DNA of 64,000 bases from Streptomyces sp. NBC_00536. GTDB taxonomy: Bacteria > Actinomycetota > Actinomycetes > Streptomycetales > Streptomycetaceae. The DNA lies in assembly GCF_036346295.1 (NCBI RefSeq), contig NZ_CP107819.1, forward strand, positions 4,650,001 through 4,714,000. Direction: 5' to 3'. A program made the translations under genes and the position numbers. This document shows, piece after piece, positions 1 through 64,000 of this stretch. Below the pieces are notes generated by a model, which was not told the origin of the DNA, did no database searches, and saw only the letters and a program-made list of their open reading frames with translations. Positions within the stretch are counted from its first letter, which is position 1, and each line of letters starts with the position of its first letter.

Positions 1-807
1 GTCCTGCGCGGGGACGAGGTGTGGTGCCAGGGGTTCAGCGAACCGGACGCGGGCTCGGACCTGGCCGCCCTGCGCACCAAAGCGGTGCGCGACGGGGACG
101 AGTACGTGATCACCGGGTCGAAGATCTGGACCTCGCACGCGGAGGTCGCCGACTGGTGCGAACTGCTGGTCAGGACCGACCCCGGCGCCCCCAAGCACCG
201 CGGGATCTCCTGGCTGGCGATGCCGATGGACGCCCCGGGCGTGACCGTACGGCCGCTGCGGACCCTGGCCGGGTCCACCGAGTTCGCGGAGATGTTCCTG
301 GACGGGGTACGGGTCCCCGTCGGCAACCGGGTCGGCGCCGAGAACGACGGCTGGCGCGTCACCATGGTCACCCTGTCCTTCGAACGCGGCACCGCCTTCG
401 TCGGCGAGGTCGTCGCCTGCCGCCGCACGCTGGCCGCGCTGGCCCGTACCGCCCGGGCGAACGGCCGCTGGGACGACCCGGTGCTGCGGCGCAGGCTGGG
501 GCGGCTGCACGGGGAGTTCGGCGCCCTGTGGCGGCTCACCCAGTGGAACGTGAGCGAGTCGACGCGCTCCGGCGGGGTCCCCGGCACCGGCGGCTCCGTC
601 TTCAAGCTGCGCTACTCGCACGCCCGCCAGGAGCTGTACGACGCGGCCGCCGAGGTGCTGGGAGCGGCGGGCGGGGCGCTGTCGCTCGACGAGGAGTGGA
701 CCCTGGACCGGCTCTCGTCCCTCTCGTACACGATCGCGGCCGGGACCTCGCAGATCCAGCAGAACATCGTCGCCGAGCGGATCCTCGGCCTCCCGAAGGG
801 CCGGTGA
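1..807 (+). CDS. Acyl-CoA dehydrogenase, C-terminal part (5' truncated by window)
   Basis: FAD-dependent acyl-CoA dehydrogenase, which introduces the alpha,beta double bond in an acyl-CoA. The frame is open from base 1, so the N-terminal helical domain lies outside the window. The family signature WCQGFSEPDAGSDL opens the visible part, and the C-terminal signature SQIQQNIVAERILGLPK closes it just before the TGA. The next gene, another acyl-CoA dehydrogenase of a different subfamily, overlaps its stop by 4 bases. Adjacent, dissimilar acyl-CoA dehydrogenase pairs of this kind form alpha2beta2 enzymes in actinobacterial steroid catabolism (FadE28/FadE29 type), so a heteromeric enzyme is a reasonable inference. 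The substrate cannot be read from sequence. Confidence 0.93.
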   Translation, partial: VLRGDEVWCQGFSEPDAGSDLAALRTKAVRDGDEYVITGSKIWTSHAEVADWCELLVRTDPGAPKHRGISWLAMPMDAPGVTVRPLRTLAGSTEFAEMFLDGVRVPVGNRVGAENDGWRVTMVTLSFERGTAFVGEVVACRRTLAALARTARANGRWDDPVLRRRLGRLHGEFGALWRLTQWNVSESTRSGGVPGTGGSVFKLRYSHARQELYDAAAEVLGAAGGALSLDEEWTLDRLSSLSYTIAAGTSQIQQNIVAERILGLPKGR

Positions 808-1784
808 GGGACGTGGACTTCCAGCTGACCGAGGACCAGCGGGCCCTGCGCGCAGGCGTACGGGAGCTGCTGGAGGGACGGTACGGGCGCGAGGCGCTGC
901 GCGCGTCCCTGGATTCGGCCGACGGGGGTGACCCGGCGGGCGTGGTCGACCGGGAGCTGTGGCGGGAGCTGGGCGAGGCCGGGTTCTTCGCGCTGCGGCT
1001 GCCGGAGGGCGGCCCCGACGGGGGCGTCGGGCTCGGGCCGGCGGAGGCGGTGCTCGTCTTCGAGGAGGCCGGGCGGGTGCTGCTGCCGGGGCCGCTGGTG
1101 GCCACGCACCTGGCCGCCGGGGTGGTGCCGGGCGCGGCGCAGGGGACGGCGGTGGTGACGGCCTTCGACCTCGGCGGCCCGTTCGTGGCGTACCTGGGGG
1201 AGTCGGACGCGGTGCTGGGGGCGGACGGGGCGGGGGCGGAAGGGGCCGCGGGCGCGGGCGCGGTGCCGGTGCGGTCCGTGGATCCGCTGACGCCGCTGTA
1301 CCGGACCGCGGGGGCGCCTGGCGCGGTCTCTGGCGCGCTGCGGGACGAGGGGGCGCTGCTGACGGCCGCCCTCCAGCTGGGCAGTGCGCTGCGGACCACC
1401 GAGCTGGCGGTCCGGTACGCGAAGGAGCGCGAGCAGTTCGGGCAGCCGATCGGTGGCTTCCAGGCGGTCAAGCACCTGTGCGCGCAGATGCTGGTGCGGG
1501 GCGAGGTGGCCCGTACGGCGGTCTACGCGGCGGCGGTGACGGGCGCCCCGGGGGAGATCGCGGGCGCCAAGCTGCTGGCCGACGAGGCGGCCGTGCGCAA
1601 CGCGCGGGACTGCCTCCAGGTGCACGGCGGAATGGGGTTCACCTGGGAGGCGGATGTGCACCTGCACCTGAAGCGGGCGTGGGTGCGGGCCGAGCAGTGG
1701 CGGACGGCGGCGGAGGCGGAGGAGCTGCTGGCGGCGGAGCTGGCGGCGGAGGCGGCGGCGGAGGCGGGCGGGCTCGGCGGGTAG
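804..1784 (+). CDS. Acyl-CoA dehydrogenase, second subunit-like
   Basis: 326-residue acyl-CoA dehydrogenase. The N-terminus (VDFQLTEDQRALRAGVRELL) is the usual start of the family, and the C-terminal signature HGGMGFTWEADVHLHLKRAW is clear near residue 275. The GTG at 804 overlaps the TGA of the preceding dehydrogenase, which implies translational coupling; the GTG at 813 fits the family N-terminus equally well. The last 25 residues are a low-complexity Ala/Glu run. A divergent, somewhat short dehydrogenase coupled to a canonical one suggests the non-catalytic or asymmetric partner of a heterotetramer, but which subunit carries the catalytic glutamate was not determined. No obvious terminator follows. 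Confidence 0.92.
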   Translation: MRDVDFQLTEDQRALRAGVRELLEGRYGREALRASLDSADGGDPAGVVDRELWRELGEAGFFALRLPEGGPDGGVGLGPAEAVLVFEEAGRVLLPGPLVATHLAAGVVPGAAQGTAVVTAFDLGGPFVAYLGESDAVLGADGAGAEGAAGAGAVPVRSVDPLTPLYRTAGAPGAVSGALRDEGALLTAALQLGSALRTTELAVRYAKEREQFGQPIGGFQAVKHLCAQMLVRGEVARTAVYAAAVTGAPGEIAGAKLLADEAAVRNARDCLQVHGGMGFTWEADVHLHLKRAWVRAEQWRTAAEAEELLAAELAAEAAAEAGGLGG

Positions 1785-2154
1785 CGGTCTCCAGGCCTGT
1801 CCTGGGCCTGTCCCGGGCCTGGTGTCCGGCCCCTGTGCGCACACGTGCTGTTACGGGTGGGACGGCGCAGGACGCATGTCTGATTACGGAGAGTTGATAT
1901 CGGTTTGTGTCCTTCGCCCGCCTCATTGCGGTCCGGAGTCGGCCACGTGCTCCGGTACGCTCCGACGAATGCGAGCGGTTGAGCGGCGCGGGCGTCGCAC
2001 AGTATGCAGCACGCCTACTCCTTCGCGCTGGAATATGCCCGAAGCGCTTGTTGTGGTGACTGTATGTCAACCATGCTGCTCCGCAAGGGGATCACGGACC
2101 GTGATCCCGTACTGTCGCGAGGCGATGTGTCCGCCGGTTCGGGTGGTGTGAGCG
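1785..2154. other. 370-bp intergenic region, no gene seen
   Basis: No supported reading frame. Relative to its surroundings the stretch around 1876-1910 and 2030-2075 is AT-richer and probably contains the promoter of the ATP-binding protein at 2155. A near-perfect 21-bp palindrome lies at 2088-2108 (listed separately). I could not assign promoter hexamers with confidence. Confidence 0.6.
2088..2108. promoter_or_regulatory. 21-bp palindrome upstream of the ATP-binding protein gene
   Basis: Two perfect 10-base arms, GGGATCACGG and CCGTGATCCC, flank a single central A. It ends 46 bases before the GTG of the gene at 2155. Position and symmetry suggest an operator for a dimeric regulator rather than a terminator, since no T-run follows. 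The regulator is unknown. Confidence 0.5.
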
Positions 2155-2604
2155 GTGCAGGTGCTTCAGGTTCAGCTTGAGGTCGGGCCGGATCCCGCAG
2201 AGGTCGGCCGAGCGCGCAGGTGGGCCCGGTCCCGCCTGGCCGGATGCGGAATGGGGGACGACGAGCCGCTCGCGGACACCTTGCTCCTGCTCATTTCCGA
2301 GCTGGTCACCAACGCCGTGGTGCATACGGGCTGTCCGGCCGTGCTGCGGATGCTCTTCGGCGGCCCGGGAGTCAGGGTCGAGGTGGCCGACGCGAGCGAC
2401 CGGCCGCCCGCCCCCCGGCACGCCGAGGGGGACGACACCAACGGGCGCGGCCTGGAGCTCGTGGACGGCCTCGCGGACCGCTGGGGCTGGCAGCGCGAGG
2501 GGGCCGGGAAGCGGATCTGGTGCGAGGTCGACTGCGCCGGCGGGTCCCCGGAAGACTTTCCCGAAAAATGTGATCCGGCGCGGGAACCGCACGTGTACCT
2601 CTAA
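2155..2604 (+). CDS. RsbW/SpoIIAB-like ATP-binding protein
   Basis: 149-residue GHKL ATPase of the anti-sigma-factor/serine-kinase family (HATPase_c_2), one of the many stand-alone copies typical of Streptomyces. The N box is ELVTNAVVH (about residues 49-57), and the G1 and G2 region is VEVADASDRPP followed by GRGLELVDGLADRWGW. Such proteins phosphorylate anti-anti-sigma partners or bind sigma factors in the cytoplasm, but no partner gene is adjacent. The GTG start agrees with the usual N-terminus of the family (QVLQVQLEV). A TGACG-type palindrome lies 8 bases past its stop. Confidence 0.85.
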   Translation: MQVLQVQLEVGPDPAEVGRARRWARSRLAGCGMGDDEPLADTLLLLISELVTNAVVHTGCPAVLRMLFGGPGVRVEVADASDRPPAPRHAEGDDTNGRGLELVDGLADRWGWQREGAGKRIWCEVDCAGGSPEDFPEKCDPAREPHVYL

Positions 2605-2612
2605 CGAGGTGT

Positions 2613-2625
2613 TGACGGACCGTCA
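2613..2625. promoter_or_regulatory. TGACG palindrome, site 1 (orphan)
   Basis: TGACGGACCGTCA, a perfect 6-base inverted repeat around one base, matching the motif seen in front of the catabolic operons. Here it lies just beyond the stop of the ATP-binding protein and before the 3' end of the convergent cyclase gene, so it controls no obvious start codon. Confidence 0.5.
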
Positions 2626-2777
2626 TGTGTTGATCACTCTTGGGGGGAGCGATTCGACGCGAGGGGACGCCAAGGGCAGACCTTGACGAGTGCGGGTCGT
2701 GGGGTGGCGGCTGTGCCGTGCGGCGCTCGGGGCGTGCACGAACGTACGCCGCCACCCACAAAGAACGTCCAAAGGCC

Positions 2778-3704
2778 TCAGAGGATGGCGACCGGGGCCA
2801 CCGGTGTGCCCGTCCCGCCGACGAAGGGCTCCGGCATCGCCGAGAGCAGGAATGAATACTTCCGTTCTTGTCCACAGGCTGTGGACAACTTTTCGAGATT
2901 CCAGTTCTGTCCCTGGTGCATGCCCATCTCGACCAGGTCGAGCGCGTGCACCGGCAGCCACAGGTTCTCGATCTCCGGCGGGAAGATCTCGAAGGTCAGG
3001 GTGTCGTTGGCGACGGCCGCGACGTCCCGCGCGTGGAACCACTCGGGCGTACGGACGGACAGGCCCGGTGACGGGTAGCCGTAGCCGTGCTTGTCGCCCG
3101 CCAGATAGACCTGGATCTGCCCGGTGCGCACGAGCACGATGTCGCCGGGCCGGACCGTGACCCCGCCGAACTCCTCGGCCTCCACCAGGTCCTCCGGGGT
3201 CACCGCGTGCCCGCCGGGCAGCCGGTCCAGGCCCTTGGCGCGCGCCACGTCCAGCAGCACCCCGCGCGAGACGATGTGGCCGGCCTTGTCGATGCCGCTG
3301 AACTGGGCGCGGGAGTGCGCGGTGATGGTGTCCGCGGGGCGCCCGTTGTAGATCTTCCCCGAGTGCGAGACGTGGGTCAGGGCGTCCCAGTGGGTCGCCG
3401 ACTGCAGGCCCATGGTCACGGCGTCGTCGCTGCACGCGACGGTGCCCGGGCCGAAGATCTCCTGGTTGATCTGCACCATCGTGTGCAGCGGGTTGATCCG
3501 GCCCGGGATCATGCCGGCCTGGACGCCGTCCTCCTTCAGCGGGAGCGCGAGCGGGATCCGGCGGCCGGTGCGGATCTCGGCGGCGGCCGCCCGTACCACT
3601 TCGTCGGTGATCAGGTTCAGGGTACCGATCTCGTCGTCGGCTCCCCAACGTCCCCAGTTGTTCACGCGCTTGGCGATGTCGTGGAACTCGGCGGGCAGGC
3701 CCAT
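2778..3704 (-). CDS. Cyclase family protein (kynurenine formamidase-like metal hydrolase)
   Basis: 308-residue member of the cyclase/formamidase family (PF04199), metal-dependent hydrolases acting on ring-opened amide or lactone substrates. Family hallmarks include the N-terminal block NNWGRWGADDEIGTLNLIT and the metal-site segment SATHWDALTHVSHSG (about residues 101-115). I chose ATG 3704 because MGLPAEFHDIAKRVNNWGRW is the normal beginning and AAGGAG lies 11 bases upstream; GTG 3716 is possible but directly abuts that ribosome site. It is divergent from the SDR operon, with a TGACG operator between them, so probably part of the same catabolic regulon. The substrate is unknown. Confidence 0.85.
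   Translation of the reverse strand: MGLPAEFHDIAKRVNNWGRWGADDEIGTLNLITDEVVRAAAAEIRTGRRIPLALPLKEDGVQAGMIPGRINPLHTMVQINQEIFGPGTVACSDDAVTMGLQSATHWDALTHVSHSGKIYNGRPADTITAHSRAQFSGIDKAGHIVSRGVLLDVARAKGLDRLPGGHAVTPEDLVEAEEFGGVTVRPGDIVLVRTGQIQVYLAGDKHGYGYPSPGLSVRTPEWFHARDVAAVANDTLTFEIFPPEIENLWLPVHALDLVEMGMHQGQNWNLEKLSTACGQERKYSFLLSAMPEPFVGGTGTPVAPVAIL
2868..2888. other. Inverted pair of DnaA-box-like sequences
   Basis: TTGTCCACA, the Streptomyces DnaA-box consensus, followed by GGC and the inverse TGTGGACAA. It is perfectly symmetric and lies inside the 3' part of the cyclase gene. A second pair with the same spacer is at 34421-34441. Whether DnaA binds is not known. Confidence 0.5.
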
Positions 3705-3790
3705 GGGTCTCGTCACTCCTTCTGGACTGGGATGAACCGGACTGGGATGAACGGGGGCTTGTGCTGGCGCATCTGACTGCCCATAGAATC

Positions 3791-3803
3791 TAACGGTCCG
3801 TCA
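3791..3803. promoter_or_regulatory. TGACG palindrome, site 2
   Basis: TAACGGTCCGTCA, one mismatch from TGACGNNNCGTCA, in the divergent promoter region between the cyclase gene (start 3704) and the SDR operon (start 3827). It lies 23 bases before the SDR start codon, a position suited to repression. Confidence 0.6.
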
Positions 3804-3826
3804 GAAACAGCGGGAAGGGGCCGGGC

Positions 3827-4759
3827 ATGGGGAACTTCTTGGCAGGCAAGGTCGTCGCCGTCACGGGCGCGGGCCGGGGCATCGGGCGGGCCGTCGCACT
3901 CGCGGCGGCCGCCGAAGGCGCCAAGGTCGTCGTCAACGACTACGGCGTCGGCATCGAGGGCGGCGAACCCACCAGCGAGATCGCCGAAGGCGTGGTGAAG
4001 GAGATCCTCGCCGCGGGCGGAGAGGCCGTCGCCGTCGCCGACGACATCTCCACCATGGCGGGCGGCCAGCGCATCGTCGACACCGCGCTCGCCCGCTACG
4101 GCCGGATCGACGGCGTCGTCTGCGTCGCGGGCATCCTGCGCGAACGGATGCTCTTCAACATGTCCGAGGAGGAGTGGGACCCCGTCGTCGCCACCCACCT
4201 CAAGGGCACCTTCACCGTCTTCCGCGCCGCCTCCGCCGTCATGCGCAAACAGGGCACCGGCACGCTCATCGGCTTCACCAGCGGCAACCACCAGGGCTCC
4301 GTGGCCCAGGCCAACTACAGCGCCGCCAAGGGCGGGATCATCTCGCTCGTGCGCTCCGCCGCCCTCGGGCTGAGCCGGTACGGGGTCACCGCCAACGCCG
4401 TCGCCCCGGTCGCCCGGACCCGGATGTCGGCCAACGTCCCCATGGAGCTCAAGGAGATCGGCGAGCCGGAGGACGTGGCCGCACTGGTCACCTACCTGCT
4501 CAGCGACAAGGCGGTCGCGGTCGGCGGCGAGAAGATCACCGGGCAGGTGTACACGATCGCCGGACCCAAGATCGCCGTCTGGGCGCAGCCGCGCGAACTG
4601 CGCGCCGGATACGCCGAAGGGTCCTGGACCCCCGAGAAGATCGCCGACTTCCTCCCGGGGACGGTCGGCACCGACCCCATGCCGATGCTGGCGCAGCTGG
4701 AGGCCATGGCCAAGGCGGCGGCCGCCAAGGACCGGCCCAACGCCCGCCCGGGCGCCTAG
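3827..4759 (+). CDS. Short-chain dehydrogenase/reductase with C-terminal extension
   Basis: 310-residue SDR, an NAD(P)-dependent 3-hydroxyacyl-CoA or alcohol dehydrogenase by family. The Rossmann motif VTGAGRGIGRAVALAAAAEG is at about residues 11-30, and the catalytic YSAAK is near residue 164 with the preceding serine in GFTSGNHQG. It is longer than the usual 250 residues: after about residue 235 a tail (AGPKIAVWAQPRELRAGYAE) resembles the extension found in steroid and MFE-2-like dehydrogenases. It is first in a three-gene operon with an acyl-CoA dehydrogenase and a Zn alcohol dehydrogenase, preceded by a TGACG operator. Confidence 0.9.
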   Translation: MGNFLAGKVVAVTGAGRGIGRAVALAAAAEGAKVVVNDYGVGIEGGEPTSEIAEGVVKEILAAGGEAVAVADDISTMAGGQRIVDTALARYGRIDGVVCVAGILRERMLFNMSEEEWDPVVATHLKGTFTVFRAASAVMRKQGTGTLIGFTSGNHQGSVAQANYSAAKGGIISLVRSAALGLSRYGVTANAVAPVARTRMSANVPMELKEIGEPEDVAALVTYLLSDKAVAVGGEKITGQVYTIAGPKIAVWAQPRELRAGYAEGSWTPEKIADFLPGTVGTDPMPMLAQLEAMAKAAAAKDRPNARPGA

Positions 4760-4767
4760 GAGCTGCG

Positions 4768-5973
4768 GTGGACTTCGGCTTCGGGGCGGCGGAGGGGGAG
4801 CTGCGCGCCCGCGCGCGGCAATGGCTCGCCGGGCACCTCGTGGGACCGTACGCCCGGGCGGTCGGCCTCGGCGGACCCGGCAGCGAACACGAAGGGATGA
4901 CCGAACGGCGCGCCTGGGAAAGGGAACTGGGCCGCGGCGGCTGGATCGGCCAGGGCTGGGACGTACCGGACGGGGCGTACGGGCAGCAGCGGCTCTCGCT
5001 CACCGGGCAGGTGGTCTGGGCCGAGGAGTACGCGGCGCTGCGCGCGCCCGGCCGGGTCGGCCACATCGGCGAGAACCTCCTCGCGCCGACCCTCATCGCC
5101 TACGGGTCCCCGGAGCAGCGGGAGCGCTTCCTGCCGGGCATCGCCCGCGGCGAGGAACTGTGGTGCCAGGGATACAGCGAACCGGGCGCGGGCTCGGACC
5201 TCGCCGGGATCCGCACGGCGGCGGTCCGGGACCCGGCGGACGGCCGGCACCGCGTCACCGGCCAGAAGATCTGGACCTCGCTCGCCCGGGACGCCGACTG
5301 GTGCTTCGTGCTGGCCCGCACCGAGCCGGGCTCGCGGCGCCACCACGGGCTGTCCTTCCTCCTCGTGCCGATGGACCAGCCGGGCCGGATCGAGGTCCGG
5401 CCCATCCGGCAGATGTCGGGGACCGCCGAGTTCAACGAGGTCTTCTTCGACGGGGCGGTCGCGGTCGAGGTCGTCGGCGGAGAGGGCAACGGCTGGACGG
5501 TCGCCATGGGCCTGCTCGCCCTGGAACGCGGGGTCTCCACCCTGGTCCAGCAGATCGGCTTCGCCGCCGAACTGGAGCGCGTGACCGGCGCGTTCCTCAC
5601 CTCGGCGCAGGCCGGTGACCCCGTGCTGCGGGACCGCCTCGTCGGCCAGTGGGCCGAGCTGCGCACCATGCGGTGGCACGCGCTGCGCACCCTGGGGGCC
5701 GCCGCCCCCGACCCGGGCGCGCCCAGCGTGGCCAAGCTCCTGTGGGGCGGCTGGCACCGGCGGCTCGGCGAGCTGGCGGTGGCGGTGCGGGGCGCGGTGG
5801 CCAGCGCCGGGCCCGCGGACTGGGCGCGCGGGACTCCGTACGAGCTGGGCCTCGACGAGGCGCAGCGGCTGTTCCTGTTCACCCGCGCCGACACCATCTA
5901 CGGCGGTTCGGACGAGATCCAGCGGAACATCATCGCCGAGCGCGTGCTCGGCCTGCCTAAGGAGTCCAGGTGA
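4768..5973 (+). CDS. Acyl-CoA dehydrogenase
   Basis: 401-residue acyl-CoA dehydrogenase. The GTG start is preceded by AGGAG with a 5-base spacer, 8 bases after the SDR stop. Signature WCQGYSEPGAGSDL lies near residue 132 and SDEIQRNIIAERVLGLPK at the C-terminus. It is closely related in its signatures to the partial dehydrogenase at the left edge. It reduces bound FAD while oxidising an acyl-CoA to the 2-enoyl-CoA, and sits between an SDR and an alcohol dehydrogenase in one transcription unit, which suggests several consecutive oxidation steps on one substrate. Confidence 0.94.
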   Translation: MDFGFGAAEGELRARARQWLAGHLVGPYARAVGLGGPGSEHEGMTERRAWERELGRGGWIGQGWDVPDGAYGQQRLSLTGQVVWAEEYAALRAPGRVGHIGENLLAPTLIAYGSPEQRERFLPGIARGEELWCQGYSEPGAGSDLAGIRTAAVRDPADGRHRVTGQKIWTSLARDADWCFVLARTEPGSRRHHGLSFLLVPMDQPGRIEVRPIRQMSGTAEFNEVFFDGAVAVEVVGGEGNGWTVAMGLLALERGVSTLVQQIGFAAELERVTGAFLTSAQAGDPVLRDRLVGQWAELRTMRWHALRTLGAAAPDPGAPSVAKLLWGGWHRRLGELAVAVRGAVASAGPADWARGTPYELGLDEAQRLFLFTRADTIYGGSDEIQRNIIAERVLGLPKESR

Positions 5974-7037
5974 GAGGCGTCGTGTTCGACGGCAAGCAGG
6001 CCCAGGTGGTCGACGACCTGGAGATACGCGATCCCGGGCCGGGGGAGGTGCTCGTCGCGATCAAGGCGGCCGGGCTGTGCCACAGCGACCTGTCGGTGAT
6101 CGACGGGACGATCCCCTTCCCGCCGCCGGTGGTCCTCGGGCACGAGGGCGCGGGCGTCGTGGAGGCGGTCGGCTCCGGCGTCACCCACGTGGCGCCGGGC
6201 GACCACGTCTCGCTGTCCACCCTCGCGAACTGCGGGGCGTGCGCCGACTGCGACCGGGGCCGGCCGACGATGTGCCGCAAGGCGATCGGGATGCCGGGCC
6301 AGCCCTTCTCGCGCGGCGGTACGCCGCTCTACCAGTTCGCGTCCAACTCGGCCTTCGCGGAACGCACCCTCGTCAAGGCCGTCCAGGCGGTCAAGATCCC
6401 CCGGGACATCCCCTTCCCCTCGGCCGCCCTGATCGGCTGCGGGGTCCTGACGGGCGTCGGCGCCGTCCTGAACCGGGCCAAGGTGGACCGGGGCGAGACG
6501 GTGGTCGTCATCGGCACCGGCGGGATCGGCCTGAACGTCCTCCAGGGGGCCCGTATCGCGGGCGCGACCACGATCGTGGCGGTCGACGTGAACCCGGCGA
6601 AGGAAGCGGTGGCCCGGCAGTTCGGCGCCACGCACTTCATCGACGCCTCGGCGGTGGCGGACTCCTCGGCGGCGGTCCGCGAGATCCTCCCGACCGGCGC
6701 GGACCACGCCTTCGAGTGCGTCGGCAACGTGAAACTGATCCGCCAGGCGATCGACCTCCTCGACCGCCACGGCCAGGCCGTCCTGCTGGGCGTGCCCGGC
6801 TTCAAGGAGGAGGCCTCCTTCCAGGTCTCATCGATGTACCTCGACAAGACGGTCATGGGCTGCCGCTACGGCTCCTCCCGCCCCCAGCGCGACATCGCCC
6901 TCTACGCGGAGCTGTACCGCCAGGGCCGCCTCCTGCTGGACGAACTGGTCACCGAGACCTACCCGGTCGAAGACTTCGCCAAGGCAGCGGACGACGCCCA
7001 CCACGGGCGGGTGGCGCGGGGGGTGCTGACGTTCTGA
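5970..7037 (+). CDS. Zn-dependent alcohol dehydrogenase (MDR superfamily)
   Basis: 355-residue medium-chain dehydrogenase. The catalytic-zinc cysteine is in GLCHSDL (about residue 36), with the histidine in GHEGAGVVEAVG; the structural-zinc cysteines are in NCGACADCDRGRPTMC; the cofactor motif is VIGTGGIGLNVLQGA. This pattern matches class III-like, possibly mycothiol- or NAD-dependent, alcohol/aldehyde dehydrogenases. GTG overlaps the previous stop by 4 bases, so it is coupled to the acyl-CoA dehydrogenase. A strong hairpin follows at 7059-7095. Confidence 0.92.
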   Translation: MRGVVFDGKQAQVVDDLEIRDPGPGEVLVAIKAAGLCHSDLSVIDGTIPFPPPVVLGHEGAGVVEAVGSGVTHVAPGDHVSLSTLANCGACADCDRGRPTMCRKAIGMPGQPFSRGGTPLYQFASNSAFAERTLVKAVQAVKIPRDIPFPSAALIGCGVLTGVGAVLNRAKVDRGETVVVIGTGGIGLNVLQGARIAGATTIVAVDVNPAKEAVARQFGATHFIDASAVADSSAAVREILPTGADHAFECVGNVKLIRQAIDLLDRHGQAVLLGVPGFKEEASFQVSSMYLDKTVMGCRYGSSRPQRDIALYAELYRQGRLLLDELVTETYPVEDFAKAADDAHHGRVARGVLTF

Positions 7038-7058
7038 CCGGCGAGTATGGATGGGGGA

Positions 7059-7095
7059 TACGGGTGCGGGTACGTACCCGCGTCCCGCACCCGTA
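7059..7095. terminator. Hairpin between convergent genes
   Basis: Perfect 12-base arms TACGGGTGCGGG (7059-7070) and CCCGCACCCGTA (7084-7095) with a 13-base loop, between the alcohol dehydrogenase and the convergent ECF sigma factor gene. It probably terminates both. Confidence 0.65.
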
Positions 7096-7134
7096 CCCGT
7101 TTCCGCCCTCGTACACGCGCGGCATGACCGGCAC

Positions 7135-8043
7135 CTACCCCGGTCGGTTCGCGTTCCACGGGTGGAGCTTCTCCGGGTTGCGGACCGCCCAGATGCGGGT
7201 GACGCGGCCGTCCGCGAGGCCGAAGGCCGCGACGGTCACGGTCGTGCCGGAGTGCCGGGCGACCAGGCCGGGCCGGCCGTTGACCGTCCGCTCCAGGAGC
7301 GTCAGACCGGGGGCCTTGTCCGCGATGTGGATCAGGTAGGCGGCGATGCGCTCGCTGCCCTCGACCGGGCGCAGGACGGCCCCGACCAGGCCACCGCCGT
7401 CGGCGGTCATCGTGGCGGCGGGGTCGAGGAGACCGACGAGGGCCTCGATGTCCTTGGCCTCCCACGCCTCCTTGAACTGCCGGACAAGGAGAGCTTGTTG
7501 GGCCGGGGTCGGGGAAGCCGTCGGCGCCGGAATCCGCGCCGCGCGCACGCGCCGCCGGGCCGAGGCCGCCAGCTGGCGGCAGGCCGCGGGCGTCCGGCCG
7601 ACGATGGCGGCGATCTCGCCGAAGGGGTACCGGAAGACGTCGTGCAGTACGAACGCCACGCGCTCGGCGGGCGTCATCGACTCCAGTACGACGAGGAACG
7701 CCATGTTCACCGACTCGTCCAGGGTGACCCGGTCGGCGGGGTCCACGGACCCGTCGCGCCACTGCGCGGGGTCGGGCAGCGGCTCGGGTATCCACTCGCC
7801 GACGTACCGCTCGCGCCGGACCCGCGCCGAGCCGAGCACGTCCAGACAGATCCGGCCCGCGACCGTCGTCAGCCAGGCGCCGGGCGACCGCACCGCCGCC
7901 TGCCGCTGCGGGGGCATCGCGTACCAGCGGGCGTACGTCTCCTGCACGGCGTCCTCGGCCTCCGCCAGCGAACCGAGCAGCCGGTAGGCGAGGTTGGTGA
8001 GCCGCCGCCGCTCCCCGAGGATCACGTCCGTGGTCGTACTCAT
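7135..8043 (-). CDS. ECF sigma factor with C-terminal SnoaL-like domain (SigJ type)
   Basis: 302-residue sigma factor. Region 2 is RRRLTNLAYRLLGSLAEAEDAVQET (shown here as RRRLTNLAYRLLGS then LAEAEDAVQETYARW), and region 4 is about residues 115-170 (TPAERVAFVLHDVF, FGEIAAIVGRTPAACRQLAASARR). After about residue 185 comes a SnoaL/NTF2-like domain (QFKEAWEAKDIEALVGLLDP), the hallmark of ECF41/SigJ sigma factors, in which the C-terminal domain controls activity instead of a separate anti-sigma factor. ATG 8043 was chosen because STTTDVILGERRRL precedes region 2 directly. ECF41 members usually pair with a nearby redox or carboxymuconolactone-decarboxylase gene; here the divergent neighbour is a small membrane protein. 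Confidence 0.88.
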   Translation of the reverse strand: MSTTTDVILGERRRLTNLAYRLLGSLAEAEDAVQETYARWYAMPPQRQAAVRSPGAWLTTVAGRICLDVLGSARVRRERYVGEWIPEPLPDPAQWRDGSVDPADRVTLDESVNMAFLVVLESMTPAERVAFVLHDVFRYPFGEIAAIVGRTPAACRQLAASARRRVRAARIPAPTASPTPAQQALLVRQFKEAWEAKDIEALVGLLDPAATMTADGGGLVGAVLRPVEGSERIAAYLIHIADKAPGLTLLERTVNGRPGLVARHSGTTVTVAAFGLADGRVTRIWAVRNPEKLHPWNANRPG

Positions 8044-8136
8044 GGTGGTGTTCGCCTCACATTTCACGGACCCACGTCGTCGGACCTCCGAGAGGCTACC
8101 GACCCACCGCCGTGAGGCAGAAGAGAGGACCACATC

Positions 8137-8580
8137 ATGATCAAGGCAACGCCGGTGATGCCCGCGCCGACCGCGGTACCGGTACCGATACCGCGCGGGG
8201 CGACCTTCGTACGGGTCGCGATCGCCCTGCAGACCCTGGCGATCTTCTTCCAGGCGGCCACCGCCGGACTGCTGCTGTCCTCGTCCCACGGCGAGCTGCT
8301 CCACGGCATCGGAGCGCGCGTGATGTACGGAGCGTCGATGCTCTACGTGATCGCCGCGATCCTGGCCTGGCGCCCGGGCGGCGGATCACCCCGCCCCATC
8401 CTGTACGCGTCGGGCTTCCTCGTGCTCGCCTCGGTGCAGGTGGTGCTCGGCATCGCGCACGTGGCGTGGCTCCATGTCCCGCTGGGCGTCCTGATGTTCG
8501 GCCTGAGCGTGCTGGCGCTGGGCCACGCGCTGCTCACCCGTTCGCTGCTCACCCGCTCGCCGGGCCGGGTCACTCGCTGA
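8137..8580 (+). CDS. Small integral membrane protein, unknown function
   Basis: 147 residues with four predicted membrane segments: about 25-45 (VRVAIALQTLAIFFQAATAG), 60-77, 89-110 and 115-135. A GAGAGGA ribosome site precedes the ATG. The N-terminus is rich in Pro and Val before the first helix. It diverges from the ECF sigma gene with only 93 bases between them, so sigma-dependent control is plausible but unproven. Its 3' end overlaps the convergent flavin reductase gene by 11 bases. I do not recognise a named family. Confidence 0.75.
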   Translation: MIKATPVMPAPTAVPVPIPRGATFVRVAIALQTLAIFFQAATAGLLLSSSHGELLHGIGARVMYGASMLYVIAAILAWRPGGGSPRPILYASGFLVLASVQVVLGIAHVAWLHVPLGVLMFGLSVLALGHALLTRSLLTRSPGRVTR

Positions 8581-9205
8581 GGCGGCCGAACTTCCCCTTG
8601 TGGAAGAGCAGCGGGCCGTCCTCGCCCGCTGCGCCCATCGCCTCGACGCGGCCGACGACGATCAGGTGGTCGCCACCGGTGTGCACGGCGTGGATGCGGC
8701 AGTCGATCCACGCCGGTACGTCGTCCAGCTGCGGCGAACCCGTGACGGGCGCGGGGCTGTGGACGACCCCCGCGAACTTGTCGGCGCCACTGACGGCGAA
8801 GGCCCGGCAGAGCAGGCCCTGTTCGGCGCCCAGGATGTTGACGCAGAACACCCCGGCGCGGGCGATCCGCGGCCAGGTGGTCGACGTACGGGCCACCATG
8901 AACGTCACCAGTGGCGGGTCGAGGGACAGCGAGGCGAAGGACTGGCAGGCGAACCCGGCCGGTGACCCCTCCCCGTCCGCCGCGGGGGCGGTGATGATGG
9001 TGACCCCGCTCGCGAAGTTGCCCATCACGGACCGGAATTCGGCCGGATCGATGGGCGCGCGCTCGTCTTCGCCGACGGCCCGCAGCTCGGGGCGCGGGTG
9101 CGCGTCGACGGCCGGGGAGGTATTGGAGTTGGCGTTGGCGGATTCCGGCTGCCCGGCGGACCTGAGGTATCGGACGACGGTGGCCGCCATCCCTGCGTGT
9201 CCCAT
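8570..9205 (-). CDS. Flavin reductase family protein (HsaB-like)
   Basis: 211-residue flavin:NAD(P)H reductase domain (about residues 45-205). Segments GNFASGVTIIT, GFACQSFASLSLDPPLV, CVNILGAEQ, DKFAGV and IDCRIHAVHTGGDHLIVVGRV closely follow HsaB, the reductase component of the 3-HSA hydroxylase of steroid degradation. Such proteins supply reduced flavin to a monooxygenase. ATG 9205 is listed; ATG 9190 is an alternative, and neither has a strong ribosome site. A TGACG operator lies 19 bases upstream. The oxygenase partner (HsaA type) is not present in the window. Confidence 0.88.
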   Translation of the reverse strand: MGHAGMAATVVRYLRSAGQPESANANSNTSPAVDAHPRPELRAVGEDERAPIDPAEFRSVMGNFASGVTIITAPAADGEGSPAGFACQSFASLSLDPPLVTFMVARTSTTWPRIARAGVFCVNILGAEQGLLCRAFAVSGADKFAGVVHSPAPVTGSPQLDDVPAWIDCRIHAVHTGGDHLIVVGRVEAMGAAGEDGPLLFHKGKFGRLSE

Positions 9206-9223
9206 CACGGAACCGATTGAACC

Positions 9224-9236
9224 TGACGGTATGTCA
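9224..9236. promoter_or_regulatory. TGACG palindrome, site 3
   Basis: TGACGGTATGTCA, one mismatch in the right half of TGACGNNNCGTCA, immediately upstream of the flavin reductase start codon. Confidence 0.6.
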
Positions 9237-9337
9237 GATGGGAAGGGTCGTGGAACGCCCGCCCGGGCGTGGCCTGGTGTCCGGGGTCGGCGGCGGCCCT
9301 GCGACGGAACCGACCGCACCCCTCCAGGCCGAGCCGC

Positions 9338-9691
9338 TCACCCGGTGACCAGGCAGAACTCGTTTCCTTCGGGGTCACGCATGGTCTGGAACGCCCCTTG
9401 GTCGTCGGTGACGGTCCCACCGACCCGCACCGCCCCCAGCCCGACCGCCTCGGCGACGGCGCCCCCGATGTCATCCACCCGAATGTCGAGGTGCAGCCGA
9501 TTCTTCCCGGCTTTTTCCTCAGGCACGGGCTGAAAGGCCAGCCGCGCACCCCCGGGCAACTCGACGTGAGACCAGCCACGATCCCGGTCCACCGCCTCCA
9601 CGCCGAGCATCCGGGCCCAGAACCGAACCAGCGCCTTCGGCTCACGGCAGTCCACGACGATCTGGGCGAGGTGGCGGGGGGTGGCAGTCAT
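9338..9691 (-). CDS. VOC family (glyoxalase/bleomycin-resistance-like) protein
   Basis: 117-residue single VOC unit: HLAQIVVDCREPKALVRFWARMLG at the N-terminus, WSHVELPGGARLAFQPVPE mid-way, and DPEGNEFCLVTG at the C-terminus. The metal-site positions characteristic of the glyoxalase fold (His in LAQIVVDC is replaced) are only partly kept, so catalytic activity is uncertain. It stands alone and precedes, on its 5' side, the large inverted repeat at 9750-10680. Confidence 0.85.
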   Translation of the reverse strand: MTATPRHLAQIVVDCREPKALVRFWARMLGVEAVDRDRGWSHVELPGGARLAFQPVPEEKAGKNRLHLDIRVDDIGGAVAEAVGLGAVRVGGTVTDDQGAFQTMRDPEGNEFCLVTG

Positions 9692-9749
9692 GGGCCTGAG
9701 GGTAGGGGGCGCGGCTGCGCCGCGAAGGCCCGGGCTTCGGGTGTCCGGG

Positions 9750-10680
9750 GTCGGGGCGCGGCTTCGCCGCGGGGGGTTCGTTCCGAGCGTCCGGGGTCGG
9801 TGGGGTTCCGGGGGCTGCCCGTCAGTTCAACTGTCTCTTCGTGGTGCCGTGACCTGTCAAGGGCGCTCCCTGCGGTCGCGTCGCTTCGCGATGGCCTTCG
9901 GCCACCCTTGACAGATCCCGTCCCCACGAAAAGCCAAGAACTGTCGGGCGGCCCCCGGGGGAAGGCGTGGGGGACCTGGTCCCATCGGCCACATCTTGAT
10001 CACCGGCCCGGGGTCCGGGCGAGCCCAAGCCGCGCCCTTCGGGCGGACAAGCGACAAGCCGCCCCCATATCGCTACGCGCTCCTCCGAGAGCGGCGTCTG
10101 CGGCCCGTTTTGGGCTAGTGGGCGGTGCAGGAGGGCCGAAAGCTCGGCCAGATGAGCATGGAGCAGGGTCAAGCCACCCCCGACACTCAACACCCCTCCT
10201 AAACACCCCTTTTGTGATGCTTTGAACCCCTCACTTTGGGACGGACGGCCGCCTGACCCGTCTCCACTTCGGCCTGACGGAAGTCCCAGCCCAAAACAGC
10301 CCGCAGACGCCTCCCTGACCCGGACTGTGTAGCGATCTGCCCGCGTGCTTGTCGCTTGTCGTCTGTGGTCTGTCCGCCCGGAGGGCGCGGCTTGGCCGCA
10401 CCCGGGCCATGGCTGGCCCGTCACCACCCCCGGGAAGTGCCGTCGCTCCCCCATGCCTTCCCCCGGGGGCCGCCCGACAGTTCTTGGCTTTTCGTGACGG
10501 GGCACGCTGTCAAGGGTGGCCGCAGGCCATCGCGAAGCGACGCGACGAAGGAGCGCCCTTGACAGGGTGACCCGGCACGAAGAGACAGTTGAACTGGCGG
10601 GCAGCCCCCGGAACCTCCCCGACCCCCGGCCGCGCAACGTCAGAGCCCTCGCGGCGCAGCCGCGCCCCGGCGGAGCCGGG
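9750..10680. repeat. Large imperfect inverted repeat, non-coding
   Basis: The left arm (about 9750-10125) and right arm (about 10280-10680) are reverse complements of each other around a loop of about 150 bases. The best part pairs about 9799-9976 with 10444-10620 with few mismatches by eye. Each arm carries its own smaller inverted repeat, CTGTCAAGGG to CCCTTGACAG (for example 9854-9914), and an adjoining AAGCCAAGAACTGTCGGGCGG segment. Short open frames inside are low-complexity and not credible as genes. The 1043-bp interval 9692-10734 otherwise contains nothing I can name. Confidence 0.8.
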
Positions 10681-10734
10681 GTTCCGAGTCCCCATCTGGC
10701 CTTCGGGCGGAGGGGGCGCTTTCGTGTGTCCGGG

Positions 10735-11181
10735 CTAGGAGCCTTCTGCCCGATAGAAGATCTTTCCGTTGCGAGGCTCGACGCCAAGGGCCGCGTAGAA
10801 GGCAAGGGCGGAAGGGTTGTCGGTGTCGGCCGTCCACTCCACCCGCGAGCAGCCAGCCTCCGCCGCCGCAGCCTTGACCGCCTCCATGAGGGCTCCGGCC
10901 ACGCCGCGGCGCCGGGCTGACTCCCGCACGTACAGCTCTTTGAGGTACAGGGACGTTTCGGCGCCGGCCGCAGGCCACAGAAGACTGTACGAGGCCAGGC
11001 CCCATACGTCATCGCCGTCGCGGGCTAGGAGCACGGTCGCCGCGGGGCGGCCGGAGAAGAGGGCGGAACGGATCTGGTCCGTGTCGCCGGGCGTCGGCTT
11101 GCCGCCGTAGTACGCCTCGATCTCCCCGAGGACCACGGAGATGGCGTCAACGTCTTCCGGCGTGGCCTGCTCGATGCGCAC
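10735..11181 (-). CDS. GNAT family N-acetyltransferase
   Basis: 148-residue acetyl-CoA-dependent acyltransferase. Motif A is LKELYVRESARRRGVAGALM (about residues 80-100), with EWTADTDNPSALAFYAALG near the C-terminus forming motif B. GTG 11181 is preceded by GAGAGGGA. It overlaps the 3' end of the XRE regulator by 35 bases on the same strand, so the two are probably co-transcribed. Substrate unknown. Confidence 0.9.
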   Translation of the reverse strand: MRIEQATPEDVDAISVVLGEIEAYYGGKPTPGDTDQIRSALFSGRPAATVLLARDGDDVWGLASYSLLWPAAGAETSLYLKELYVRESARRRGVAGALMEAVKAAAAEAGCSRVEWTADTDNPSALAFYAALGVEPRNGKIFYRAEGS

Positions 11182-12355
11182 TCGTGTCCCTCTCGCCAGG
11201 GGGTAGCGCCAGCACCTCGCGCAGCACCCGCACCTCCGGCACCGTCCGTGCCTCCGGCACCCTAGCCGCGACCTCCCGCGCCCGGTAGATGATCAGCGCA
11301 GAACGGTGTTCATCCGGCAGGCCGACGATCGTCGTCGTCGCCTGGGCAGCCGCTCCTGCCGCATCCCCGCGGATCGCGGATCCTATGGCCTGGTCGAGGG
11401 CGATCAGCGCACGGTCAGTGTGGTCCCGCAGCGGGTACAACTCAAGGGCACGCTCTTGCTGCTCGGACGCGCGCTCGACGTCGCCGAGGTGGGTCAGCGC
11501 ATTCCCCGCATGAAAGCGCAGCTGACTCTCGTTGTACCCGAAGGCGGACCCGATCCGGTCCGCCTCCGGCAGCCGCTCCAGCGCAATCTCCGCCCGCCCG
11601 AGCGCTTCCGCGGCGCCGTCCCGCTGCCGCAGCACAGCCATAGCGCGGGCCTCCAGCGGGGCGGCCAGCGCCGGACCCACGCACGGCAAGCCGCCCGCCA
11701 GATGCTGGGCCCGCGCCGCCAGCTCGACCGCCCCCTCCATGTCCCCGCCGTAGTAGAGCTGGTACGCCTCCTGCGCGTACATCCATGACAGCGTCGCCCG
11801 GTCCTCGGCGGCCCCGGCGGCTGCTCTGCCTGTACGCCACCAGGCCCGCGCTCGCCCGTCTCCCAGCTTCAGTAGGGTCAGGGCCATCAGTCCCGACATC
11901 TGTGCCACGGCGATCGTCAGCCGCTTCCGTGCGGGCGCCGCCTGCCGGTGGGTAAGGATCAGCCTCAGGTCCGTGAAGTCGGCGAGCAGCTCCGGCAGGA
12001 GTTCACCCTCCGGCCGGTACCGTGTCGCCTTGCCGTGGCGGCCCACGGTGTACTCCCACTCGTCCAGCGAGGCATCGGTGAGCGGACCAGCGGCCAGCGC
12101 CTGATGGAGGCCCTGTTGAAGTGCGTCCGCCTGATCGAGTGGGGATGAACCGGGACGGACGTCAGCGAGGGCGATCAGCTCGCCCCTGGCGCCAAGTGCT
12201 TGGTCTAGGGCTGCGGCGATCGCCTGCGTTGGCTGCCGTTTGCCGTTCTCCAGGTCGCTGACGTGTGTCTTCCCGCACGCTGCGAGCAGGGCGACGTCCC
12301 GAACGGAGCGACTGCCCCGGAGCCGGCGTAAGGCTTCGCCGAAGGATTCGCGCAC
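11147..12355 (-). CDS. XRE family regulator with TPR-like C-terminal region
   Basis: 402 residues. The N-terminal helix-turn-helix is at about residues 5-60 (FGEALRRLRG, VRDVALLAACGKTHVSDLENGKRQPT), followed by a long alpha-helical, tetratricopeptide-like region (repeats such as AEIALERLPEADRIG and QERALELYPLRDHTDRAL). I chose GTG 12355 because GGAGGTG lies 6 bases upstream and the helix-turn-helix begins directly after it. This architecture occurs in peptide- or partner-sensing regulators of Streptomyces. It diverges from a chain of small genes, with clustered GTCCGC half-sites between them, so autoregulation and control of those genes is likely (inference). Confidence 0.85.
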   Translation of the reverse strand: MRESFGEALRRLRGSRSVRDVALLAACGKTHVSDLENGKRQPTQAIAAALDQALGARGELIALADVRPGSSPLDQADALQQGLHQALAAGPLTDASLDEWEYTVGRHGKATRYRPEGELLPELLADFTDLRLILTHRQAAPARKRLTIAVAQMSGLMALTLLKLGDGRARAWWRTGRAAAGAAEDRATLSWMYAQEAYQLYYGGDMEGAVELAARAQHLAGGLPCVGPALAAPLEARAMAVLRQRDGAAEALGRAEIALERLPEADRIGSAFGYNESQLRFHAGNALTHLGDVERASEQQERALELYPLRDHTDRALIALDQAIGSAIRGDAAGAAAQATTTIVGLPDEHRSALIIYRAREVAARVPEARTVPEVRVLREVLALPPGERDTSAHRAGHAGRR

Positions 12356-12371
12356 GGATTCCACCTCCAGG

Positions 12372-12410
12372 GTCCGCAGTGTCCGCAGAGGTGCGGACGG
12401 GAGCGGACAC
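12372..12410. promoter_or_regulatory. Clustered GTCCGC/GCGGAC half-sites
   Basis: Perfect arms GTGTCCGC (12379-12386) and GCGGACAC (12403-12410), plus further half-sites GTCCGC at 12373 and GCGGAC at 12393. They sit in the divergent promoter region immediately upstream of the XRE regulator and are probably its operator. Confidence 0.5.
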
Positions 12411-12517
12411 GTCAATGATGTTCCTCACTGTCCGTGCGCGACAGGCTACTCCCGTAAGCAACTCCAGGTGGTCCATCCGGAGTTGCCCACCCGCTGACGA
12501 CGGTAGGGAGCACAGCC

Positions 12518-12745
12518 ATGGAAGTGCGGGAGACTGGCGCGGGCGCGGTCGAGCACGAGGACCACCCGCTGCTGCACCGGCGGGTCCGCGATCCCCGGAC
12601 GGATCGCGAGGGCGAGTTGATGGCCGTTGTCGAGGAATACGTCGGCATGGTCGCCGGGACCTCGAAGCACACCCGGACCGCGTACGTCCGGGCGGCCAAC
12701 GGCCTGGAGTTCACCGCGGCGCCCGACACCCTGGTGCGGCTGTGA
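12518..12745 (+). CDS. Small hypothetical protein, first of a chain
   Basis: 75 residues, acidic, with a central VVEEYVGMVAGTSKHTRTAYV segment followed by FTAAPDTLVRL. No family recognised. The ATG is preceded by GGGAG. It is the first gene of a tightly packed run of small genes that diverges from the XRE/TPR regulator, and its stop overlaps the next start by 4 bases. Small proteins of this kind are common in mobile and accessory regions of Streptomyces. Confidence 0.7.
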   Translation: MEVRETGAGAVEHEDHPLLHRRVRDPRTDREGELMAVVEEYVGMVAGTSKHTRTAYVRAANGLEFTAAPDTLVRL

Positions 12746-12903
12746 GCATGGCCGCGGTCCGGATCTGTGCCGTCTGCGACCGCCCGATCCGGACCGGTGG
12801 GCGGGAGTTCATCCGGCACTCGTCATCCGGCGCGCGCCCCTCCGGCTGGGCGCACGACCTCCACGACCCGTCGTGCAAGCCGGTCCGGGCGGGCGCCCGG
12901 TGA
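12742..12903 (+). CDS. Tiny CxxC protein
   Basis: 53 residues. One CxxC pair (RICAVCDRPIRTGGREFI) plus a later His-Asp-Cys cluster (HDLHDPSCKP) could bind a single zinc ion. GTG 12742 overlaps the upstream stop and ATG 12748 is an in-frame alternative. The 3' end overlaps the next start as GTGA. No family recognised. Confidence 0.6.
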   Translation: MSMAAVRICAVCDRPIRTGGREFIRHSSSGARPSGWAHDLHDPSCKPVRAGAR

Positions 12904-13241
12904 GCCGGGAGTCGCGCCTCGCTCAGGAAGCGGCGTACGTACTCGCCCACGCCGAGCATCCGCCGGACAGCGCGGTCACCGCGCAGTGGCTGGCGTACCT
13001 GAGCGACGGCGGCAGCCTCGTCGCTCACGGCGTCCGGTGCTTCCACTTCCAGGCGGAGGGCCGCCGGACCATGGAGGCTGCGGCTGCCCTGGCCGCGTGG
13101 CACATCGCGGTCCGTCTCCCGGACGGCTGGCCGAAGGCCGTCGCCCTCGCCGAAGCGATCCGCGCCCTCCTTGCCGAAGAAGACCGGCACCAGGCCCGGC
13201 GCCGTGCACGGCGGGAACAGGCACAGGAACAGGCGCGGTGA
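12900..13241 (+). CDS. Small hypothetical alpha-helical protein
   Basis: 113 residues, predicted mostly helical. It contains AEHPPDSAVTAQWLAYLSDGG and ends with a strongly charged Arg/Gln/Glu tail (RRRARREQAQEQAR) that could be nucleic-acid binding or a coiled coil. It starts with GTG inside the stop of the upstream gene and ends inside the start of the next. Function unknown. Confidence 0.65.
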   Translation: MSRESRLAQEAAYVLAHAEHPPDSAVTAQWLAYLSDGGSLVAHGVRCFHFQAEGRRTMEAAAALAAWHIAVRLPDGWPKAVALAEAIRALLAEEDRHQARRRARREQAQEQAR

Positions 13242-13318
13242 GCGAGTGGCCGCGCCAGATCCTGTACGTCGTCATCGTGCTCGGCGTGCTCGCCGTCATC
13301 GTGCTCGGCACCCACTGA
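13238..13318 (+). CDS. 26-residue single-pass membrane peptide
   Basis: VSEWPRQ followed by an uninterrupted hydrophobic stretch (ILYVVIVLGVLAVIVLG) and TH. The GTG start overlaps the preceding stop by 4 bases, as in the two junctions before it, which argues that it is translated by coupling. Length and composition recall small membrane-active peptides or type I toxins, but that is only a resemblance. Confidence 0.5.
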   Translation: MSEWPRQILYVVIVLGVLAVIVLGTH

Positions 13319-13400
13319 CCCCCGCCCCGGTCGCGCATCTACCAGGACCGCGGCCGGAGCGGGTCACAGCACCTCCCCTCACACAAGGAGGCACCACCGC

Positions 13401-13892
13401 ATGACTATCACCACCGAGACCACGGCGACCAGGGACGCACGCTCGCTCTTGAGCGCGGAGGAGTTCGACGGCGTCGTAGCGACCGTCTCCGGCAACAACC
13501 CGGACATCAGCTCCTCGGACTGTGTCCGCATCACACTGGAAGCCCTCAAGTTCGTCGCCGCAGCGGCGCAGTTCCCCGGCGGCATGCGCCCCTCCCGGAC
13601 CGTCGATGAAGGCTGGCACACGCTCATCCTCCACACCGTCGTGTACGCACGCCTGTGCCGGCAGCTCGGCCGCTTCGTGCACCACGTGCCGGAGCTGCCC
13701 GACCCGACCCGCTACACCCCCGGTGCCCTGGACCACACCCTCGCCCGGATCCAGGCCGCGGGTTTCGAGCCGGACATGAGTCTGTGGACCAGCCCGATTG
13801 AGGGCATCTCCGTGGCCGCCGAATGCCAGCACGACAACCAGTGCGGAGACCAGAACTGCGGCACCGGTTGTCGAGTGGACCACCCCAACTAG
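13401..13892 (+). CDS. Hypothetical protein with Cys-rich C-terminus
   Basis: 163 residues. The centre carries VDEGWHTLILHTVVYARLC, a D-x2-WH-x2-I pattern I associate with glycine-rich-domain-like proteins of actinobacteria. The last 23 residues are Cys/Asn/Gln-rich (CQHDNQCGDQNCGTGC), a sharp change in composition. A good ribosome site (AAGGAGG) precedes the ATG. It follows the small-gene chain after 82 bases. A modified-peptide precursor was considered, but no modification enzyme is nearby. Confidence 0.75.
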   Translation: MTITTETTATRDARSLLSAEEFDGVVATVSGNNPDISSSDCVRITLEALKFVAAAAQFPGGMRPSRTVDEGWHTLILHTVVYARLCRQLGRFVHHVPELPDPTRYTPGALDHTLARIQAAGFEPDMSLWTSPIEGISVAAECQHDNQCGDQNCGTGCRVDHPN

Positions 13893-13910
13893 ACGCTAGG
13901 CTGACTCGCT

Positions 13911-14141
13911 GTGACTGATGCGTGGCAGAACCGTGACTACGGTGACCTGATCAACCACCTCACAGCCCTCCGTAAGCGGGGACGCCTCCTTCCAGGCCAG
14001 GCCGGTGCCCGTGGGTGCGCAACGTGCCAGGGAGCGCGGCGCGTGATCCTGGTCGACGGCAAGCGGTGCGTCGTCTACAGCGAGCCGTGCCTCGGGTGTC
14101 GGGGCGACGGCACCACCGAGAAGGCTCCAACCAAGGTCTGA
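13911..14141 (+). CDS. Small zinc-ribbon-like protein (CxxCxG motifs)
   Basis: 76 residues with two Cys pairs, CATCQGA (about residue 37) and CLGCRGDG (about residue 61), in DnaJ-like CxxCxG spacing, implying one zinc-bound ribbon. The GTG start is 18 bases after the preceding gene, so it is probably in the same operon. A strong terminator hairpin follows at 14148-14180. Function unknown. Confidence 0.7.
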   Translation: MTDAWQNRDYGDLINHLTALRKRGRLLPGQAGARGCATCQGARRVILVDGKRCVVYSEPCLGCRGDGTTEKAPTKV

Positions 14142-14147
14142 TGAGCC

Positions 14148-14180
14148 AGCCCCGGCCGGATCCTCCTTCCGGCCGGGGCT
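14148..14180 (+). terminator. Rho-independent-type hairpin
   Basis: Perfect 13-base arms AGCCCCGGCCGGA (14148-14160) and TCCGGCCGGGGCT (14168-14180) around a 7-base loop, starting 6 bases past the last stop of the small-gene chain. No T-run, as is usual in Streptomyces. Confidence 0.75.
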
Positions 14181-14387
14181 GCCTGCGTCACAGCCACCGG
14201 GCGGTTGCGTGGCGGCGCGTGTGTGGTCGGTGTACCTCCGGGTGGGTGAATGCGGGTGGGCGGGGCAGGGGTAGGCGGCGTGGCGGGGGTGCTCGGGCGT
14301 GTAGTCGTACGTACGCGTAGCCCCTCGTAGTCGAGACGTCAGCGCAGCTCGTCGCAGCTCGTCGAAACCTCATCGCAGGAGGAACAC

Positions 14388-15167
14388 ATGCTCGGTACCG
14401 ATTTCCGCACCGGATCGCCCAACTGGATCGACCTCGGCAGCCCGGACATTCCCCGGGCCGCGGCCTTCTACCGGGCGGTTTTCGGCTGGGAGTTCCAGAT
14501 GCTCGGGCCGGATGCGGGCGGGTACGGCTTCTTCCAGCTGGACGGGAAGACCGTCGCGGCCGTCGGCGCGCTGGACCCGGGGGCGACCTCCGCGTGGACC
14601 GCGTATTTCCAGACGGACGACGTGGACGCGACCACCCAGGGCGTGCGGGACGGCGGCGGGGCGGTGCGCGTCGAGCCGATGGACGTCATGGGTGAGGGGT
14701 GGCTCGCCCAGTACACCGATCAGCAGGGCGCCGACTTCGCCGTCTGGAAGCCGGGCAAGACGCCGGGGCTGGGGCTGGCCTCCGCCGACAACACGGTGTG
14801 CTGGGTGGAGCTGCACGTGGCGGACCCGGTCGCGGCCGTCGATTTCTACCGCCAGCTCTTCGGCTGGCGTTCTCAGGAGATGGACGCGCCCGGGATGACC
14901 TACCGGGTGGTGAGCATCGCCGAGGGGGACCAGCAGGAGGGGTCGTTCGGCGGGGTGGCGCCGCTGATGGAGGGCGAGACGAACGCGCGCTGGGTGCCGT
15001 ACTTCGCCGTCGCGGACGTCGACGCCGTGGTGGGCACCGCGCGGACCAGCGGCGGGACGGTGCTGATGCCGGGCGCGGACGTGCCCGATGTCGGCCGGAT
15101 CGCCTGGCTGGCGGACCCGAGCGGTGCCGTCTTCGCGCTGCTCAAGCCGAATCCCCGACAGGGCTGA
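14388..15167 (+). CDS. Two-domain VOC family protein (Cfp30B-like)
   Basis: 259 residues made of two VOC units: residues about 8-122 (GSPNWIDLGSPDIPRAAAFY through GADFAVWKPG) and 135-255 (WVELHVADPVAAVDFYRQLF through DPSGAVFALLKPN). AGGAGG precedes the ATG. This is the mycobacterial Cfp30B/27-kDa-antigen type, whose biochemical role is not settled. It has the same organisation as the protein upstream of afsK at 34552. A bidirectional terminator follows. Confidence 0.88.
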   Translation: MLGTDFRTGSPNWIDLGSPDIPRAAAFYRAVFGWEFQMLGPDAGGYGFFQLDGKTVAAVGALDPGATSAWTAYFQTDDVDATTQGVRDGGGAVRVEPMDVMGEGWLAQYTDQQGADFAVWKPGKTPGLGLASADNTVCWVELHVADPVAAVDFYRQLFGWRSQEMDAPGMTYRVVSIAEGDQQEGSFGGVAPLMEGETNARWVPYFAVADVDAVVGTARTSGGTVLMPGADVPDVGRIAWLADPSGAVFALLKPNPRQG

Positions 15168-15180
15168 GCGTAGGGCGGTA

Positions 15181-15223
15181 CGCGAAGGGCAGCCGGGCGG
15201 TGGCCGTCCGGCTGCCCTTCGCG
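15181..15223. terminator. Bidirectional terminator hairpin
   Basis: Perfect 16-base arms, CGCGAAGGGCAGCCGG (15181-15196) and its complement (15208-15223), with an 11-base loop between the convergent VOC and LuxR-type genes. Confidence 0.75.
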
Positions 15224-15245
15224 CTGCGCGCGGTCCCCGGCGCCG

Positions 15246-16235
15246 CTATTCCGGCAGCCAGCCGCGCTGCACGCAGCGGACGCCCGCCTCGAACCGGCTG
15301 CGCGCCCCGAGGCGTTCCATGAGGTCCGTCGCGATGCGCCGCGCCGTGCGCTGGGAGACGCCGAGCCGCTTGGCGATGGACTCGTCCGTGTGGCCCTGGG
15401 CCAGGAGGGCGATGGTGGTGGACTCCTGGGGGCTCAGGCCGCCGCTGTCGGTGGGGGCGGCCTCGCCGAGCGGCTGCGCGCCGGACCAGACGCTCTCGAA
15501 GAGGGCGCACAGGGCGGTCAGGGTGCCCTGGCCGGTGAGGACGACGGCTCCGGCGGAGGTGTCGTCGCTGCTGACCGGGATCACCGCGGTGGCGCGGTCC
15601 GTGATGATCATCCGGGTGGGCAGGGCCGGCACGGTGCGGACCTGTCCGCCCAGTCCGGCGAGCCAGTTCGCGTACTCGACGGTGGGCTGGTCGTTGCGGA
15701 CGCTGTTCAGGTAGACGGTCCGCATGCGCACCCCGCGGCCGAGCAGCTGTCCGTCCAGCGGCCGCGAGGCGTCCATCTGGGCCGCGGGCTGTGCGCCGCC
15801 CGGTGCGAAGGACATGACCTCGGTGGTGACGTCCCGCGTCAGGCGGGTGAGGCAGTCGCGGATCTCGTCGATGCCGATGAGCTGCTCGACCCCGGGGCTG
15901 GAGGCAGCCGGGCGCAGGTCGGCGTATTCGGCGATGAGCTGCGCGGCGACGGCGCGCGAGGCCTCGACCCGCTGCTGTTGCGCCGCGAGTTCCGCCTGCT
16001 GGCGGGCCATGAGGATCTCCATGCCGATGTCCGGGGAGACCGCCCGCAGCCTTCCCTCCTGTTCGGCGGAGGGCCGTACGAGGGCCAGCTCGCTGAGCAG
16101 ATCGAGGGCGTCGAGCACCTCTGGCCTGGGCGCACCCACCGCTTCGACGAGTTCGGCGACCCCGCCCCGCGGATCGGCGAGCATGGCGCGGTAAACGGAT
16201 TCCGCGACGGCGTTGAGTCCCAATGCGGTCAGCAC
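15246..16235 (-). CDS. LuxR-type regulator with N-terminal winged-helix-like region
   Basis: 329 residues. The N-terminus resembles a TrmB/MarR-like winged helix (AVAESVYRAML, VAELVEAVGAPRPEVLDAL), the middle is an uncharacterised sensor region (about 90-250), and the C-terminus is a LuxR helix-turn-helix (LSPQESTTIALLAQGHTDES, SQRTARRI). GTG 16235 was chosen because GAGGGGGG lies 7 bases upstream. Such orphan regulators often control nearby secreted peptides or enzymes; here the divergent genes are a small protein, a 55-residue exported peptide and the secreted FG-GAP proteins. Confidence 0.85.
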   Translation of the reverse strand: MLTALGLNAVAESVYRAMLADPRGGVAELVEAVGAPRPEVLDALDLLSELALVRPSAEQEGRLRAVSPDIGMEILMARQQAELAAQQQRVEASRAVAAQLIAEYADLRPAASSPGVEQLIGIDEIRDCLTRLTRDVTTEVMSFAPGGAQPAAQMDASRPLDGQLLGRGVRMRTVYLNSVRNDQPTVEYANWLAGLGGQVRTVPALPTRMIITDRATAVIPVSSDDTSAGAVVLTGQGTLTALCALFESVWSGAQPLGEAAPTDSGGLSPQESTTIALLAQGHTDESIAKRLGVSQRTARRIATDLMERLGARSRFEAGVRCVQRGWLPE

Positions 16236-16414
16236 GGTGAAGCCCCCCTCAAAGCTCGCTCCCACCCCCTGGGAGCAGATCGATCATGCCACGGTGGCCT
16301 GATCGGTGTGGAGGGCCGTCTCGGATGCCGACCCGTGGACGCTTGTGTCCAGGGCCCGAACCGTCCACCTTCCGTCCGTGGACGACGAGTTCCCCATTTG
16401 GAATGGTCGGGTCC

Positions 16415-16813
16415 ATGTATCTCGTGCACGCCCGCCTGCAAGGCCCTCCCGGGGTCGCCCTCCCCCTTGAGGCGCGGTCACTCGTCCGCGCCCAGGCCGT
16501 TGAGGACGACGCCCTCGAGCACGTGGTCGCTCACCCGAGGGCGCTGCCGCACCCGGTGATCGGCCTCTACGTCCGGGCCGACAACCTCGCGGCGGCCGAG
16601 TCGCGCGCGGCCCGGCTCTGCCGGCGGGTCCTGGAGCGGGAGGAGTTCAGCGGCTGGTCGCTGGTCCTCGCGGAAGCCCCCATGGTCGCGCTGTTCTACG
16701 AGTCGCTGCTGACCGGATCCGGCCTCGCGGCGGGGCCCCTGGACGGAATGGGCCAAGGCCCTTTGCGTCCAGCCGGATCCTCTTCCACCCCGTCTGACCA
16801 GCGGCGAGAGTAG
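16415..16813 (+). CDS. Hypothetical protein, Streptomyces-specific type
   Basis: 132 residues, beginning MYLVHARLQGPPGVALP, with HPVIGLYVRADNLAAAESRA in the middle. I associate this pattern with small hypothetical proteins next to orphan LuxR regulators and exported peptides in Streptomyces. ATG 16403 is an in-frame alternative start; neither has a strong ribosome site. Role unknown; its place between the regulator and the exported peptide gene suggests a shared function. Confidence 0.7.
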   Translation: MYLVHARLQGPPGVALPLEARSLVRAQAVEDDALEHVVAHPRALPHPVIGLYVRADNLAAAESRAARLCRRVLEREEFSGWSLVLAEAPMVALFYESLLTGSGLAAGPLDGMGQGPLRPAGSSSTPSDQRRE

Positions 16814-16923
16814 TTCTTGCCAGCAGGGAACACCGCCCGGCAGGCCAGGAACCGGACAGCGTCACCGCGGGACGCAGGCCGGATCAGGACACCGGAACTC
16901 CACGTCAGAAAAGGACCACGATC

Positions 16924-17091
16924 ATGCTTCGCACCCGTCTCGCCCAGGCCGCCGCGGTCACCGCCCTCGCCTCCACCTTCCTCCTCGCCCCCGCCGCGGT
17001 CGCCGTGTCCGCCGCCCCGCAGACCGCCGCGTCCGCCGCCTCCCTCGGGGCCGCTCCCATCATGAGCACGGACACCATGGGCTGGTCCTAG
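16924..17091 (+). CDS. Secreted 55-residue peptide precursor
   Basis: A complete small gene: AAAGGA about 8 bases upstream, MLRTRLAQ charged N-region, a hydrophobic core (AAAVTALASTFLLAPAAVAV) and a signal-peptidase-like site after VSA. The predicted mature part is only about 25 residues, Ala/Ser-rich and ending MSTDTMGWS. Codon use fits a real gene. It sits between a LuxR-type regulator locus and three secreted FG-GAP proteins. It could be a signalling or surface peptide; the function is unknown. Confidence 0.65.
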   Translation: MLRTRLAQAAAVTALASTFLLAPAAVAVSAAPQTAASAASLGAAPIMSTDTMGWS

Positions 17092-17123
17092 CCCCCGCAG
17101 GTCCGTCCGGCCCCCGCCCCCCC

Positions 17124-17146
17124 CAGCTGCTCCTGCAGGGCAGCTG
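17124..17146 (+). terminator. Hairpin after the secreted peptide gene
   Basis: Arms CAGCTGC and GCAGCTG around TCCTGCAGG, about 35 bases past the stop. A plausible weak terminator. Confidence 0.4.
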
Positions 17147-17165
17147 TCAGGCGGCAAACGCCCGG

Positions 17166-17218
17166 CCCGAGGCCTGAAGGCCCGAAGGCCTGAGGCCCGA
17201 GGCCTGAAGGCCCGAGGC
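17166..17218. repeat. 15-bp tandem repeat
   Basis: Three and a half head-to-tail copies of CCCGAGGCCTGAAGG, with small changes in copy two, in the spacer between the peptide gene and the Rpf-like gene. Confidence 0.7.
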
Positions 17219-17279
17219 CCACGGATCCGCCCCGTCGCCCACTCCACTTCCGCTCCGCCGCGCCCTTGTGAGGTTCCGC

Positions 17280-18485
17280 ATGTCCGAAACACCCCGTACG
17301 CAGCGTCGTACCGGCACGAAGACCGCCGCCGCGGCCGCAGTGGCCGCCGCCGGTCTGGCAGCCGGACTGCTGTCCGCCGCTCCCGCCGACGCCGCCTCCG
17401 TCAGCACCTGGGACAAGGTCGCCCAGTGCGAGTCCACGGGTAACTGGCAGATCAACACGGGGAACGGCTACTACGGCGGCCTGCAGATACTCCTGTCGAC
17501 CTGGAACGCCTACGGGGGCCGCGAGTACGCCGCCTACCCGCACCAGGCCACCAAGCAGCAGCAGATCCTGACGGCCGAGAAGATCCTCGCCGGTCAGGGC
17601 GCGGGAGCCTGGGGCACCTGCGGCGCCGGAGCCGGTCTCGGCGGCGACCACGCCGACCCCTACCCCACCACCACCCCTCCCGCCCCGCCGGCGGGGATGG
17701 TGCGGCTGGCGGCGGCGGACTTCACGGGTGACGGGAAGCAGGATCTGGTCGGTGTCGAGGCGGGGTCGGGGAAGCTGTGGCTCTACCCGGGCAACGGCGC
17801 CGGTGGTCTTGGTGACCGGGTGCAGATCGGTGCGGGCTGGGGCGCGATGAGCGAGCTGACCGCGGCTGATTTCACGGGTGACGGCAAGCCGGACCTTGCG
17901 GCGGTGGAGAACGCGACGGGGAACTTGTACGTGTACCCCGGTGCGGGGAGCGCGTCCGGTATGGGCACGCTGGGCGACCGTACGCAGATCGGTTCGGGCT
18001 GGGGCGGGATGCGGGAGCTGACCGCCCTGGACGTGAACAAGGACGGCACGGCGGATCTGCTGTCCATCGATGCGGGCGGCGGGTTGTGGGCCTACCCCGG
18101 TAGCGGCGCCCTCAATGGCACCAGCACGCTGGGCAATCGGACGCAGATCGGTGCGGGCTGGGGTGCGATGACCGAGCTGACCGTGCCCGGTGACCTCGAC
18201 TCCGACGGCAAGGCCGATCTCGTGGCGATCGACGGGGCCGGGACGCTGTGGAAGTACCCGTCGACCGGCTCCCTGAACGGGATGAACACCCTCGGTAACC
18301 GTGGGCAGTTGGGTACGAACTGGGACAGCATGCGGCAGCTGGTGGGCGCCGACTTCAACGGTGACGGCAAGGGCGACCTGGACGCGGTCCAGGCCCCCGC
18401 GGAAGCGACCGGCTCCCTGTACTTCTACCCCGGCAACGGCACCGGCGGCCTCGGCAACCGCGCACAAATCGGCACCAACTGGTAA
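17280..18485 (+). CDS. Secreted Rpf-like transglycosylase with C-terminal FG-GAP/VCBS repeats
   Basis: 401 residues. Signal peptide about 1-39 (GLLSAAPADA before the cut). A resuscitation-promoting-factor transglycosylase domain spans about 41-118 (TWDKVAQCESTGNW, TGNGYYGGLQILLSTWNAYGG), with the catalytic Glu at about residue 51; it cleaves peptidoglycan glycan strands. A Pro/Thr linker leads to about five FG-GAP/VCBS repeats of roughly 50 residues with Ca-binding DFTGDGKxDL loops. ATG 17280 has GAGG 6 bases upstream; GTG 17268 is an alternative. The repeat part is nearly identical to that of the gene at 20151. Fusion of Rpf to this propeller is unusual and suggests wall or substrate binding. 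Confidence 0.88.
   Translation: MSETPRTQRRTGTKTAAAAAVAAAGLAAGLLSAAPADAASVSTWDKVAQCESTGNWQINTGNGYYGGLQILLSTWNAYGGREYAAYPHQATKQQQILTAEKILAGQGAGAWGTCGAGAGLGGDHADPYPTTTPPAPPAGMVRLAAADFTGDGKQDLVGVEAGSGKLWLYPGNGAGGLGDRVQIGAGWGAMSELTAADFTGDGKPDLAAVENATGNLYVYPGAGSASGMGTLGDRTQIGSGWGGMRELTALDVNKDGTADLLSIDAGGGLWAYPGSGALNGTSTLGNRTQIGAGWGAMTELTVPGDLDSDGKADLVAIDGAGTLWKYPSTGSLNGMNTLGNRGQLGTNWDSMRQLVGADFNGDGKGDLDAVQAPAEATGSLYFYPGNGTGGLGNRAQIGTNW
17691..18485 (+). repeat. 795-bp FG-GAP module, copy A
   Basis: Collinear with 21468-22262: same length, same repeat phasing and only scattered substitutions by eye. It encodes the C-terminal repeats of the Rpf-like protein. Confidence 0.85.
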
Positions 18486-18617
18486 CCGGGCCACTGCCCT
18501 TCGCGCCTCTCGCAACGCCTCTCGCAACGCCCCTCGCGACGCCTCTCTCGCGCACGGCGGCGACCACGCCGCCCCCAAAAACTTTCAGAACCTCATTCAC
18601 CTTTCAGGAGTCCTGTC

Positions 18618-19955
18618 ATGGCCATGCTCGTCCGTAAGCTGAAGAAGACCACCATCGCCACCCTGGTCGCCGCCGCTGCCGTCACCGGCCTGACCGGTGC
18701 GCCCGCCCAGGCCGCAGGCACCTCCTCTGTCGGTGGGGCCATCACTTCCGCCGAGATCATGTCCCGCGCCCAGTACTGGGTCGACCGCGGAGTTCCGTAC
18801 AGCCAGTCGGACTACGACCCGGACCCGCAGGGCCGCAACTACCGCCAGGACTGCTCCGGCTTCATCTCGATGGCCTGGCACCTGAACACCAGCCTGACCA
18901 CCTGGACCCTGCCCGACGTCGCCACCCGGCTGGGCAGCCTCGACGACCTGCAGCCCGGCGACATGCTCGACAACATCGACGCCCACGTCGTGCTCTTCGG
19001 CGGCTGGGCCGACTCCGGCCACACCACCGCGAAGATCTGGGAGGAAGCCCGTCCGGGCACCAACGCCCGCATCGACTCCTCCTACTACACCCGCAGTTAC
19101 CTCAACAACAACGGCTACCGCCCCTACCGCTACAACAAGGTCGTCGAGGCCACCCCGACCCCGACCGTCGCCGGTATGACCAACCTGGCCGGCGGTGACT
19201 TCGGCGGCGACGGCAAGGCCGACGTCGTGGCGGTCGAGGCCAACACCGGGAACCTCTTCTACTACCCCGGCACCGGCGGCGGCCAGCTCGGCGCCCGCGT
19301 CCAGATCGGCACCGGCTGGAACACGATGAGCGAGCTGACGTCCGGCTACTTCACCGGCTCGGGCAAGCTCGACCTCGCGGCCGTCGACAACGACGGCGCG
19401 CTGTGGATCTACCCGGGCAACGGCAACGGCACCTTCGGTGACCGCGTCAAGGCGGGCACCGGCTGGGACGGCATGCACGACCTGGCGGGCGTCGACCTCA
19501 ACAAGGACGGCAAGACCGACCTCGCGGCCGTCGAGACCTCCACCGGCAACTTCTACGTCTACCCGGGCAACGGCAACGGCACCTTCGGCGACCGCGTGCA
19601 GATCGGTTCCGGCTGGAACGCCATGGACCAGATCGTCAGCCCCGGCGACCTCAACAAGGACGGGAAGGCCGACCTCGTCACCCGTGAAGCGGCCACCGGC
19701 AACCTCTACGTCTACCCGGGCACCGGCTCCTTCAACGGTACGAACACCCTCGGTGCCCGCGTCCAGATCGGCAGCGGCTGGGGCTCCATGACGGACCTGG
19801 TCAGCGGCGACTTCAACGGCGACGGCATCGGCGACGTCGACGCGGTCCAGGCCTCGCCGGGCGACACCGGCACGTTCTACAGCTACCCCGGCACCGGCGC
19901 CATCAACGGTACGAACACCCTCGGCGCCCGCGTCCAGATCGGCACCGGCTGGTAG
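18618..19955 (+). CDS. Secreted NlpC/P60-type hydrolase with FG-GAP/VCBS repeats
   Basis: 445 residues. AGGAG precedes the ATG. Signal peptide about 1-33 (VTGLTGAPAQA). An NlpC/P60-like papain-fold domain spans about 45-165, with catalytic Cys79 in QDCSGFISMAW and His123 in DAHVVLFGGW; such enzymes cut peptidoglycan stem peptides. From about residue 188 come FG-GAP/VCBS repeats with DLNKDGKTDL calcium loops, similar in plan to its neighbours but more divergent in sequence. It lies between the Rpf-like and large beta-propeller genes, giving a trio of exported proteins that share one binding module. Confidence 0.88.
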   Translation: MAMLVRKLKKTTIATLVAAAAVTGLTGAPAQAAGTSSVGGAITSAEIMSRAQYWVDRGVPYSQSDYDPDPQGRNYRQDCSGFISMAWHLNTSLTTWTLPDVATRLGSLDDLQPGDMLDNIDAHVVLFGGWADSGHTTAKIWEEARPGTNARIDSSYYTRSYLNNNGYRPYRYNKVVEATPTPTVAGMTNLAGGDFGGDGKADVVAVEANTGNLFYYPGTGGGQLGARVQIGTGWNTMSELTSGYFTGSGKLDLAAVDNDGALWIYPGNGNGTFGDRVKAGTGWDGMHDLAGVDLNKDGKTDLAAVETSTGNFYVYPGNGNGTFGDRVQIGSGWNAMDQIVSPGDLNKDGKADLVTREAATGNLYVYPGTGSFNGTNTLGARVQIGSGWGSMTDLVSGDFNGDGIGDVDAVQASPGDTGTFYSYPGTGAINGTNTLGARVQIGTGW

Positions 19956-19993
19956 TCCGCCACCGGGCACCGTACGAACACTCTGTCCCACCC

Positions 19994-20026
19994 GGCCGCC
20001 ATCGCCCCGCCCCGGCGATGGCGGCC
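19994..20026 (+). terminator. Terminator hairpin
   Basis: Perfect 13-base arms GGCCGCCATCGCC (19994-20006) and GGCGATGGCGGCC (20014-20026) around 7 bases, 38 bases past the NlpC-like gene. Confidence 0.75.
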
Positions 20027-20108
20027 CGCCCCTTCCCCGGGCCGCCCCCTTCCCCGGGCCGCCCCCTTCCCCGGGCCGCCCCCTTCCCCGCCCCGCCCCC
20101 TTCCCTGG
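20024..20108. repeat. 17-bp tandem repeat, five copies
   Basis: Five head-to-tail units of GCCGCCCCCTTCCCCGG with minor variation at the edges, located between the terminator and the start of the third secreted FG-GAP gene. Confidence 0.85.
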
Positions 20109-20150
20109 TACGCCACCCGACCGCGCAGCGCCGAAAGGACCGAGCACGCC

Positions 20151-22262
20151 ATGAGCCGCCGCCGCCCACTCCGCACGCCCCGCCTCCGAGGACGAGTCGC
20201 GGCGGTCGCCGCCGCCATGGCACTCGCCTGCCTGACGGCCACCCCGGCCAGTGCCGATACGGTCCCCAACGGCGCCGTCGCCACCTTCAACTCGGTCTCC
20301 CGCATCAGCGCCGCCGGCATGGGATTCCAGTCGGACACGGGCCGCGAGGCGGGCCGGGTCTCGGCCTTCGAGTCCGCGCACCCGGCGCTGCGCCGGGTCA
20401 AGGCCGCCGACGTCCTGGCCGCCCCCGACGGCGCGCTCACCGGCCGCGCCCTCTGCCACCCGTCCAACATCGCCGGAGCCCAGGGCTTCTGCTGGAACAC
20501 CACGGACGACGCCACCGGCGCCTGGACCCCCCAGGGCCTCACCGGCTCCGGCGAATCCCCCCAGTCACAGACCCTGGTCGGGGGCCGCAAGGTACTCATC
20601 TCCACCTGGTACGGCGACGGCGGCAGCGAACGCATCACCCTCGTCGACGTGACCGACCCCGCCCACGTCACCTACCGGCACCTTCAGCTCGCCGCCCTCA
20701 ACAGCTCCGGCGACAACTACACCCCCATCCTCGGTGGCCACGGCCACGGGGTGGTCTGGGCGGGCAGCAAGCTCTACGTCGCTTCCACCGGCAGCAGCCT
20801 CGACGTCTTCGACCTGAATGACATATGGAAGATGGACGTCACCACCGGCACGGGATTCGGCCTCGACGCGGGCGGCAAGGCCCAAGGAGCGGGCCACGCC
20901 TACGTCCTGCCGCGCCAGGGCACCTACGACTACACCGGCCAGGGAACCGGCTGCGGCGCCTACGCCGGAGTCTCCCAGCGCCCGTGCATCACGGCTGCCT
21001 CACTCGACCTCACCGGAGCCCAGCCCGCCCTGGTCACCGCCGAGGGCGACCCCAGCAAGGTCGAAGGTGACTTCGGCAAGGCCGCGGCACCCGTCGTCCG
21101 CTGGCCCATCGACCCGGCCACCGGCCTGCTCAAGGCCGACGCGGCAGGCCGCGTCCAGGCCTCCGAGGCCTTCGCCTCGCCGATGGGCGGCACCCAGGGC
21201 GTCGCCATGAACAACGGGCGCCTCGTCTTCGCGGGCCCCTGCCCGGAGTTCGTCCCCGCGGAACACCAGGCGGACCAGAGCAACATCCGCCAGTTCCAGG
21301 GCTGCCTCTACGACGCCCGCCCGGGTGAGCCCGTACGGCTCGTCACGCGGACCGCGGTGAACCCGGAGAACCTCTCCTACTGGCCCGGGAGCGACCAGCT
21401 CTGGGTGATCAACGAAGCCCCCGGCGAGCGCGTCGTCGTCAGCACCCCGTGGCCCAAGGCCACCCCGGCGGGGATGGTGCGGCTGGCGGCAGCGGACTTC
21501 TCGGGTGACGGGAAGCAGGACCTGGTCGGTGTCGAGGCGGGGTCGGGGAAGCTGTGGCTCTACCCGGGCAATGGCGTCGGTGGTCTGGGTGACCGGGTGC
21601 AGATCGGTGCGGGCTGGGGCGCGATGAGCGAGCTGACGGCCGCTGACTACACCGGTGACGGGAAGCCGGACCTGCTGGCCGTGGAGAACGCGACGGGGAA
21701 CTTGTACGTGTACCCGGGCACGGGAGCCGCGTCCGGCCTGGGCACGCTCGGCGACCGTACGCAGATCGGTTCGGGCTGGGGCGGGATGCGGGAGCTGACC
21801 GCCCTGGACGTGAACAAGGACGGCAAGGCGGATCTGCTGGCCATCGACACGGCCGGTGCGTTGTGGACCTACCCGGGCACGGGTTCCCTGAACGGCGGCA
21901 ACACCCTCGGCAGTCGGGTGCAGATCGGTGCGGGCTGGAGCGCGATGACCGAGCTGACCGTGCCCGGTGATCTCGATTCCGATGGCAAGGCCGACCTGGT
22001 GGCGATCGATGGGGCCGGGACGCTGTGGAAGTACCCCTCCACGGGCGCCCTGAACAGCATGAACACCCTCGGCAACCGCGCACAGCTCGGCACCAACTGG
22101 GACAGCATGCGCCAGCTGGTGGGCGCCGACTTCAACGGTGACGGCAAGGGCGACCTGGACGCGGTCGAGGCCCCGGCGGAAGCGACGGGCTCGCTCTACT
22201 TCTACCCCGGCAACGGCACCGGCGGCCTCGGCAACCGGGCACAAATCGGCACCAGCTGGTAA
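20151..22262 (+). CDS. Large secreted protein with C-terminal FG-GAP/VCBS repeats
   Basis: 703 residues. Signal peptide about 1-35 (ALACLTATPASA). Residues about 40-435 form an uncharacterised extracellular domain rich in beta structure (ILGGHGHGVVWAGSKLYVAS, GGTQGVAMNNGRLVFAG) with several Cys pairs; the pattern recalls secreted beta-propeller proteins of actinobacteria without a known activity. From about 440 the FG-GAP repeats are almost the same as in the Rpf-like protein. No catalytic motif recognised. Probably a binding or structural wall-associated protein. Confidence 0.85.
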   Translation: MSRRRPLRTPRLRGRVAAVAAAMALACLTATPASADTVPNGAVATFNSVSRISAAGMGFQSDTGREAGRVSAFESAHPALRRVKAADVLAAPDGALTGRALCHPSNIAGAQGFCWNTTDDATGAWTPQGLTGSGESPQSQTLVGGRKVLISTWYGDGGSERITLVDVTDPAHVTYRHLQLAALNSSGDNYTPILGGHGHGVVWAGSKLYVASTGSSLDVFDLNDIWKMDVTTGTGFGLDAGGKAQGAGHAYVLPRQGTYDYTGQGTGCGAYAGVSQRPCITAASLDLTGAQPALVTAEGDPSKVEGDFGKAAAPVVRWPIDPATGLLKADAAGRVQASEAFASPMGGTQGVAMNNGRLVFAGPCPEFVPAEHQADQSNIRQFQGCLYDARPGEPVRLVTRTAVNPENLSYWPGSDQLWVINEAPGERVVVSTPWPKATPAGMVRLAAADFSGDGKQDLVGVEAGSGKLWLYPGNGVGGLGDRVQIGAGWGAMSELTAADYTGDGKPDLLAVENATGNLYVYPGTGAASGLGTLGDRTQIGSGWGGMRELTALDVNKDGKADLLAIDTAGALWTYPGTGSLNGGNTLGSRVQIGAGWSAMTELTVPGDLDSDGKADLVAIDGAGTLWKYPSTGALNSMNTLGNRAQLGTNWDSMRQLVGADFNGDGKGDLDAVEAPAEATGSLYFYPGNGTGGLGNRAQIGTSW
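21468..22262 (+). repeat. 795-bp FG-GAP module, copy B
   Basis: Partner of 17691-18485, same length and phase. It encodes the C-terminal repeats of the 703-residue secreted protein. Confidence 0.85.
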
Positions 22263-22277
22263 CTCGGAAGAGACGCC

Positions 22278-23066
22278 CTAGACGCCCCGGTACTTCGGGG
22301 TGCGGCGTTCGACGAAGCTGGCCACGCCTTCGTTCGCGTCGGCCGTCGCCATGTTGATCTCCTGGGCCGTGGCCTCGGCGGCCAGGGCGGTGGCGCGGTC
22401 GGTGTCCAGGGAGGCGTTGACCAGCTGTTTGGTCAGGGCCAGGGCCCGGGTCGGGCCCTGGGCCAGGCGCTGGGCCCATTCGCGGGCGGTGGTTTCCAGG
22501 GCGTCGGCCGGGACGACGCGGTTGACCAGCCCCAGGCGCTCGGCGTCGGCGGCGGGCAGGGCGTCGCCGAAGAACATCAGCTCCTTCGCCTTCTGCGGGC
22601 CGATCAGGCGGGGGAGCAGGTACGCGCCGCCGCCGTCCGGGACCAGACCGCGGCGGACGAAGACCTCGATGAAGCGGGCCGAGTCCGCGGCCAGCACCAG
22701 GTCGCAGGCGAAGGCCAGGTGGGCGCCGATCCCGGCCGCCGTGCCGTTGACGGCGGCGATGACGGGCTTCTCGCAGTCCATGACGGACGTGATGAACCGC
22801 TGCGCGCCCGTGCGGATCATGCGGGCCACGTCACCCGCGACCCGTTCACCGGCCGGGGCGGGGGAGCCGCGCAGGTCGGCGCCCGCGCAGAAGCCCTTGC
22901 CCGTGGCGGTGATGACGACGGCGCGGACGGCCGGGTCGGCGGAGGCTTCGGCGAGCAGGGTCATGATGTGCTCGCGCTGGTCCCAGGTGAGGGCGTTCAT
23001 GGCCTCGGGGCGGTTCAGCGTGATCCACGAGACGGCGTTCTCGGTGTGGTGCAGGACCTCGTCCAT
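22278..23066 (-). CDS. Enoyl-CoA hydratase/isomerase family protein
   Basis: 262-residue crotonase-fold protein hydrating or isomerising a 2-enoyl-CoA. Oxyanion-hole segments are GKGFCAGADLRG (about residues 55-67) and AAVNGTAAGIGAHLAFACDL (about 103-122); the active-site acid region is ARFIEVFVRRGLVPDGGG. It lies 34 bases downstream of the acyl-CoA synthetase gene on the same strand, so the two are probably one operon under the paired TGACG operators at 25398-25434. Confidence 0.93.
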   Translation of the reverse strand: MDEVLHHTENAVSWITLNRPEAMNALTWDQREHIMTLLAEASADPAVRAVVITATGKGFCAGADLRGSPAPAGERVAGDVARMIRTGAQRFITSVMDCEKPVIAAVNGTAAGIGAHLAFACDLVLAADSARFIEVFVRRGLVPDGGGAYLLPRLIGPQKAKELMFFGDALPAADAERLGLVNRVVPADALETTAREWAQRLAQGPTRALALTKQLVNASLDTDRATALAAEATAQEINMATADANEGVASFVERRTPKYRGV

Positions 23067-23100
23067 ACGGTTCGTTGCTCCAAGGCGTCGGCTGGAGGGT

Positions 23101-25347
23101 TCAGCGGCAGATGGCCAGGGCGTCCAGGGCCACCGCGCCCTGGCCGCGGGGGAGGACCATGAGGGGGTTGATGTCGAGTTCGGCGAGTTCGCCGCCGAGT
23201 TCCAGGGCCATCCGCTGGACCCGCAGGATGACCTCCACGAGTGCCTCGACGTCGGCGGGCGGGGCTCCCCGTACGCCCTCCAGCAGGGCGTGGCCGCGGA
23301 GTTCGCCCAGCATGGCGCGGGCCTGGTCCTCGCCGAAGGGCGGGACGCGGACGGCGGTGTCGTTGAGGATCTCGACGAGGACCCCGCCCAGTCCGACGGT
23401 GACGGTGGGCCCGAAGAGGTCGTCCTGGGTGACGCCGACGACCATCTCGACGCCCTTCTCCACCATCTGGCAGACGAGGACGCCGTCCAGCGGGATGTTC
23501 TCGAAGCGGGCGATGTCGGTCAGCTCGCGGTAGGCGTCGCGTATCTGGCTGGCCGAGGTCAACCCGACCTTCACCAGGCCGAGTTCGGTCTTGTGGGCGA
23601 GTTGCGGGCCGGAGGCCTTCATCACCACGGGGTAGCCGACCAGCCCGGCCGCGCGGACGGCGGCCGCGGCGCTGGTGACCAGCTGTTCGCGCGGGACCCG
23701 GATGCCGTAGGCGCGCAGCAGCTGCTTCGCGGCGTGCTCGCTGAGCTGCTGGCCGGGCCGCATGAGGGCCTGGGCCTTGCGGTACGAGGGGGACGGCGTC
23801 CGGGGGGCGTCGTCGAAGGGGGAACGGTAGGAGGCGGTGAAGCGGTGGTGGCCGAGGTAGGCCCGTACGGCGGTGATGCAGTTGCCGAAGGTGCGGAAGG
23901 TCGCGACGCGGGAGGAGCCGAGGAGGGTGGTGCGGTAGGCCTCCTCGGTGCCGACGGGGGAGCCCCAGATGACGCAGATGAGCTTGTCGCTCTCCTCGGC
24001 GGCGTCGGCCAAGTCCTGGGCGAGCTTGTCGCTCATCGGCGGGAAGGGGCCGGTGATGGGGCAGATGAGGACGCCGACGGCGGGGTCGGCGAGGATCGCG
24101 TCGATGATCTTCCGGCCGCGCCAGTCGCCGACGGGGTGGCCGCCGTTGTCGACGGGGTTGGCGACGTTCAGGTACGCGGGGATCCACTGGTGGAGTTCGT
24201 CCTGCTTCGCCCGGGTGAGGGTGGGCAGGCTGAGGCCCGCCTCGGTGGCCAGGTCGGAGAAGTGGGCGCCCGTACCGCCGGAGATGGAGTAGACGACGAC
24301 CCCGTCGGCGAGCGGCTTGCGGGCGCGGGCCAACAGGGCGGCGGTGTCTTGGAGTTCGTCGAGGCCGTCGACCCGGATCACGCCGAACTGGCGCATGGCC
24401 GCGTCCACGACCCGGTCCGCGCCGGTGAGCTTGCCGGTGTGCGAGGCGGCCATGCGGGCGCCGGTCTCGGTGCGCCCGACCTTGACGGCGACGACGGGTA
24501 CGCCGTTGCGGGCGGCCCGGTCGGCGGCGAGCAGGAAGGAGCGGCCGTCCTTGAGCCCCTCGACGTAGCAGGCGATCGCCCCGACCTCGGGCCGCTCGGC
24601 GAAGTAGGAGATGAAGTCGGAGGTCTCCAGGTCGGCCTCGTTGCCCGTCGGGGCCCAGTGGGAGAGGCGGATGCCCAGCTCCTGGAGGGTGTAGACGGGC
24701 CGCCCCTGGTGGCCGGACTGGGTGATCAGCGCGATCGCCGGGCCGTCGAGGTCCTCGCGGAAGGCCTCGAAGGCGTTGAGGTTGGTGTTCGGGCCGAGCA
24801 GGCGCAGTCCGGAGCGCCGCACGGCGGCGCCGAGCCGGGCCTGGGCGGCCGCGCCCGCGTCGCCGGTCTCGGCGAAGCCGGAGGCGAAGGCGACCGCGAA
24901 CTTGACCTTGGATTCGGCGAGTTCCTCGATGACCGGGAGCGGGTCGGCGACCAGCAGGACGGCCAGGTCCACCTGTTCGGGCAGCTCGGCGACGGAGGCG
25001 TGGCAGGCCAGGCCGAAGACGCTGGTGCGGGTGGGGTGTACGGGGTGGAGGCGGGCGCCGACGCGGTCCGCCCAGGCGATGAGCTGGCGGGTGATGCCGG
25101 TGTTGGGGCGGCCCTCGGCGTCGGAGGCGCCGATGACGGCGACGGACTCGGGGCGGAAGAACCGGTCCAGGTCCGGGACGTCGGCGTGCAGCGGCCGGCC
25201 GCTGACGTCGACGGGGGCGGCGGCCGGGTCGGCGCCTTCCGCGGCGGGGGCCGCCGTGGAGTGGACCGCGGTTCGGGGGGTCTCCCCGCAGGCCTCGACC
25301 CGGGCGCGGAAGTGAGTGGTGAGGGTGCCGTGAGTAGATCCAAGCAT
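23101..25347 (-). CDS. NDP-forming acyl-CoA synthetase (acetate-CoA ligase family)
   Basis: 748 residues combining a CoA-binding Rossmann domain (about 65-165, VAVIGASDAEGRPNTGITRQ), two succinyl-CoA-synthetase-like domains with a probable phospho-His in ASHTGKLTGADRVVD, and an ATP-grasp domain (about 500-745, LLRAYGIRVPREQLV, VMKASGPQLAHKTELG). It makes an acyl-CoA from acid, CoA and a nucleoside triphosphate. ATG 25347 was preferred (GGCGGAACG just upstream); a TTG at 25392 would start almost in the operator. It is first in an operon with an enoyl-CoA hydratase. Confidence 0.9.
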   Translation of the reverse strand: MLGSTHGTLTTHFRARVEACGETPRTAVHSTAAPAAEGADPAAAPVDVSGRPLHADVPDLDRFFRPESVAVIGASDAEGRPNTGITRQLIAWADRVGARLHPVHPTRTSVFGLACHASVAELPEQVDLAVLLVADPLPVIEELAESKVKFAVAFASGFAETGDAGAAAQARLGAAVRRSGLRLLGPNTNLNAFEAFREDLDGPAIALITQSGHQGRPVYTLQELGIRLSHWAPTGNEADLETSDFISYFAERPEVGAIACYVEGLKDGRSFLLAADRAARNGVPVVAVKVGRTETGARMAASHTGKLTGADRVVDAAMRQFGVIRVDGLDELQDTAALLARARKPLADGVVVYSISGGTGAHFSDLATEAGLSLPTLTRAKQDELHQWIPAYLNVANPVDNGGHPVGDWRGRKIIDAILADPAVGVLICPITGPFPPMSDKLAQDLADAAEESDKLICVIWGSPVGTEEAYRTTLLGSSRVATFRTFGNCITAVRAYLGHHRFTASYRSPFDDAPRTPSPSYRKAQALMRPGQQLSEHAAKQLLRAYGIRVPREQLVTSAAAAVRAAGLVGYPVVMKASGPQLAHKTELGLVKVGLTSASQIRDAYRELTDIARFENIPLDGVLVCQMVEKGVEMVVGVTQDDLFGPTVTVGLGGVLVEILNDTAVRVPPFGEDQARAMLGELRGHALLEGVRGAPPADVEALVEVILRVQRMALELGGELAELDINPLMVLPRGQGAVALDALAICR

Positions 25348-25397
25348 CGTTCCGCCCGCTTCCCGCTCGATGACTGCCTCGCTGATCGTCAAATAAC

Positions 25398-25410
25398 TGA
25401 CGCATGGTCA
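25398..25410. promoter_or_regulatory. TGACG palindrome, site 4
   Basis: TGACGCATGGTCA, one mismatch in the right half, upstream of the acyl-CoA synthetase operon. It is centred 24 bases from site 5, so two dimers could bind on nearly the same DNA face. Confidence 0.6.
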
Positions 25411-25421
25411 GGTTACTGAAC

Positions 25422-25434
25422 TGACGGGCCGTCA
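25422..25434. promoter_or_regulatory. TGACG palindrome, site 5
   Basis: TGACGGGCCGTCA, a perfect match, second operator of the acyl-CoA synthetase/enoyl-CoA hydratase operon. Confidence 0.65.
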
Positions 25435-25495
25435 GGAACAGGGCTGCGCAGGAAAGCTGGTGCGTGGGTTTGGTGAAGGTCCCCGGGCCGCGCGG

Positions 25496-26755
25496 CTAGG
25501 AGAGGCGGCGCGGGAGGGCTTTGGCTATCTTCTCGGCGTCCAGGGCCAGCTCACGCAGCATTCCACTGATCGGGTTCGTGAAACCGGTGAAATACAGCCC
25601 CGGGGCCGAAACGTGGCTGCGGCCGCCCCGCGCCAGCGGCCGGCCGCGCCCGTCCAGTACGCCGAGGTGGCCGACCAGGCCCTCCAGGGCGCGGCGGTAG
25701 CCGGTGGCCGCGATCACGACGTCCGGGCTGATCCGGGACCCGTCCGCGAGGACCACCTCGCCGCCGTCGAAGGACTCGACCGCCGCGACCGGTACGACCG
25801 TACGCGCCCGGACCGCGTCGATCAGGCCGACGTCCTGGACCGGGATCGCCCCCTCGCGGACCCGGCTGTAGAGCCCGGTGGCGGGGCGGGGGAGCCCGTA
25901 CGCCGACAGGTCGGGCACCGACGCCTTCGCGACGAGGGCGCCGAGCCGGTCGACCAGGCGGACGGGGAGGCGGCGGACCAGGATGCCGGTGCGCTGCGCG
26001 GGCCAGCCGGCGGTGGAGCGGCGCACGATGTGGGGGGCGGTGCGGACGGCGAGGCGGACGCTCTTGGCGGGGCCTTCGGGGCCGCCGCCCGGCTGGGTCT
26101 TGGTCCGTCTTCCCCGGCCCTTGGCCTTGCCTCCGGTGCCGCCTTCGGTGAGGTCGACGGCGATCTCGGCGCCCGTGTTGCCCGCGCCGACGACGAGGAC
26201 GTCGAGGTCCGCGAAGGGGGCGGGGGAGCGGTAGTCGCTCGCGTGCAGCAGCCGCCCGGTGTACGAGCCCCGGCCCGGCCAGTCGGGGAGTGCGGGCGTG
26301 TGGTTGAAGCCGGTGGCCACGACCACGGCGGCGGCGGCCAGTTCGCGGCCGCCGGTGGCGTGCAGGGTCCAGCCGGTGGCGCCCCCGTCGCCGCTCCCGT
26401 CTTCGGGTGCGCGGTCGATGCGGGTGACCTCGACGCCGGTGATGATCTCCAGCTCGTGGTGCTCGGCGTACTTCTCCAGATAGCGCACGACGTCGTCCCG
26501 CGAGACCCAGCGCCCGAAGCGGCGCGGTATCCGCAGGCCCGGGAGGCCGGAGAGGCGGCGCGTGGTGTGCAGGTGGAGCCGGTCGTAGTGGCCCCGCCAG
26601 GAGGTGCCGACCCGGTCCGCCTTCTCGATCACCACGGCGCGGACGCCCTTGGCGCGCAGCGCGGCGGCGACGGCGAGGCCTCCCGGCCCGGCGCCGATCA
26701 CGTAGACGGGGCGGGGCTGGGTCGTCATGTCGGGCTGTGCGGGCGCTCCAGGCAT
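25496..26755 (-). CDS. FAD-dependent monooxygenase (FMO/YUCCA-like)
   Basis: 419 residues. The FAD motif VIGAGPGGLAVAAAL lies near residue 15, the family segment WRGHYDRLHLHTTRRLSGLP follows, and the NADP motif VVGAGNTGAEIAVDL is near residue 185. It is a class B flavoprotein monooxygenase, oxygenating a carbon or heteroatom; Baeyer-Villiger activity is possible but the FxGxxxH fingerprint was not confirmed. A low-complexity Gly/Lys/Pro insert follows the NADP motif. ATG 26755 was chosen; GTG 26827 and ATG 26728 are alternatives. It diverges from the DoxX gene, sharing a promoter region that contains a TGACG operator. Confidence 0.88.
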   Translation of the reverse strand: MPGAPAQPDMTTQPRPVYVIGAGPGGLAVAAALRAKGVRAVVIEKADRVGTSWRGHYDRLHLHTTRRLSGLPGLRIPRRFGRWVSRDDVVRYLEKYAEHHELEIITGVEVTRIDRAPEDGSGDGGATGWTLHATGGRELAAAAVVVATGFNHTPALPDWPGRGSYTGRLLHASDYRSPAPFADLDVLVVGAGNTGAEIAVDLTEGGTGGKAKGRGRRTKTQPGGGPEGPAKSVRLAVRTAPHIVRRSTAGWPAQRTGILVRRLPVRLVDRLGALVAKASVPDLSAYGLPRPATGLYSRVREGAIPVQDVGLIDAVRARTVVPVAAVESFDGGEVVLADGSRISPDVVIAATGYRRALEGLVGHLGVLDGRGRPLARGGRSHVSAPGLYFTGFTNPISGMLRELALDAEKIAKALPRRLS

Positions 26756-26928
26756 GAGGTGTGAGCGTATCGCCGGGGGCGGCCGGTGGGTCTCGGACGG
26801 GCGGGGAATCGGTTGCGGATCGGTCACGGGTGATGGGTGGGGGGTGACGGGTGACGGGTGACGGGTGGGGGCGTGCCGCGGGGTGGATCGGTGCGGGCTC
26901 TTGCGGGAAGGCGGCGCATCCGGTGAAC

Positions 26929-26941
26929 TGACGTACCGTCA
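26929..26941. promoter_or_regulatory. TGACG palindrome, site 6
   Basis: TGACGTACCGTCA, perfect match, between the divergent monooxygenase and DoxX genes and 33 bases before the DoxX start. Confidence 0.65.
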
Positions 26942-26974
26942 GATAGAGCTGGTCGAGGGTGGAGGGACTGCCGC

Positions 26975-27427
26975 ATGCAGAGCGTCTGGCTCAGTGGGGC
27001 CGAATGGCTCGCCGTGCTCCGGATCGGCCTCGGCCTGTGGTGGCTGGAGAGCTGGCGGCACAAGGACAAGAAGGGCTGGTTCGAGCGCGGTACGGGCATC
27101 GCCTGGGCGGCGGACGTCGCGGGCAAGCACCGCTGGGGATTCGTCCGGGGCGGCTTCGACGCGGTGGTCAAGCCGCGGCCGAAGGTGATGGCGTACCTCG
27201 TCGTCTACGCCGAACTCGCCCTGGGGCTGGGCCTGGTCGCGGGATTCCTCACGCCGGTCGCGCTGATCGCCGGGCTGCTGCTGAACCTGCTGTACCTGGT
27301 GCTGATGATCCACGACTGGGCCGAGCAGGGGCAGAACGCCATGATGGCGCTCATCTCGTTCGTGGCGCTGGTGACGATGAGCTGGCAGGTCTGGTCCGTC
27401 GACGCGGCGATGGGACTGTTCCTGTGA
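26975..27427 (+). CDS. DoxX-like membrane protein
   Basis: 150-residue integral membrane protein with four predicted helices: about 10-26, 72-92, 93-111 and 120-138 (MALISFVALVTMSWQVW). The DoxX/DoxD family includes quinone-interacting oxidoreductase subunits and other poorly defined membrane proteins. GGAGGG precedes the ATG. Its stop overlaps the GTG of the DUF35 protein gene, so the two are coupled, both behind a TGACG operator. Confidence 0.85.
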   Translation: MQSVWLSGAEWLAVLRIGLGLWWLESWRHKDKKGWFERGTGIAWAADVAGKHRWGFVRGGFDAVVKPRPKVMAYLVVYAELALGLGLVAGFLTPVALIAGLLLNLLYLVLMIHDWAEQGQNAMMALISFVALVTMSWQVWSVDAAMGLFL

Positions 27428-27489
27428 GCGGGGTGAGTGGGGTGAGTGGGACAGGTAAGGCGAGTGCGGTGAGTGCGGTGAGTGCGGTG
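27424..27489 (+). repeat. 9-bp in-frame tandem repeat at gene start
   Basis: About seven units of GTGAGTGSG, encoding Val-Ser-Gly/Ala triplets, directly at the beginning of the DUF35 gene. Copy-number change would lengthen or shorten the N-terminus without a frameshift. Confidence 0.7.
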
Positions 27490-27909
27490 CGGTTCGATCT
27501 GCCGGAGCCCGACGAGTTCACCCGGCCCTACTGGGACGCGGCGGCCGACGGTCGGCTGCTGCTGCGCCGCTGCGCCGACTGCGGCCGGGTGCACCACTAC
27601 CCGCGCGAGTTCTGCCCGCACTGCTGGGCGGGCGAGGACCGGGTGACCTGGGAGCCCGCGAGCGGCCGGGCGACCCTCTACACCTGGTCGGTGGTGTACC
27701 GGAACGACCTGCCGCCCTTCGGCGCCCGGGTTCCGTACGTCGCCGCCGTCGTCGACCTCGCGGAAGGGCCCCGGATGATGACCGAGGTCGTCGGCTGCGC
27801 CGCGGACGGCCTGCGCGTCGGGATGCCGCTGGAGGTCACCTTCCGGACGCAGGGCGAAGGGGCGGCCGCGGTCTCGGTGGCGGTGTTCCGGCCCGGGGGC
27901 ACTCCTTAG
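27424..27909 (+). CDS. DUF35 protein: zinc ribbon plus OB-fold
   Basis: 161 residues. After a repetitive N-terminus, the rubredoxin-like zinc ribbon CADCGRVHHYPREFCPHC (about residues 52-69) is followed by an OB-fold that binds acyl-CoA. DUF35 proteins are partners of thiolase-like enzymes, for example in the Ltp2/ChsH2 retro-aldolase of steroid side-chain degradation; the matching thiolase may be the one at 30382. The first codons are a 9-base tandem repeat (GTGAGTGGG/GTGAGTGCG) offering several in-frame GTG starts up to 27487, so the true start is uncertain. Confidence 0.85.
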   Translation: MSGVSGVSGTGKASAVSAVSAVRFDLPEPDEFTRPYWDAAADGRLLLRRCADCGRVHHYPREFCPHCWAGEDRVTWEPASGRATLYTWSVVYRNDLPPFGARVPYVAAVVDLAEGPRMMTEVVGCAADGLRVGMPLEVTFRTQGEGAAAVSVAVFRPGGTP

Positions 27910-28499
27910 GGGTTCAGGGTCTGGGGCGGTGCGCCGTGGCGGTGCAGGACGATCAGCAGGCGCCACACGTCGGTCGCCACCGTCCGCGGCGGGCCGGCCA
28001 GGAGGCCGTGGACCCAGTCCGCCAGGACCCCGGTGAAGGTGGCCGCGACCGCGGAGGCGATCAGCTCCGGGGCGGCGCCGCCCGCCGCGGTGCGCTCGGC
28101 CAGGCTGCGTTCGCGCAGCTCCCGGTGCAGGGTGTCGCCCAGCGGGCCGCCGCCGCCGGGGTGCAGCAGGGTGCGGTACAGGTCGGCGCGCGCGTCCTCG
28201 GCGACGCCCTCGAAGAAGGCGGTCAGGGCGGGCGGCGGGGCCGCCGGGTCGGGGATCCCGCGCCAGGAGTGCAGGGCCTCGACCGCCTCCCGTACCGTCT
28301 CGGCGCACGCGTCCACGGCCAGGTCCTGTACGTCGGTGTAGTGCAGGTAGAACGTGGCCCGGGCGACCCCGGCCCGCCGGACCAGCATCGCCACGGAGAT
28401 CTCCCGCAGCGGCCGCTGCGCGCACTCCGCGAGCAGCGCCTCGTGCAGCCGCTCCCGGGTCCGGGCGGTGCGCGGGTCCCCGGCGGGCCGCGGGCTCAT
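27906..28499 (-). CDS. TetR family regulator
   Basis: 197 residues. The N-terminal helix-turn-helix is at about residues 10-55 (RERLHEALLAECAQRPLREI, RRAGVARATFYLHYTDVQDL); the rest is a ligand/dimer domain. ATG 28499 overlaps the stop of the DUF1304 gene, so it is encoded in the same transcript. Inverted repeats TGGACA..TGTCCA upstream of DUF1304 are its likely operator. It converges with the DUF35 gene, sharing four bases at the ends. Confidence 0.9.
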   Translation of the reverse strand: MSPRPAGDPRTARTRERLHEALLAECAQRPLREISVAMLVRRAGVARATFYLHYTDVQDLAVDACAETVREAVEALHSWRGIPDPAAPPPALTAFFEGVAEDARADLYRTLLHPGGGGPLGDTLHRELRERSLAERTAAGGAAPELIASAVAATFTGVLADWVHGLLAGPPRTVATDVWRLLIVLHRHGAPPQTLNP

Positions 28500-28891
28500 C
28501 AGGCGCCCTGCCCGGCGAGGAGTACGGCGGCGAGCGCGAGCGCGCCCGGGAGTGCCTGGGCGAAGAGGATCCGGCGGTTGGCGGTGAGGCCGCCGTACAG
28601 CCCGGCGATGACCACGCAGGCGAGGAAGAACACCTGCACGCGGTGGCCGGTGGGGTCGGCGGCGATCAGGCCCCAGACCAGACCGGCGGCGAGGAAGCCG
28701 TTGTAGAGGCCCTGATTGGCGGCCAGGGGGGCGGTGGCCTTGGCCATGGCGGCGTCGAAGCCGGACAGTCCGCGGCCCGGGGCCCGCTCCCACAGGAACA
28801 TCTCCAGCACCAGGATGTAGGTGTGCAGCAGTGCGACGAGCCCGACGAGTACCTGTGCGGTGGTGTGCACGGTGGCCGTCCTTCCGGTCAT
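28499..28891 (-). CDS. DUF1304 family membrane protein
   Basis: 130 residues with four membrane helices. The N-terminal segment TTAQVLVGLVALLHTYILVL followed by EMFLWERAPGRG is the family hallmark. ATG 28891 is listed; the frame extends to GTG 28927, which lies within the operator. It is coupled to the downstream TetR gene and probably regulated by it. Function unknown; such pairs are often drug-responsive. Confidence 0.85.
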   Translation of the reverse strand: MTGRTATVHTTAQVLVGLVALLHTYILVLEMFLWERAPGRGLSGFDAAMAKATAPLAANQGLYNGFLAAGLVWGLIAADPTGHRVQVFFLACVVIAGLYGGLTANRRILFAQALPGALALAAVLLAGQGA

Positions 28892-28899
28892 GGCGATGA

Positions 28900-28934
28900 T
28901 GGACAGGTGTCCAGAATAAATGGACACCTGTCCA
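28900..28934. promoter_or_regulatory. Two TGGACA..TGTCCA inverted repeats
   Basis: TGGACAGGTGTCCA (28900-28913) and TGGACACCTGTCCA (28921-28934), centred 21 bases apart, with a third partial copy just beyond. They sit directly upstream of the DUF1304/TetR operon and are the predicted operator of that TetR. Confidence 0.65.
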
Positions 28935-28955
28935 CCTGTCCACCTGAGTGAGGGC

Positions 28956-29624
28956 TCGGGGCCAGAGCAGTTCGCGGGTCCAGGTGCCGTCGGGCGTACG
29001 GCGGTAGCGCAGCCGGACGTGGCGGCGCTGGGCGTCGCCCTGGAAGAACTCGACCTCGTCGGCGTCGAGCACGTACGCCGTCCAGGTCGGCGCCGGGGCG
29101 TCCGGCTCGGCCGCGGCCCGCTCCCACGCCTCGGCCGAGGCGCGCGCCAGCTCGTCCAGCGAGCCGAGCACCTCGCTCTGGTGGCCGGTGAGCGCCGCGG
29201 CGAGCGCGCCGCGCGAGCGTACGGAGAGGTCCGCGCGGCTCTTGGCGGCGCCCGCCGCGGTGACCCGGCCCCGGATGCGGACCTGACGGGCGACGGCGGG
29301 CCAGTAGAAGCCGAGCGCGGCCTCGGGGTGGGCGGCGAGCTGACGGCCCTTGGCGCTGGTGGAGTGGGAGGCGAAGTGCCAGCCGTCGGCGTCGGCGCCG
29401 TGCAGCATGACGGTGCGCGCGTCGGGACGGCCTTCGGCGTCGACGGTGGCCAGCGTCATGGTGTGCGGCTCCGGCTGCCCGGCCTTGGCGGCGTCCGTGA
29501 ACCAGGTGCGGAAGAGGGGGAGCGGGGTGGCGGGGGCGGTGCCCGGGTCGAAGGCGGGGAGCGGCTCCGTGTCCCACACGCGCAGGGAGCGGAGGGTCTC
29601 GCTGAACTCGGCGTCGGTCGTCAT
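28956..29624 (-). CDS. Pyridoxamine 5'-phosphate oxidase family protein, natural stop apparently lost
   Basis: About 222 residues of a PNPOx-type FMN protein: PLFRTWFTDAAKAGQPEPHT, DARTVMLHGADADGWHFAS, ALGFYWPAVARQVRIRG and the C-terminal RTPDGTWTRELLWP. PNPOx proteins normally end right after the final Trp-Pro; here the next codon (28956-28958) is CGA, one base away from TGA. The frame then stays open through the operator and the DUF1304 gene (in another frame) into the TetR gene, ending at 27906, for a theoretical 572-residue product. Either a real read-through mutation or a sequencing error. PNPOx converts PNP/PMP to PLP, though subfamily members can use other flavins or substrates. Confidence 0.75.
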
Positions 29625-29639
29625 GCGGACATGGAACCA

Positions 29640-30381
29640 CCGGGTCCGGGGCCCGGGCGGAGCCCCCTTGGCCTGGCCGGCCGGGCCGCCTGGCCTGCCC
29701 GCGGGGGGCGCGGCCACTTCAGCCTGCCGGTGTGCCCGGCCGGGGTGCGGGCCTTTCGGCCCGGCGGGGCTCGGAGGGGTGCCCAGGGCGTGGCCGCTTC
29801 AGCCTGCCCGGCGTTTGAGGGCCCGCCGGAGGCGCGACTGCCCGCAGGGGTCGACGGGCCTGCTGGGGGTCGATGCCCGGTTGGAGGGTGTGCGTTCCGC
29901 CTGGTGGCGGTTCCCTCCGGGGGCGCCTCAAACGCCGGCGGGGCTGGGGGGTGTGGCCGCTTCAGCCCGGCGGGGCTGGGGGTGGGCTGGGGTGTCGGGG
30001 TGCCTAGGGCGTGGCCACTTCAGCCTGCCCGGCGTGCCCGGTCGGGGCACGGGCCTTTCGGCCCGGCGGGGCTGGGGGTGTCGGGGTGCCTAGGGCGTGG
30101 CCATTTCAGCCTGCCCGGCGTTTGAGGGCCCGCCGGAGGCCAAGCGGGCCGCCCGCCGGAGGCCAAGTGGGCCTGCCAGGGCCAAGCTCCGGCCTGCCAG
30201 GGCCTGGCCATTTTCAGCCTGCCCGGCGATTGAGGGCCCGCCGGAGGCCAAGTCCCCGCCCGCCGGAGGCCAACTGGGCCCGCCAGGGGCAAGCCCCGGC
30301 CTGCCAGGGCCAAGCTCCGGCCCGCCAGGGCCAAGCCCCGCCCGCCGCCGGGGGCAGCCTCCGCACGCCCGGGGGTTGGGG
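29640..30381. repeat. Intergenic array of GC-rich repeats
   Basis: A 740-bp spacer without a supported gene. It contains at least six copies of TTCAGCC(T/C)G beginning near 29718, 29798, 29961, 30019, 30105 and 30213; three continue as CGGCGTTTGAGGGCCCGCC or a one-base variant. A related inverted copy (CCTCAAACGCCGGCGGGG) is at 29926. The end is filled with GCCAGGGCCAAGC-type units. These resemble the dispersed palindromic units often found between Streptomyces genes. Confidence 0.75.
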
Positions 30382-31581
30382 TCAGCGGCCCAGGATTACC
30401 GTGCCCGAGGAGCAGAACCAGCCGCCTGTGCCCGACGCGAGGGCGATTTCCGGGAGGCGGGCGCCGGGGCGGCGGACCTGGCCCGCGCCCGCTTCGCCGC
30501 GCAATTGGCGGACCGCTTCGACGAGGAGGAAGAGGCCCCGCATGCCGGGGTGGCAGGCGGACAGGCCACCGCCGTCGGTGTTGACCGGGAGTTCGCCGTC
30601 CCGCAGCAGGCGGCCCTTCTCCACGAAGGCACCGCCCTCGCCCTTCGCGCAGAAGCCCAGGTCCTCCAGGGTGACCAGGGTCATGTAGGTGAAGGCGTCG
30701 TAGAGTTCGGCGACGTCGACGTCCGCCGGGGTCACCCCCGCCCGCTCGAAGGCCAGCCGCCCCGAGACGGCCGCCGGGGAGACGGTGAAGTCGTCCCATT
30801 CGGACATCGTGGTGTGCGAGACGGCGGTCCCGGTGCCGAGGACCCACACCGGCGCCTTCGCCGTGTCGGGTACGAGGTCCTCCGCGACCAGAAGCACCGC
30901 GCAGCCGCCGTCCGAGCGGATGCAGCAGTGCAGTTTCGTGAAGGGGTCCGCGATCATGTCACCGGAGAGCACCTCCTCGATGGTGATGGGGTCGCGGAAC
31001 ATCGCGTCGGGGTTGGTCGCGGCGTTGGCGCGGGCCTGGACGGCGACCGAGGCCAGCTGCTCCAGCGTGGTCCCGTACTCGTGCATGTGGCGCCGCGCCG
31101 CCATCGCGTACTTGGCGACCAGCGTGTGCCCGTACGGCACCTCGAACTGCAGCGGTCCGCGCGCGCCGAAGGAGAGGTTGGAGGTGCGCCGCCGCGCCTT
31201 GATGTCGGCGCGGGCGGTGGATCCGTAGACCAGGAGCACGGCCTTGGCGTGGCCCGCGGCGATGGCGTCGGCGGCGTGGGCCGCCATGACCTCCCAGGTC
31301 GAGCCGCCGACCGAGGTGGAGTCCACCCAGGTGGGGCGCAGTCCCAGGTACTCGGCGACCTCGACCGGTGCCAGGGTGCCGAGGCCGGCCGAGGCGAAGC
31401 CGTCGATCACCGAGCGGTCCAGTCCGGAGTCGGCGAGCGCGCGGCGCGCGGCCTGGGCGTGCAGGGCGTACGGGGTGGGGCCGTCCACCCGTCCGCAGTC
31501 GGAGAGGGCGACGCCGGCGACCGCGACCCGGCGGCGGGGGCGGGGGCGCGTCGTGGGTGATGTCGGTGTGGGTCCAGGCAT
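30382..31581 (-). CDS. Thiolase-like (SCP2-type acetyl-CoA acetyltransferase) protein
   Basis: 399-residue thiolase-superfamily enzyme of the lipid-transfer type. Family segments include VGGSTWEVMAAHAADAIAAG (about residues 92-111), CIRSDGGCAVLL, VDVAELYDAFTYMTLVTLED and the C-terminal NTDGGGLSACHPGMRG (His in the last block). The usual nucleophilic Cys position is occupied by GGST, as in Ltp2-type retro-aldolases that work with a DUF35 partner instead of cleaving by thiolysis. A TGACG operator lies 17 bases upstream; it diverges from an acyl-CoA dehydrogenase gene. Confidence 0.88.
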   Translation of the reverse strand: MPGPTPTSPTTRPRPRRRVAVAGVALSDCGRVDGPTPYALHAQAARRALADSGLDRSVIDGFASAGLGTLAPVEVAEYLGLRPTWVDSTSVGGSTWEVMAAHAADAIAAGHAKAVLLVYGSTARADIKARRRTSNLSFGARGPLQFEVPYGHTLVAKYAMAARRHMHEYGTTLEQLASVAVQARANAATNPDAMFRDPITIEEVLSGDMIADPFTKLHCCIRSDGGCAVLLVAEDLVPDTAKAPVWVLGTGTAVSHTTMSEWDDFTVSPAAVSGRLAFERAGVTPADVDVAELYDAFTYMTLVTLEDLGFCAKGEGGAFVEKGRLLRDGELPVNTDGGGLSACHPGMRGLFLLVEAVRQLRGEAGAGQVRRPGARLPEIALASGTGGWFCSSGTVILGR

Positions 31582-31597
31582 GGGGTGACGGTATAAC

Positions 31598-31610
31598 TGA
31601 CGGGACGTCA
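31598..31610. promoter_or_regulatory. TGACG palindrome, site 7
   Basis: TGACGGGACGTCA, matching TGACGNNNCGTCA perfectly, just upstream of the thiolase-like gene. Confidence 0.65.
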
Positions 31611-31670
31611 GTTTCTAGTGGGTGATGCGTCCGTCGCCCCTCTGGGCATCTGTCCTCCCCCGGCCTAATA

Positions 31671-31683
31671 TGACGGTCCGTCA
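31671..31683. promoter_or_regulatory. TGACG palindrome, site 8
   Basis: TGACGGTCCGTCA, perfect match, 21 bases before the acyl-CoA dehydrogenase start in the same divergent region as site 7. Confidence 0.65.
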
Positions 31684-31704
31684 GATCTGGGGAGGAGCCC
31701 GACG

Positions 31705-32940
31705 ATGGACGCCGCCTTCACCGCGGAGCAGGAAGAGATACGCCGCACCCTGCGCGAAATCCTGGGCAAACGCTGCGGTCCGGACGAGGTCAAGGCCGCC
31801 GTCCGCACCGACACCGGATACGACCCGGAGCTGTGGCAGCGGCTCGCCCAGCGGCTCGGGCTGCCGGGCATCGCCATCGCCGAGGAGTACGGGGGCGTCG
31901 GCTGCGCCCCCGCCGACCTGGCCCTGGCCTGCGAGGAGACCGGGCGGGCCCTGCTGCCCTCACCGCTGCTGGCCACCGCCGTGCTCGCCGCGCCGCTGGT
32001 CACCGCGCTGGGCAGCCCGGCCCAGCGCGCCGCCCTGCTGCCGGGCTTCGCCGCGGGCACGCTCACCGCCGCCCTCGCGGTCCCCGGCGCCGCGCTGTCC
32101 ACCGCCCTCGCGCTCACCGGCGACAACACCGCCGGCGAGTGGGCGGGCGGCGGCCGGGCCGGGGGAGTGCAGGCCCGCCGCCCCGAGGGGGAGGAAGGCT
32201 GGCGCCTGTACGGGGAGGCCGCCCAGGTCCTCGACGGGCACGCCGCGGGCGTGCTGCTGGTCGCCGCCCACACCGGGGGCTTCGCGCGCAGCCGCGTCCT
32301 GCTGTTCCTCGTACGGTCGGACGCGCCCGGGCTCGTACGGTCCCGGCAGGCGGCCCTCGACGAGACCCGGCCCCAGGCGCGCGTCCAGCTGAGGGACACC
32401 CCCGCCGAACTGCTGGGCGAGCGTCATGAACAGGGGGCGGACATCGCGCACGCGCTGGCCGCCACCGGGCGCGGCGCGGCCGCCGTACTCGCCGCCGAGG
32501 CGGTCGGCGCGGCCGGGCAGGCGCTCGCGCGCACCGTGGACTACGTGCGCCAGCGCGAGCAGTTCGGCCGGGCCGTCGGATCGTTCCAGGCGGTCAAGCA
32601 CCGGCTGGCCGACCTGTACGTCCGGGTGCAGGCGGCCAGGTCGGCCGCCTACTACGCCGCCTGGGACCCGGAACAGGGCGGGCTCGCGCTCGCCCAGGCC
32701 CTGGAGGCGCTGCGCGTGACCGCGGGGGAGGCCATCCAGTTGCACGGCGGGATCGGCTTCACCTGGGAGCACGACGCACACCTGTACTTCAAGCGCGCGG
32801 CGGCCGACGAACTGCTCTTCGGGCCGGTCCACCGGCTGCGCGCGCACGCCGCCGACCGGGCGGGCCTCTTCGCCCCGCAGGGCCAGGCCCAGGATCCCGC
32901 GGAGAACCAGGCGCAGGACAACGAAAGGGTGGCCGTCTGA
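31705..32940 (+). CDS. Acyl-CoA dehydrogenase
   Basis: 411 residues. The N-terminus AAFTAEQEEIRRTLREILGK and the C-terminal block QLHGGIGFTWEHDAHLYFKR are typical of the family; REQFGRAVGSFQAVKHRLADLYV is the conserved dimer/FAD helix. Of the same subgroup as the dehydrogenase at 804, so it may act with a second subunit encoded elsewhere. GGAG precedes the ATG. Its stop shares one base with the start of the next gene, and a TGACG operator lies directly upstream. Confidence 0.92.
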   Translation: MDAAFTAEQEEIRRTLREILGKRCGPDEVKAAVRTDTGYDPELWQRLAQRLGLPGIAIAEEYGGVGCAPADLALACEETGRALLPSPLLATAVLAAPLVTALGSPAQRAALLPGFAAGTLTAALAVPGAALSTALALTGDNTAGEWAGGGRAGGVQARRPEGEEGWRLYGEAAQVLDGHAAGVLLVAAHTGGFARSRVLLFLVRSDAPGLVRSRQAALDETRPQARVQLRDTPAELLGERHEQGADIAHALAATGRGAAAVLAAEAVGAAGQALARTVDYVRQREQFGRAVGSFQAVKHRLADLYVRVQAARSAAYYAAWDPEQGGLALAQALEALRVTAGEAIQLHGGIGFTWEHDAHLYFKRAAADELLFGPVHRLRAHAADRAGLFAPQGQAQDPAENQAQDNERVAV

Positions 32941-33443
32941 TGGCTCCAGCTCCCGGCGTCAAGCCCGGCATCAAGCCCGGCGTCAAGCTGATGCAGAAGG
33001 TCTCCTCGACCCTCCTGTTCGCCAAGATCGCACCGCACTTCATCCCGGCCATGGACAAGGCGGTGCACAAACTGACGCGCGGCAGGGTGATCCTCAGCGC
33101 GCAGATGCTGCCCGGCGTGATCCTCACCGCGAAGGGCGCCAAGACCGGTGAGCCGCGCACCACGCCGCTCGCGTGCATGCCGGAGCAGGACGGGGCGAGC
33201 TGGATCCTGATCGGGTCGAACTTCGGCCGCCCCGGCCATCCGGCCTGGACGGGGAACCTGATCAAGCACCCGGACGCCGACGTCAGCTGGAAGGGCCAGG
33301 ACATCGCCGTACGGGCCCGGTTGCTCCAGGGTGAGGAGCGCGTGGCGGCGTGGCAGGCGGCGCTGAAGTTCTGGCCGCCGTACGCGGCGTACCAGGCGCG
33401 CATCGAGCGCGAGATCCGGCTGTTCCGGCTGGAGCGGCGCTGA
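32940..33443 (+). CDS. F420-dependent Ddn-type nitroreductase family protein
   Basis: 167 residues of the deazaflavin (F420)-dependent oxidoreductase family (DUF385). The core is ILTAKGAKTGEPRTTPLACM (about residues 61-80) and WILIGSNFGRPGHPAWTGNL (about 90-109), the F420 and substrate regions. These proteins reduce quinones or enones. The N-terminus has a short GVKPGIKPGVK repeat. ATG overlaps the TGA of the acyl-CoA dehydrogenase gene, so it is translationally coupled and in the same regulon. Confidence 0.9.
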   Translation: MAPAPGVKPGIKPGVKLMQKVSSTLLFAKIAPHFIPAMDKAVHKLTRGRVILSAQMLPGVILTAKGAKTGEPRTTPLACMPEQDGASWILIGSNFGRPGHPAWTGNLIKHPDADVSWKGQDIAVRARLLQGEERVAAWQAALKFWPPYAAYQARIEREIRLFRLERR

Positions 33444-33468
33444 TCGGGCCGGAAGCGGCGGAGTTGGC

Positions 33469-33524
33469 GGTGCGGGTGAAGCGGTACGGGTGAAGCGGTG
33501 CGGGTGAAGAGGTACGGGTGAAAC
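33469..33524. repeat. 14-bp tandem repeat, four copies
   Basis: Units alternate GGTGCGGGTGAAGC and GGTACGGGTGAAGC, in the spacer between the convergent Ddn-type and TetR genes. Confidence 0.75.
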
Positions 33525-33556
33525 GGTCGTTGACGTCGGCGGAGTGACCGCCGGGG

Positions 33557-33580
33557 CGGCGGACCCCTGGGGGTCCGCCG
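33557..33580 (-). terminator. Hairpin at the 3' end of the TetR gene
   Basis: Arms CGGCGGACCCC (33557-33567) and GGGGTCCGCCG (33570-33580), abutting the TetR stop codon; probably acts on both converging genes. Confidence 0.6.
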
Positions 33581-34228
33581 TTACCGGGTGGGCTTCTTGC
33601 CGGTGATGCCGAGGTGGACGAGCAGGGCCAGGTTCGGCTTCAGCTCGGCCTGCTTCACGCCCCAGGTCTGGAACCCCTTCTGGTGCGAGGCCACCGCGGC
33701 GAGCATCGCGACCAGGGAGCCGGCCATCGCGGCAGGGCTGACGTCCTTGTCGACCTTGCCCTTCGCCTGGAGCTCCTTCACCGATTCGGTGAGGGAGTTG
33801 GTGACCGAGTTCAGGATCTTCATGCGGATCTTGTAGAAGCGCTTGTCGCCCTCGGCCGCGCCGAGGTCGACGACCCGCAGGATCGCGTCGTTGCGCCGCC
33901 AGAAGTCCAGGAAGCCCTCGACGAGTTCCTCCGCGGCGGCCCAGCCGGCCTTGCCGACCCAGGCCCGGCCCTCGACGAGCGCGGTCAACTGCGCGCCCTC
34001 GTTGGCCATTTCCTCGGCGATCTCCAGGACGGCACCTTCGACGTCCGGGAAGTACTGGTAGAAGGTCGCGGGGGAGGTACCGGCCTTGCGGGCGACGTCG
34101 ATCACCTTGACGTCGCGGTACGGCGAGGAGCTGAGCATCTCGCTGAGGCAGTCGAGCAGCTTCTGCCGCGTCGCCTGGCCGCGCCGACCGGCCACGCGGC
34201 CGTCGACGGTGCGTACTTGTCCTGTCAT
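33581..34228 (-). CDS. TetR family regulator, candidate regulator of the catabolic genes
   Basis: 215 residues. The helix-turn-helix is at about residues 20-68 (GQATRQKLLDCLSEML, IDVARKAGTSPATFYQYFPD); the ligand domain follows (LVEGFLDFWRRNDAILRVVD). It stands alone, divergent from the VOC gene that precedes afsK. It is the only TetR in the window without its own clear inverted repeat, and it lies amid operons carrying TGACG palindromes, so it is a candidate for their repressor (inference). In S. coelicolor I recall a TetR gene (SCO4421) at the corresponding place next to kbpA-afsK. Confidence 0.88.
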   Translation of the reverse strand: MTGQVRTVDGRVAGRRGQATRQKLLDCLSEMLSSSPYRDVKVIDVARKAGTSPATFYQYFPDVEGAVLEIAEEMANEGAQLTALVEGRAWVGKAGWAAAEELVEGFLDFWRRNDAILRVVDLGAAEGDKRFYKIRMKILNSVTNSLTESVKELQAKGKVDKDVSPAAMAGSLVAMLAAVASHQKGFQTWGVKQAELKPNLALLVHLGITGKKPTR

Positions 34229-34551
34229 GCCGTCAGCTTACCGAGGGGTGATCGGCGCGCGATTCGGCCGCCTGCAAATGGGGTCACGGGGTACCTGGCC
34301 TGCGCGTACTCCACCCAGGGGGCGGAATCCGGCCGCGCCCGCGCGGCGACCGCGACCACGCCCTCCGCAGCGCCCCGCTCCTGCTCCCGCGCCCGCCCCC
34401 GAGCCGTCCCCCGAATAGTCTTATCAACAGGCTGTGGACAAGTTGGCGGGGGGATCATGGGGCGGGGGGCAGACTGGCCCATGTAGTGCGACACCGCGCC
34501 ACACCACGCCACACCGTATGGCACCGCATGAAAACGGAAGGAAGAGGGCCC
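34229..34551. other. 323-bp intergenic region with no gene
   Basis: Divergent promoter region between the TetR and VOC genes. The notable feature is an inverted DnaA-box-like pair (34421-34441). A repeated ACACCACGCC/ACACCGCGCC stretch at about 34488-34515 precedes the VOC gene. I see no small gene. Confidence 0.6.
34421..34441. other. Inverted pair of DnaA-box-like sequences
   Basis: TTATCAACA, then GGC, then TGTGGACAA (inverse of the consensus TTGTCCACA). The left half is imperfect. Same GGC spacer as the pair at 2868. Confidence 0.5.
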
Positions 34552-35340
34552 ATGGCCACATTCTCGGAGGGCACGCCCTGCTGGGTGGACGCCTCCCTTC
34601 CGGACGTCGAGGCGGGCAAGCGCTTCTACGGGGAACTCTTCGGGTGGACCTTCGGGGACAGCGCGGGAGCCGCCTACGGGCACTACACGCAGGCCTACCA
34701 CCAGGGCCGCAACGTCGCCGCCCTCGCGCCCAAGCCCGACGGCCGGATGCCCACCGTCTGGGGCGTCTACCTGCACACCGCCGACGCCTACGCCGCCGCC
34801 GCCCGGATCCGCGCGGCGGGCGGCCAGCTGGTGACCGACCCGGTGGCCGTGGGCCCGTACGGCACGGCTGCGATGGCCGCCGACCCCGGCGGCGCGGTCT
34901 TCGGGCTCTGGCAGCCCGGCACCCACGACGGCTTCGAGGTCCAGCAGGAGCCGTACTCGTACTGCTGGAGCGAGCTGTACACGCGGGCCCGGGACGCCGT
35001 GGACGTCTTCTACGCCAATGTCTTCGGGTACGTCCCCCAGGACCAGGAGGACGCGGGCACCGACTACCGCACCTGGTCCCCGCCCGGCAGCGTCCCCGGC
35101 CCGTCCACCGCCGTCATCGGGCGCAGCCTGATCACCGACGCCTTCCCGGAGGCCATGCCCGCGCACTTCCTGGTGTACTTCGCCGTCCCGGACTGCGACG
35201 AGGCGGCCCTGACCGTACGCCGTCTGGGTGGCCGGGTCACGGCCGATCCCTTCGACACCCCCTACGGCCGGATCGCGGTCGTCACCGACAACCAGGGCGC
35301 CGTCTTCGCCCTCCTCTCGGAGTCCACGGCCCGGACATGA
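34552..35340 (+). CDS. kbpA: Two-domain VOC protein upstream of afsK (KbpA-like)
   Basis: 262 residues with two VOC units: about 5-120 (GTPCWVDASLPDVEAGKRFY through DPGGAVFGLWQPG) and 135-255 (YCWSELYTRARDAVDVFY through DNQGAVFALLSES). GGAAGAGGG precedes ATG 34552. Position directly upstream of afsK and length (S. coelicolor KbpA is 252 residues, as I recall) point to KbpA, the AfsK-binding protein that inhibits AfsK autophosphorylation; the symbol rests on synteny and recollection, not alignment. If right, it restrains AfsK in the cytoplasm until a signal releases it. Confidence 0.65.
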   Translation: MATFSEGTPCWVDASLPDVEAGKRFYGELFGWTFGDSAGAAYGHYTQAYHQGRNVAALAPKPDGRMPTVWGVYLHTADAYAAAARIRAAGGQLVTDPVAVGPYGTAAMAADPGGAVFGLWQPGTHDGFEVQQEPYSYCWSELYTRARDAVDVFYANVFGYVPQDQEDAGTDYRTWSPPGSVPGPSTAVIGRSLITDAFPEAMPAHFLVYFAVPDCDEAALTVRRLGGRVTADPFDTPYGRIAVVTDNQGAVFALLSESTART

Positions 35341-35604
35341 CCCGGACATGACCTGGGCCTGACCCGGGCATCACCGGGCACGACCCGGGCGTGAACGGAG
35401 GGGCCGCGGGCGCCGGGTGACGTGAAGTGTGACGCAGCCGCCGGCGGAGCCCCGGCGGAGCCATGGCCCGGACCCGGCGCGGGCCTGACAGAATCGGGAT
35501 GCGCGACCCCCGGGCGGTGCCCGGGAGTGAGACGCTGCACGGGGCCGGCGGGGACGCCGGCGGGAACGGGCCGTCGGAGGTCCGTACGGGGAGGTGTGAG
35601 GCGA

Positions 35605-38127
35605 GTGGTGGAGCAGCTGACGCAGCACGACCCGAGACGGATCGGCCCCTTCGAGGTGCTGGGACGGCTCGGCGCCGGCGGCATGGGGCTGGTCTATCTC
35701 GCACGGTCGGCGTCCGGACGCAGGGTCGCGATCAAGACGGTGCGCACCGAGCTCGCCGAGGACCAGCTCTTCCGGGTGCGGTTCACCCGGGAGGTCGAGG
35801 CCGCGCGCGCCGTGTCCGGCTTCTACACGGCCGCCGTGGTCGACGCGGACCCGCGCGCCGCCGTGCCGTGGCTGGCCACCGCCTACGTCCCGGCGCCCTC
35901 CCTGGAGGAGATCGTCAACGAGTGCGGGCCGATGCCCGCCCAGGCCGTACGGTGGCTCGCCGCCGGGATCGCCGAGGCGCTCCAGTCCATCCACGGGGCG
36001 GGGCTGGTCCACCGCGACCTGAAGCCGTCCAACGTGCTGGTGGTCGAGGACGGGCCGCGCGTGATCGACTTCGGCATCGCCAGCGGGGTCTCCAACACCC
36101 GCCTGACCATGACGAACGTCGCCGTCGGCACCCCCGCCTACATGTCGCCCGAGCAGGCCAAGGACTCGCGGAGCGTCAAGGGCGCCAGCGACGTCTTCTC
36201 GCTCGGGTCCACCCTGGTCTTCGCCGCCACCGGACACCCGCCGTACCACGGGGCCAATCCGGTCGAGACGGTCTTCATGCTGCTGCGCGAGGGCCCGAAC
36301 CTGGAGGGGCTGCCGGACGAGCTGCGCCCCCTGATCGACTCGTGCATGCAGATGGACGCGCTGAACCGGCCGACCCCGGCCGACCTCCAGGCGCAGCTCG
36401 CCCCGCACCTCTTCGCGGTGGGCGAGGTCGGCGACGACAGCGGGACGGCCTCGGCCTGGCTGCCCCCGCGGGCCGTGGCGATGATCGAGACCCGGCGCGC
36501 GGTGGGGCACCGTACGCCCGGATCCGGTGCGGGAGCGCGCGGCGGTGCGGGAGCCGGTCAGGGGCCCGGGGCGGGTGTCGGCGCGGGTGTCGGCGCCGGC
36601 GGGCGCGATTCCGCGGGCCGCGGCGCCGGTACGCACCAGCGCAGGCCCACCCCGCCGCGCGGCTCCGACCCCTGGGCCGACCCGCGCACCGGGCAGGCCC
36701 CGCCGCCGCGCCCGGAGCACCCGCCGATGGCTCCGCTGCCGGGCGAACCGGTGCGGCTCGGCGGCTCACCGGTGCCGATCGGCCCCGGGCCGCGGGTGTC
36801 CGTATCCGCCCTGGCCGCCCCGCCCGCCCCGGCGGGCGCCTCCGCCGCGGATTCGGCGACGGGCTGGGTCCGCCCGCCCGGCGGCTCCTCGCCCTCGCCC
36901 ATGTCCTCGTCCGTGCCGCCGTCGCGGGGGTCCGTCCCGCCGGGCGGGCTCCCCGACACCGCCGGGGTGCCGCGTCCGGGCCCCGCGCCGGACGGCGGCC
37001 GCTGGCGGCCGTGGCGCTTCCGCATGTCCAACGAGGTCTGGGGCACCCCGGCCGTCGCGGGCGAGCTGCTGTACGTCACCTCCTTCGAGGTGCACGCCCT
37101 GGACGTGGCGAGCGGCCGCCGCCAGTTCAAGACCCGGGACGTCGCCTGGTCCATGGCCGTCTCGGACGGCCGCATCCACGCCTCCGACGGCCCCTCGCTC
37201 TACGCGCTGGACGCCACCGAGGGCTCCGAACGCTGGCGGCTGTCCACCGATTCCTGGGTGTACGCGCTGCGCGCCGACCGGGGCACCGTCATCACCGCCA
37301 CGCGCGGGGGCGGCGTACAGGCCTGGGAGGCCGCCAACGGCCAGAAGCTGTGGGAGCTGACGGGCGCCCAGACCGACTTCGAGACCCCGGAAGCCGCTCC
37401 GGTGCTGCACGACGGCACGGTGTACGTCTGGCAGGACGCGCGGCTGCGCGCGCTGGACGCCCGTACCGGCCGTGAGGCCTGGTCGTACCCGGTGGGCGAC
37501 GCGGCGTCCTGCGGGAACGTGCCCGTCCGGGTCACTCCGGCCGCCGACGGCAACGTGTACGTCGCGGCCGGGTCCCGGGTGCTGTCCGTGGACCGGGCCT
37601 CGGGCCGGGTCCGCTGGCACTTCGAGGCCCCCGCGGTCTTCATGGCCCCGCCCGCCTTCGCGCCGGGCCCCGCGGTGACGGGCGGCGGCGTGTACCTGGT
37701 GGACTACCTGGGCACCGTGTACGCGCTCGACGCCACCACCGGCGCGGACCGCTGGCGGATCTCCACCGAGCCCCGCCAGTCCCCGGACCCGGTGATCGTC
37801 GCCCACGGCAACGTCCACCTGGGCGCGGGCAGCGCGCTCTACACCCTGGACGCGGTCACCGGCACCCCGAAGTGGCGCTTCGCGGCGGGCGGCGAGATCA
37901 CCGGATCCCCGGCGGTCGCCGACGGCCGGGTGCACTTCGGGTCGGCGGACCACTGCCTGTACACGCTGGACGCGGCGGGCGGCCAGCTCCGCTGGAAGCT
38001 GGCCACGGGCGGCGAGATCACCGGCTCGCCGGTGGCGGAGGCGGGCGTGGTGTACGCGTGCAGCAAGGACCGCTGCGTGTACGCGCTGGACGCGGCGAAG
38101 GGGACGGGCACGCGCACGGGCGCCTGA
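35605..38127 (+). CDS. afsK: AfsK serine/threonine protein kinase
   Basis: 840 residues. Kinase domain about 8-275: P-loop [15 protein letters not shown], catalytic HRDLKPSN (His at about 136), DFG at about 155, activation loop ending [12 protein letters not shown] Gly/Pro/Ala-rich linker (about 295-465) leads to a C-terminal PQQ-type beta-propeller (about 470-840) with repeats such as [15 protein letters not shown] and [15 protein letters not shown]. This architecture and the opening [20 protein letters not shown] match S. coelicolor AfsK, which phosphorylates AfsR to switch on afsS and antibiotic production and also influences polar growth. No transmembrane segment separates the domains. 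GTGs at 35596 and 35608 are alternative starts. Confidence 0.92.
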
Positions 38128-38213
38128 CGCGCCCTACGCGCCTGACCTGCGCGGGTGACGGACTGCGGCCCCGCCGGGTCGCGCGGCGCACCGGGAGTGA
38201 CAGGATGGACCCC

Positions 38214-38708
38214 ATGAGCAACGTTTTCTTCGACATCAACATCAACGGCGAGGCCGCCGGCCGCATCGTCTTCAACCTCTTCGACGAGGTCGTCCCGAAG
38301 ACCGCCACGAACTTCCGCGAGCTGGCCACGGGCGTGCACGGCTTCGGCTACGCGGGCTCCGGCTTCCACCGCGTCATCCCCCAGTTCATGCTGCAGGGCG
38401 GTGACTTCACCCGCGGTGACGGCACCGGCGGCAAGAGCATCTACGGCGAGAAGTTCGAGGACGAGAACTTCAAGCTGAAGCACGACCGCCCGTTCCTGCT
38501 GTCGATGGCGAACGCCGGCCGCAACACCAACGGCTCGCAGTTCTTCATCACCACGGTCCTCACCCCGTGGCTCGACGGCAAGCACGTCGTCTTCGGCGAG
38601 GTCGTCGAGGGCTCCGAGCTGGTCCAGAAGATCGAGTCCCTGGGCTCCCAGTCCGGCGCCACCCGCGCCAAGATCGAGATCGCCGCGTCCGGCGTCGTCG
38701 AGAAGTAG
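38214..38708 (+). CDS. Cyclophilin-type peptidyl-prolyl isomerase
   Basis: 164 residues, full-length single-domain cyclophilin without signal peptide, so cytoplasmic. Active-site residues are visible in [20 protein letters not shown] (Arg/Phe), NGSQFFITT and [14 protein letters not shown]. It catalyses cis-trans isomerisation of peptidyl-prolyl bonds. It is 87 bases downstream of afsK, possibly with its own promoter. A strong hairpin follows. Confidence 0.95.
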
Positions 38709-38736
38709 TCCCCCGGGGCCCCGCCCCAGGCACGCC

Positions 38737-38764
38737 GGCCCCGCCCCCTCAGGGGGGCGGGGCC
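38737..38764. terminator. Bidirectional terminator hairpin
   Basis: Arms GGCCCCGCCCCC (38737-38748) and GGGGGCGGGGCC (38753-38764) with a 4-base loop, between the convergent cyclophilin and SUKH genes; it overlaps the last codons of the latter. Confidence 0.75.
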
Positions 38765-39297
38765 GCCGCCATACCCGGCCCCAGCTCCGCCTGATCGCCG
38801 CGCATCAGGCTGGAGAGCGCTTGGGCCTCGTCCCGGCCGAGGAAATACGGCCCGGTGTGGTGGAGGTAGAAGAACCGCCCCAGGTCGTCCATGAGGACGA
38901 TCCCGGCCTCGCCGAATTCGTACCCGACGGGGAAGAGCTTCCGCCCCAGCTCACCCGACAGCTCGGCGATGTCCTCGGCGTCCCCGTCGTAACCCAGCGT
39001 CGGGTCCGCGACGAACACGCGCTCCGGTGCCAGGGGCGCGGCGAACTCCAGTCCGCAATACCGGCTGACGAACTCCCGTACCCCGTCCCAGGGCGCCAGC
39101 GGGAACCCCTGCCGGGCGCAATCCCTGACCCGGGCGCCGATGAGCCGCTCGGCGCCGGCGCCGTCGTACCGGTCCGGCCTCCAGCCATGGCCCCAAAGCC
39201 AGGCCCCCACCTCTTCCGCCGGTGCGGGCGCCCTCATGCCGGGTGCTTCCCGGCTGGCCAGGGCCTCCGCGCCCACGCCGGGGAGCCCGTCAGGCAA
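38749..39297 (-). CDS. SUKH-3 domain protein, probably split third domain
   Basis: 182 residues with one SUKH-3 domain (about 28-165): VGAWLWGHGWRPDRYDGAGA, YDGDAEDIAELSGELGRKLF and FYLHHTGPYFLGRDEAQAL match each domain of the upstream gene. SUKH proteins are immunity proteins against contact-dependent or polymorphic toxins. The TTG at 39297 has GGAGGG 5 bases upstream; ATG 39237 is an alternative. The linker PDGLPGVGAEAL just after the upstream stop continues the pattern of the first inter-domain linker, so a single-base indel at about 39295 may have split a three-domain protein. No toxin gene is near. Confidence 0.8.
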   Translation of the reverse strand: MPDGLPGVGAEALASREAPGMRAPAPAEEVGAWLWGHGWRPDRYDGAGAERLIGARVRDCARQGFPLAPWDGVREFVSRYCGLEFAAPLAPERVFVADPTLGYDGDAEDIAELSGELGRKLFPVGYEFGEAGIVLMDDLGRFFYLHHTGPYFLGRDEAQALSSLMRGDQAELGPGMAAAPPP

Positions 39298-40312
39298 GGT
39301 GACCCTCCGCGTCCTCCAGCGGTCCGCGCAGCAAGCAGCGGACCGCCTCGTACCTGGTGGTGCCGGCGAAATAGCTTCCTGTGTGATGCAGCAGGAAGAA
39401 GCGTTCTCTCTCGTCGATGAGGAGCATCGAGCCGTCGAATGTCTCGTATCCGACGGGAAACACCTTCACGCCCAACCTGGCGGCGAATTCGGCCACGTCC
39501 TCGCCGCTCTCTTCGTAAATCCAATGCGGGGTGAAGACCAGGATCGCCGTCGGCTCACCGGGGATGGTCAGCTGGAGCAGCCCGTACTCCCGGAGGAACT
39601 CCACCGCCGCCTGGATCGGATCGATGGGGAACCCCTCGGCCGCGTACTTGTCGGTGACGACGCGCAGCAACTCGGGCACCTGGTCGCCGATGTCCCGTCC
39701 CGGGTACCAGCCGACTTCCGTCAGCCAGGCCTCCACCTCATCCCGCGACCCCCGCGCGAGCGGGGAGGCGGCCACGCCGGGGATTGCGCTGGGCAGGTGG
39801 TCCTCCGCGTCCCGCATGGGGGCGTTCGCGAGGCTGATGAAAGCCTCGTGCTTTCCGGCGCCCATGTAATGGTTTCCGGTCTCGTGGATGTAGAAGAACC
39901 GTCCCTGTTCGTCCATCAGGATGCAGGATCCTTCGGACGTGTCATAGCCGATGGGGAACAGCCTGACGCCAAGGGATTCGGCGAGTTCCGCGACCTCCGC
40001 GGGCTCTCCGTGCCACATCTTTGCGGGCTCGAAAACAACCGAGTCGCCTCTCCCCGGACTGAGGGAGAGGCGAAGTGCCCCGTGCTCCCGGAGGAACCTG
40101 GTGGCCGGTGCGAGGGGTTGTAGGACGACTCCCTCTTCGAGGTATTCGCTGATTGCGTTCCCGACCAGATCCCCGGCTTGGGTCCCGATGTCCCGGTCAG
40201 GGAACCAGCCGTGCTGGAGGAACCAGGTGTCCACGTCTTCGGGATCCCTCAGTCTCACCACGGCCGGTCCCTTCGCTGGTGGGCCTTGAGGTCGCGGGTT
40301 CAAGGCTGCCAT
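39290..40312 (-). CDS. Tandem SUKH-3 domain protein (two domains)
   Basis: 340 residues: SUKH-3 domain one at about 20-165 (DVDTWFLQHGWFPDRDIGTQ, FYIHETGNHYMGAGKHEAF) and domain two at about 190-330 (EVEAWLTEVGWYPGRDIGDQ, FLLHHTGSYFAGTTRYEAV). It has the W-Y/F-PGRDIG and H-x-TG motifs of the family. It overlaps the third SUKH gene by 8 bases. A short palindrome at 40319-40334 precedes it. Multi-domain immunity proteins of this sort are thought to counter several toxins at once; here they stand without a recognisable toxin. Confidence 0.85.
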   Translation of the reverse strand: MAALNPRPQGPPAKGPAVVRLRDPEDVDTWFLQHGWFPDRDIGTQAGDLVGNAISEYLEEGVVLQPLAPATRFLREHGALRLSLSPGRGDSVVFEPAKMWHGEPAEVAELAESLGVRLFPIGYDTSEGSCILMDEQGRFFYIHETGNHYMGAGKHEAFISLANAPMRDAEDHLPSAIPGVAASPLARGSRDEVEAWLTEVGWYPGRDIGDQVPELLRVVTDKYAAEGFPIDPIQAAVEFLREYGLLQLTIPGEPTAILVFTPHWIYEESGEDVAEFAARLGVKVFPVGYETFDGSMLLIDERERFFLLHHTGSYFAGTTRYEAVRCLLRGPLEDAEGHLA

Positions 40313-40318
40313 GAGGGT

Positions 40319-40334
40319 CTGACAGGCGTGTCAG
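40319..40334. promoter_or_regulatory. Palindrome upstream of the SUKH genes
   Basis: CTGACA, GGCG, TGTCAG, 6 bases upstream of the ATG of the tandem SUKH gene. Similar in flavour to, but spaced differently from, the TGACG operators; significance uncertain. Confidence 0.35.
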
Positions 40335-40355
40335 GGGGCAGGGGAGTTGGCCGGA

Positions 40356-40874
40356 TCAGGTGTGGTCTGCGGGTGGGGGCCAGGCGGCGTTCGTGGGGGT
40401 GACCGGGGGGAGGTCGAGGGGTTCGTACGGGGCCGGGGTGCGGGTTCTGCGGCGGCCTCGGCCGCGCATGACGGCCGCGGCCAGGATCAGCAGGGCGCCG
40501 CCGCCGAAGGCGTTCGCCACGCCCTCGCCGAGGCCCGTGCCGTCGCCGCCGACGGAGAGGCTGCCCACGGCCTGGCCCTGGCGGACCATCCACAGCACAG
40601 TGATGCCGATGACCACGATCCCGGCGACGGCCATGAGGACGCGCGAGCGCAGGAAGACGGCGGCCAGGGTGAGCAGGGCGGCGAAGAGGAAGGCCAGCAG
40701 GATCGAGGCCATGACGCCGGACTTGCCGGTGGGGTCGATGCCGGAGCCGGAGAAGAGGTCGGTGAGGCGGTAGTCCCGGCCGTGCCGGCCGTCGTACCAG
40801 GCGCGGAAGGGGCTCCAGACGGCGGCCGCCGCTCCGATGAGACCCATCAGGGAACCGATTGCGTTGCGGATCAA
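40356..40874 (-). CDS. Small membrane protein, unknown function
   Basis: 172 residues with hydrophobic segments at about 4-20, 54-75 (ASILLAFLFAALLTLAAVFL), 79-97 (VLMAVAGIVVIGITVLWMV) and 123-140, and a basic, Pro-rich cytoplasmic tail. The YDGRHGRDYRLTDLF segment lies between helices one and two. I do not recognise the family. Confidence 0.75.
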   Translation of the reverse strand: MIRNAIGSLMGLIGAAAAVWSPFRAWYDGRHGRDYRLTDLFSGSGIDPTGKSGVMASILLAFLFAALLTLAAVFLRSRVLMAVAGIVVIGITVLWMVRQGQAVGSLSVGGDGTGLGEGVANAFGGGALLILAAAVMRGRGRRRTRTPAPYEPLDLPPVTPTNAAWPPPADHT

Positions 40875-40981
40875 TGCCCGGCCCTCCGGGGAGTGGGTGG
40901 GTCTTGATCCCCGACGCTACGCCGGGCGCGCGCCACCCGCATGCGGGGCTAGCCCGACCCGGGCGCCCGGGGCGGCCCGGC

Positions 40982-41569
40982 TCACCGGGCGGCCGTGATC
41001 TTGTGCTTGAGGGCCGTCAGCAGGTCGCGCAGCAGGGAGATGCTGGTCTCGTCGGTCAGGTCGCCCTGGTCGTCGAAGCGTTCGTGCGAGCGGAAGAGGT
41101 GGACCTCGGGCTTCACGACCACGTCGCTGTCCGTCCACACGAACGACTGGCGCAGGGCGAGCTGCGCCCGCACCGTGCCGAAGTTCGTCGGCGCGGCGCC
41201 CATGATCGCGACGGGCTTGCGGAGCAGCGGCAGGCCCTCCTCGCGCGTCCAGTCGGTGCTGATCCAGTCGAGCGCGTTCTTCAGGGTGCCGGGGATGGAG
41301 TAGTTGAACTCAGGAGTCGCGATCAGCAGGCCGTCCGCCTCCGTGACGCGCCGGCGCAGATCGGCGACGACGGCCGGGCGGTCGGCCGGGGTGTCGAGGT
41401 CCATGTCGTAGGGCGGGATCTCGCGCAGGCCGTCGTAGATCTCGATGGAGAGGCCGCCGGGCTGGTGCTTGCGGGCGGCGCGCAGCAGCGCCGTGTTGTG
41501 CGAATCGGCGCGCAGGCTGCCGGAGATGGCAAGGATCTTGAACTCGTTGCTGTGCTTTGTGGTGGTCAT
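40982..41569 (-). CDS. NADPH-dependent FMN reductase (azoreductase-like)
   Basis: 195-residue flavodoxin-fold reductase. The FMN phosphate loop AISGSLRADSHNTALLRA (about residues 13-30) and ATPEFNYSIPGTLKNALDWIS (about 84-104) are diagnostic. It reduces quinones, flavin or azo compounds with NAD(P)H. It diverges from a TetR gene with AAACC-type inverted arms between them, suggesting substrate-inducible control. Confidence 0.92.
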   Translation of the reverse strand: MTTTKHSNEFKILAISGSLRADSHNTALLRAARKHQPGGLSIEIYDGLREIPPYDMDLDTPADRPAVVADLRRRVTEADGLLIATPEFNYSIPGTLKNALDWISTDWTREEGLPLLRKPVAIMGAAPTNFGTVRAQLALRQSFVWTDSDVVVKPEVHLFRSHERFDDQGDLTDETSISLLRDLLTALKHKITAAR

Positions 41570-41580
41570 GGTGGTGACAC

Positions 41581-41622
41581 TAAACCGTTCAGTTCAGTCT
41601 GGCAACTACACCGTTTGGTTTA
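41581..41622. promoter_or_regulatory. AT-rich inverted arms between TetR and FMN reductase genes
   Basis: TAAACC (41581-41586) and GGTTTA (41617-41622), with AACCGTTCAGTT and CCGTTTGG between. This region is much AT-richer than its surroundings and is the probable TetR operator/promoter of both divergent genes. Confidence 0.5.
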
Positions 41623-41643
41623 ATTGGGGGTAGGGTTCAAGGC

Positions 41644-42330
41644 ATGAACGACGACCGTGGCAACGACGGCAGTGGCTATGACGCGTACGGGATCCCCGTC
41701 ATCCCGGAAGCCGTCAGCTCCTCCCAGGCCAAGCGCCGCGCCATCACCGACGCGGCCATCGCCGAGTTCCTGGCCGGCGGGTACAGCGCGGCCTCGGTCG
41801 ATGCCATCGCCTCCCGCGCCGCCGTCTCCAAGCCGACCGTCTACAAGCACTTCGGCAGCAAGGAACGCCTCTTCCTCGCCGTCATCGGCGGCGTCCTCAA
41901 CCACGCCTACGCAGACCTCCAGCCCTGCGGCGCGGCGGTCACCGGGGCCGCCGACCTGCGGGCCGCGCTCGTGCGGGTGCAGGCCGACTGGGCGCGGCTC
42001 CAGCTCTCCGACGAGCTGATGTCGCTGCGCCGCCTGGTCATCGGGGAGGTCGAGCGCTTCCCGCAGCTCGGCCGCCTCTGGTACCGGCGCAGTCACGCCG
42101 CCATGAACGCCCCGCTCGTGGACGCCGTACGGGACCTCGCCGCGCGGGGGCGGCTCGTCGTCCCGGACGCCGAGCGGGCGGTCGCCCAGCTCGTCGCGGT
42201 CACCGTCTCGGTCCCGCAGCTCGCCAAGACCTTCGACCCGGGGTACGCGCCCACGGACGCCGAGTTGCTGGCGCTGGTGACGGACGGAGTGGAGCTGTTC
42301 CTGGCCCGGTACGGCGTCAAGGCCGCGTAA
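41644..42330 (+). CDS. TetR family regulator (TetR/AcrR)
   Basis: 228 residues. The helix-turn-helix is at about residues 30-75 (AIAEFLAGGYSAASVDAIAS, AAVSKPTVYKHFGSKERLF), and the C-terminal domain includes LMSLRRLVIGEVERFPQLGR, as in the TetR_C_7-like drug-sensing group. It diverges from the FMN reductase gene and is probably its repressor. Confidence 0.92.
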   Translation: MNDDRGNDGSGYDAYGIPVIPEAVSSSQAKRRAITDAAIAEFLAGGYSAASVDAIASRAAVSKPTVYKHFGSKERLFLAVIGGVLNHAYADLQPCGAAVTGAADLRAALVRVQADWARLQLSDELMSLRRLVIGEVERFPQLGRLWYRRSHAAMNAPLVDAVRDLAARGRLVVPDAERAVAQLVAVTVSVPQLAKTFDPGYAPTDAELLALVTDGVELFLARYGVKAA

Positions 42331-42377
42331 AGGCCTGGTAGCGTGACGCGCCGTCGTCCTGGGGAGGGAAACGCGCC

Positions 42378-42863
42378 ATGCTGGCACGTCGTGTGAGGTT
42401 CGGGGCCGTCGTGGTGGCCGTGGTGTTCGCGCTGACGGGGTTCTCGTCGAGCGGGAAGCACAAGAGCAGTGGCGGGCACGGGTGTTCCAGCTCGAAGTCC
42501 TCCCACCGGACCAGTACCAGCGGCGGCACCAGCAGTGGCACGACCAGCGGCAGCTCCGGTTCGAGCCGTACGTCGTCGCCCACGCCCAGCCCCACCAAGT
42601 CCGGGCCGCCCGCCCACGCCGTCGTCGTCAGCTGCGCGGGCCCGGCCTCGGCCACCGCCACCGTCCAGGTGACCTCCGACGTCGACGTGACCCGTACGGT
42701 CACCGTCCCGGTGGTCAGCCGGGCGGAGGGCGTGAGCGGCGACGACTACGGCTCCGTCAGCGTCACGCTCAAGGCGCGCGAGACCCGGACCGTCACCGTG
42801 AAGATGGGCACCCCGGCCGACGCCGCGAAGGTCCGCACCTGCCGGATCGGCACCATCTCCTAG
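42378..42863 (+). CDS. Exported Ser-rich protein, unknown function
   Basis: 161 residues. The hydrophobic N-terminus (FGAVVVAVVFALTGFSSSG) is a signal peptide or anchor, followed by about 45 residues that are almost entirely Ser/Thr/Gly (low-complexity linker, possibly glycosylated). A beta-rich C-terminal domain (VVVSCAGPASATATVQVTSD through VRTCRIG) has two Cys that could pair. No family recognised. Confidence 0.7.
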   Translation: MLARRVRFGAVVVAVVFALTGFSSSGKHKSSGGHGCSSSKSSHRTSTSGGTSSGTTSGSSGSSRTSSPTPSPTKSGPPAHAVVVSCAGPASATATVQVTSDVDVTRTVTVPVVSRAEGVSGDDYGSVSVTLKARETRTVTVKMGTPADAAKVRTCRIGTIS

Positions 42864-42875
42864 AGCACGACAGCG

Positions 42876-43652
42876 CTAACGCACGCGGAAGTCCGTACCC
42901 GGCCGCCGCGACCCGAACAGCTCCGCCTGCCGCTCCGGCGGCAGGTTGCCGAGCGCGATCAGGTGCGGTGCCTGGGCCAGGGCCTGGGCCCTGGCCCCCT
43001 CCTTCGCCGCCCACAGCGCCCGTACCGTCCCCTGCACGGCCTCCGTCGGGAACCCGGCCAGGGTCCGCGCGGCCCGCAGCGCCGCCGCGAGCAGGTCCGC
43101 CGGTTCCGCCAGCTCGGAGACCAGGCCGATCTCGTACGCCCGGCGCGCGGAGAGCCGTTCGGCCGTGCCCATCAGGGACATCCGGGCGACCTCCCCGAAC
43201 GGCATCCGCTGCGCCATGTAGATCGCCTCGTAGGCGCTGACCATGCCGTAGCTGGTGTGCGGGTCGAAGTACGTCGCGGTGGTGGAGGAGATGATGAACT
43301 CCGCCTCGCCCAGCAGGTAGAAGGCGCCCCCGCAGGCCATGCCGTTGACCGCCGCGACCACCGGTTTCCACAGGTCGTTGGCCTTGGGGCCGATCGAGAT
43401 CATCGGGTCGTCGATCGCGTACGGGGACGCGGGCTGCGGCACCTCCACCGAGCGGTCGATGCCCGTACAGAAGGCCGCGGACCCGGCGCCGGTCACCACC
43501 ACCGCGCGCACGCCCTCGTCGAAGCGGAACTCCCGCCACAGCGCGGAGAGTCCGGCCGCCGTCGCCAGGTCGACCGCGTTGTGCCGCTCCGGCCGGTCCA
43601 GGGTGACGACCGCGACCCCGGTCTCCGCGTCCCGCTCGACCCGTACGCTCAT
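42876..43652 (-). CDS. Enoyl-CoA hydratase/isomerase family protein
   Basis: 258-residue crotonase-fold protein. Oxyanion-hole segments are GAGSAAFCTGIDRSVEVP (about residues 54-71) and AAVNGMACGGAFYLLGEAEF (about 98-117). It is last in a three-gene operon with a thiolase-like enzyme and a DUF35 protein; its ATG overlaps the upstream stop by 4 bases. The operon starts behind a TGACG operator at 45355. Confidence 0.92.
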   Translation of the reverse strand: MSVRVERDAETGVAVVTLDRPERHNAVDLATAAGLSALWREFRFDEGVRAVVVTGAGSAAFCTGIDRSVEVPQPASPYAIDDPMISIGPKANDLWKPVVAAVNGMACGGAFYLLGEAEFIISSTTATYFDPHTSYGMVSAYEAIYMAQRMPFGEVARMSLMGTAERLSARRAYEIGLVSELAEPADLLAAALRAARTLAGFPTEAVQGTVRALWAAKEGARAQALAQAPHLIALGNLPPERQAELFGSRRPGTDFRVR

Positions 43653-44143
43653 GACTTCTCCAGGAGCCAGCGCGGCACGCTCACCCCGTCCTGCTCCGTG
43701 AACGCCACGTGCACCTTCGCCCCGATCCGCAGCCGCGCCGGGTCCAGCGAGTCCAGCGGCGCGTCGGGGGCCGTGACCAGGTTCCCGGCGAGCCGGATGT
43801 GCGGGGCGTCGGCCAGCTCGACGAGGATCACGTTGTACGGGGCCTGCGCGGCGTAGGCGGGCAGCAGCGGCGGATGCGGCCGGACGTACGACCACACGCG
43901 CCCCTTGCCACTCATCAGCCGCCATTCGCTCGCGAAGGACCGGCAGTGCGGGCAGCACGGGCGGGGCGGGAAGCGGAGCTTGCCGCAGCCGGGCGCGGCG
44001 CAGGCCTGGATGCGCAGCTCGCCCCGGGCGGCGTACTCCCAGAAGGGGGCGCCGTCCTCGTCGGGGACGGGCAGGAGCAGGGCCTCGGGGGCAGGGTCCG
44101 GGGTCGGGGCGGGGGACGCGTCCGCGGGAGTGGTGGTGGTCAT
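43649..44143 (-). CDS. DUF35 protein: zinc ribbon plus OB-fold
   Basis: 164 residues. The zinc ribbon (CAAPGCGKLRFPPRPCCPHC, about residues 49-68) has an extra two residues in the first Cys pair; the OB-fold follows (KGRVWSYVRPHPPLLPAY, VELADAPHIRLAGNLV). A DUF35 protein immediately downstream of a thiolase-like gene is the arrangement of steroid retro-aldolases (Ltp2/ChsH2), in which it supplies the acyl-CoA site. The gap to the thiolase gene is only 7 bases. Confidence 0.9.
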   Translation of the reverse strand: MTTTTPADASPAPTPDPAPEALLLPVPDEDGAPFWEYAARGELRIQACAAPGCGKLRFPPRPCCPHCRSFASEWRLMSGKGRVWSYVRPHPPLLPAYAAQAPYNVILVELADAPHIRLAGNLVTAPDAPLDSLDPARLRIGAKVHVAFTEQDGVSVPRWLLEKS

Positions 44144-44150
44144 GGGGCGG

Positions 44151-45302
44151 TCAGCTCCTCAGCAGGATCGCGGACGTCGGGACTCCCTCGCCCGCCGTCA
44201 CCAGGCAGGTCGCGGCGTCCGGCACCTGGGCGGTGGAGATCCCGCGCAGCTGCTTGACGCCCTCGTTGATCAGGTTGAAGCCGTGGACGTAGGCCTCGCT
44301 GAGGCCGCCGCCGCCGGTGTTGATGGGCAGCCGCCCGCCGATCTCCAGCGCCCCGCCCTCCGTGAAGGCGGCGCCCTCGCCGCGACCGCAGAAGCCGTAG
44401 CCCTCCAGGGAGAGCGGGATGAGGGGGGTGAACGCGTCGTAGATCTGGGCCACGTCCACGTCATGGGGGCCGAAGTCGGCCTGTTTCCACAGGTGCCGGG
44501 CGGCGGTCCAGGCGGGGCCGGTCAGCGGGTCGTCGTTCCAGTAGTTGACCATGCCGTGGTGCTGGGCGGGCAGGCCCTGGGCCACGGAGTGGACGTAGAC
44601 GGGCTTCTGGCGGCAGTCCCGGGCCCGCTCGGCGGAGACGATGACACAGGCCAGCGCGCCGTCCGTCTCCAGGCAGTTGTCGAAGAGGCAGAGCGGCTCG
44701 CTGATCATCCGCGCGGTCATGTAGCTCTCGCGGGTCATCGGGCGGTCGTACATGATCGCGGCCGGGTTCTGGTTGGCGCGGTTGCGGCAGGCCAGGGCCA
44801 CATTGAAGAGGTGGTCGCGGGTGGCGCCGTACTCGTGCATGTAGCGGCGGGCGAGCATGCCGATCTCGTCGGCCGGGCGCAGCAGCCCGAAGGGCCGGGT
44901 CCACTGGCCGGGGGTGGGCAGCTGGACGGCCGTGTTCTTCCAGGGGCGGGGGCCGGAGCCGCGCTTGCGCGAGCGCCAGGCGACGCCGACGCTCGCCTGG
45001 CCGGTGGCGACGGCGGCGGCGAGGTGGCCGACGGTGGCGCAGGAACCGCCGCCGCCGTAGCCGATCTTGGAGAAGAAGGTCACGTCGCCCGCGCCGATAG
45101 CCTTGGCGACCTCGACCTCGTCGGTCTCCTCCATCGTGTAGGAGGAGAAGGCGTCGACCTCGGAGGGGGCTATCCCCGCGTCGGCGAGTGCCGCCAGAAT
45201 GGCCCGGCAGGCCAACTCCTTTTCGGACTGCGGCAGTTGTTTGGCAAAGGCGGTCTGCCCGATGCCGACTATCGCTGTCGCGTCCTTGAGCGTTGCCGCC
45301 AT
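44151..45302 (-). CDS. Thiolase-like (SCP2/Ltp2-type) enzyme
   Basis: 383 residues. Segments GYGGGGSCATVGHLAAAVAT (about residues 84-103), CLETDGALACVIVS, VDVAQIYDAFTPLIPLSLEG and NTGGGGLSEAYVHG (His in last block) mark the lipid-transfer thiolase family. The position of the nucleophilic Cys is GGGGSC. ATG 45302 has GGAGG 5 bases upstream; GTG 45308 is too close to it. Together with the DUF35 protein it likely cleaves a beta-hydroxyacyl-CoA (retro-aldol) or beta-ketoacyl-CoA. A TGACG operator is in the divergent promoter region shared with the FadD3-like ligase gene. Confidence 0.9.
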   Translation of the reverse strand: MAATLKDATAIVGIGQTAFAKQLPQSEKELACRAILAALADAGIAPSEVDAFSSYTMEETDEVEVAKAIGAGDVTFFSKIGYGGGGSCATVGHLAAAVATGQASVGVAWRSRKRGSGPRPWKNTAVQLPTPGQWTRPFGLLRPADEIGMLARRYMHEYGATRDHLFNVALACRNRANQNPAAIMYDRPMTRESYMTARMISEPLCLFDNCLETDGALACVIVSAERARDCRQKPVYVHSVAQGLPAQHHGMVNYWNDDPLTGPAWTAARHLWKQADFGPHDVDVAQIYDAFTPLIPLSLEGYGFCGRGEGAAFTEGGALEIGGRLPINTGGGGLSEAYVHGFNLINEGVKQLRGISTAQVPDAATCLVTAGEGVPTSAILLRS

Positions 45303-45354
45303 CGCCACCTCCGGGGTGCGCCAGTACTGACAGCCGCGAAGGGTACAGCTAATC

Positions 45355-45367
45355 TGACGAACAGTCA
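45355..45367. promoter_or_regulatory. TGACG palindrome, site 9
   Basis: TGACGAACAGTCA, one mismatch in the right half, between the divergent thiolase operon and the FadD3-like ligase gene. Confidence 0.55.
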
Positions 45368-45405
45368 GCTACTGGAGCCGACGGTTCGCGGGTGAGGGGC
45401 GTGCG

Positions 45406-47094
45406 ATGGGCGAGCGAGAAGCGGAAGAGCACCTGCGTGACGACGAGCGAGCGGGCGCCGACGAGGACGGGCGCGGCGACCAGGCCGAGGACCTGCGCGG
45501 CGACCTGCGCTGGGGCACCATCGCCGGGCTGGTCCGCGACGCCGCCACCCGGTTCGGCGGGCACGAAGCCGTCGTCGACGGCCGCGTCCGGATCAGCTAC
45601 GCCCAGCTCGGCGAGCGCGTCGAGCGCGCCGCGGCCGCCTGCATCGCCGCCGGTCTGGAGCCCGGCGACCGGGTCGCGGTCTGGGCCCCCAACACCCTGG
45701 AGTGGATCGTCTCCGCGCTCGGCGCGGTCTCGGCGGGCGCGGTGCTCGTCCCGCTGAACACCCGTTTCAAGGGCGCGGAAGCGGCGTACATACTGGAGCG
45801 CAGCCGCGCCCGGATGCTCTTCGTCACCGGCACCTTCCTGGGCACGTCCTACGTCGCCTCGCTGCGCCGCGCCGCCGCCGACGGCCCGGGCGGGGGCCCG
45901 CTGCCCGGGCTGCCGCACCTGGAGCACGTCGTCGTCCTCGCCGACGACGCCCCCGAGTCCTTCCGCACCTGGAAGGACTTCCTGGCGGGCGGGGACGCCG
46001 TCACCGGCGCCGCCGTCCGGGCCCGCGCCGACTCCGTACGCCCCGACGCCCCCTCCGACATCATCTTCACCTCCGGCACCACCGGCAGCCCCAAGGGCGC
46101 GGTCATCACGCACGCCCAGACCCTGCGCTGCTACCAGGTGTGGAGCGAACTGGCCGGGCTGCGCGAGGGCGACCGCTATCTGATCGTCAACCCGTTCTTC
46201 CACACCTTCGGCTACAAGGCGGGCATCATCGCCTGCCTGATGCGCGGGGCGACGATGGTGCCGCAGCCCGTCTTCAACGTGGACACCGTCCTCGCGAACA
46301 TCGCCGCCGAACGGATCTCCGTCCTGCCCGGCCCGCCCACCCTGCACCAGTCGATCCTCGACCACCCGGCCCGCGACCACCACGACCTCTCCGCGCTGCG
46401 CCTGGTCGTGACCGGCGCCGCGGTCGTCCCGCTGCGGCTCGTGGAGCGGCTGCGCGGCGAACTGCGGATCGGGACGGTCCTGACGGCGTACGGGCTCTCC
46501 GAGGCCGGCGGCATCGTCACCATGTGCCGCCGCGGCGACCGGGCCGAGATCATCGCGGCCACCTCGGGGCGGGCCATCCCCGGGACCGAGGTGATGATCG
46601 CGGACGCGGAGGGCCGCGCGCGGGCGACGGGGGAGGCGGGCGAGGTGTGGGTCCGCGGGCACCACGTCATGCGCGGGTACTTCGAGGACCCGGCGGAGAC
46701 CGCGCGGGCCATCACCCCCGAGGGCTGGCTGCGCACCGGTGACGTCGGCGTGACGGACGCGGAGGGCAACCTGCGGATCACCGACCGGATCAAGGACATG
46801 TTCATCGTCGGCGGCTTCAACGCCTACCCCGCCGAGATAGAGCAACTCCTCGGCCTGCACCCGGACATCGCGGACGTCGCGGTGATCGGCGTACCGGACC
46901 CGCGGCTCGGCGAGGTCGGCCGCGCGTACGCGGTGCGCCGCCCCGGCTCGACGCTGACCGCCGACGACCTGATCGCCTGGTCGCGCCGGGAGATGGCGAA
47001 CTACAAGGTGCCGAGGTCGGTGGAGTTCGTGGCGGACCTGCCGCGCAACGCGAGCGGCAAGGTGCTCAAGACCGAACTCCGGGCGCGGGGGTAG
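45406..47094 (+). CDS. AMP-forming acyl-CoA ligase, FadD3-like
   Basis: 562-residue ANL-superfamily ligase. P-loop-like motif FTSGTTGSPKGAVITHAQTL (about residues 222-241), AYGLSEAGG, the GWLRTGDVG hinge region, and Lys in NASGKVLKTELR near the C-terminus. Many positions (INPFFH..GYKAGI-type, LPGPPTLHQSILDHPARDHHDL, NLRITDRIKDMFIVGGFNAY) read like M. tuberculosis FadD3, which activates the steroid C/D-ring propanoate HIP. About 35 N-terminal residues are a charged extension absent from FadD3. GAGGGG precedes the ATG. Confidence 0.9.
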   Translation: MGEREAEEHLRDDERAGADEDGRGDQAEDLRGDLRWGTIAGLVRDAATRFGGHEAVVDGRVRISYAQLGERVERAAAACIAAGLEPGDRVAVWAPNTLEWIVSALGAVSAGAVLVPLNTRFKGAEAAYILERSRARMLFVTGTFLGTSYVASLRRAAADGPGGGPLPGLPHLEHVVVLADDAPESFRTWKDFLAGGDAVTGAAVRARADSVRPDAPSDIIFTSGTTGSPKGAVITHAQTLRCYQVWSELAGLREGDRYLIVNPFFHTFGYKAGIIACLMRGATMVPQPVFNVDTVLANIAAERISVLPGPPTLHQSILDHPARDHHDLSALRLVVTGAAVVPLRLVERLRGELRIGTVLTAYGLSEAGGIVTMCRRGDRAEIIAATSGRAIPGTEVMIADAEGRARATGEAGEVWVRGHHVMRGYFEDPAETARAITPEGWLRTGDVGVTDAEGNLRITDRIKDMFIVGGFNAYPAEIEQLLGLHPDIADVAVIGVPDPRLGEVGRAYAVRRPGSTLTADDLIAWSRREMANYKVPRSVEFVADLPRNASGKVLKTELRARG

Positions 47095-47133
47095 CCAGGA
47101 CCTCCTGGAGGCCCGCGGGGTACGGTCTCACAC

Positions 47134-47985
47134 GTGATCGAGACAGCCGTGTTCGAACAGCACCGGCGGATGCTCTTCGGCATCGCCTACCGGATGCTCG
47201 GCAGCGTCGCGGACGCCGAGGACCTGGTCCAGGACACCTGGCTCCGCTGCAGCCAGGTGACCGGCCCGATCGACAACCCGCGCGGATACCTGGCCCGTAC
47301 GGTCACCAACCTCGCGCTCAACCGGCTGGGTTCGGCCGCCGTCCGGCGGGAGCGGTACGTCGGACCCTGGCTGCCCGAGCCGCTGGTCACCGTGCCGGAC
47401 GCGGCCGGGGACGTGGAGATGGCCGAGTCGGTCTCGCTCGCCATGCTGGTGGTCCTGGAGAGCCTCTCGCCGCTGGAGCGCGCGGTCTTCGTGCTCAAAG
47501 AGGCCTTCGGCTTCCCCTACCGGGAGATCGCCGAGACCCTGGAGCGCTCCGAAGCCTCGGTGCGCCAGGTCGGCTCCCGGGCCACGTCCCACGTCAAGGC
47601 GCGGCGGCCGCGCTACCCGGCCCCGGCCGAGGTGCGGCGCCGGGCCACCGACGAGTTCCTCGCCGCGTGCCTGGGGGGCGACCTGAACCGCGTACTGGAA
47701 CTGCTCGCCCCCGACGTCACCGCGTGGAACGACGGCGGCGGCAAGGTCAGGGCGGCGCTGCGCCCGCTGCACGGCGCCGACAAGGTGGCCCGTTTCCTCG
47801 TGGCCGTGCTCGCCCAGCCGATGGAGGACCCGCGCATCGTGGCCGTCGACGTCAACGGCGAGCCGGGGCTGCTGCTCACCACGGCCGGACGGCCGGACAG
47901 CGTCGCCTGCTTCGAGGTCGAGGACGGCCGGATCACCGAGATCCGGGTCATCCGCAACCCGGACAAGCTCCGCCACCTGGCCTGA
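47134..47985 (+). CDS. ECF sigma factor with SnoaL-like C-terminal domain (SigJ type)
   Basis: 283 residues. Region 2 (HRRMLFGIAYRMLGSVADAE, DLVQDTWLRC), region 4 (about 105-165, LSPLERAVFVLKEAFGFPYR, VRQVGSRATSHVKARR) and a C-terminal SnoaL/NTF2-like domain (about 175-280). Same architecture as the sigma factor at 7135-8043 but a distinct sequence, with VPDAAGDVEMAESVSLAMLV between regions 2 and 4. Self-regulated by its own C-terminal domain in this family. It follows the FadD3-like gene after 39 bases and may share its transcript. Confidence 0.88.
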   Translation: MIETAVFEQHRRMLFGIAYRMLGSVADAEDLVQDTWLRCSQVTGPIDNPRGYLARTVTNLALNRLGSAAVRRERYVGPWLPEPLVTVPDAAGDVEMAESVSLAMLVVLESLSPLERAVFVLKEAFGFPYREIAETLERSEASVRQVGSRATSHVKARRPRYPAPAEVRRRATDEFLAACLGGDLNRVLELLAPDVTAWNDGGGKVRAALRPLHGADKVARFLVAVLAQPMEDPRIVAVDVNGEPGLLLTTAGRPDSVACFEVEDGRITEIRVIRNPDKLRHLA

Positions 47986-47998
47986 CCGGCGGCCGGGC

Positions 47999-48742
47999 TC
48001 AGCCGGTACGGGGCTTGCGGGCGAGCACGAGCCGCCAGTTCGGGCTGCCGTCGCGCGGGCGGCGCCCGAAGTGCTCCAGGGGCGCCGTCTCCACGGTGAA
48101 GCCCGCCGCCGCGAGGTCGGCCCGGACCCCGCTGAGCGGGAAGGTCCGGTAGTACATGACGAAGGGCGGCCGCCACACCGCGTTGCGCACCCGCATCGCC
48201 GCGTCGAAACCGGCGGTGACCCACCAGGCCGCCGAGACCGGGGCGAACGGCGCTCCGATGGGGAAGGCGAAGAGCCCGCCGGGGCGCAGCGCGCGGTGCA
48301 CGGAAGCGAAGAGGGCCGGCCGCTCGGCGGGCAGGAAGTGCCCGAAGGCGCCGAAGCTGACGGTGAGGTCGTAGGAGTCCGCAAAGGCGTCGGGCAGGGC
48401 ACGCGCGTCGGCCCGCACGAACTCCACACCACCGGGGCTGCCGGGGTGGGCCAGGCGGGCGCGGGCCAGCATCCCGGCGCTGAGGTCGACCCCGGTCACC
48501 CGGTCCCGGCACAACCGCCGCAGCATCCCGGTCCCGGCCCCGGTACCGCAACACAGGTCCAGCCCGGCTCCGAAGGAGCCCTCGTACCGGGCGAGCGTCT
48601 CCTCGACGGAGTCGAGCATCCGGTCGGGGGTGCGGAAGGGGGTGTGGTCGAAGGTGGGCGCCAGCAGGTCGTAGCCCCGCTCGACGGAGGACAGGGCCTG
48701 CACGGCCAGCTCGCGAACGCTCGGCCCCTCGGTGGTGAACAC
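47999..48742 (-). CDS. SAM-dependent methyltransferase (class I)
   Basis: 247 residues. Motif I is GAGLDLCCGTGAGTGML (about residues 58-74), then VTGVDLSAGMLARARLAHP and the YDLTVSFGAFGHFLP region. The double Cys in LCCGTG is a variant of the common D-x-G-x-G-x-G. GTG 48742 is the start. Substrate not predictable. It converges with the ECF sigma gene. Confidence 0.88.
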   Translation of the reverse strand: MFTTEGPSVRELAVQALSSVERGYDLLAPTFDHTPFRTPDRMLDSVEETLARYEGSFGAGLDLCCGTGAGTGMLRRLCRDRVTGVDLSAGMLARARLAHPGSPGGVEFVRADARALPDAFADSYDLTVSFGAFGHFLPAERPALFASVHRALRPGGLFAFPIGAPFAPVSAAWWVTAGFDAAMRVRNAVWRPPFVMYYRTFPLSGVRADLAAAGFTVETAPLEHFGRRPRDGSPNWRLVLARKPRTG

Positions 48743-48824
48743 GTGCTCAGCCTAGGTGCACGAAGGGCCCCCGACGCGTGCGGATCGCGCCGGGAGCCCA
48801 GTGCTGCCCGGGTTTCGGGCAGAT

Positions 48825-49127
48825 CTACACGGGAGGCCGACCAGGGGTAGGGGTCGGCGGGGGCGACGGGAGCGCCGGGCCAGGGTTCGGCGGCAGCTGC
48901 GGTGGTCCGCCTGCGTGCTTGCCCATCGTCACCTTCGCCGCGGTGAGCCCGTACACGCCGAGTGGCGGGAACTGCTCGACGCGAGCGGGGTAGCCCGCTT
49001 CCGCGCAGGACAGGCACAGCAGATCGCGGGCGCCTTGCCGAACGCGGGCGGCCTCGACCGGCTCGCGCCAGCAAGCTTCGCAGGTCACGACGTCAGTGCG
49101 AGTGACCTTGAAGTCCGTAGCGATCAC
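48825..49127 (-). CDS. Small Cys-rich protein with Pro-rich tail
   Basis: 100 residues. Two Cys pairs, TCEACWREP (about residue 16) and LCLSCAEAGY (about 39), would form one zinc ribbon; after residue 70 the chain is Pro/Gly-rich and unstructured. GTG overlaps the stop of the upstream gene by 4 bases. Last gene of the XRE/DUF6879-associated locus. Unknown family. Confidence 0.7.
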   Translation of the reverse strand: MIATDFKVTRTDVVTCEACWREPVEAARVRQGARDLLCLSCAEAGYPARVEQFPPLGVYGLTAAKVTMGKHAGGPPQLPPNPGPALPSPPPTPTPGRPPV

Positions 49128-49528
49128 GAAGTCCCCTCAGGGGTCAGGGCGTACGGCATCGCCGGGGGACAGCACCACACGTCGAAGTCGAGGCCGTACC
49201 CGTCCTGCTGGACGAGGACGGCGCCGCGGTACACGCGGTCGGCGCTCAGCGGCGCCCCGCAGACCACGCACGCCCGGCCCTGGAGCTGTTCGGCGGAGAG
49301 GTGGCTTACGGGACGGAGGGGCGCACCCTTGCAAGGGACGGGCGCCTCAACGGCCAGTCCTCGCTGTTCGCGGCACGGCGCGCACGCGTACAAGGGCTTG
49401 GGGGGCCCGGAGTTCGATTCCCCCCACTGGATCACCAGCGCGGTGTCCGACGGCCCGTCGTGCCAGTTGCACCAGCCGCCGGTGAGGACGGGGAACTCCA
49501 CCGGGCTGGCCTGCTGCTGCATCGCCAT
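49124..49528 (-). CDS. Cys-rich hypothetical protein
   Basis: 134 residues with Cys clusters GGWCNWHDG, YACAPCREQ, ACVVCGAPL and DVWCCPPAM, enough for two zinc sites. I do not recognise a family. A 20-base motif (49568-49587) nearly identical to one in front of the XRE/DUF6879 operon lies 40 bases upstream, so it is probably regulated with it, although 87 bases separate the two groups. Confidence 0.7.
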   Translation of the reverse strand: MAMQQQASPVEFPVLTGGWCNWHDGPSDTALVIQWGESNSGPPKPLYACAPCREQRGLAVEAPVPCKGAPLRPVSHLSAEQLQGRACVVCGAPLSADRVYRGAVLVQQDGYGLDFDVWCCPPAMPYALTPEGTS

Positions 49529-49567
49529 GACCGCACGTTAGAAACGGGCGCGGGGTCGCGTCCGGCC

Positions 49568-49587
49568 GGTTGCGCCGGATTGCGCGG
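49568..49587. promoter_or_regulatory. TTGCGC direct-repeat motif, copy 1
   Basis: GGTTGCGCCGGATTGCGCGG, two TTGCGC units 10 bases apart, 40 bases upstream of the Cys-rich gene pair. It differs at two positions from the copy at 51259. Confidence 0.6.
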
Positions 49588-49614
49588 GCGAGTTCGTCGG
49601 TGTGGCCGGATTGC

Positions 49615-50457
49615 TCACGCCACGTCGAGGGCGCCCCGTACACGGTCGATGAGACGCTGCGCCGACGGCCCGTAGACGGCCGACTCGGCGAACCAGGACC
49701 AGGCCCGTTCGTAGAGCTGGACCGACTCCTCATCGTCGAGCCACATCTCCGTACTGATCGTCTCCACGATGACCAAGCGCCGGTCGTAGATCCAGAAGCC
49801 GTGCGACGGCGCTCGGCGTAGGTCCGCGGTGAGCGGGACGACGCCGAGTTCCACCGTGTCCAAGCCCACGAGGCTGATGAGCCGGTCCATCTGCGCGGCG
49901 TGCACGGCGGGCGAGGTCGTGCGCGCGTACAGGGCGCCCTCCCACAACAGGAACTTGAAGCTCTTGCCCGGGGTGTAGAGAGCCTCCTGCCGACGGATGC
50001 GCGTCCGCACCGCGTCCTCGACGTCGCGCGGCGTCTGGCGGAACTCCGAGCTGGCGGCGAAGGTGTGTCTGGCGTAGTCGGGTGTCTGGAACAGACCCGG
50101 GATCCGCACCATTTCCACGCCGCGGATCATCTTCGTCGACAGGGTCTCGGCAATGGCCTGCTCTTGCCGGATGCGGTGACCGGAGGCCAGCTGGCGACGC
50201 CACGACCGGTAGTGCAGCTCAATTCCCGCGAGGCGTCCCCTCAGCTCGCCCACGACGCCTGGCCGGCCCGTGGCATCGGCCCATGCCTCCAGGTCCGCGA
50301 GCGTGGGCGTCTGCTTCCCGCTCTGCACCCGGCTCACCTTGCTGCGGTGCCAGCCGAGGCGCTCGGCGAGACCCTTGCCGTCGAGGCCGGCCTCGACGCG
50401 CAGCTCCTGGAGCCGGGCGCCGAGGGCCTCACGTCCGCGCTGGAAGTCGGTCGTCAC
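49615..50457 (-). CDS. XRE family regulator with DUF5753-like domain
   Basis: 280 residues. The helix-turn-helix is at about residues 10-65 (LGARLQELRVEAGLDGKGLA, RLGWHRSKVSRVQSGKQTPT), then a DUF5753-type domain (IPGLFQTPDYARHTF, LLWEGALYARTTSP, GFWIYDRRLVIVETISTEMW). This is the large Streptomyces family usually paired with a small DUF397 or DUF6879 protein and thought to act as sensor/antitoxin-like units. GTG overlaps the stop of the DUF6879 gene by 4 bases. Confidence 0.9.
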   Translation of the reverse strand: MTTDFQRGREALGARLQELRVEAGLDGKGLAERLGWHRSKVSRVQSGKQTPTLADLEAWADATGRPGVVGELRGRLAGIELHYRSWRRQLASGHRIRQEQAIAETLSTKMIRGVEMVRIPGLFQTPDYARHTFAASSEFRQTPRDVEDAVRTRIRRQEALYTPGKSFKFLLWEGALYARTTSPAVHAAQMDRLISLVGLDTVELGVVPLTADLRRAPSHGFWIYDRRLVIVETISTEMWLDDEESVQLYERAWSWFAESAVYGPSAQRLIDRVRGALDVA

Positions 50458-51194
50458 ACAGTAGAACGTACCCGCCGTGCGAACTCGGTTGTGGGGATCG
50501 CGTGGTGCCAGGCAGTGTCCCGGGCCTGGCAGGCGGCGACGATGTCGACCGGGTCCTCGCTGAGGACCACGCCCAGCGTGCTGTCATCCTCGCCGAACAC
50601 GAACCGGGCCAGGAGACGGGAGTCGAAGAGCCAGAAATCCCCATCCGGTAGCCCCAGGCGCTCGGCCTGGGAGCGGGGGAGGTTTCGAATGTCCTCACCG
50701 GCGGCGACGTTTCCCAGGCCGGAGGCCAGGAGGTACGACTGTCCCTCGGTCAGTGGCTCATCGACGAGTCGGACCCGTTCGAACCTGCGTCCCTCGGCGG
50801 CGGCCGCGGCCACGTTCTCCCGCCACGCGTCGAGCGGCTCGGCGGCAATGTCGGCGCCGGCCTTCCACCGGGCCCACTTCGGGCTGAGGCGGTCGGTCGC
50901 GTAGCCCCGGCGGGTCTCCAGGCGCCACGCGGTGTGCTTGAACTCGCGGAACATGTGGGTGATCTCGGAGAACGGGACCATCTCGCGGGGCTCAGCGCGT
51001 GGTGCGAACCGGGTCAGGAGATCTCGGGGGACGGTCACGAACGTCTCGGACGGTTTCACGTGGCGGAGTTGGGCAAGGTGCTCGGGGTCGGTGACCCGCT
51101 CGCCCTGTACGAGGACGTCAGCGGTGCCCTCGACCTCGTACAGCGTGGGACAGTCGCCGTCGGCGCTGGTGGTGCCGATGAAGCGCAGTGTCAC
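50454..51194 (-). CDS. DUF6879 family protein with N-terminal extension
   Basis: 246 residues. The DUF6879 core (about 75-240) begins FSEITHMFREFKHTAWRLET and includes RFERVRLVDEPLTEGQSYLL and DFWLFDSRLLARFVFGEDDS. The first 65 residues are an added small domain (FIGTTSADGDCPTLYEVEGT) common in these Streptomyces proteins. It is encoded directly before, and overlapping, its XRE partner. The TTGCGC motif at 51259 lies 65 bases upstream. Role unknown; XRE/DUF6879 pairs are abundant and believed to be regulatory modules. Confidence 0.85.
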   Translation of the reverse strand: MTLRFIGTTSADGDCPTLYEVEGTADVLVQGERVTDPEHLAQLRHVKPSETFVTVPRDLLTRFAPRAEPREMVPFSEITHMFREFKHTAWRLETRRGYATDRLSPKWARWKAGADIAAEPLDAWRENVAAAAAEGRRFERVRLVDEPLTEGQSYLLASGLGNVAAGEDIRNLPRSQAERLGLPDGDFWLFDSRLLARFVFGEDDSTLGVVLSEDPVDIVAACQARDTAWHHAIPTTEFARRVRSTV

Positions 51195-51258
51195 GGTGTG
51201 CTCCGTTCAGGCTGGTTGGGGAACCCAGCATGCTGCGCCGTGCACGGCCGTGGGGCGC

Positions 51259-51278
51259 GGTTGCGCGAGATTGCGCGG
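51259..51278. promoter_or_regulatory. TTGCGC direct-repeat motif, copy 2
   Basis: GGTTGCGCGAGATTGCGCGG, 18 of 20 positions identical to the motif at 49568, in the promoter region of the DUF6879/XRE operon. A probable operator for the XRE protein. Confidence 0.6.
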
Positions 51279-51348
51279 GGCCGACCACGGGACGGTATTG
51301 CTCGCAACCCGGGTGAGTCCGGTGGTCCGGGTCCGGACATGGATACGC

Positions 51349-51389
51349 GGCGGTCGCGATGGCTCCCCCTCCGGGCCACCGCGACCGCC
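51349..51389 (-). terminator. Terminator downstream of afsS
   Basis: Arms GGCGGTCGCGATGGC (51349-51363) and GCCACCGCGACCGCC (51375-51389), one mismatch, 11-base loop, about 75 bases beyond the afsS stop. Confidence 0.65.
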
Positions 51390-51463
51390 GTCCCCCGTAC
51401 CTTCGTCAGTCCTTACCCGTGACCCCCTGTGACGGGTGAGGACCGGACGTGTGTGGCGACCCG

Positions 51464-51679
51464 TTACGGGCGCGGACCTGACGCGTGGTTGTCCATGGTC
51501 TGGAGTTCCTCGCCCGAGGCGTGGTTGTCCAGGGGCTTCGTCTCGGCGCCCGAGGCGTGGTTGTCGAGCGGCTTCAGCTCGCCGTCATCGGTCAGCGGCA
51601 GCAGGCCGGGCGCGGCCGGCGCCTTGGGCGCGGCAGTCACGTTCGGCACGTTCGGCAGGGCGTTCTCGTTCGTCGTCAT
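51464..51679 (-). CDS. afsS: AfsS, small global activator of antibiotic production
   Basis: 71 residues. After NVPNVTAAPKAPAAPG come three repeats of the kind LKPLDNHASGAE, TKPLDNHASGEE, LQTMDNHASGPR. S. coelicolor AfsS (63 residues, sometimes called sigma-like) has the same layout with three DNHMP-type repeats, so orthology is strong, but here Met-Pro is replaced by Ala-Ser. It is transcriptionally activated by phosphorylated AfsR and raises secondary metabolism by an unclear route. AGGAG lies 6 bases before the ATG. It lies downstream of afsR on the same strand, with its own promoter in the 169-bp gap. Confidence 0.9.
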   Translation of the reverse strand: MTTNENALPNVPNVTAAPKAPAAPGLLPLTDDGELKPLDNHASGAETKPLDNHASGEELQTMDNHASGPRP

Positions 51680-51799
51680 CGCGCACTCCTGATGGTGGGT
51701 CGGGCCCGTTCGGCGATTCCCCCGCGACCGCCGAACGGGTGGTCCAGCGACCCGCCAGCTCCCCCGACGCGACGAGTCGATGTACTGATGGTGCCCGGC

Positions 51800-51835
51800 G
51801 GCGATAAACGAACGATGAACGACCCGTTCATCGGC
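51800..51835 (-). promoter_or_regulatory. Probable AfsR (and PhoP) binding region of the afsS promoter
   Basis: On the minus strand, two 11-base direct repeats, CGTTCATCGTT and CGTTTATCGCC (51821 down to 51800), are preceded by a GATGAACGGG inverse copy. Known AfsR sites in the S. coelicolor afsS promoter are 11-base direct repeats overlapping the -35, and PhoP competes there via GTTCATC-like units. The arrangement matches; the exact -10 was not assigned. Confidence 0.65.
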
Positions 51836-51848
51836 GACCAGGCGGCGG

Positions 51849-54800
51849 TCACGCGGCGATCGCCGATGCCAGCAGGGCGCGCACCTCCGCCAGTTCGGAC
51901 GAGCCGAGCTGCTCGAACACGGACTCCGCGTCCCGCCAGCACACCCGCGCCCGGTCGGTCTGGCCCAGGCTCCGCAGCGCCTTGCCCAGCACCGTCAGCA
52001 CGGTCGCCCGCCGCCACTCCCCGCCGATCCCGCGCAGCGCGATCGCCTGCTCGGCGTGCGAGGCGGCGAGCGTGGGGCGGCGCGCGGCCAGGTGCGCCTC
52101 GGCGAGCCGGAAGTGGGTCACGCCCTCCCACAGGGGCTGCCGGTTCTCGTGGAACAGCGACAGCGCCTCGGTGAGCTGCTCCTGGGCTTCCTGGAGCCTG
52201 CCCGCCTGGGTCAGGGCGATGCCCAGCGCGTAGCGGCCGTTGGCGAGGCGCAGGCTCAGCCCCATCCGGTCGTAGATGGCGATGCCCTGCTGGGCCAGCT
52301 CTATGGCGCTGGGCAGCCGCCCGACCTCCACGTGGATGCGGGAGAGGTTGCACAGGGCGGAGGCTTCGCCGACGAGGTTGCCGTCGGCGCGGAAGTTCTC
52401 GATGGCCTCCAGCAGGAAGCGCTCGCCGTCGGCGTAGCGGCCCTGGTGCAGCGCGATGATCCCGCGGTCGTTGGGCGCCCAGCTGCTGGGCACGGGGTCC
52501 CCGGCGGCCTTGGCCAGGGCGTGCGCCTGGCGGGCCTCGTCGTCCGCGGCGGTGAAGCGGCCCGCGATCAGGTGGACGGTGGTGAGGGTGGTGCGGGCCC
52601 GGCCTTCGGCGCGCGGGTCGCCGGCGGCCCGCGCCGCGTCGCGGACGGCGCCGGCCGTGGACTCGTACTGCTTGGAGTTGGCCCCGGACTCGGCGAGGTC
52701 CTTCGCCGCCCACAGCAGGTCCACGGCCCGCCGCAGGACACCGCTGGAATCGCCGCCCAGCTTGGTGCCCGGAGCGGGCAGCGCGCTGCGCGCCGCGGCC
52801 TGGCGCACGCACGCGAGGACGGTGTCGGCCTCGGCGTACAGCCAGTCCAGGGCGGCGCGCGGCTCGGTGAAGTCCCGCCCCGGGTAGCGGGTCGGGGAGA
52901 GGTGCGCCACGAGCCGGTCGCCGGGGCGCTCCAGCGCGTACACGCGGGCGGCGGTCGCGAGGTAGAAGTCGAGGAGCCGGTCCAGGGCGGCGGTCCGCTC
53001 GCTGGCGGGCCGCTCGTCGCGTTCCGCGCACGCACGTGCGTAGAGCCGTACGAGGTCGTGGAAGCGGTAGCGGCCGGGCGCGGCCGATTCCAGCAGGGAG
53101 CAGTCGACCAGCGCCTCCAGCAGGTCCTCGGTGTCGTGCTCGGGCCGGTCGAGCACGGCGGCCGCGGCGCACAGCGAGATGTCCGGGCCGTCGGCGAGGC
53201 CCAGCAGCCGGAAGGCGCGCTGCTGGGCGGGCTCCAGCTGGCCGTAGCCCAGCTCGAAGGTGGCCTTCACGGCGAGGTCACCGGCCTGGAGCTCGTCCAG
53301 GCGGCGGCGCTCGTCGGCGAGCTTCGCGGCGAGGACGGAGACGGTCCAGGTGCGGCGGGCCGCGAGCCGGGAGGCGGCGATGCGGATGGCCAGCGGCAGG
53401 AACCCGCAGGCGCCGACGACGTCGAGGGCGGCCTGGCGCTCGGCGCCGACCCGCTCGGCGCCGACGATCCGGGTGAACAGGAGCAGGGCCTCGTCGGGGC
53501 TCATCACGTCGAGGTCGACGAGGTGGGCCCCGGCCAGCCCGGCCATCCGGACCCGGCTGGTGACCAGGGCGGCGCAGCCCGCGGTGCCGGGGAGCAGGGG
53601 GCGTACCTGGGCGGCGTCGCGCGCGTTGTCGAGGAGGACCAGGACGCGGCGGCCGTCGAGGGTGGAGCGGTAGAGCGCGGCCCGTTCGGCGGGGGAGTCG
53701 GGGATCCGGGTGTCGGGGGTGCCGAGTGCCCGCAGGAAGGCCCCGAGGACGGCCTCGGGCTCGACGGGGCGGGCCTCGGTGCCCTGGAGGTCGATGTAGA
53801 GCTGTCCGTCGGGGAAGTGCGGGCGGGCGGCGTGCGCGACGTGCACGGCGAGGGTGGTCTTGCCGACGCCGCCGATGCCCGCGAGCGCGGAGACGGCCAT
53901 GACCTGGCCGTCGGCGCCCGCGAGGACCCGGCCGAGTTCGGTGACGAAGGTGGCGCGGCCGGTGAAGTCGGGCACGGTGGCGGGCAGTTGCGCCGGACGC
54001 ACCTGTACGGGCTCGGCGGCCGGGGCCGGGTCGGCGGCGCGGGCGAGTTCGGCGTCGGCGCGCAGGATCCGCTGCTGGAGGGCGGCGAGTTCGGGGCGCG
54101 GGTCGACCCCCAGCTCGTCGGCGAGGAGGCGGCGGGTGTCGGCGTAGACGGCGAGGGCCTCGGCCTGGCGGCCGCTGCGGTAGAGGGCGAGCATCAGCAG
54201 CTCGCGCAGGCGCTCGCGCAGCGGGTGGGCGGCGGTGAGGGCGGTGAGTTCGGAGACGGCCTCGGCGTGGTGGCCGATCTCCAGGTCGAGGTCGAGGCGG
54301 CTCTCCAGGAGCTGGAGGCGCCATTCGCCGAGCCGGACGCGCTCGGTCTCGGCGTAGGGCCCGGGGACCCCGGCGAGGGGTTCGCCGTCCCACAGGTCCA
54401 GGGCGCGGGCCAGCAGGGTGCGGGCGAGGGAACGGTCGCCGGCGGCGCGGGCCTTGTCGGCGTCGGCGCCGAGGCTGCGGGCGACACCGAGGTCGAGGGC
54501 GGCGGCGGAGCCGAGCCTTATGGCGTACCCGCCGGACTCGCTGACCAGCAGGCCGGTGTCGAGCACCTTGCGGAGCCGGGAGGCGTAGGTCCGGATGGCG
54601 GCCAGGGCCTGCGGCGGCGGGTCCTCGCCCCAGATCGCGTCGATCAGCTCGGGGGCGGTGGCGGTGCGGCCGTCGCGCAGCAGGAGGGCGGCGAGCAGGG
54701 CGCGTTGCTGCGGGCTGCCGGAGGAGAGCGCCTCGCTGCCGCGCCAGGCGCGGATGGGGCCGAGCACCGCGAACCGCGAATCGCCGGGCGGGGGCGTCGT

Positions 54801-55067
54801 GATGGGCGGGGCCGTGGTGGGCCCGGCCGTGGCGGGCGCCGGTTCCGATTGCGGTTCCGGTCGCGCTTCCGGTGCCGCTTCCGGTGCGGGTTCCGCTTGT
54901 GCTCGCACTTGTGGTCGCGCTTGCGTCCGTGGCTGTGCCGGTGTCTGCGTCCGTGGCTCCGGTTCGGGCGGGGCAGGGGGCGGGACGGCGGATCGGGCTG
55001 CCGCGGCGCCGGGCCGGGCCGCCTCGGGGTGGTTCCGCTGGTTGGGGATGGCCGGTATGCCGTCCAT
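51849..55067 (-). CDS. afsR: AfsR, SARP-type transcription factor with NB-ARC and TPR domains
   Basis: 1072 residues. Winged-helix DNA-binding domain about 97-180 (RFAVLGPIRAWRGSEALSSG, RTYASRLRKVLDT), bacterial activation domain about 185-335 (LRERLRELLMLALYRSGRQA), NB-ARC ATPase with P-loop LAGIGGVGKTTLAVHV at about 393-408 and VLVLLDNARDAAQ, then TPR-like repeats to the end. AfsR is phosphorylated by AfsK and activates afsS. The first ~95 residues, Pro/Gln/Ala/Glu-rich with RTQARPQVRAQAEPAPEA-like repeats, extend well beyond S. coelicolor AfsR (993 residues). Good ribosome site (GGGGGGA) before the ATG. It diverges from the amidohydrolase gene. Confidence 0.95.
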   Translation of the reverse strand: MDGIPAIPNQRNHPEAARPGAAAARSAVPPPAPPEPEPRTQTPAQPRTQARPQVRAQAEPAPEAAPEARPEPQSEPAPATAGPTTAPPITTPPPGDSRFAVLGPIRAWRGSEALSSGSPQQRALLAALLLRDGRTATAPELIDAIWGEDPPPQALAAIRTYASRLRKVLDTGLLVSESGGYAIRLGSAAALDLGVARSLGADADKARAAGDRSLARTLLARALDLWDGEPLAGVPGPYAETERVRLGEWRLQLLESRLDLDLEIGHHAEAVSELTALTAAHPLRERLRELLMLALYRSGRQAEALAVYADTRRLLADELGVDPRPELAALQQRILRADAELARAADPAPAAEPVQVRPAQLPATVPDFTGRATFVTELGRVLAGADGQVMAVSALAGIGGVGKTTLAVHVAHAARPHFPDGQLYIDLQGTEARPVEPEAVLGAFLRALGTPDTRIPDSPAERAALYRSTLDGRRVLVLLDNARDAAQVRPLLPGTAGCAALVTSRVRMAGLAGAHLVDLDVMSPDEALLLFTRIVGAERVGAERQAALDVVGACGFLPLAIRIAASRLAARRTWTVSVLAAKLADERRRLDELQAGDLAVKATFELGYGQLEPAQQRAFRLLGLADGPDISLCAAAAVLDRPEHDTEDLLEALVDCSLLESAAPGRYRFHDLVRLYARACAERDERPASERTAALDRLLDFYLATAARVYALERPGDRLVAHLSPTRYPGRDFTEPRAALDWLYAEADTVLACVRQAAARSALPAPGTKLGGDSSGVLRRAVDLLWAAKDLAESGANSKQYESTAGAVRDAARAAGDPRAEGRARTTLTTVHLIAGRFTAADDEARQAHALAKAAGDPVPSSWAPNDRGIIALHQGRYADGERFLLEAIENFRADGNLVGEASALCNLSRIHVEVGRLPSAIELAQQGIAIYDRMGLSLRLANGRYALGIALTQAGRLQEAQEQLTEALSLFHENRQPLWEGVTHFRLAEAHLAARRPTLAASHAEQAIALRGIGGEWRRATVLTVLGKALRSLGQTDRARVCWRDAESVFEQLGSSELAEVRALLASAIAA

Positions 55068-55199
55068 CAGTCGTCCCCCCTGCCTTCCGTCGGTGTGGTG
55101 GCCAGTCTGCCCTGTCTTGCGGTGAGACGTCAGTCCGCGGTGGACCGATCGCCGTCCAACTGGCCGCCGTACTGCTGTACCACTAGCTGTCGTACTAGC

Positions 55200-55212
55200 T
55201 GACGCATCGTCA
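55200..55212. promoter_or_regulatory. TGACG palindrome, site 10
   Basis: TGACGCATCGTCA, perfect match to TGACGNNNCGTCA, 22 bases before the amidohydrolase ATG and 132 bases upstream of the divergent afsR start. Confidence 0.65.
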
Positions 55213-55234
55213 GATCGGCGCTACCGTGGGGGGC

Positions 55235-56452
55235 ATGGAGACCTTCCCGAAGATCATCTCGGTGGACGACCACACGGTTGAGCCCCCTCACGTCTGGCGG
55301 GACCGGCTCCCGTCCAAGTACCACGACGTCGGCCCCCGCGTCGTACGCGCCCCCCTGAAGGAAATGACCTTCCTGGGCGGCAAGTTCGCCCCGGTCATGG
55401 GCGCCAAGGGCGACGACGGCCCGATCGGTGACTGGTGGGTCTACGAAGACCTGCACCGGCCGCTGACCCGACTGGACACGGCGGTCGGATACGACCGCGA
55501 CGAGATCAAACTGGAAGTCATCACCTACGAGCAGATGCGCCCCGGGTCCTTTTCGGTTCCCGAACGCCTCGCCGACATGGACGTCAACCACGTCCAGTCC
55601 GCCCTCTGCTTCCCCACCTTCCCGCGCTTCTGCGGGCAGACCTTCACCGAGGCCAAGGACCGTGAGCTGGGGCTCCTCGGCGTCCGCGCCTACAACGACT
55701 GGATGGTGGAGGAGTGGTGCGGCCCGCTCGCGCGGGGCCGGCTGATCCCGCTCACCCTGATCCCGCTGTGGGACCCGCACCTCGCCGCCGCCGAAGTCCG
55801 GCGCAACGCGGCGCGCGGCGTGCGGGCCGTCGCGTTCTCGGAGATACCGCCACACTTGGGCCTGCCGTCCATCCACACGGACGAGTGGGACCCCTTCCTG
55901 CGGGCGTGCGACGAGACCGGCACGGTCATCGCCATGCACATCGGCTCGTCCTCGAAGATGCCGTCGACCTCGGCGGACGCCCCGCCCGCCGTCGGCTCCA
56001 CCATCACCTTCGCCAACTGCTGCTTCTCGATGGTCGACTGGCTGATGAGCGGCAAGTTCGAGCGCTTCCCCAACCTGAAGATCATGTACGCGGAGGGCCA
56101 GATCGGCTGGATCCCCTACATCCTGGAGCGCGCGAACGTGGTCTGGGAGGAGAACCGCGGCTGGGGCGGGGTCGCCGACAAGGTGCTGCGGCCGCCGTCG
56201 GAACTGTTCGCCGAACACGTCTTCGGCTGCTTCTTCGACGACGCCTTCGGACTGAAGAACCTGGACGCGATCGGTGTCGCGAACGTCCTGTACGAGACGG
56301 ACTACCCCCACTCGGACTCGACCTGGCCGAAGTCCCGCGAGGTCGGCGAGGCCCAGATGGGCCACCTCGCCCCGGACGTCGTGGACCGCATCGTCCGCGG
56401 CAACGCGATCGACCTGCTGGGCCTGACCCCGGACGGCCTCTGGCGGGCGTAG
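55235..56452 (+). CDS. Amidohydrolase family protein (amidohydrolase 2 / ACMSD-like)
   Basis: 405 residues of the metal-dependent amidohydrolase-2 group. The first metal motif position reads ISVDDHTVEPPHVW (D-x-H), later GTVIAMHIGSSS and a C-terminal VLYETDYPHSDSTWP block containing the conserved Asp. Such enzymes hydrolyse or decarboxylate ring-cleavage products and are common in actinobacterial steroid/aromatic gene sets. ATG 55235 was chosen (METFPKIISVDDH); GTG 55226 is possible. A TGACG operator lies directly upstream. Confidence 0.9.
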   Translation: METFPKIISVDDHTVEPPHVWRDRLPSKYHDVGPRVVRAPLKEMTFLGGKFAPVMGAKGDDGPIGDWWVYEDLHRPLTRLDTAVGYDRDEIKLEVITYEQMRPGSFSVPERLADMDVNHVQSALCFPTFPRFCGQTFTEAKDRELGLLGVRAYNDWMVEEWCGPLARGRLIPLTLIPLWDPHLAAAEVRRNAARGVRAVAFSEIPPHLGLPSIHTDEWDPFLRACDETGTVIAMHIGSSSKMPSTSADAPPAVGSTITFANCCFSMVDWLMSGKFERFPNLKIMYAEGQIGWIPYILERANVVWEENRGWGGVADKVLRPPSELFAEHVFGCFFDDAFGLKNLDAIGVANVLYETDYPHSDSTWPKSREVGEAQMGHLAPDVVDRIVRGNAIDLLGLTPDGLWRA

Positions 56453-56485
56453 ACGCGCACACCGCGGTCCCGGTACGGCTTTGGC

Positions 56486-56728
56486 ATGAACGCGGCGCTG
56501 CGGGATGCCGTGAACCGGCGCAAGCGCCAGGCGTTCTTCGGCCGCTTGGCCGCGGGCGGGCTCCCCGACCTCACCGGGCCTCTCGGGCCTGCGGCCGAAC
56601 CGGTGGCCGCAGGCCAGGCGGCCGAGGCCGTAGCGAAAAACGCAGCCGACCCCTCTGTCGCTGAACCCGTGGCAGGCGCCCCCGCCGGGCCTCGCACCGA
56701 GGAGTCAACACCCGTGTGCCGGAAGTGA
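56486..56728 (+). CDS. Small hypothetical protein
   Basis: 80 residues: NAALRDAVNRRKRQAFFGRL, then a long Ala/Pro/Glu-rich disordered tail. 33 bases after the amidohydrolase. No strong ribosome site was noted, and no family is recognised. Codon use is compatible with a gene, but this is the least certain CDS in this part. Confidence 0.5.
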   Translation: MNAALRDAVNRRKRQAFFGRLAAGGLPDLTGPLGPAAEPVAAGQAAEAVAKNAADPSVAEPVAGAPAGPRTEESTPVCRK

Positions 56729-56821
56729 GATGGTGGGGGTCGGGGTCTCGGGATCGGGGGGCTCTTGCGGTTGGGGTGGCCTCAGGGCATGCTTCGCCAG
56801 AGCAAACAGGGAGGGGCGGCT

Positions 56822-57697
56822 GTGGTGGACAAGCGGACCGTGGTGACCGTGGTGCTGTGCTCGGTGGCGGCGCTCGGCGCTTCCGCTGCCATGACCCAGG
56901 TGGTGCCCAGCCCTGACGCGCAGCCGTCGGCGCACGCCAAGGCCGCGCCCGCGCCGAAGCGGCCGACCCCATCACCTTCGCGATCGCAATCGTCCGCGCA
57001 TTCGCAGTTGACCACCCCCAAGCCGGGCGGGACGCCCGCGCCGTCCGGGTCGGCGACGCCCGGCCCCGCGTCCCCGGCCGGTAAGCCCACGGCCATCGCC
57101 GGGGCGCTGTTCACCGGCGGGCTCGACGGGGAGCACTTCTGCACGGCGACCGTGGTGCACAGCGCGGGCCGCAACATGATCGTCACGGCCGGGCACTGCC
57201 TGGTCGCGGGGGACCAGGGTGACGCCGGACCGGTCTTCGCACCCGCGTACGAAAACGGGTCGGCCCCGTACGGCACCTGGAAGGTCGAGAAGGTCTTCGA
57301 GGACCAGCACTGGTCCGATGACAACAACGACGACTTCGACCTCGCCTTCGCCCGGGTCGCCCCGGACTCCGCGGGCCGCAACATCGAGGACGTCACCGGC
57401 GCCGCCCCCCTGGACGTCTCCGGCCGCGCGGCCGAGGAGGTCACCGTGACCGGCTACCCCGCCGACCGCAAGGTCCCCCGCACCTGCACGGCCGTCACGA
57501 TCCGCGACAGCGCCACCGAACAGCGCTTCGACTGCGCGGACTTCCCCGGCGGCACCAGCGGCAGCGCCTGGATCGCCCGGGACGGGAAGATCATCGGCAT
57601 CCTGACCGGCGGGGACACCGACGACGTGTCCACCAGCACGGTCTTCGGCGACTGGGCGAGCGCCCTGTACGCGAAGGCGACCGCCCCGAAGGCCTGA
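56822..57697 (+). CDS. Membrane-anchored or exported trypsin-like serine protease
   Basis: 291 residues. The N-terminal hydrophobic segment (VVTVVLCSVAALGASAAMT) acts as signal or anchor, then a Pro/Ser-rich linker (about 35-95). Chymotrypsin-fold domain: His125 in VTAGHCLV, Asp173 in DDFDLAFARV, Ser246 in GGTSGSAW, so the triad is intact, though the Ser motif is GTSGS rather than GDSGG. GGGAGGGG precedes the tandem GTGs 56822/56825. It acts outside the membrane; substrate unknown. Confidence 0.9.
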   Translation: MVDKRTVVTVVLCSVAALGASAAMTQVVPSPDAQPSAHAKAAPAPKRPTPSPSRSQSSAHSQLTTPKPGGTPAPSGSATPGPASPAGKPTAIAGALFTGGLDGEHFCTATVVHSAGRNMIVTAGHCLVAGDQGDAGPVFAPAYENGSAPYGTWKVEKVFEDQHWSDDNNDDFDLAFARVAPDSAGRNIEDVTGAAPLDVSGRAAEEVTVTGYPADRKVPRTCTAVTIRDSATEQRFDCADFPGGTSGSAWIARDGKIIGILTGGDTDDVSTSTVFGDWASALYAKATAPKA

Positions 57698-57864
57698 CCT
57701 CCAGGGCCCGACCTCCAAGGCCCGGCCCCGTACGTTCCCACGCCCCCGGGGTGGACGTGGGTACACCCCCGCCCGGTTGCCAGGTGCAGTGTGCCGGGCC
57801 GTCCGGACCGGCACCGTCGTCCGTGTACGGATTTCCGAGCGGCGGGCGGGTGGTCAGGGTGGTC

Positions 57865-58737
57865 ATGGGGACCGTGGACGACGGCATGGAGCGGGCGCGG
57901 GGCAAGGTGCCGGTGTGGGGCATGGCGGGTGTGTTCACCGTGGTCGCCTTCGTGGCGGCCGGAGCGTTGGGTGCGGTGCAGCCGGATACGCCCGTCCCCG
58001 CCGAAGTGGTGCAGCTGACCCAGTTCGGACCGGCCGCCGCGGTGGGCGCTCTCGCGCTGTTCCGGTGGCGGCGGACCCGCGAGCTGCTCCGGGGCGCGGG
58101 AGCGGGAGCGGGCACGGGCGGACGGGGTGCCGGCCGCGCGGTGGCGGTCCTCGCCACCGCCGCGCTGATCGTCGCGCTCTCCGTCCTCGCGTACGGGATC
58201 ACCTCCGGGGACGCCCGCTTCACCGGGCCGGGAGCCCTGCACCACGCCTTCCCGCTGATCGCGGTGGCGCAGCTGGTGGGGGCGTGCGGGGAGGAGATCG
58301 GCTGGCGCTGTTTCCTGCAGCCGTTGCTCCGGACCCGGTTCGGGACGCTCGCCTCGTCGGTGACGGTGGGCCTCGTGTGGGGTGCGTGGCACGTACCGGT
58401 CTTCGGGCGGGCCCCGGCCTACGCCGCGGGGTTCCTCCTCGCCACCGTGGCGATGTCGGTCGTCCTGGGCGTCGCGCTCGAAGGAACCGGCGGGCCGTAC
58501 CGGCTGCTGCTCGCGGGAGGCTTCCACGCCCTCGTCAATCTCGGGCTGCTGCTCTGCATGGACGAGGAGTCCGGGGCCGTCCTCCCCATGCTCTGCTTCG
58601 GGCTCGCCTGCCTGGTGGCGGCCCTGGGGTGGACCCTCGTACGGACCGGACGCCGTACGTCGGCAGCGGCAGCGGCAGCGACAGCGACAGCGGCATCCGC
58701 GCCCGGTCCGGCACCGACTACCCTGCGCAGGACATGA
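57865..58737 (+). CDS. CPBP family intramembrane protease-like protein
   Basis: 290 residues with about seven to eight membrane helices. Conserved CAAX-protease/bacteriocin-processing motifs: GEEIGWRCFLQPLL (Glu-Glu then Arg), VWGAWHVPVFG (His) and GGFHALVNLGLL (His). Activity may be prenyl-protein cleavage or only protective, as for many CPBP proteins. The C-terminus ends in an Ala/Thr repeat encoded by a CGGCAG/CGACAG hexamer array. The stop overlaps the start of the histidine kinase gene (ATGA), so they are co-expressed. Confidence 0.85.
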   Translation: MGTVDDGMERARGKVPVWGMAGVFTVVAFVAAGALGAVQPDTPVPAEVVQLTQFGPAAAVGALALFRWRRTRELLRGAGAGAGTGGRGAGRAVAVLATAALIVALSVLAYGITSGDARFTGPGALHHAFPLIAVAQLVGACGEEIGWRCFLQPLLRTRFGTLASSVTVGLVWGAWHVPVFGRAPAYAAGFLLATVAMSVVLGVALEGTGGPYRLLLAGGFHALVNLGLLLCMDEESGAVLPMLCFGLACLVAALGWTLVRTGRRTSAAAAAATATAASAPGPAPTTLRRT

Positions 58738-60026
58738 GTTCGGTAATCACCCGCCCCCGCACGGCGTTCGCGCGCGGTCTCACCGCCCTCGGGCGCTGCC
58801 AGCTGGCCGGTCTGCTGGCCGCGGCGGTGCCCGTCGTCGGGGCGGGTGTCGTGGGCGTGTTGCTGCTGCTTCCCGTCGGCCTCGGCCACCGGATGCTGCC
58901 GCCCGCCGCCGCCGGGCTGCGCCGGTGCGCCGACCGGGCCCGCGCACGGGCCGAGGGGTGGTCGGGGCTCCGGACCGGCCCTCCGGATCCCCTCCCGCGC
59001 ACGGCGGGGGCCCGCGCGGTCCTGGCGGCGGAGGGGTTCTGGCGGGACCTGGCCTGGGCGTGGCTGGAGCCCCTGGTGGGCGGAGCGCTGGTCGCCGTAC
59101 CGTCCGCCCTCGTCGTGTACGGCGTGTTCGGCGCGCTCGTCCAGCCCTTCGTGTGGCGGCTGCTCGACGACGGCAACTGGTACGCGTTCATCCCCGTGCG
59201 CAGCACCACCACCATGGTCGCGGCGCTGGTCCTGGGCCTCGTCCTCACGGCAGCGGGCCTCCTGCTCGCGCCGTCCGTCCTGCGCCTGCACGCACGCTGG
59301 ACCCGACGGCTCCTCGCCGCACCGCAGCGCGCCGAACTCGCCCGCCGCGTCGAGTGGCTGACAGACACCCGGGCCGATGCCCTGGACGACCGGGCGGCCG
59401 AGCTGCGGCGCATCGAGCGGGACCTGCACGACGGCGCGCAGGCCCGGATCGTCGCGCTGGGGATGCGCCTCGACAGCGCGGTGCGCCTGCTGGAACGCGA
59501 CCCCGAGGGCGCCCGCGCCCTGTTGCTGGAGGTGCGCCAGCTGTCCGGGCGGGCGCTGGAGGACCTGCGCGGTCTCGTCCGGGGCATCCAGCCTTCCGTA
59601 CTCACCGACCGTGGCCTGGGCGATGCCTTGCGCTCCCTGGCCCTCGACAGCTTCCTCGACGTGCACGTCGAGGCCCGCCCCGCGGGGCGGCTGCCGGCGG
59701 CGGTCGAATCCGCCGCCTACTTCGCGGTCAACGAGCTGCTGGCCAACGCGGCGAAGCACTCCGGCGCCGACCGCGTCGACATCGTCGTGACCCACCTCGG
59801 CGACACCGACACCGACACCGACAGCGGCAACATGGTGCGCGTCACCGTCACCGATGACGGGTGCGGCGGGGCGGACCCCTCCCGGGGGACCGGACTGCTC
59901 GGCATCCGAAGACGACTGGCTGCCTTCGACGGGAGCCTCGCCCTGCACAGCCCGCAGGGCGGACCGACCACTGCGACCTTGGAGATTCCGTGCGCGTCGT
60001 CCTCGCCGAAGACCTCTTCCTGCTGA
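58734..60026 (+). CDS. Two-component sensor histidine kinase
   Basis: 430 residues. Two pairs of membrane helices (about 22-45 and 115-175, with a short extracytoplasmic loop), then a HisKA_3 domain with His232 in RIERDLHDGAQARIVALGMR and an HATPase domain (AVNELLANAAKHS, VTVTDDGCGGADPSRGTGLLGI). A DTDTDTDS insert from a GACACC microsatellite (59806-59823) separates the N and G1 boxes. It phosphorylates the overlapping response regulator. Type: NarL/DesK-like sensors. Confidence 0.92.
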   Translation: MSSVITRPRTAFARGLTALGRCQLAGLLAAAVPVVGAGVVGVLLLLPVGLGHRMLPPAAAGLRRCADRARARAEGWSGLRTGPPDPLPRTAGARAVLAAEGFWRDLAWAWLEPLVGGALVAVPSALVVYGVFGALVQPFVWRLLDDGNWYAFIPVRSTTTMVAALVLGLVLTAAGLLLAPSVLRLHARWTRRLLAAPQRAELARRVEWLTDTRADALDDRAAELRRIERDLHDGAQARIVALGMRLDSAVRLLERDPEGARALLLEVRQLSGRALEDLRGLVRGIQPSVLTDRGLGDALRSLALDSFLDVHVEARPAGRLPAAVESAAYFAVNELLANAAKHSGADRVDIVVTHLGDTDTDTDSGNMVRVTVTDDGCGGADPSRGTGLLGIRRRLAAFDGSLALHSPQGGPTTATLEIPCASSSPKTSSC

Positions 60027-60631
60027 GGGACGGCCTGGTCCGCACGCTCCGCGAGCACGCCTTCGACGTCGTCGCCGTGGACAACGGACCGGCCCTCCTG
60101 CGGGCCCTGCTGGAGGACCCGCCGGACGTCGCGGTCGTCGACGTACGCCTTCCGCCGACCTTCACCGACGAGGGCCTGCAGGCCGCCCTCGCGGCACGTC
60201 GGCGCCACCCCGGTCTGCCCGTCCTCGTCCTGTCGCAGTACGTCGACCAGCTCTACGCGAACGAACTCCTGGCCGGCGAAGACGGCGGCGTCGGCTATCT
60301 GCTGAAGGACCGGATCACCGACACCGGCCAGTTCGTGGACGCCGTACGCCGGGTCGCGGCGGGCGGCACCGTCCTGGACCCGCAGGTGATCTCCCGGCTG
60401 CTGTCGCGCGGCGACGCCCGCGGGACCATCTCGGCCCTCACACCGCGCGAACGCGACGTCCTGGAACTGATGGCCGAGGGCCGGTCGAACGCGGCCATCG
60501 CCGCCGCGCTGCACTTCAGCGAGAGCGCCGTCGCGAAACACACCGCGAGCATCTTCACCAAACTCGGGATCGCCCCGTCCACGGAGGACAACCGCCGGGT
60601 GCTGGCCGTCCTCGCCCACCTCCGGCGCTGA
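59990..60631 (+). CDS. LuxR/NarL-type response regulator
   Basis: 213 residues. Receiver domain with the phosphoacceptor Asp51 in VAVVDVRLPP, and Lys of the receiver in GYLLKDRI; the C-terminal helix-turn-helix is LTPRERDVLELMAEGRSNAA then FSESAVAKHTASIFTKLG. The GTG start (GGAG 5 bases upstream) lies 37 bases inside the histidine kinase gene, a clear coupling. It probably controls its own operon or the convergent MacAB-like efflux genes (inference). Confidence 0.93.
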   Translation: MRVVLAEDLFLLRDGLVRTLREHAFDVVAVDNGPALLRALLEDPPDVAVVDVRLPPTFTDEGLQAALAARRRHPGLPVLVLSQYVDQLYANELLAGEDGGVGYLLKDRITDTGQFVDAVRRVAAGGTVLDPQVISRLLSRGDARGTISALTPRERDVLELMAEGRSNAAIAAALHFSESAVAKHTASIFTKLGIAPSTEDNRRVLAVLAHLRR

Positions 60632-60665
60632 GCCGCCCTCTCCGGTGCCCGGGCCGTCCCGCGCC

Positions 60666-61913
60666 CTACGCCGCCTGCAGCGCCAGCGTCGGGGAGAGCC
60701 GGGCCGCCCGTACCGCCGGGTAGAGGCCCGCGACCGTGCCGATCGCCAGGGTCGCGGCGAAGCCGCCCGTGACCGCCCACAGGGGGACCACCCAGGGCAG
60801 GTCACCGGCCCGCGCGTAGACCAGGGTGGCGATCCCGCCGAGCGCGATGCCCGCCAGGCCGCCGAGCCCCGACAGCAGCAGGGACTCCGTCACGAACTGC
60901 ACCCGGATCTGCCCCTTGGTCGCGCCGAGGGAGCGCCGTAGCCCGATCTCGTGGCGCCGTTCCAGCACCGAGATGATCATCGTGTTGGCCACGCCGACCC
61001 CGCCCACCAGCAGGGCGATGCCGCCCAGGCCGAGCAGCAGGGTGCTGAAGGCGCCCTCCGTGGCCGCCTTCGCCTGGAGCGCCGCCGAGGGGTCCGTCAC
61101 CGCCACCGTGGCCGGTGACTCGGGGTTGGCGGTCTTGCCCATGAGACCCCGGACCGCCTGCACGCGGTCGTCCGCCGACCGCTCGTAGAGGGAGGTGGGG
61201 TGGCCGTCGAAGCCCAGCAGTTGCTGCGCGGCCTCCCAGCCGATCAGCGCGGAGCGCTCGATCTCGGGGGCCAGCGGGATGGGGTCCAGGACGCCGATGA
61301 CGGTGAAGTACCGGCCGCCGATGAAGACCTGGCCGCCCGGCTGCGTGATGCCGAGGCGCTCGGCCGTGACGTGCCCGAGGACGACGGACGGGTAGCGGCC
61401 CGTCGCGTCGTTGAGCCAGCTGCCGCTGCGCATCCGCGCGCGCAGGGTCTGGAGCAGGTCGTCCTTGGCGGCCTTGAGGGCGATGCCGCCGGTCTCCTCC
61501 TTCGGGATGTTCTCGCTGCGGCGGACCGACTCCTTCACGTCGCCCGTCGTGCCGACCGATTCGACCCCGTCGATACGGGCGATCATGCCCGGGGCCTCCT
61601 TGGGGAGCTTGGTGTCCTGCCCGGAGAACATCGAGGGGGCCGGGGTGGCGACCAGCATGTTCGTGCCGAGCTTGTCGAGTTCCTGCAGCAGCTTGGCCTG
61701 GCTGGACGAGGAGATGCCGACCACCGCGATCATCGTCGCGATGCCGATCGCGATGCCGAGCGCGGACAGGAACACGCGCATGGGCCGCGAGCGCAGCCCG
61801 GCCGAGCCCACGTGCAGGACGTCCCGGGGGCCGAGGCGCGGCGGCGACAGCCTGCGCGCCTTCTTGCCGGCGGCCGCGCGGGACTTCGTACGGGACTTCG
61901 TACGGGCACCCAT
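60666..61913 (-). CDS. MacB-like ABC transporter permease
   Basis: 415 residues. A first membrane helix near residue 50-70 (MRVFLSALGIAIGIATMIAV), a large extracytoplasmic MacB periplasmic core (about 75-275), and three C-terminal helices of the FtsX fold (LGGIALLVGGVGVANTMIIS, ESLLLSGLGGLAGIALGGIA, VPLWAVTGGFAATLAIGTVA). The N-terminus is strongly basic (TKSRTKSRAAAGKKARR). ATG 61913 shares a base with the stop of the ATPase gene. Member of a tripartite, non-pumping mechanotransmission exporter. Confidence 0.92.
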   Translation of the reverse strand: MGARTKSRTKSRAAAGKKARRLSPPRLGPRDVLHVGSAGLRSRPMRVFLSALGIAIGIATMIAVVGISSSSQAKLLQELDKLGTNMLVATPAPSMFSGQDTKLPKEAPGMIARIDGVESVGTTGDVKESVRRSENIPKEETGGIALKAAKDDLLQTLRARMRSGSWLNDATGRYPSVVLGHVTAERLGITQPGGQVFIGGRYFTVIGVLDPIPLAPEIERSALIGWEAAQQLLGFDGHPTSLYERSADDRVQAVRGLMGKTANPESPATVAVTDPSAALQAKAATEGAFSTLLLGLGGIALLVGGVGVANTMIISVLERRHEIGLRRSLGATKGQIRVQFVTESLLLSGLGGLAGIALGGIATLVYARAGDLPWVVPLWAVTGGFAATLAIGTVAGLYPAVRAARLSPTLALQAA

Positions 61914-62716
61914 TACGCGCCCACCCCCAGCCCCGGCCCCGGTCCCAGCCGCGGCGCGTCCGCGTCGGCGTCCGCGTTCCACACGTCCGCCACGATCTCG
62001 CCGTCGCGGATGCGGACCTGGCGGGGCAGGCTCGCCGCGATCTCGTTGTCGTGGGTGATCACGGCGATGGTGGCCCCGTCCCGGTTCAGCTCGTGCAGCA
62101 GTTCCATCACCGATTCGCCGGACGCCGTGTCCAGCGCGCCCGTCGGTTCGTCGGCGAGCAGCAGGTCCGGTTCGCCCGCGACCGCCCGGGCGATGGCCAC
62201 GCGCTGCTTCTGGCCGCCGGACAGCTCGTGCGGCCGGTGGTCCATGCGGTCGCCGAGGCCGACCCGTTCCAGGGCGCGTTCCGCCCGGCGCCCGCGTTCG
62301 GCCCGGGAGAGGCCGGAGTACAGCAGGCCCTCGGCGACGTTCGCCCGGGCGCTGATGCCCGGCACCAGGTGGAAGGACTGGAAGACGAAGCCGACGTGCC
62401 GGGAGCGCAGGGCGGACAGGGAGCGGTCGGAGAGGGTGGCGATGTCGTACCCGGCGATGGCGACGCGGCCGGCGCTGGGCCGGTCCAGGGTCCCCACGAT
62501 GTGCAGCAGGGTCGACTTCCCCGAGCCCGACGGGCCGACGATGGCGAGGAGTTCGCCGTTCATGACGGTGAGGTCGACCCCGCGCAGGGCCGCGACCCCG
62601 CCGGGGTACTCCTTGGTGACACCGGTCAGCTCGACGACCACGTGGGCGTGCCGGGAGTCGGGGAGCGGAGGCGCGTCGGGGAGCGCTGTGTCCATTCGGA
62701 TGGTGGGCTCGCTCAT
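61913..62716 (-). CDS. ABC transporter ATP-binding protein (MacB/LolD type)
   Basis: 267 residues. Walker A GPSGSGKSTL (about residues 60-69), Q-loop FVFQSFHLVPG, signature ELSGGQKQRVAIARAVAG, Walker B LLLADEPTGALD and the H-loop VITHDNE. It drives the MacB-like permease encoded next. The ATG overlaps the adaptor stop by 4 bases. The C-terminal tail ends with an Ala-Asp and Pro-Gly repeat. Confidence 0.95.
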   Translation of the reverse strand: MSEPTIRMDTALPDAPPLPDSRHAHVVVELTGVTKEYPGGVAALRGVDLTVMNGELLAIVGPSGSGKSTLLHIVGTLDRPSAGRVAIAGYDIATLSDRSLSALRSRHVGFVFQSFHLVPGISARANVAEGLLYSGLSRAERGRRAERALERVGLGDRMDHRPHELSGGQKQRVAIARAVAGEPDLLLADEPTGALDTASGESVMELLHELNRDGATIAVITHDNEIAASLPRQVRIRDGEIVADVWNADADADAPRLGPGPGLGVGA

Positions 62717-63858
62717 GATGCGGGTACTCCCACGAGCATGCCCTCTTTGAGGGCGTCCCCCTTCACCTCGACCCGGCCCTTGCCGAACATGCCCAGCTCG
62801 ACCTTGACCTCGCGGACCTTGCCGTTCTCCACGACCTGGACGCCGAAGCCGCCTTCGGCGAGGGCGAGGAGCGAGCCGACCGGTACGGACAGGACGTTCT
62901 TGCGGACCTCGCCCGTCAGGTTCACCGAGACGGGGGCCTGGTCGGGGCCCTTGGCCCCGGTGGGGTTGTCGAGGCTGACCTCGACCTGCACCTTCGGCTT
63001 CTTGTCCCCGCCTCCGCCGCCGCCTCCGCCGCCCGTGGCCGGGTCGTCCGGGTTGGCGGTGCTGCCCACCGACTCGATCTTGCCGTTGGCAGTGCCGCCG
63101 CCCGGCAGGCTCACGGTCACCGGGTCACCGGCCTTGACCTTGCCCGCCTTGGCCACGTCGAGCTGGAGACGGACCGTGCGTTCGGTGCCGGTCAGGGTGA
63201 GGACGGTCTTGCCGGACCCCGCGTCGTCGCCGACCGCCATGTCGTTCTTCTGGATCCGCTGCGGACCGGAGGCGAAGGCGATGTCGTCCTTGCCGATCTC
63301 GCCCGTCTCCTTCAGGCCGTGGGACTTCTGCCAGCGCTTGACGCCGGTGGCGGTGCCGTCGGTGAAGGTGCCGTCCGAGGCGTCCAGACCGGTTCCGAAA
63401 CCCAGGGCCTGGAGGTTCCGCTTGAGCTGTTTGACGTCCTCGCCCTTGTCCCCGCTCTTCATGGTCCGGTACACGGGGGTGGTCCCGTACATCAGGCGCA
63501 CCACCTTGCCGTTGACCTCGTAGAGCTTGCCGTCGCGCTCGACCGTGGAACCGGCGGCCGCGACCCAGGTGAGGGTCGCGGAACCGCCGCCGGATCCGGG
63601 GGAGCCCGTACCGCCCCCACCCCCGCCCGCCGCGCTGAGCTTGAGTTCCTTCGCGTACCCGAGCGTCCCGTCCACCTGGAGCCCGGAACTCAGGTCGGCG
63701 CGCGTGACCGGCGCCGTCGCGGCGGGGAGCCCGTCCGTACGCCGCTGCTCGGCGCCCTTGCCGTCCGTCCCGGCCTGCGCGACGACCGCGTACCCGCCGC
63801 CCGACACGGCGAGCACGACGGCCACCGAGCCCAGGACCCACTTCCCGCGCCTGCTCAC
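62713..63858 (-). CDS. Membrane-fusion-type adaptor with peptidoglycan-binding-like domain
   Basis: 381 residues. The N-terminal helix (WVLGSVAVVLAVSGGGYAVV) anchors it to the membrane; a peptidoglycan_binding_1-like domain lies at about 150-210 (KGEDVKQLKRNLQALGFGTG, DGTATGVKRWQKSHGLKETG), and HlyD-type beta-barrel parts follow (VRLQLDVAKAGKVKAGDPVT, VPVGSLLALAEGGFGVQVVE). Two Gly-rich linkers (about 85-95 and 280-290) are low complexity. In Gram-positive MacAB-like systems such adaptors span membrane to wall. GTG 63858 overlaps the upstream gene's stop. Confidence 0.9.
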   Translation of the reverse strand: MSRRGKWVLGSVAVVLAVSGGGYAVVAQAGTDGKGAEQRRTDGLPAATAPVTRADLSSGLQVDGTLGYAKELKLSAAGGGGGGTGSPGSGGGSATLTWVAAAGSTVERDGKLYEVNGKVVRLMYGTTPVYRTMKSGDKGEDVKQLKRNLQALGFGTGLDASDGTFTDGTATGVKRWQKSHGLKETGEIGKDDIAFASGPQRIQKNDMAVGDDAGSGKTVLTLTGTERTVRLQLDVAKAGKVKAGDPVTVSLPGGGTANGKIESVGSTANPDDPATGGGGGGGGGDKKPKVQVEVSLDNPTGAKGPDQAPVSVNLTGEVRKNVLSVPVGSLLALAEGGFGVQVVENGKVREVKVELGMFGKGRVEVKGDALKEGMLVGVPAS

Positions 63859-64000
63859 GTGGCGGCGCTGCACTTGTTCAGCTGGGCCATGAAGGCGTCC
63901 TTGTCGGCGCCGTCGGGTATCGACGTGCCGGTCATCGCGTTCCCGTTGAACTCGGGGTCCTTCATGTCGAAGCCGTGGTCCCGCATGCACTTGGCCGTCT
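63855..64000 (-). CDS. Small exported/lipoprotein-type protein, 3' end only
   Basis: The last 48 codons of a gene entering from the right. The visible part reads TAKCMRDHGFDMKDPEFNGN and ends FMAQLNKCSAAT, with two Cys likely paired. This C-M-R-x-H/N-G-x-D/M-x-DP pattern is typical of short exported proteins encoded at the head of Streptomyces MacAB-like efflux operons. Its stop overlaps the adaptor GTG by 4 bases. The N-terminus (signal or lipobox) is outside the window. Confidence 0.75.
   Translation of the reverse strand, partial: TAKCMRDHGFDMKDPEFNGNAMTGTSIPDGADKDAFMAQLNKCSAAT

Follow-up and report, generated by a model that had tools for sequence, protein, structure and literature searches.

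Which regulator reads a family of short palindromes scattered among catabolic genes in a Streptomyces chromosome? We asked this of 64,000 nucleotides of Streptomyces sp. NBC_00536 (NZ_CP107819.1, positions 4,650,001 to 4,714,000; this whole stretch is referred to as the window), where a first-pass annotation had proposed that ten 13-base palindromes mark a single catabolic regulon and that the best regulator candidate in the window is a TetR gene at 33581-34228. Our sequence comparisons indicate that TGACGNNNCGTCA, in its extended form ATCTGACGNNNCGTCAGAT, is very probably the operator of this TetR protein, which would control a scattered catabolic regulon.

Palindromes within and beyond the window

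All ten sites were recovered at the same coordinates and with the same mismatch counts as in the first-pass annotation (six exact, four with one mismatch; Table 1), and a matrix scan gave TGACGNNNCGTCA as their consensus. In its fuller form the operator approximates ATCTGACGNNNCGTCAGAT, and many copies overlap a -10-like box. Eleven places in the window have at most one mismatch (six exact), whereas 100 dinucleotide shuffles gave 3.22 on average and never more than 7; the eleventh, at 42344 and absent from the original ten, scores -0.9 bits with the extended matrix, versus 21.6 to 32.7 bits for the ten, six of which are training sites. The upstream placement claimed for nine of the ten was borne out, with 13 to 74 bases to the nearest called or listed start and CoA-, redox-, or hydrolase-type genes behind them, while site 2613 has no called start behind it. 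A DoxX label had been given to the gene at 26975; no family was found for it in Pfam (1e-5) or NCBIfam (1e-20), and the label is not supported.

Table 1. Palindromic sites, the genes behind them, and the proposed repressor (window coordinates)
Feature	Positions	Strand	Basis or remark
Exact site	2613..2625	+	not in front of called start
Putative cyclase	2778..3704	-	PF04199
One-mismatch site	3791..3803	+	divergent promoter, cyclase / SDR operon
SDR, acyl-CoA dehydrogenase, zinc alcohol dehydrogenase operon	3827..7037	+	Pfam/family search
Flavin reductase, HsaB-like	8570..9190	-	189.9 bits, under HsaB cut-off 230
One-mismatch site	9224..9236	+	fronts flavin reductase
NDP-forming acyl-CoA synthetase + enoyl-CoA hydratase	22278..25347	-	Pfam
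One-mismatch site	25398..25410	+	fronts NDP-forming acyl-CoA synthetase
Exact site	25422..25434	+	fronts NDP-forming acyl-CoA synthetase
FAD-dependent monooxygenase-like protein	25496..26728	-	Pfam
Exact site	26929..26941	+	divergent promoter, FAD monooxygenase-like gene / 26975-27427 gene
Thiolase (acetyl-CoA acetyltransferase subfamily)	30382..31581	-	Pfam/family search
Exact site	31598..31610	+	divergent promoter, thiolase / acyl-CoA dehydrogenase
Exact site	31671..31683	+	over TAATAT -10-like box, acyl-CoA dehydrogenase promoter; kept in orthologues
Acyl-CoA dehydrogenase + F420H2-dependent quinone reductase (Ddn-like)	31705..33443	+	convergent with tetR
TetR regulator, SCO4421-type by position	33581..34228	-	PF00440 + PF19352 TetR_C_38; proposed repressor
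Imperfect operator in TetR leader, TAAGC-TGACG-GC-ATGACA	34223..34235	-	directly behind -10-like TAAGCT, over ATG
Thiolase, ChsH2-type DUF35, enoyl-CoA hydratase operon	42876..45302	-	Pfam
One-mismatch site	45355..45367	+	divergent promoter, thiolase-DUF35-ECH / FadD3-family ligase
FadD3-family acyl-CoA ligase	45406..47094	+	796.7 bits, cut-off 657
Exact site	55200..55212	+	fronts amidohydrolase
Amidohydrolase	55226..56452	+	PF04909

TGACG-N3-CGTCA is present 9 times in the 156 kb surrounding the window, compared to a mean of 0.42 and a next-highest count of 4 among permutations of the half-site (n = 60, TGACG included), and each other spacing from N0 to N8 occurs once or not at all. A genome-wide search recovered 37 exact sites versus 3 of a reversed control, 33 of them outside called genes (binomial P of ∼4e-24; genes called with our own simple gene finder, which left 14.2% of the fetched DNA non-coding). 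A two-mismatch genome-wide search of CTGACGNNNCGTCAG was useless (758 hits versus 687 in the control). Across the 455 kb that we fetched, all 28 places scoring at least 20 bits are intergenic and 27 have a called start within 350 bases; 18 of these 28 are training sites, 17 of which had been chosen for fronting catabolic-type genes, and among the 10 non-training places 7 front such genes. The predicted regulon extends past the window and shows conservation: the promoter site of the acyl-CoA dehydrogenase next to tetR scores at least 14 bits in 28/28 orthologues and in 0/2 paralogues. A chance or composition-driven palindrome without function is hardly credible: the motif is short and also fits in-frame CTG-ACG-NNN-CGT-CAG codons, as in one genome family discussed below (f15), but the excess of 37 over 3, the placement between genes, and the conservation among orthologues all contradict it.

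The TetR regulator beside kbpA/afsK

The protein encoded at 33581-34228 carries a TetR_N helix-turn-helix (PF00440, 26.8 bits, cut-off 24) together with PF19352 (244 bits), and its recognition segment, AGTSPATFYQYF, is nearly invariant among orthologues. The leader pattern TAARCTGACGnnATGACA is found at 71 of 80 named loci and, in a separate count, at 42/42 loci of families f1 and f3 (one with GACA instead of GACG); because the Streptomyces leader site is weak (8.9 to 10 bits) and overlaps both the -10 and the ATG, its conservation may have other causes. Stronger self-sites lie at the gene's own start in f16 (Frankiales-like) orthologues of ∼50% identity (7/7 loci, 14.7 to 24.7 bits), one f14 locus (17.3 bits), Parafrankia (21.5 bits), and Actinomadura (17.3 bits), their placement being judged by sequence since start codons of the orthologues are uncertain. 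No self-site was found at the TetR start of the f24 orthologue or of the f6 orthologue, which has a stop inside, and the two loci seen for relatives of 35 to 39% in genus g39 score only 8 to 9 bits.

The weak Streptomyces self-site would also fit a different regulator of TetR, GntR, or similar type, encoded outside the window and reading the operator and counting the 33581 TetR among its targets; TetR_N matches number 106 in this genome (E ≤ 0.01), and exact sites are found less than 200 bases from a TetR gene (7807937) and from a C4 gene that looks, by eye, like a GntR gene. We consider this unlikely, since the 33581 TetR, the one regulator covered by our tests, keeps self-sites across several orders and a nearly invariant recognition segment, and the 7807703 site, next to the other TetR gene, has no extended flanks and was not listed with the places scoring above 10.5 bits.

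BldD occurs widely among actinomycetes. If the sites were BldD boxes, a reading that the first-pass annotation does not mention, they would belong to the BldD regulon of development, with the TetR a bystander, and every TGACGNNNCGTCA site does fit the 13-bp box TNAC-N5-GTNA given in PMC4151990; SCO4421, the TetR gene close to afsK in Streptomyces coelicolor, is itself under developmental regulation and at a lower level in a whiA mutant according to PMC3878966. This reading is nevertheless quite improbable. The sites have fixed bases (G2, G5, C9, and C12) and flanks (CT..AG, AT) that the BldD box does not need, the genes behind them in the window are catabolic rather than developmental, sites in family f16 track the presence of the TetR, and orthologues of the TetR in distant orders have sites at their own starts.

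The window tetR, our favored reader of the operator, adjoins kbpA/afsK (KbpA and AfsK family matches). We take SAV3818 to be the orthologue of SCO4421. The position of the window gene resembles that of SCO4421, which adjoins afsK, is spore-expressed, has a deletion strain (K319), and had no detected mutant phenotype in the available text of PMC3878966, while that of PMC3742746 describes SAV3818 as a positive regulator of avermectin production; in contrast to what we propose here, those texts report neither a DNA target nor a catabolic regulon for either protein.

Distribution of sites and regulator across genomes

The TetR is present in all 51 genomes of families f1 and f3 (10 to 153 sites each) versus none of 10 others (0 to 6 sites), a co-distribution over two related families that is expected of any gene common to both; in one f3 genome the site count is hardly above that of the control (11 versus 10). 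Within f16, the seven genomes with the TetR all have 11 to 27 sites, versus 1 to 2 in four of the five without it and 16 in the fifth. Enrichment is slight in f20, where genomes with a TetR of at least 48% identity have 6 to 15 sites and the rest 2 to 10. Genomes of the genus that lack the acyl-CoA dehydrogenase have a median of 23.5 sites (n = 8) versus 44 in those with it (n = 28; P = 0.0008). At an Actinomadura locus, tetR, an acyl-CoA synthetase, and an amidohydrolase stand in a row with five sites, the two enzymes matching those of the window at 65% over 699 aa and 61% over 394 aa. The distribution, the conserved operator-like leader, the self-sites in distant orthologues, and the Actinomadura clustering uphold the choice of the 33581-34228 gene as the best regulator candidate.

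Family f15 had appeared to be the best case of co-occurrence, with five genomes that contain the TetR and 221 to 391 exact sites, but it does not represent a promoter regulon. In two of these genomes (G063 and G085), 26 of 51 examined places are inside genes, and with a slightly different gene model the 24 outside genes comprise 13 convergent, 7 tandem, and 3 divergent places and 1 at an edge. Three of seven aligned sites are kept between the two species, compared to ∼43% of random windows. Because the places are so often inside genes or convergent and their conservation is like that of random windows, we dropped f15 from the argument.

Steroid-ring genes and the predicted regulon

Near-exact sites stand in front of SDR genes and of EchA20-IpdABC-type steroid-ring genes in Frankiales and Yinghuangia; those at the ring genes score 14.5 to 27.7 bits and come from seven f16 loci, one f14 locus, and Yinghuangia. 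The genome studied here has a separate ring-gene locus, with proteins at 66, 61, 58, and 64% to Frankiales-type ones, a CAAACGTTTG palindrome, and a TetR gene ∼5 kb away that we presume to be KstR2-like and that has no NCBIfam match at 1e-20. No TGACG site was found at this locus, and we gave up an initial reading of its ring-C/D operon as a further target. The name cholesterol oxidase is weak for the GMC protein of locus L009 (79.7 bits versus a cut-off of 850). The first-pass description of the fronted genes as acyl-CoA/steroid-like and catabolic needs refinement: the nine window sites do front CoA-, redox-, or hydrolase-type genes, but genome-wide, by our own reading, catabolic-type genes stand behind 18 of the 37 exact sites and the other 19 have no evident catabolic gene, and "steroid-like" fits only in part because the steroid C/D-ring genes are elsewhere, without a site.

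If this were the steroid regulon of KstR or KstR2, its operator having drifted, the ring genes under near-exact sites in Frankiales and Yinghuangia would be accounted for, and a FadD3-family ligase (over its cut-off), an IpdE2-like dehydrogenase, and an HsaB-like reductase (both under theirs) stand behind sites. KstR (Rv3574) of mycobacteria is also a TetR repressor with a self-site over the -10 region and scattered lipid/steroid-type operons, its sites often lying between divergent genes (available text of PMC1995591), and KstR2 (HIP, steroid rings C/D) likewise resembles our system in the EchA20-IpdABC- and SDR-type genes that near-exact sites front in Frankiales and Yinghuangia and in the FadD3-family ligase of the window. 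The half-site had been described as unlike either motif, and indeed the consensus is TGACGNNNCGTCA and matches neither the KstR operator, TnnAACnnGTTnnA, nor that given for KstR2 in the first-pass annotation, AnCAAGnnCTTGnT, a string found once in the available text of PMC3068626. Given also that this genome's ring genes lie apart with their own TetR gene and palindrome, and that no PDB match of the window TetR is named KstR or KstR2, we regard such a regulon as very improbable. A search of open-licence papers, in which text search may miss printed palindrome forms, found no report of the operator.

From the sites, their promoter placement and conservation, the orthologue self-sites, and the shared distribution, we infer binding, repression, and an inducer as follows. 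A TetR dimer would bind the operator through AGTSPATFYQYF; with the site over a -10-like box (TAATA-TGACG for the acyl-CoA dehydrogenase, TAAGC-TGACG for tetR), RNA polymerase would be kept off, and a CoA thioester or acid of the substrate would release the TetR and open the scattered regulon, which would comprise ligases, acyl-CoA dehydrogenases, thiolases, SDRs, flavin and luciferase-like oxidoreductases, amidohydrolases, and a periplasmic binding protein. On this reading, the sampled Streptomyces-type genomes should contain a catabolic regulon not described before, and an orphan regulator common to Streptomyces and several relatives becomes testable.

The comparison of ring genes suggests a swap of regulators over the steroid-ring pathway. 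We tentatively propose, as a possibility, that a single operator-regulator pair, present before Streptomycetales, Frankiales, and Actinomadura diverged, retained its DNA word as one pathway replaced another beneath it. The pair would control steroid-ring C/D genes in the Frankiales and in Yinghuangia but an uncharacterised acyl-CoA/amidohydrolase/luciferase-like pathway in Streptomyces, the ring genes there having passed to a different regulator, probably KstR2-like. Since its gene depends on whiA and is expressed in spores of S. coelicolor, the TetR may tie the use of sterol-like or storage-lipid substrates to sporulation and antibiotic onset. The orphan Streptomyces regulator beside afsK thereby gains a precise candidate operator and a target list, which point to the conditions where a phenotype should be sought.

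Palindromic sites in the window and across the genome

All ten palindromes of the form TGACG-N3-CGTCA listed in the first-pass annotation were found at their positions with the mismatch counts given there. A scan allowing up to one mismatch recovered 11 places in the window, six exact and five with one mismatch (four of the latter already listed), compared with a mean of 3.22 and a maximum of 7 in 100 shuffled sequences. The eleventh match, intergenic and without the extended flanks described below, scores -0.9 bits and is probably due to chance. A start codon follows nine of the ten listed sites, as had been claimed, the exception being the site at 2613. Family searches broadly bore out the catabolic identities proposed for the target genes, except for one gene without any family match; the FadD3-family ligase exceeded its model cut-off (796.7 versus 657 bits), and the HsaB-like reductase (189.9 versus 230) and the IpdE2-like dehydrogenase (204.6 versus 450) fell below theirs. 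The neighborhood is that of afsK/afsR (NCBIfam AfsK, 1,497.5 bits versus 1,300; AfsR, 1,690.7 versus 1,430), with KbpA also present (295.3 versus 250).

The exact pattern TGACGNNNCGTCA occurs 37 times in the 9.15-Mb genome, versus 3 for the reversed pattern used as the control. In 156 kb around the window the TGACG half-site at spacing 3 occurs 9 times, compared with a mean of 0.42 for 60 half-site permutations (runner-up, 4) and 0 or 1 at each of the other spacings from 0 to 8. According to gene calls from a purpose-written simple finder, blind to the motif and with uncertain start codons, 33 of the 37 exact sites lie outside genes, the non-genic share of the fetched DNA being 14.2%. Reading the neighbors together with family matches placed a CoA-, redox-, or uptake-type gene downstream of 18 exact sites; the remaining 19 have a front gene of no evident catabolic role, have no called start, or are intragenic, and therefore not all exact matches are necessarily regulon members. 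Among the open-licence papers searched, none contains the string TGACGNNNCGTCA, and a single one mentions SCO4421. Two genomes of the same genus, G014 and G319, carry unusually many exact sites (153 and 99), several times the usual number.

Proposed extended operator and a conserved promoter site

A matrix of 18 sites from this genome and 16 from G014 yielded the extended operator ATCTGACGNNNCGTCAGAT; it is partly circular, since 17 of the 18 were chosen for fronting catabolic-type genes and a pattern already containing the GAT flank served to locate the G014 loci. Twenty-eight places score at least 20 bits in 455 kb of this genome's DNA, fetched mostly for its site content; none is intragenic, and for 27 a called start lies no more than 350 bases away. 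Ten are outside the training set, three of them not evidently before a catabolic-type gene and seven before one: four one-mismatch sites from the first-pass annotation, two preceding a ligase/amidohydrolase pair a short distance to the left of the window, and one preceding a luciferase-like gene. Candidate targets outside the window identified with Pfam include an acyl-CoA dehydrogenase, an AMP-ligase, three luciferase-like proteins, a ferredoxin reductase-like protein, a periplasmic binding protein, and a GMC oxidoreductase; a Rv3169-family protein and two SDRs, the latter identified by reading the sequence, are also among them.

The site before the acyl-CoA dehydrogenase adjoining the TetR gene is conserved. 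Its comparison comprised 33 matches in 61 relatives, with 30 loci fetched; all 28 orthologues (at least 50% identity) have an upstream site of at least 14 bits, and neither of two paralogues (38% and 42%) has one. Most of these sites read TAATATGACGNNNCGTCAGAT or begin TAACAT, and the operator begins within a -10-like box, an arrangement expected of a repressor. Genus genomes without this gene have a median of 23.5 sites (n = 8) versus 44 in those with it (n = 28, counting G028, which has a paralogue as its sole match).

Coordinates of features discussed (window positions unless stated)
Feature	Position	Remark
Acyl-CoA synthetase	23101-25347
Gene without family match	26975
Acyl-CoA dehydrogenase	31705	adjoins tetR
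Candidate regulator TetR	33581-34228 (-)
kbpA, afsK, afsR	34552-38127 and 51849-54767	site-bearing catabolic operons interleaved with these antibiotic-control genes
One-mismatch match	42344-42356
Amidohydrolase	55226-56452
Sites before ligase/amidohydrolase pair	contig 4648263 and 4648341
Sites at GMC oxidoreductase gene start	C1 2295309 and 2295391	17.5 and 16.5 bits; protein weak against cholesterol oxidase model (79.7 bits of 850)
EchA20-IpdABC-type genes	2.137-2.142 Mb
C/D-ring-type locus	L053:2991-13336 (C1 2.137-2.147 Mb)
TetR orthologue match, genome G081	G081:C74:75373-75993 (L186)	one in-frame TGA; 1 site in G081

The candidate TetR regulator

The proposal that this TetR is the likely regulator, on which our tests of it and its orthologues centered, is favored at the sequence level by its distribution, by self-sites of its orthologues, and by its neighbors in Actinomadura. 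Among the 61 relatives, every f1 and f3 genome has it (51 of 51, with 10 to 153 sites each, although in the f3 genome G050 the 11 sites are barely above the 10 of the control), and the other ten lack it (4 sites in the f2 genome, 0 to 6 in the remaining nine). This co-occurrence is weak alone because any gene common to these families would show it. Within family f16, all seven genomes with TetR have 11 to 27 sites; of five without it, four have 1 or 2 and G200 has 16 (Mann-Whitney P of about 0.03), G200 and one of the low-count four, G210, both being 68% complete. The corresponding difference in f20 is small.

The tetR leader reads TAARCTGACGnnATGACA in 42 of 42 f1/f3 loci (one with GACA for GACG) and in 71 of 80 named loci, and its -10-like box, half-site, and ATG overlap in a layout shared with the acyl-CoA dehydrogenase promoter. 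The matrix gives this site a low score, in most cases near 10 bits, and at least 8.9 bits is reached equally near the start in 10 of 341 genes in this genome's DNA. Among distant orthologues, self-sites are stronger in all seven f16 loci (14.7 to 24.7 bits), one f14 locus (17.3), Frankia-type loci (12.8 to 21.5), and Actinomadura (17.3), some possibly overlapping first codons given uncertain starts; f15 loci keep half of the site, and inspection of f24 and f6 loci found none. In Actinomadura xylanilytica, the TetR gene forms a row with genes for an acyl-CoA synthetase and an amidohydrolase, and five sites accompany them; compared with the called window genes, the two enzymes match only their counterparts there, at 65% identity over 699 residues for the synthetase and 61% over 394 for the amidohydrolase. 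Ten of the 12 positions of the recognition segment AGTSPATFYQYF do not vary among 17 aligned relatives, whose identity goes down to 41%.

Against the assignment speak the 19 exact sites without an evident catabolic target, the weak Streptomyces self-site, and the f20, f24, and f6 results, as does the fact that every site fits in form the BldD box TNAC-N5-GTNA, as given in the available text of PMC4151990. For SCO4421, the counterpart by position, the portion of PMC3878966 available describes developmental regulation, lower expression in a whiA mutant, activity in spores, and no detected phenotype; SAV3818 is described in the available part of PMC3742746 as a positive regulator of avermectin production.

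The f15 genomes initially looked like the strongest support and were dropped, their sites being something else. G063, G085, G103, G119, and G135 have 221 to 391 exact TGACGNNNCGTCA per 4.3- to 5.5-Mb genome (control, 0 to 4). Among the places examined (loci L189-L218 and L299-L315), 26 of 51 in G063 and G085 are inside genes, 23 of these in one codon phase, CTG ACG NNN CGT CAG; the 24 outside genes include 13 in convergent intergenic regions, and in 11 of these 13 the palindrome contains one or both stop codons. The f15 TetR keeps the recognition segment and has a shortened, altered C-terminal domain.

Possible regulon function and steroid-ring genes

In f16, f14, and Yinghuangia, the TetR gene follows an SDR gene, and the stretch separating this SDR from divergent EchA20-IpdA-IpdB-IpdC-type genes contains a near-exact site. 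These names are putative, assigned by similarity; neither the IpdA nor the IpdB type matched an NCBIfam model at 1e-20. The corresponding locus of the present genome has no TGACG site. Near its ring genes are a TetR gene and a thiolase, presumably KstR2-like and FadA6-like, and between its SDR and EchA20 genes is the palindrome CAAACGTTTG, possibly a variant of the KstR2 operator. IpdA is present in 28 of 36 genus relatives. The EchA20-IpdABC pathway is that of steroid C/D-ring breakdown, according to a table in the available part of PMC7807495, and by the criteria in the available text of PMC4810484 the steroid pathway is missing in 55 of 57 Streptomyces genomes. Given that survey and the site-free ring locus, we do not claim steroid breakdown for the Streptomyces regulon; the safest guess is that its substrate is a cyclic or branched acid processed as a CoA thioester.
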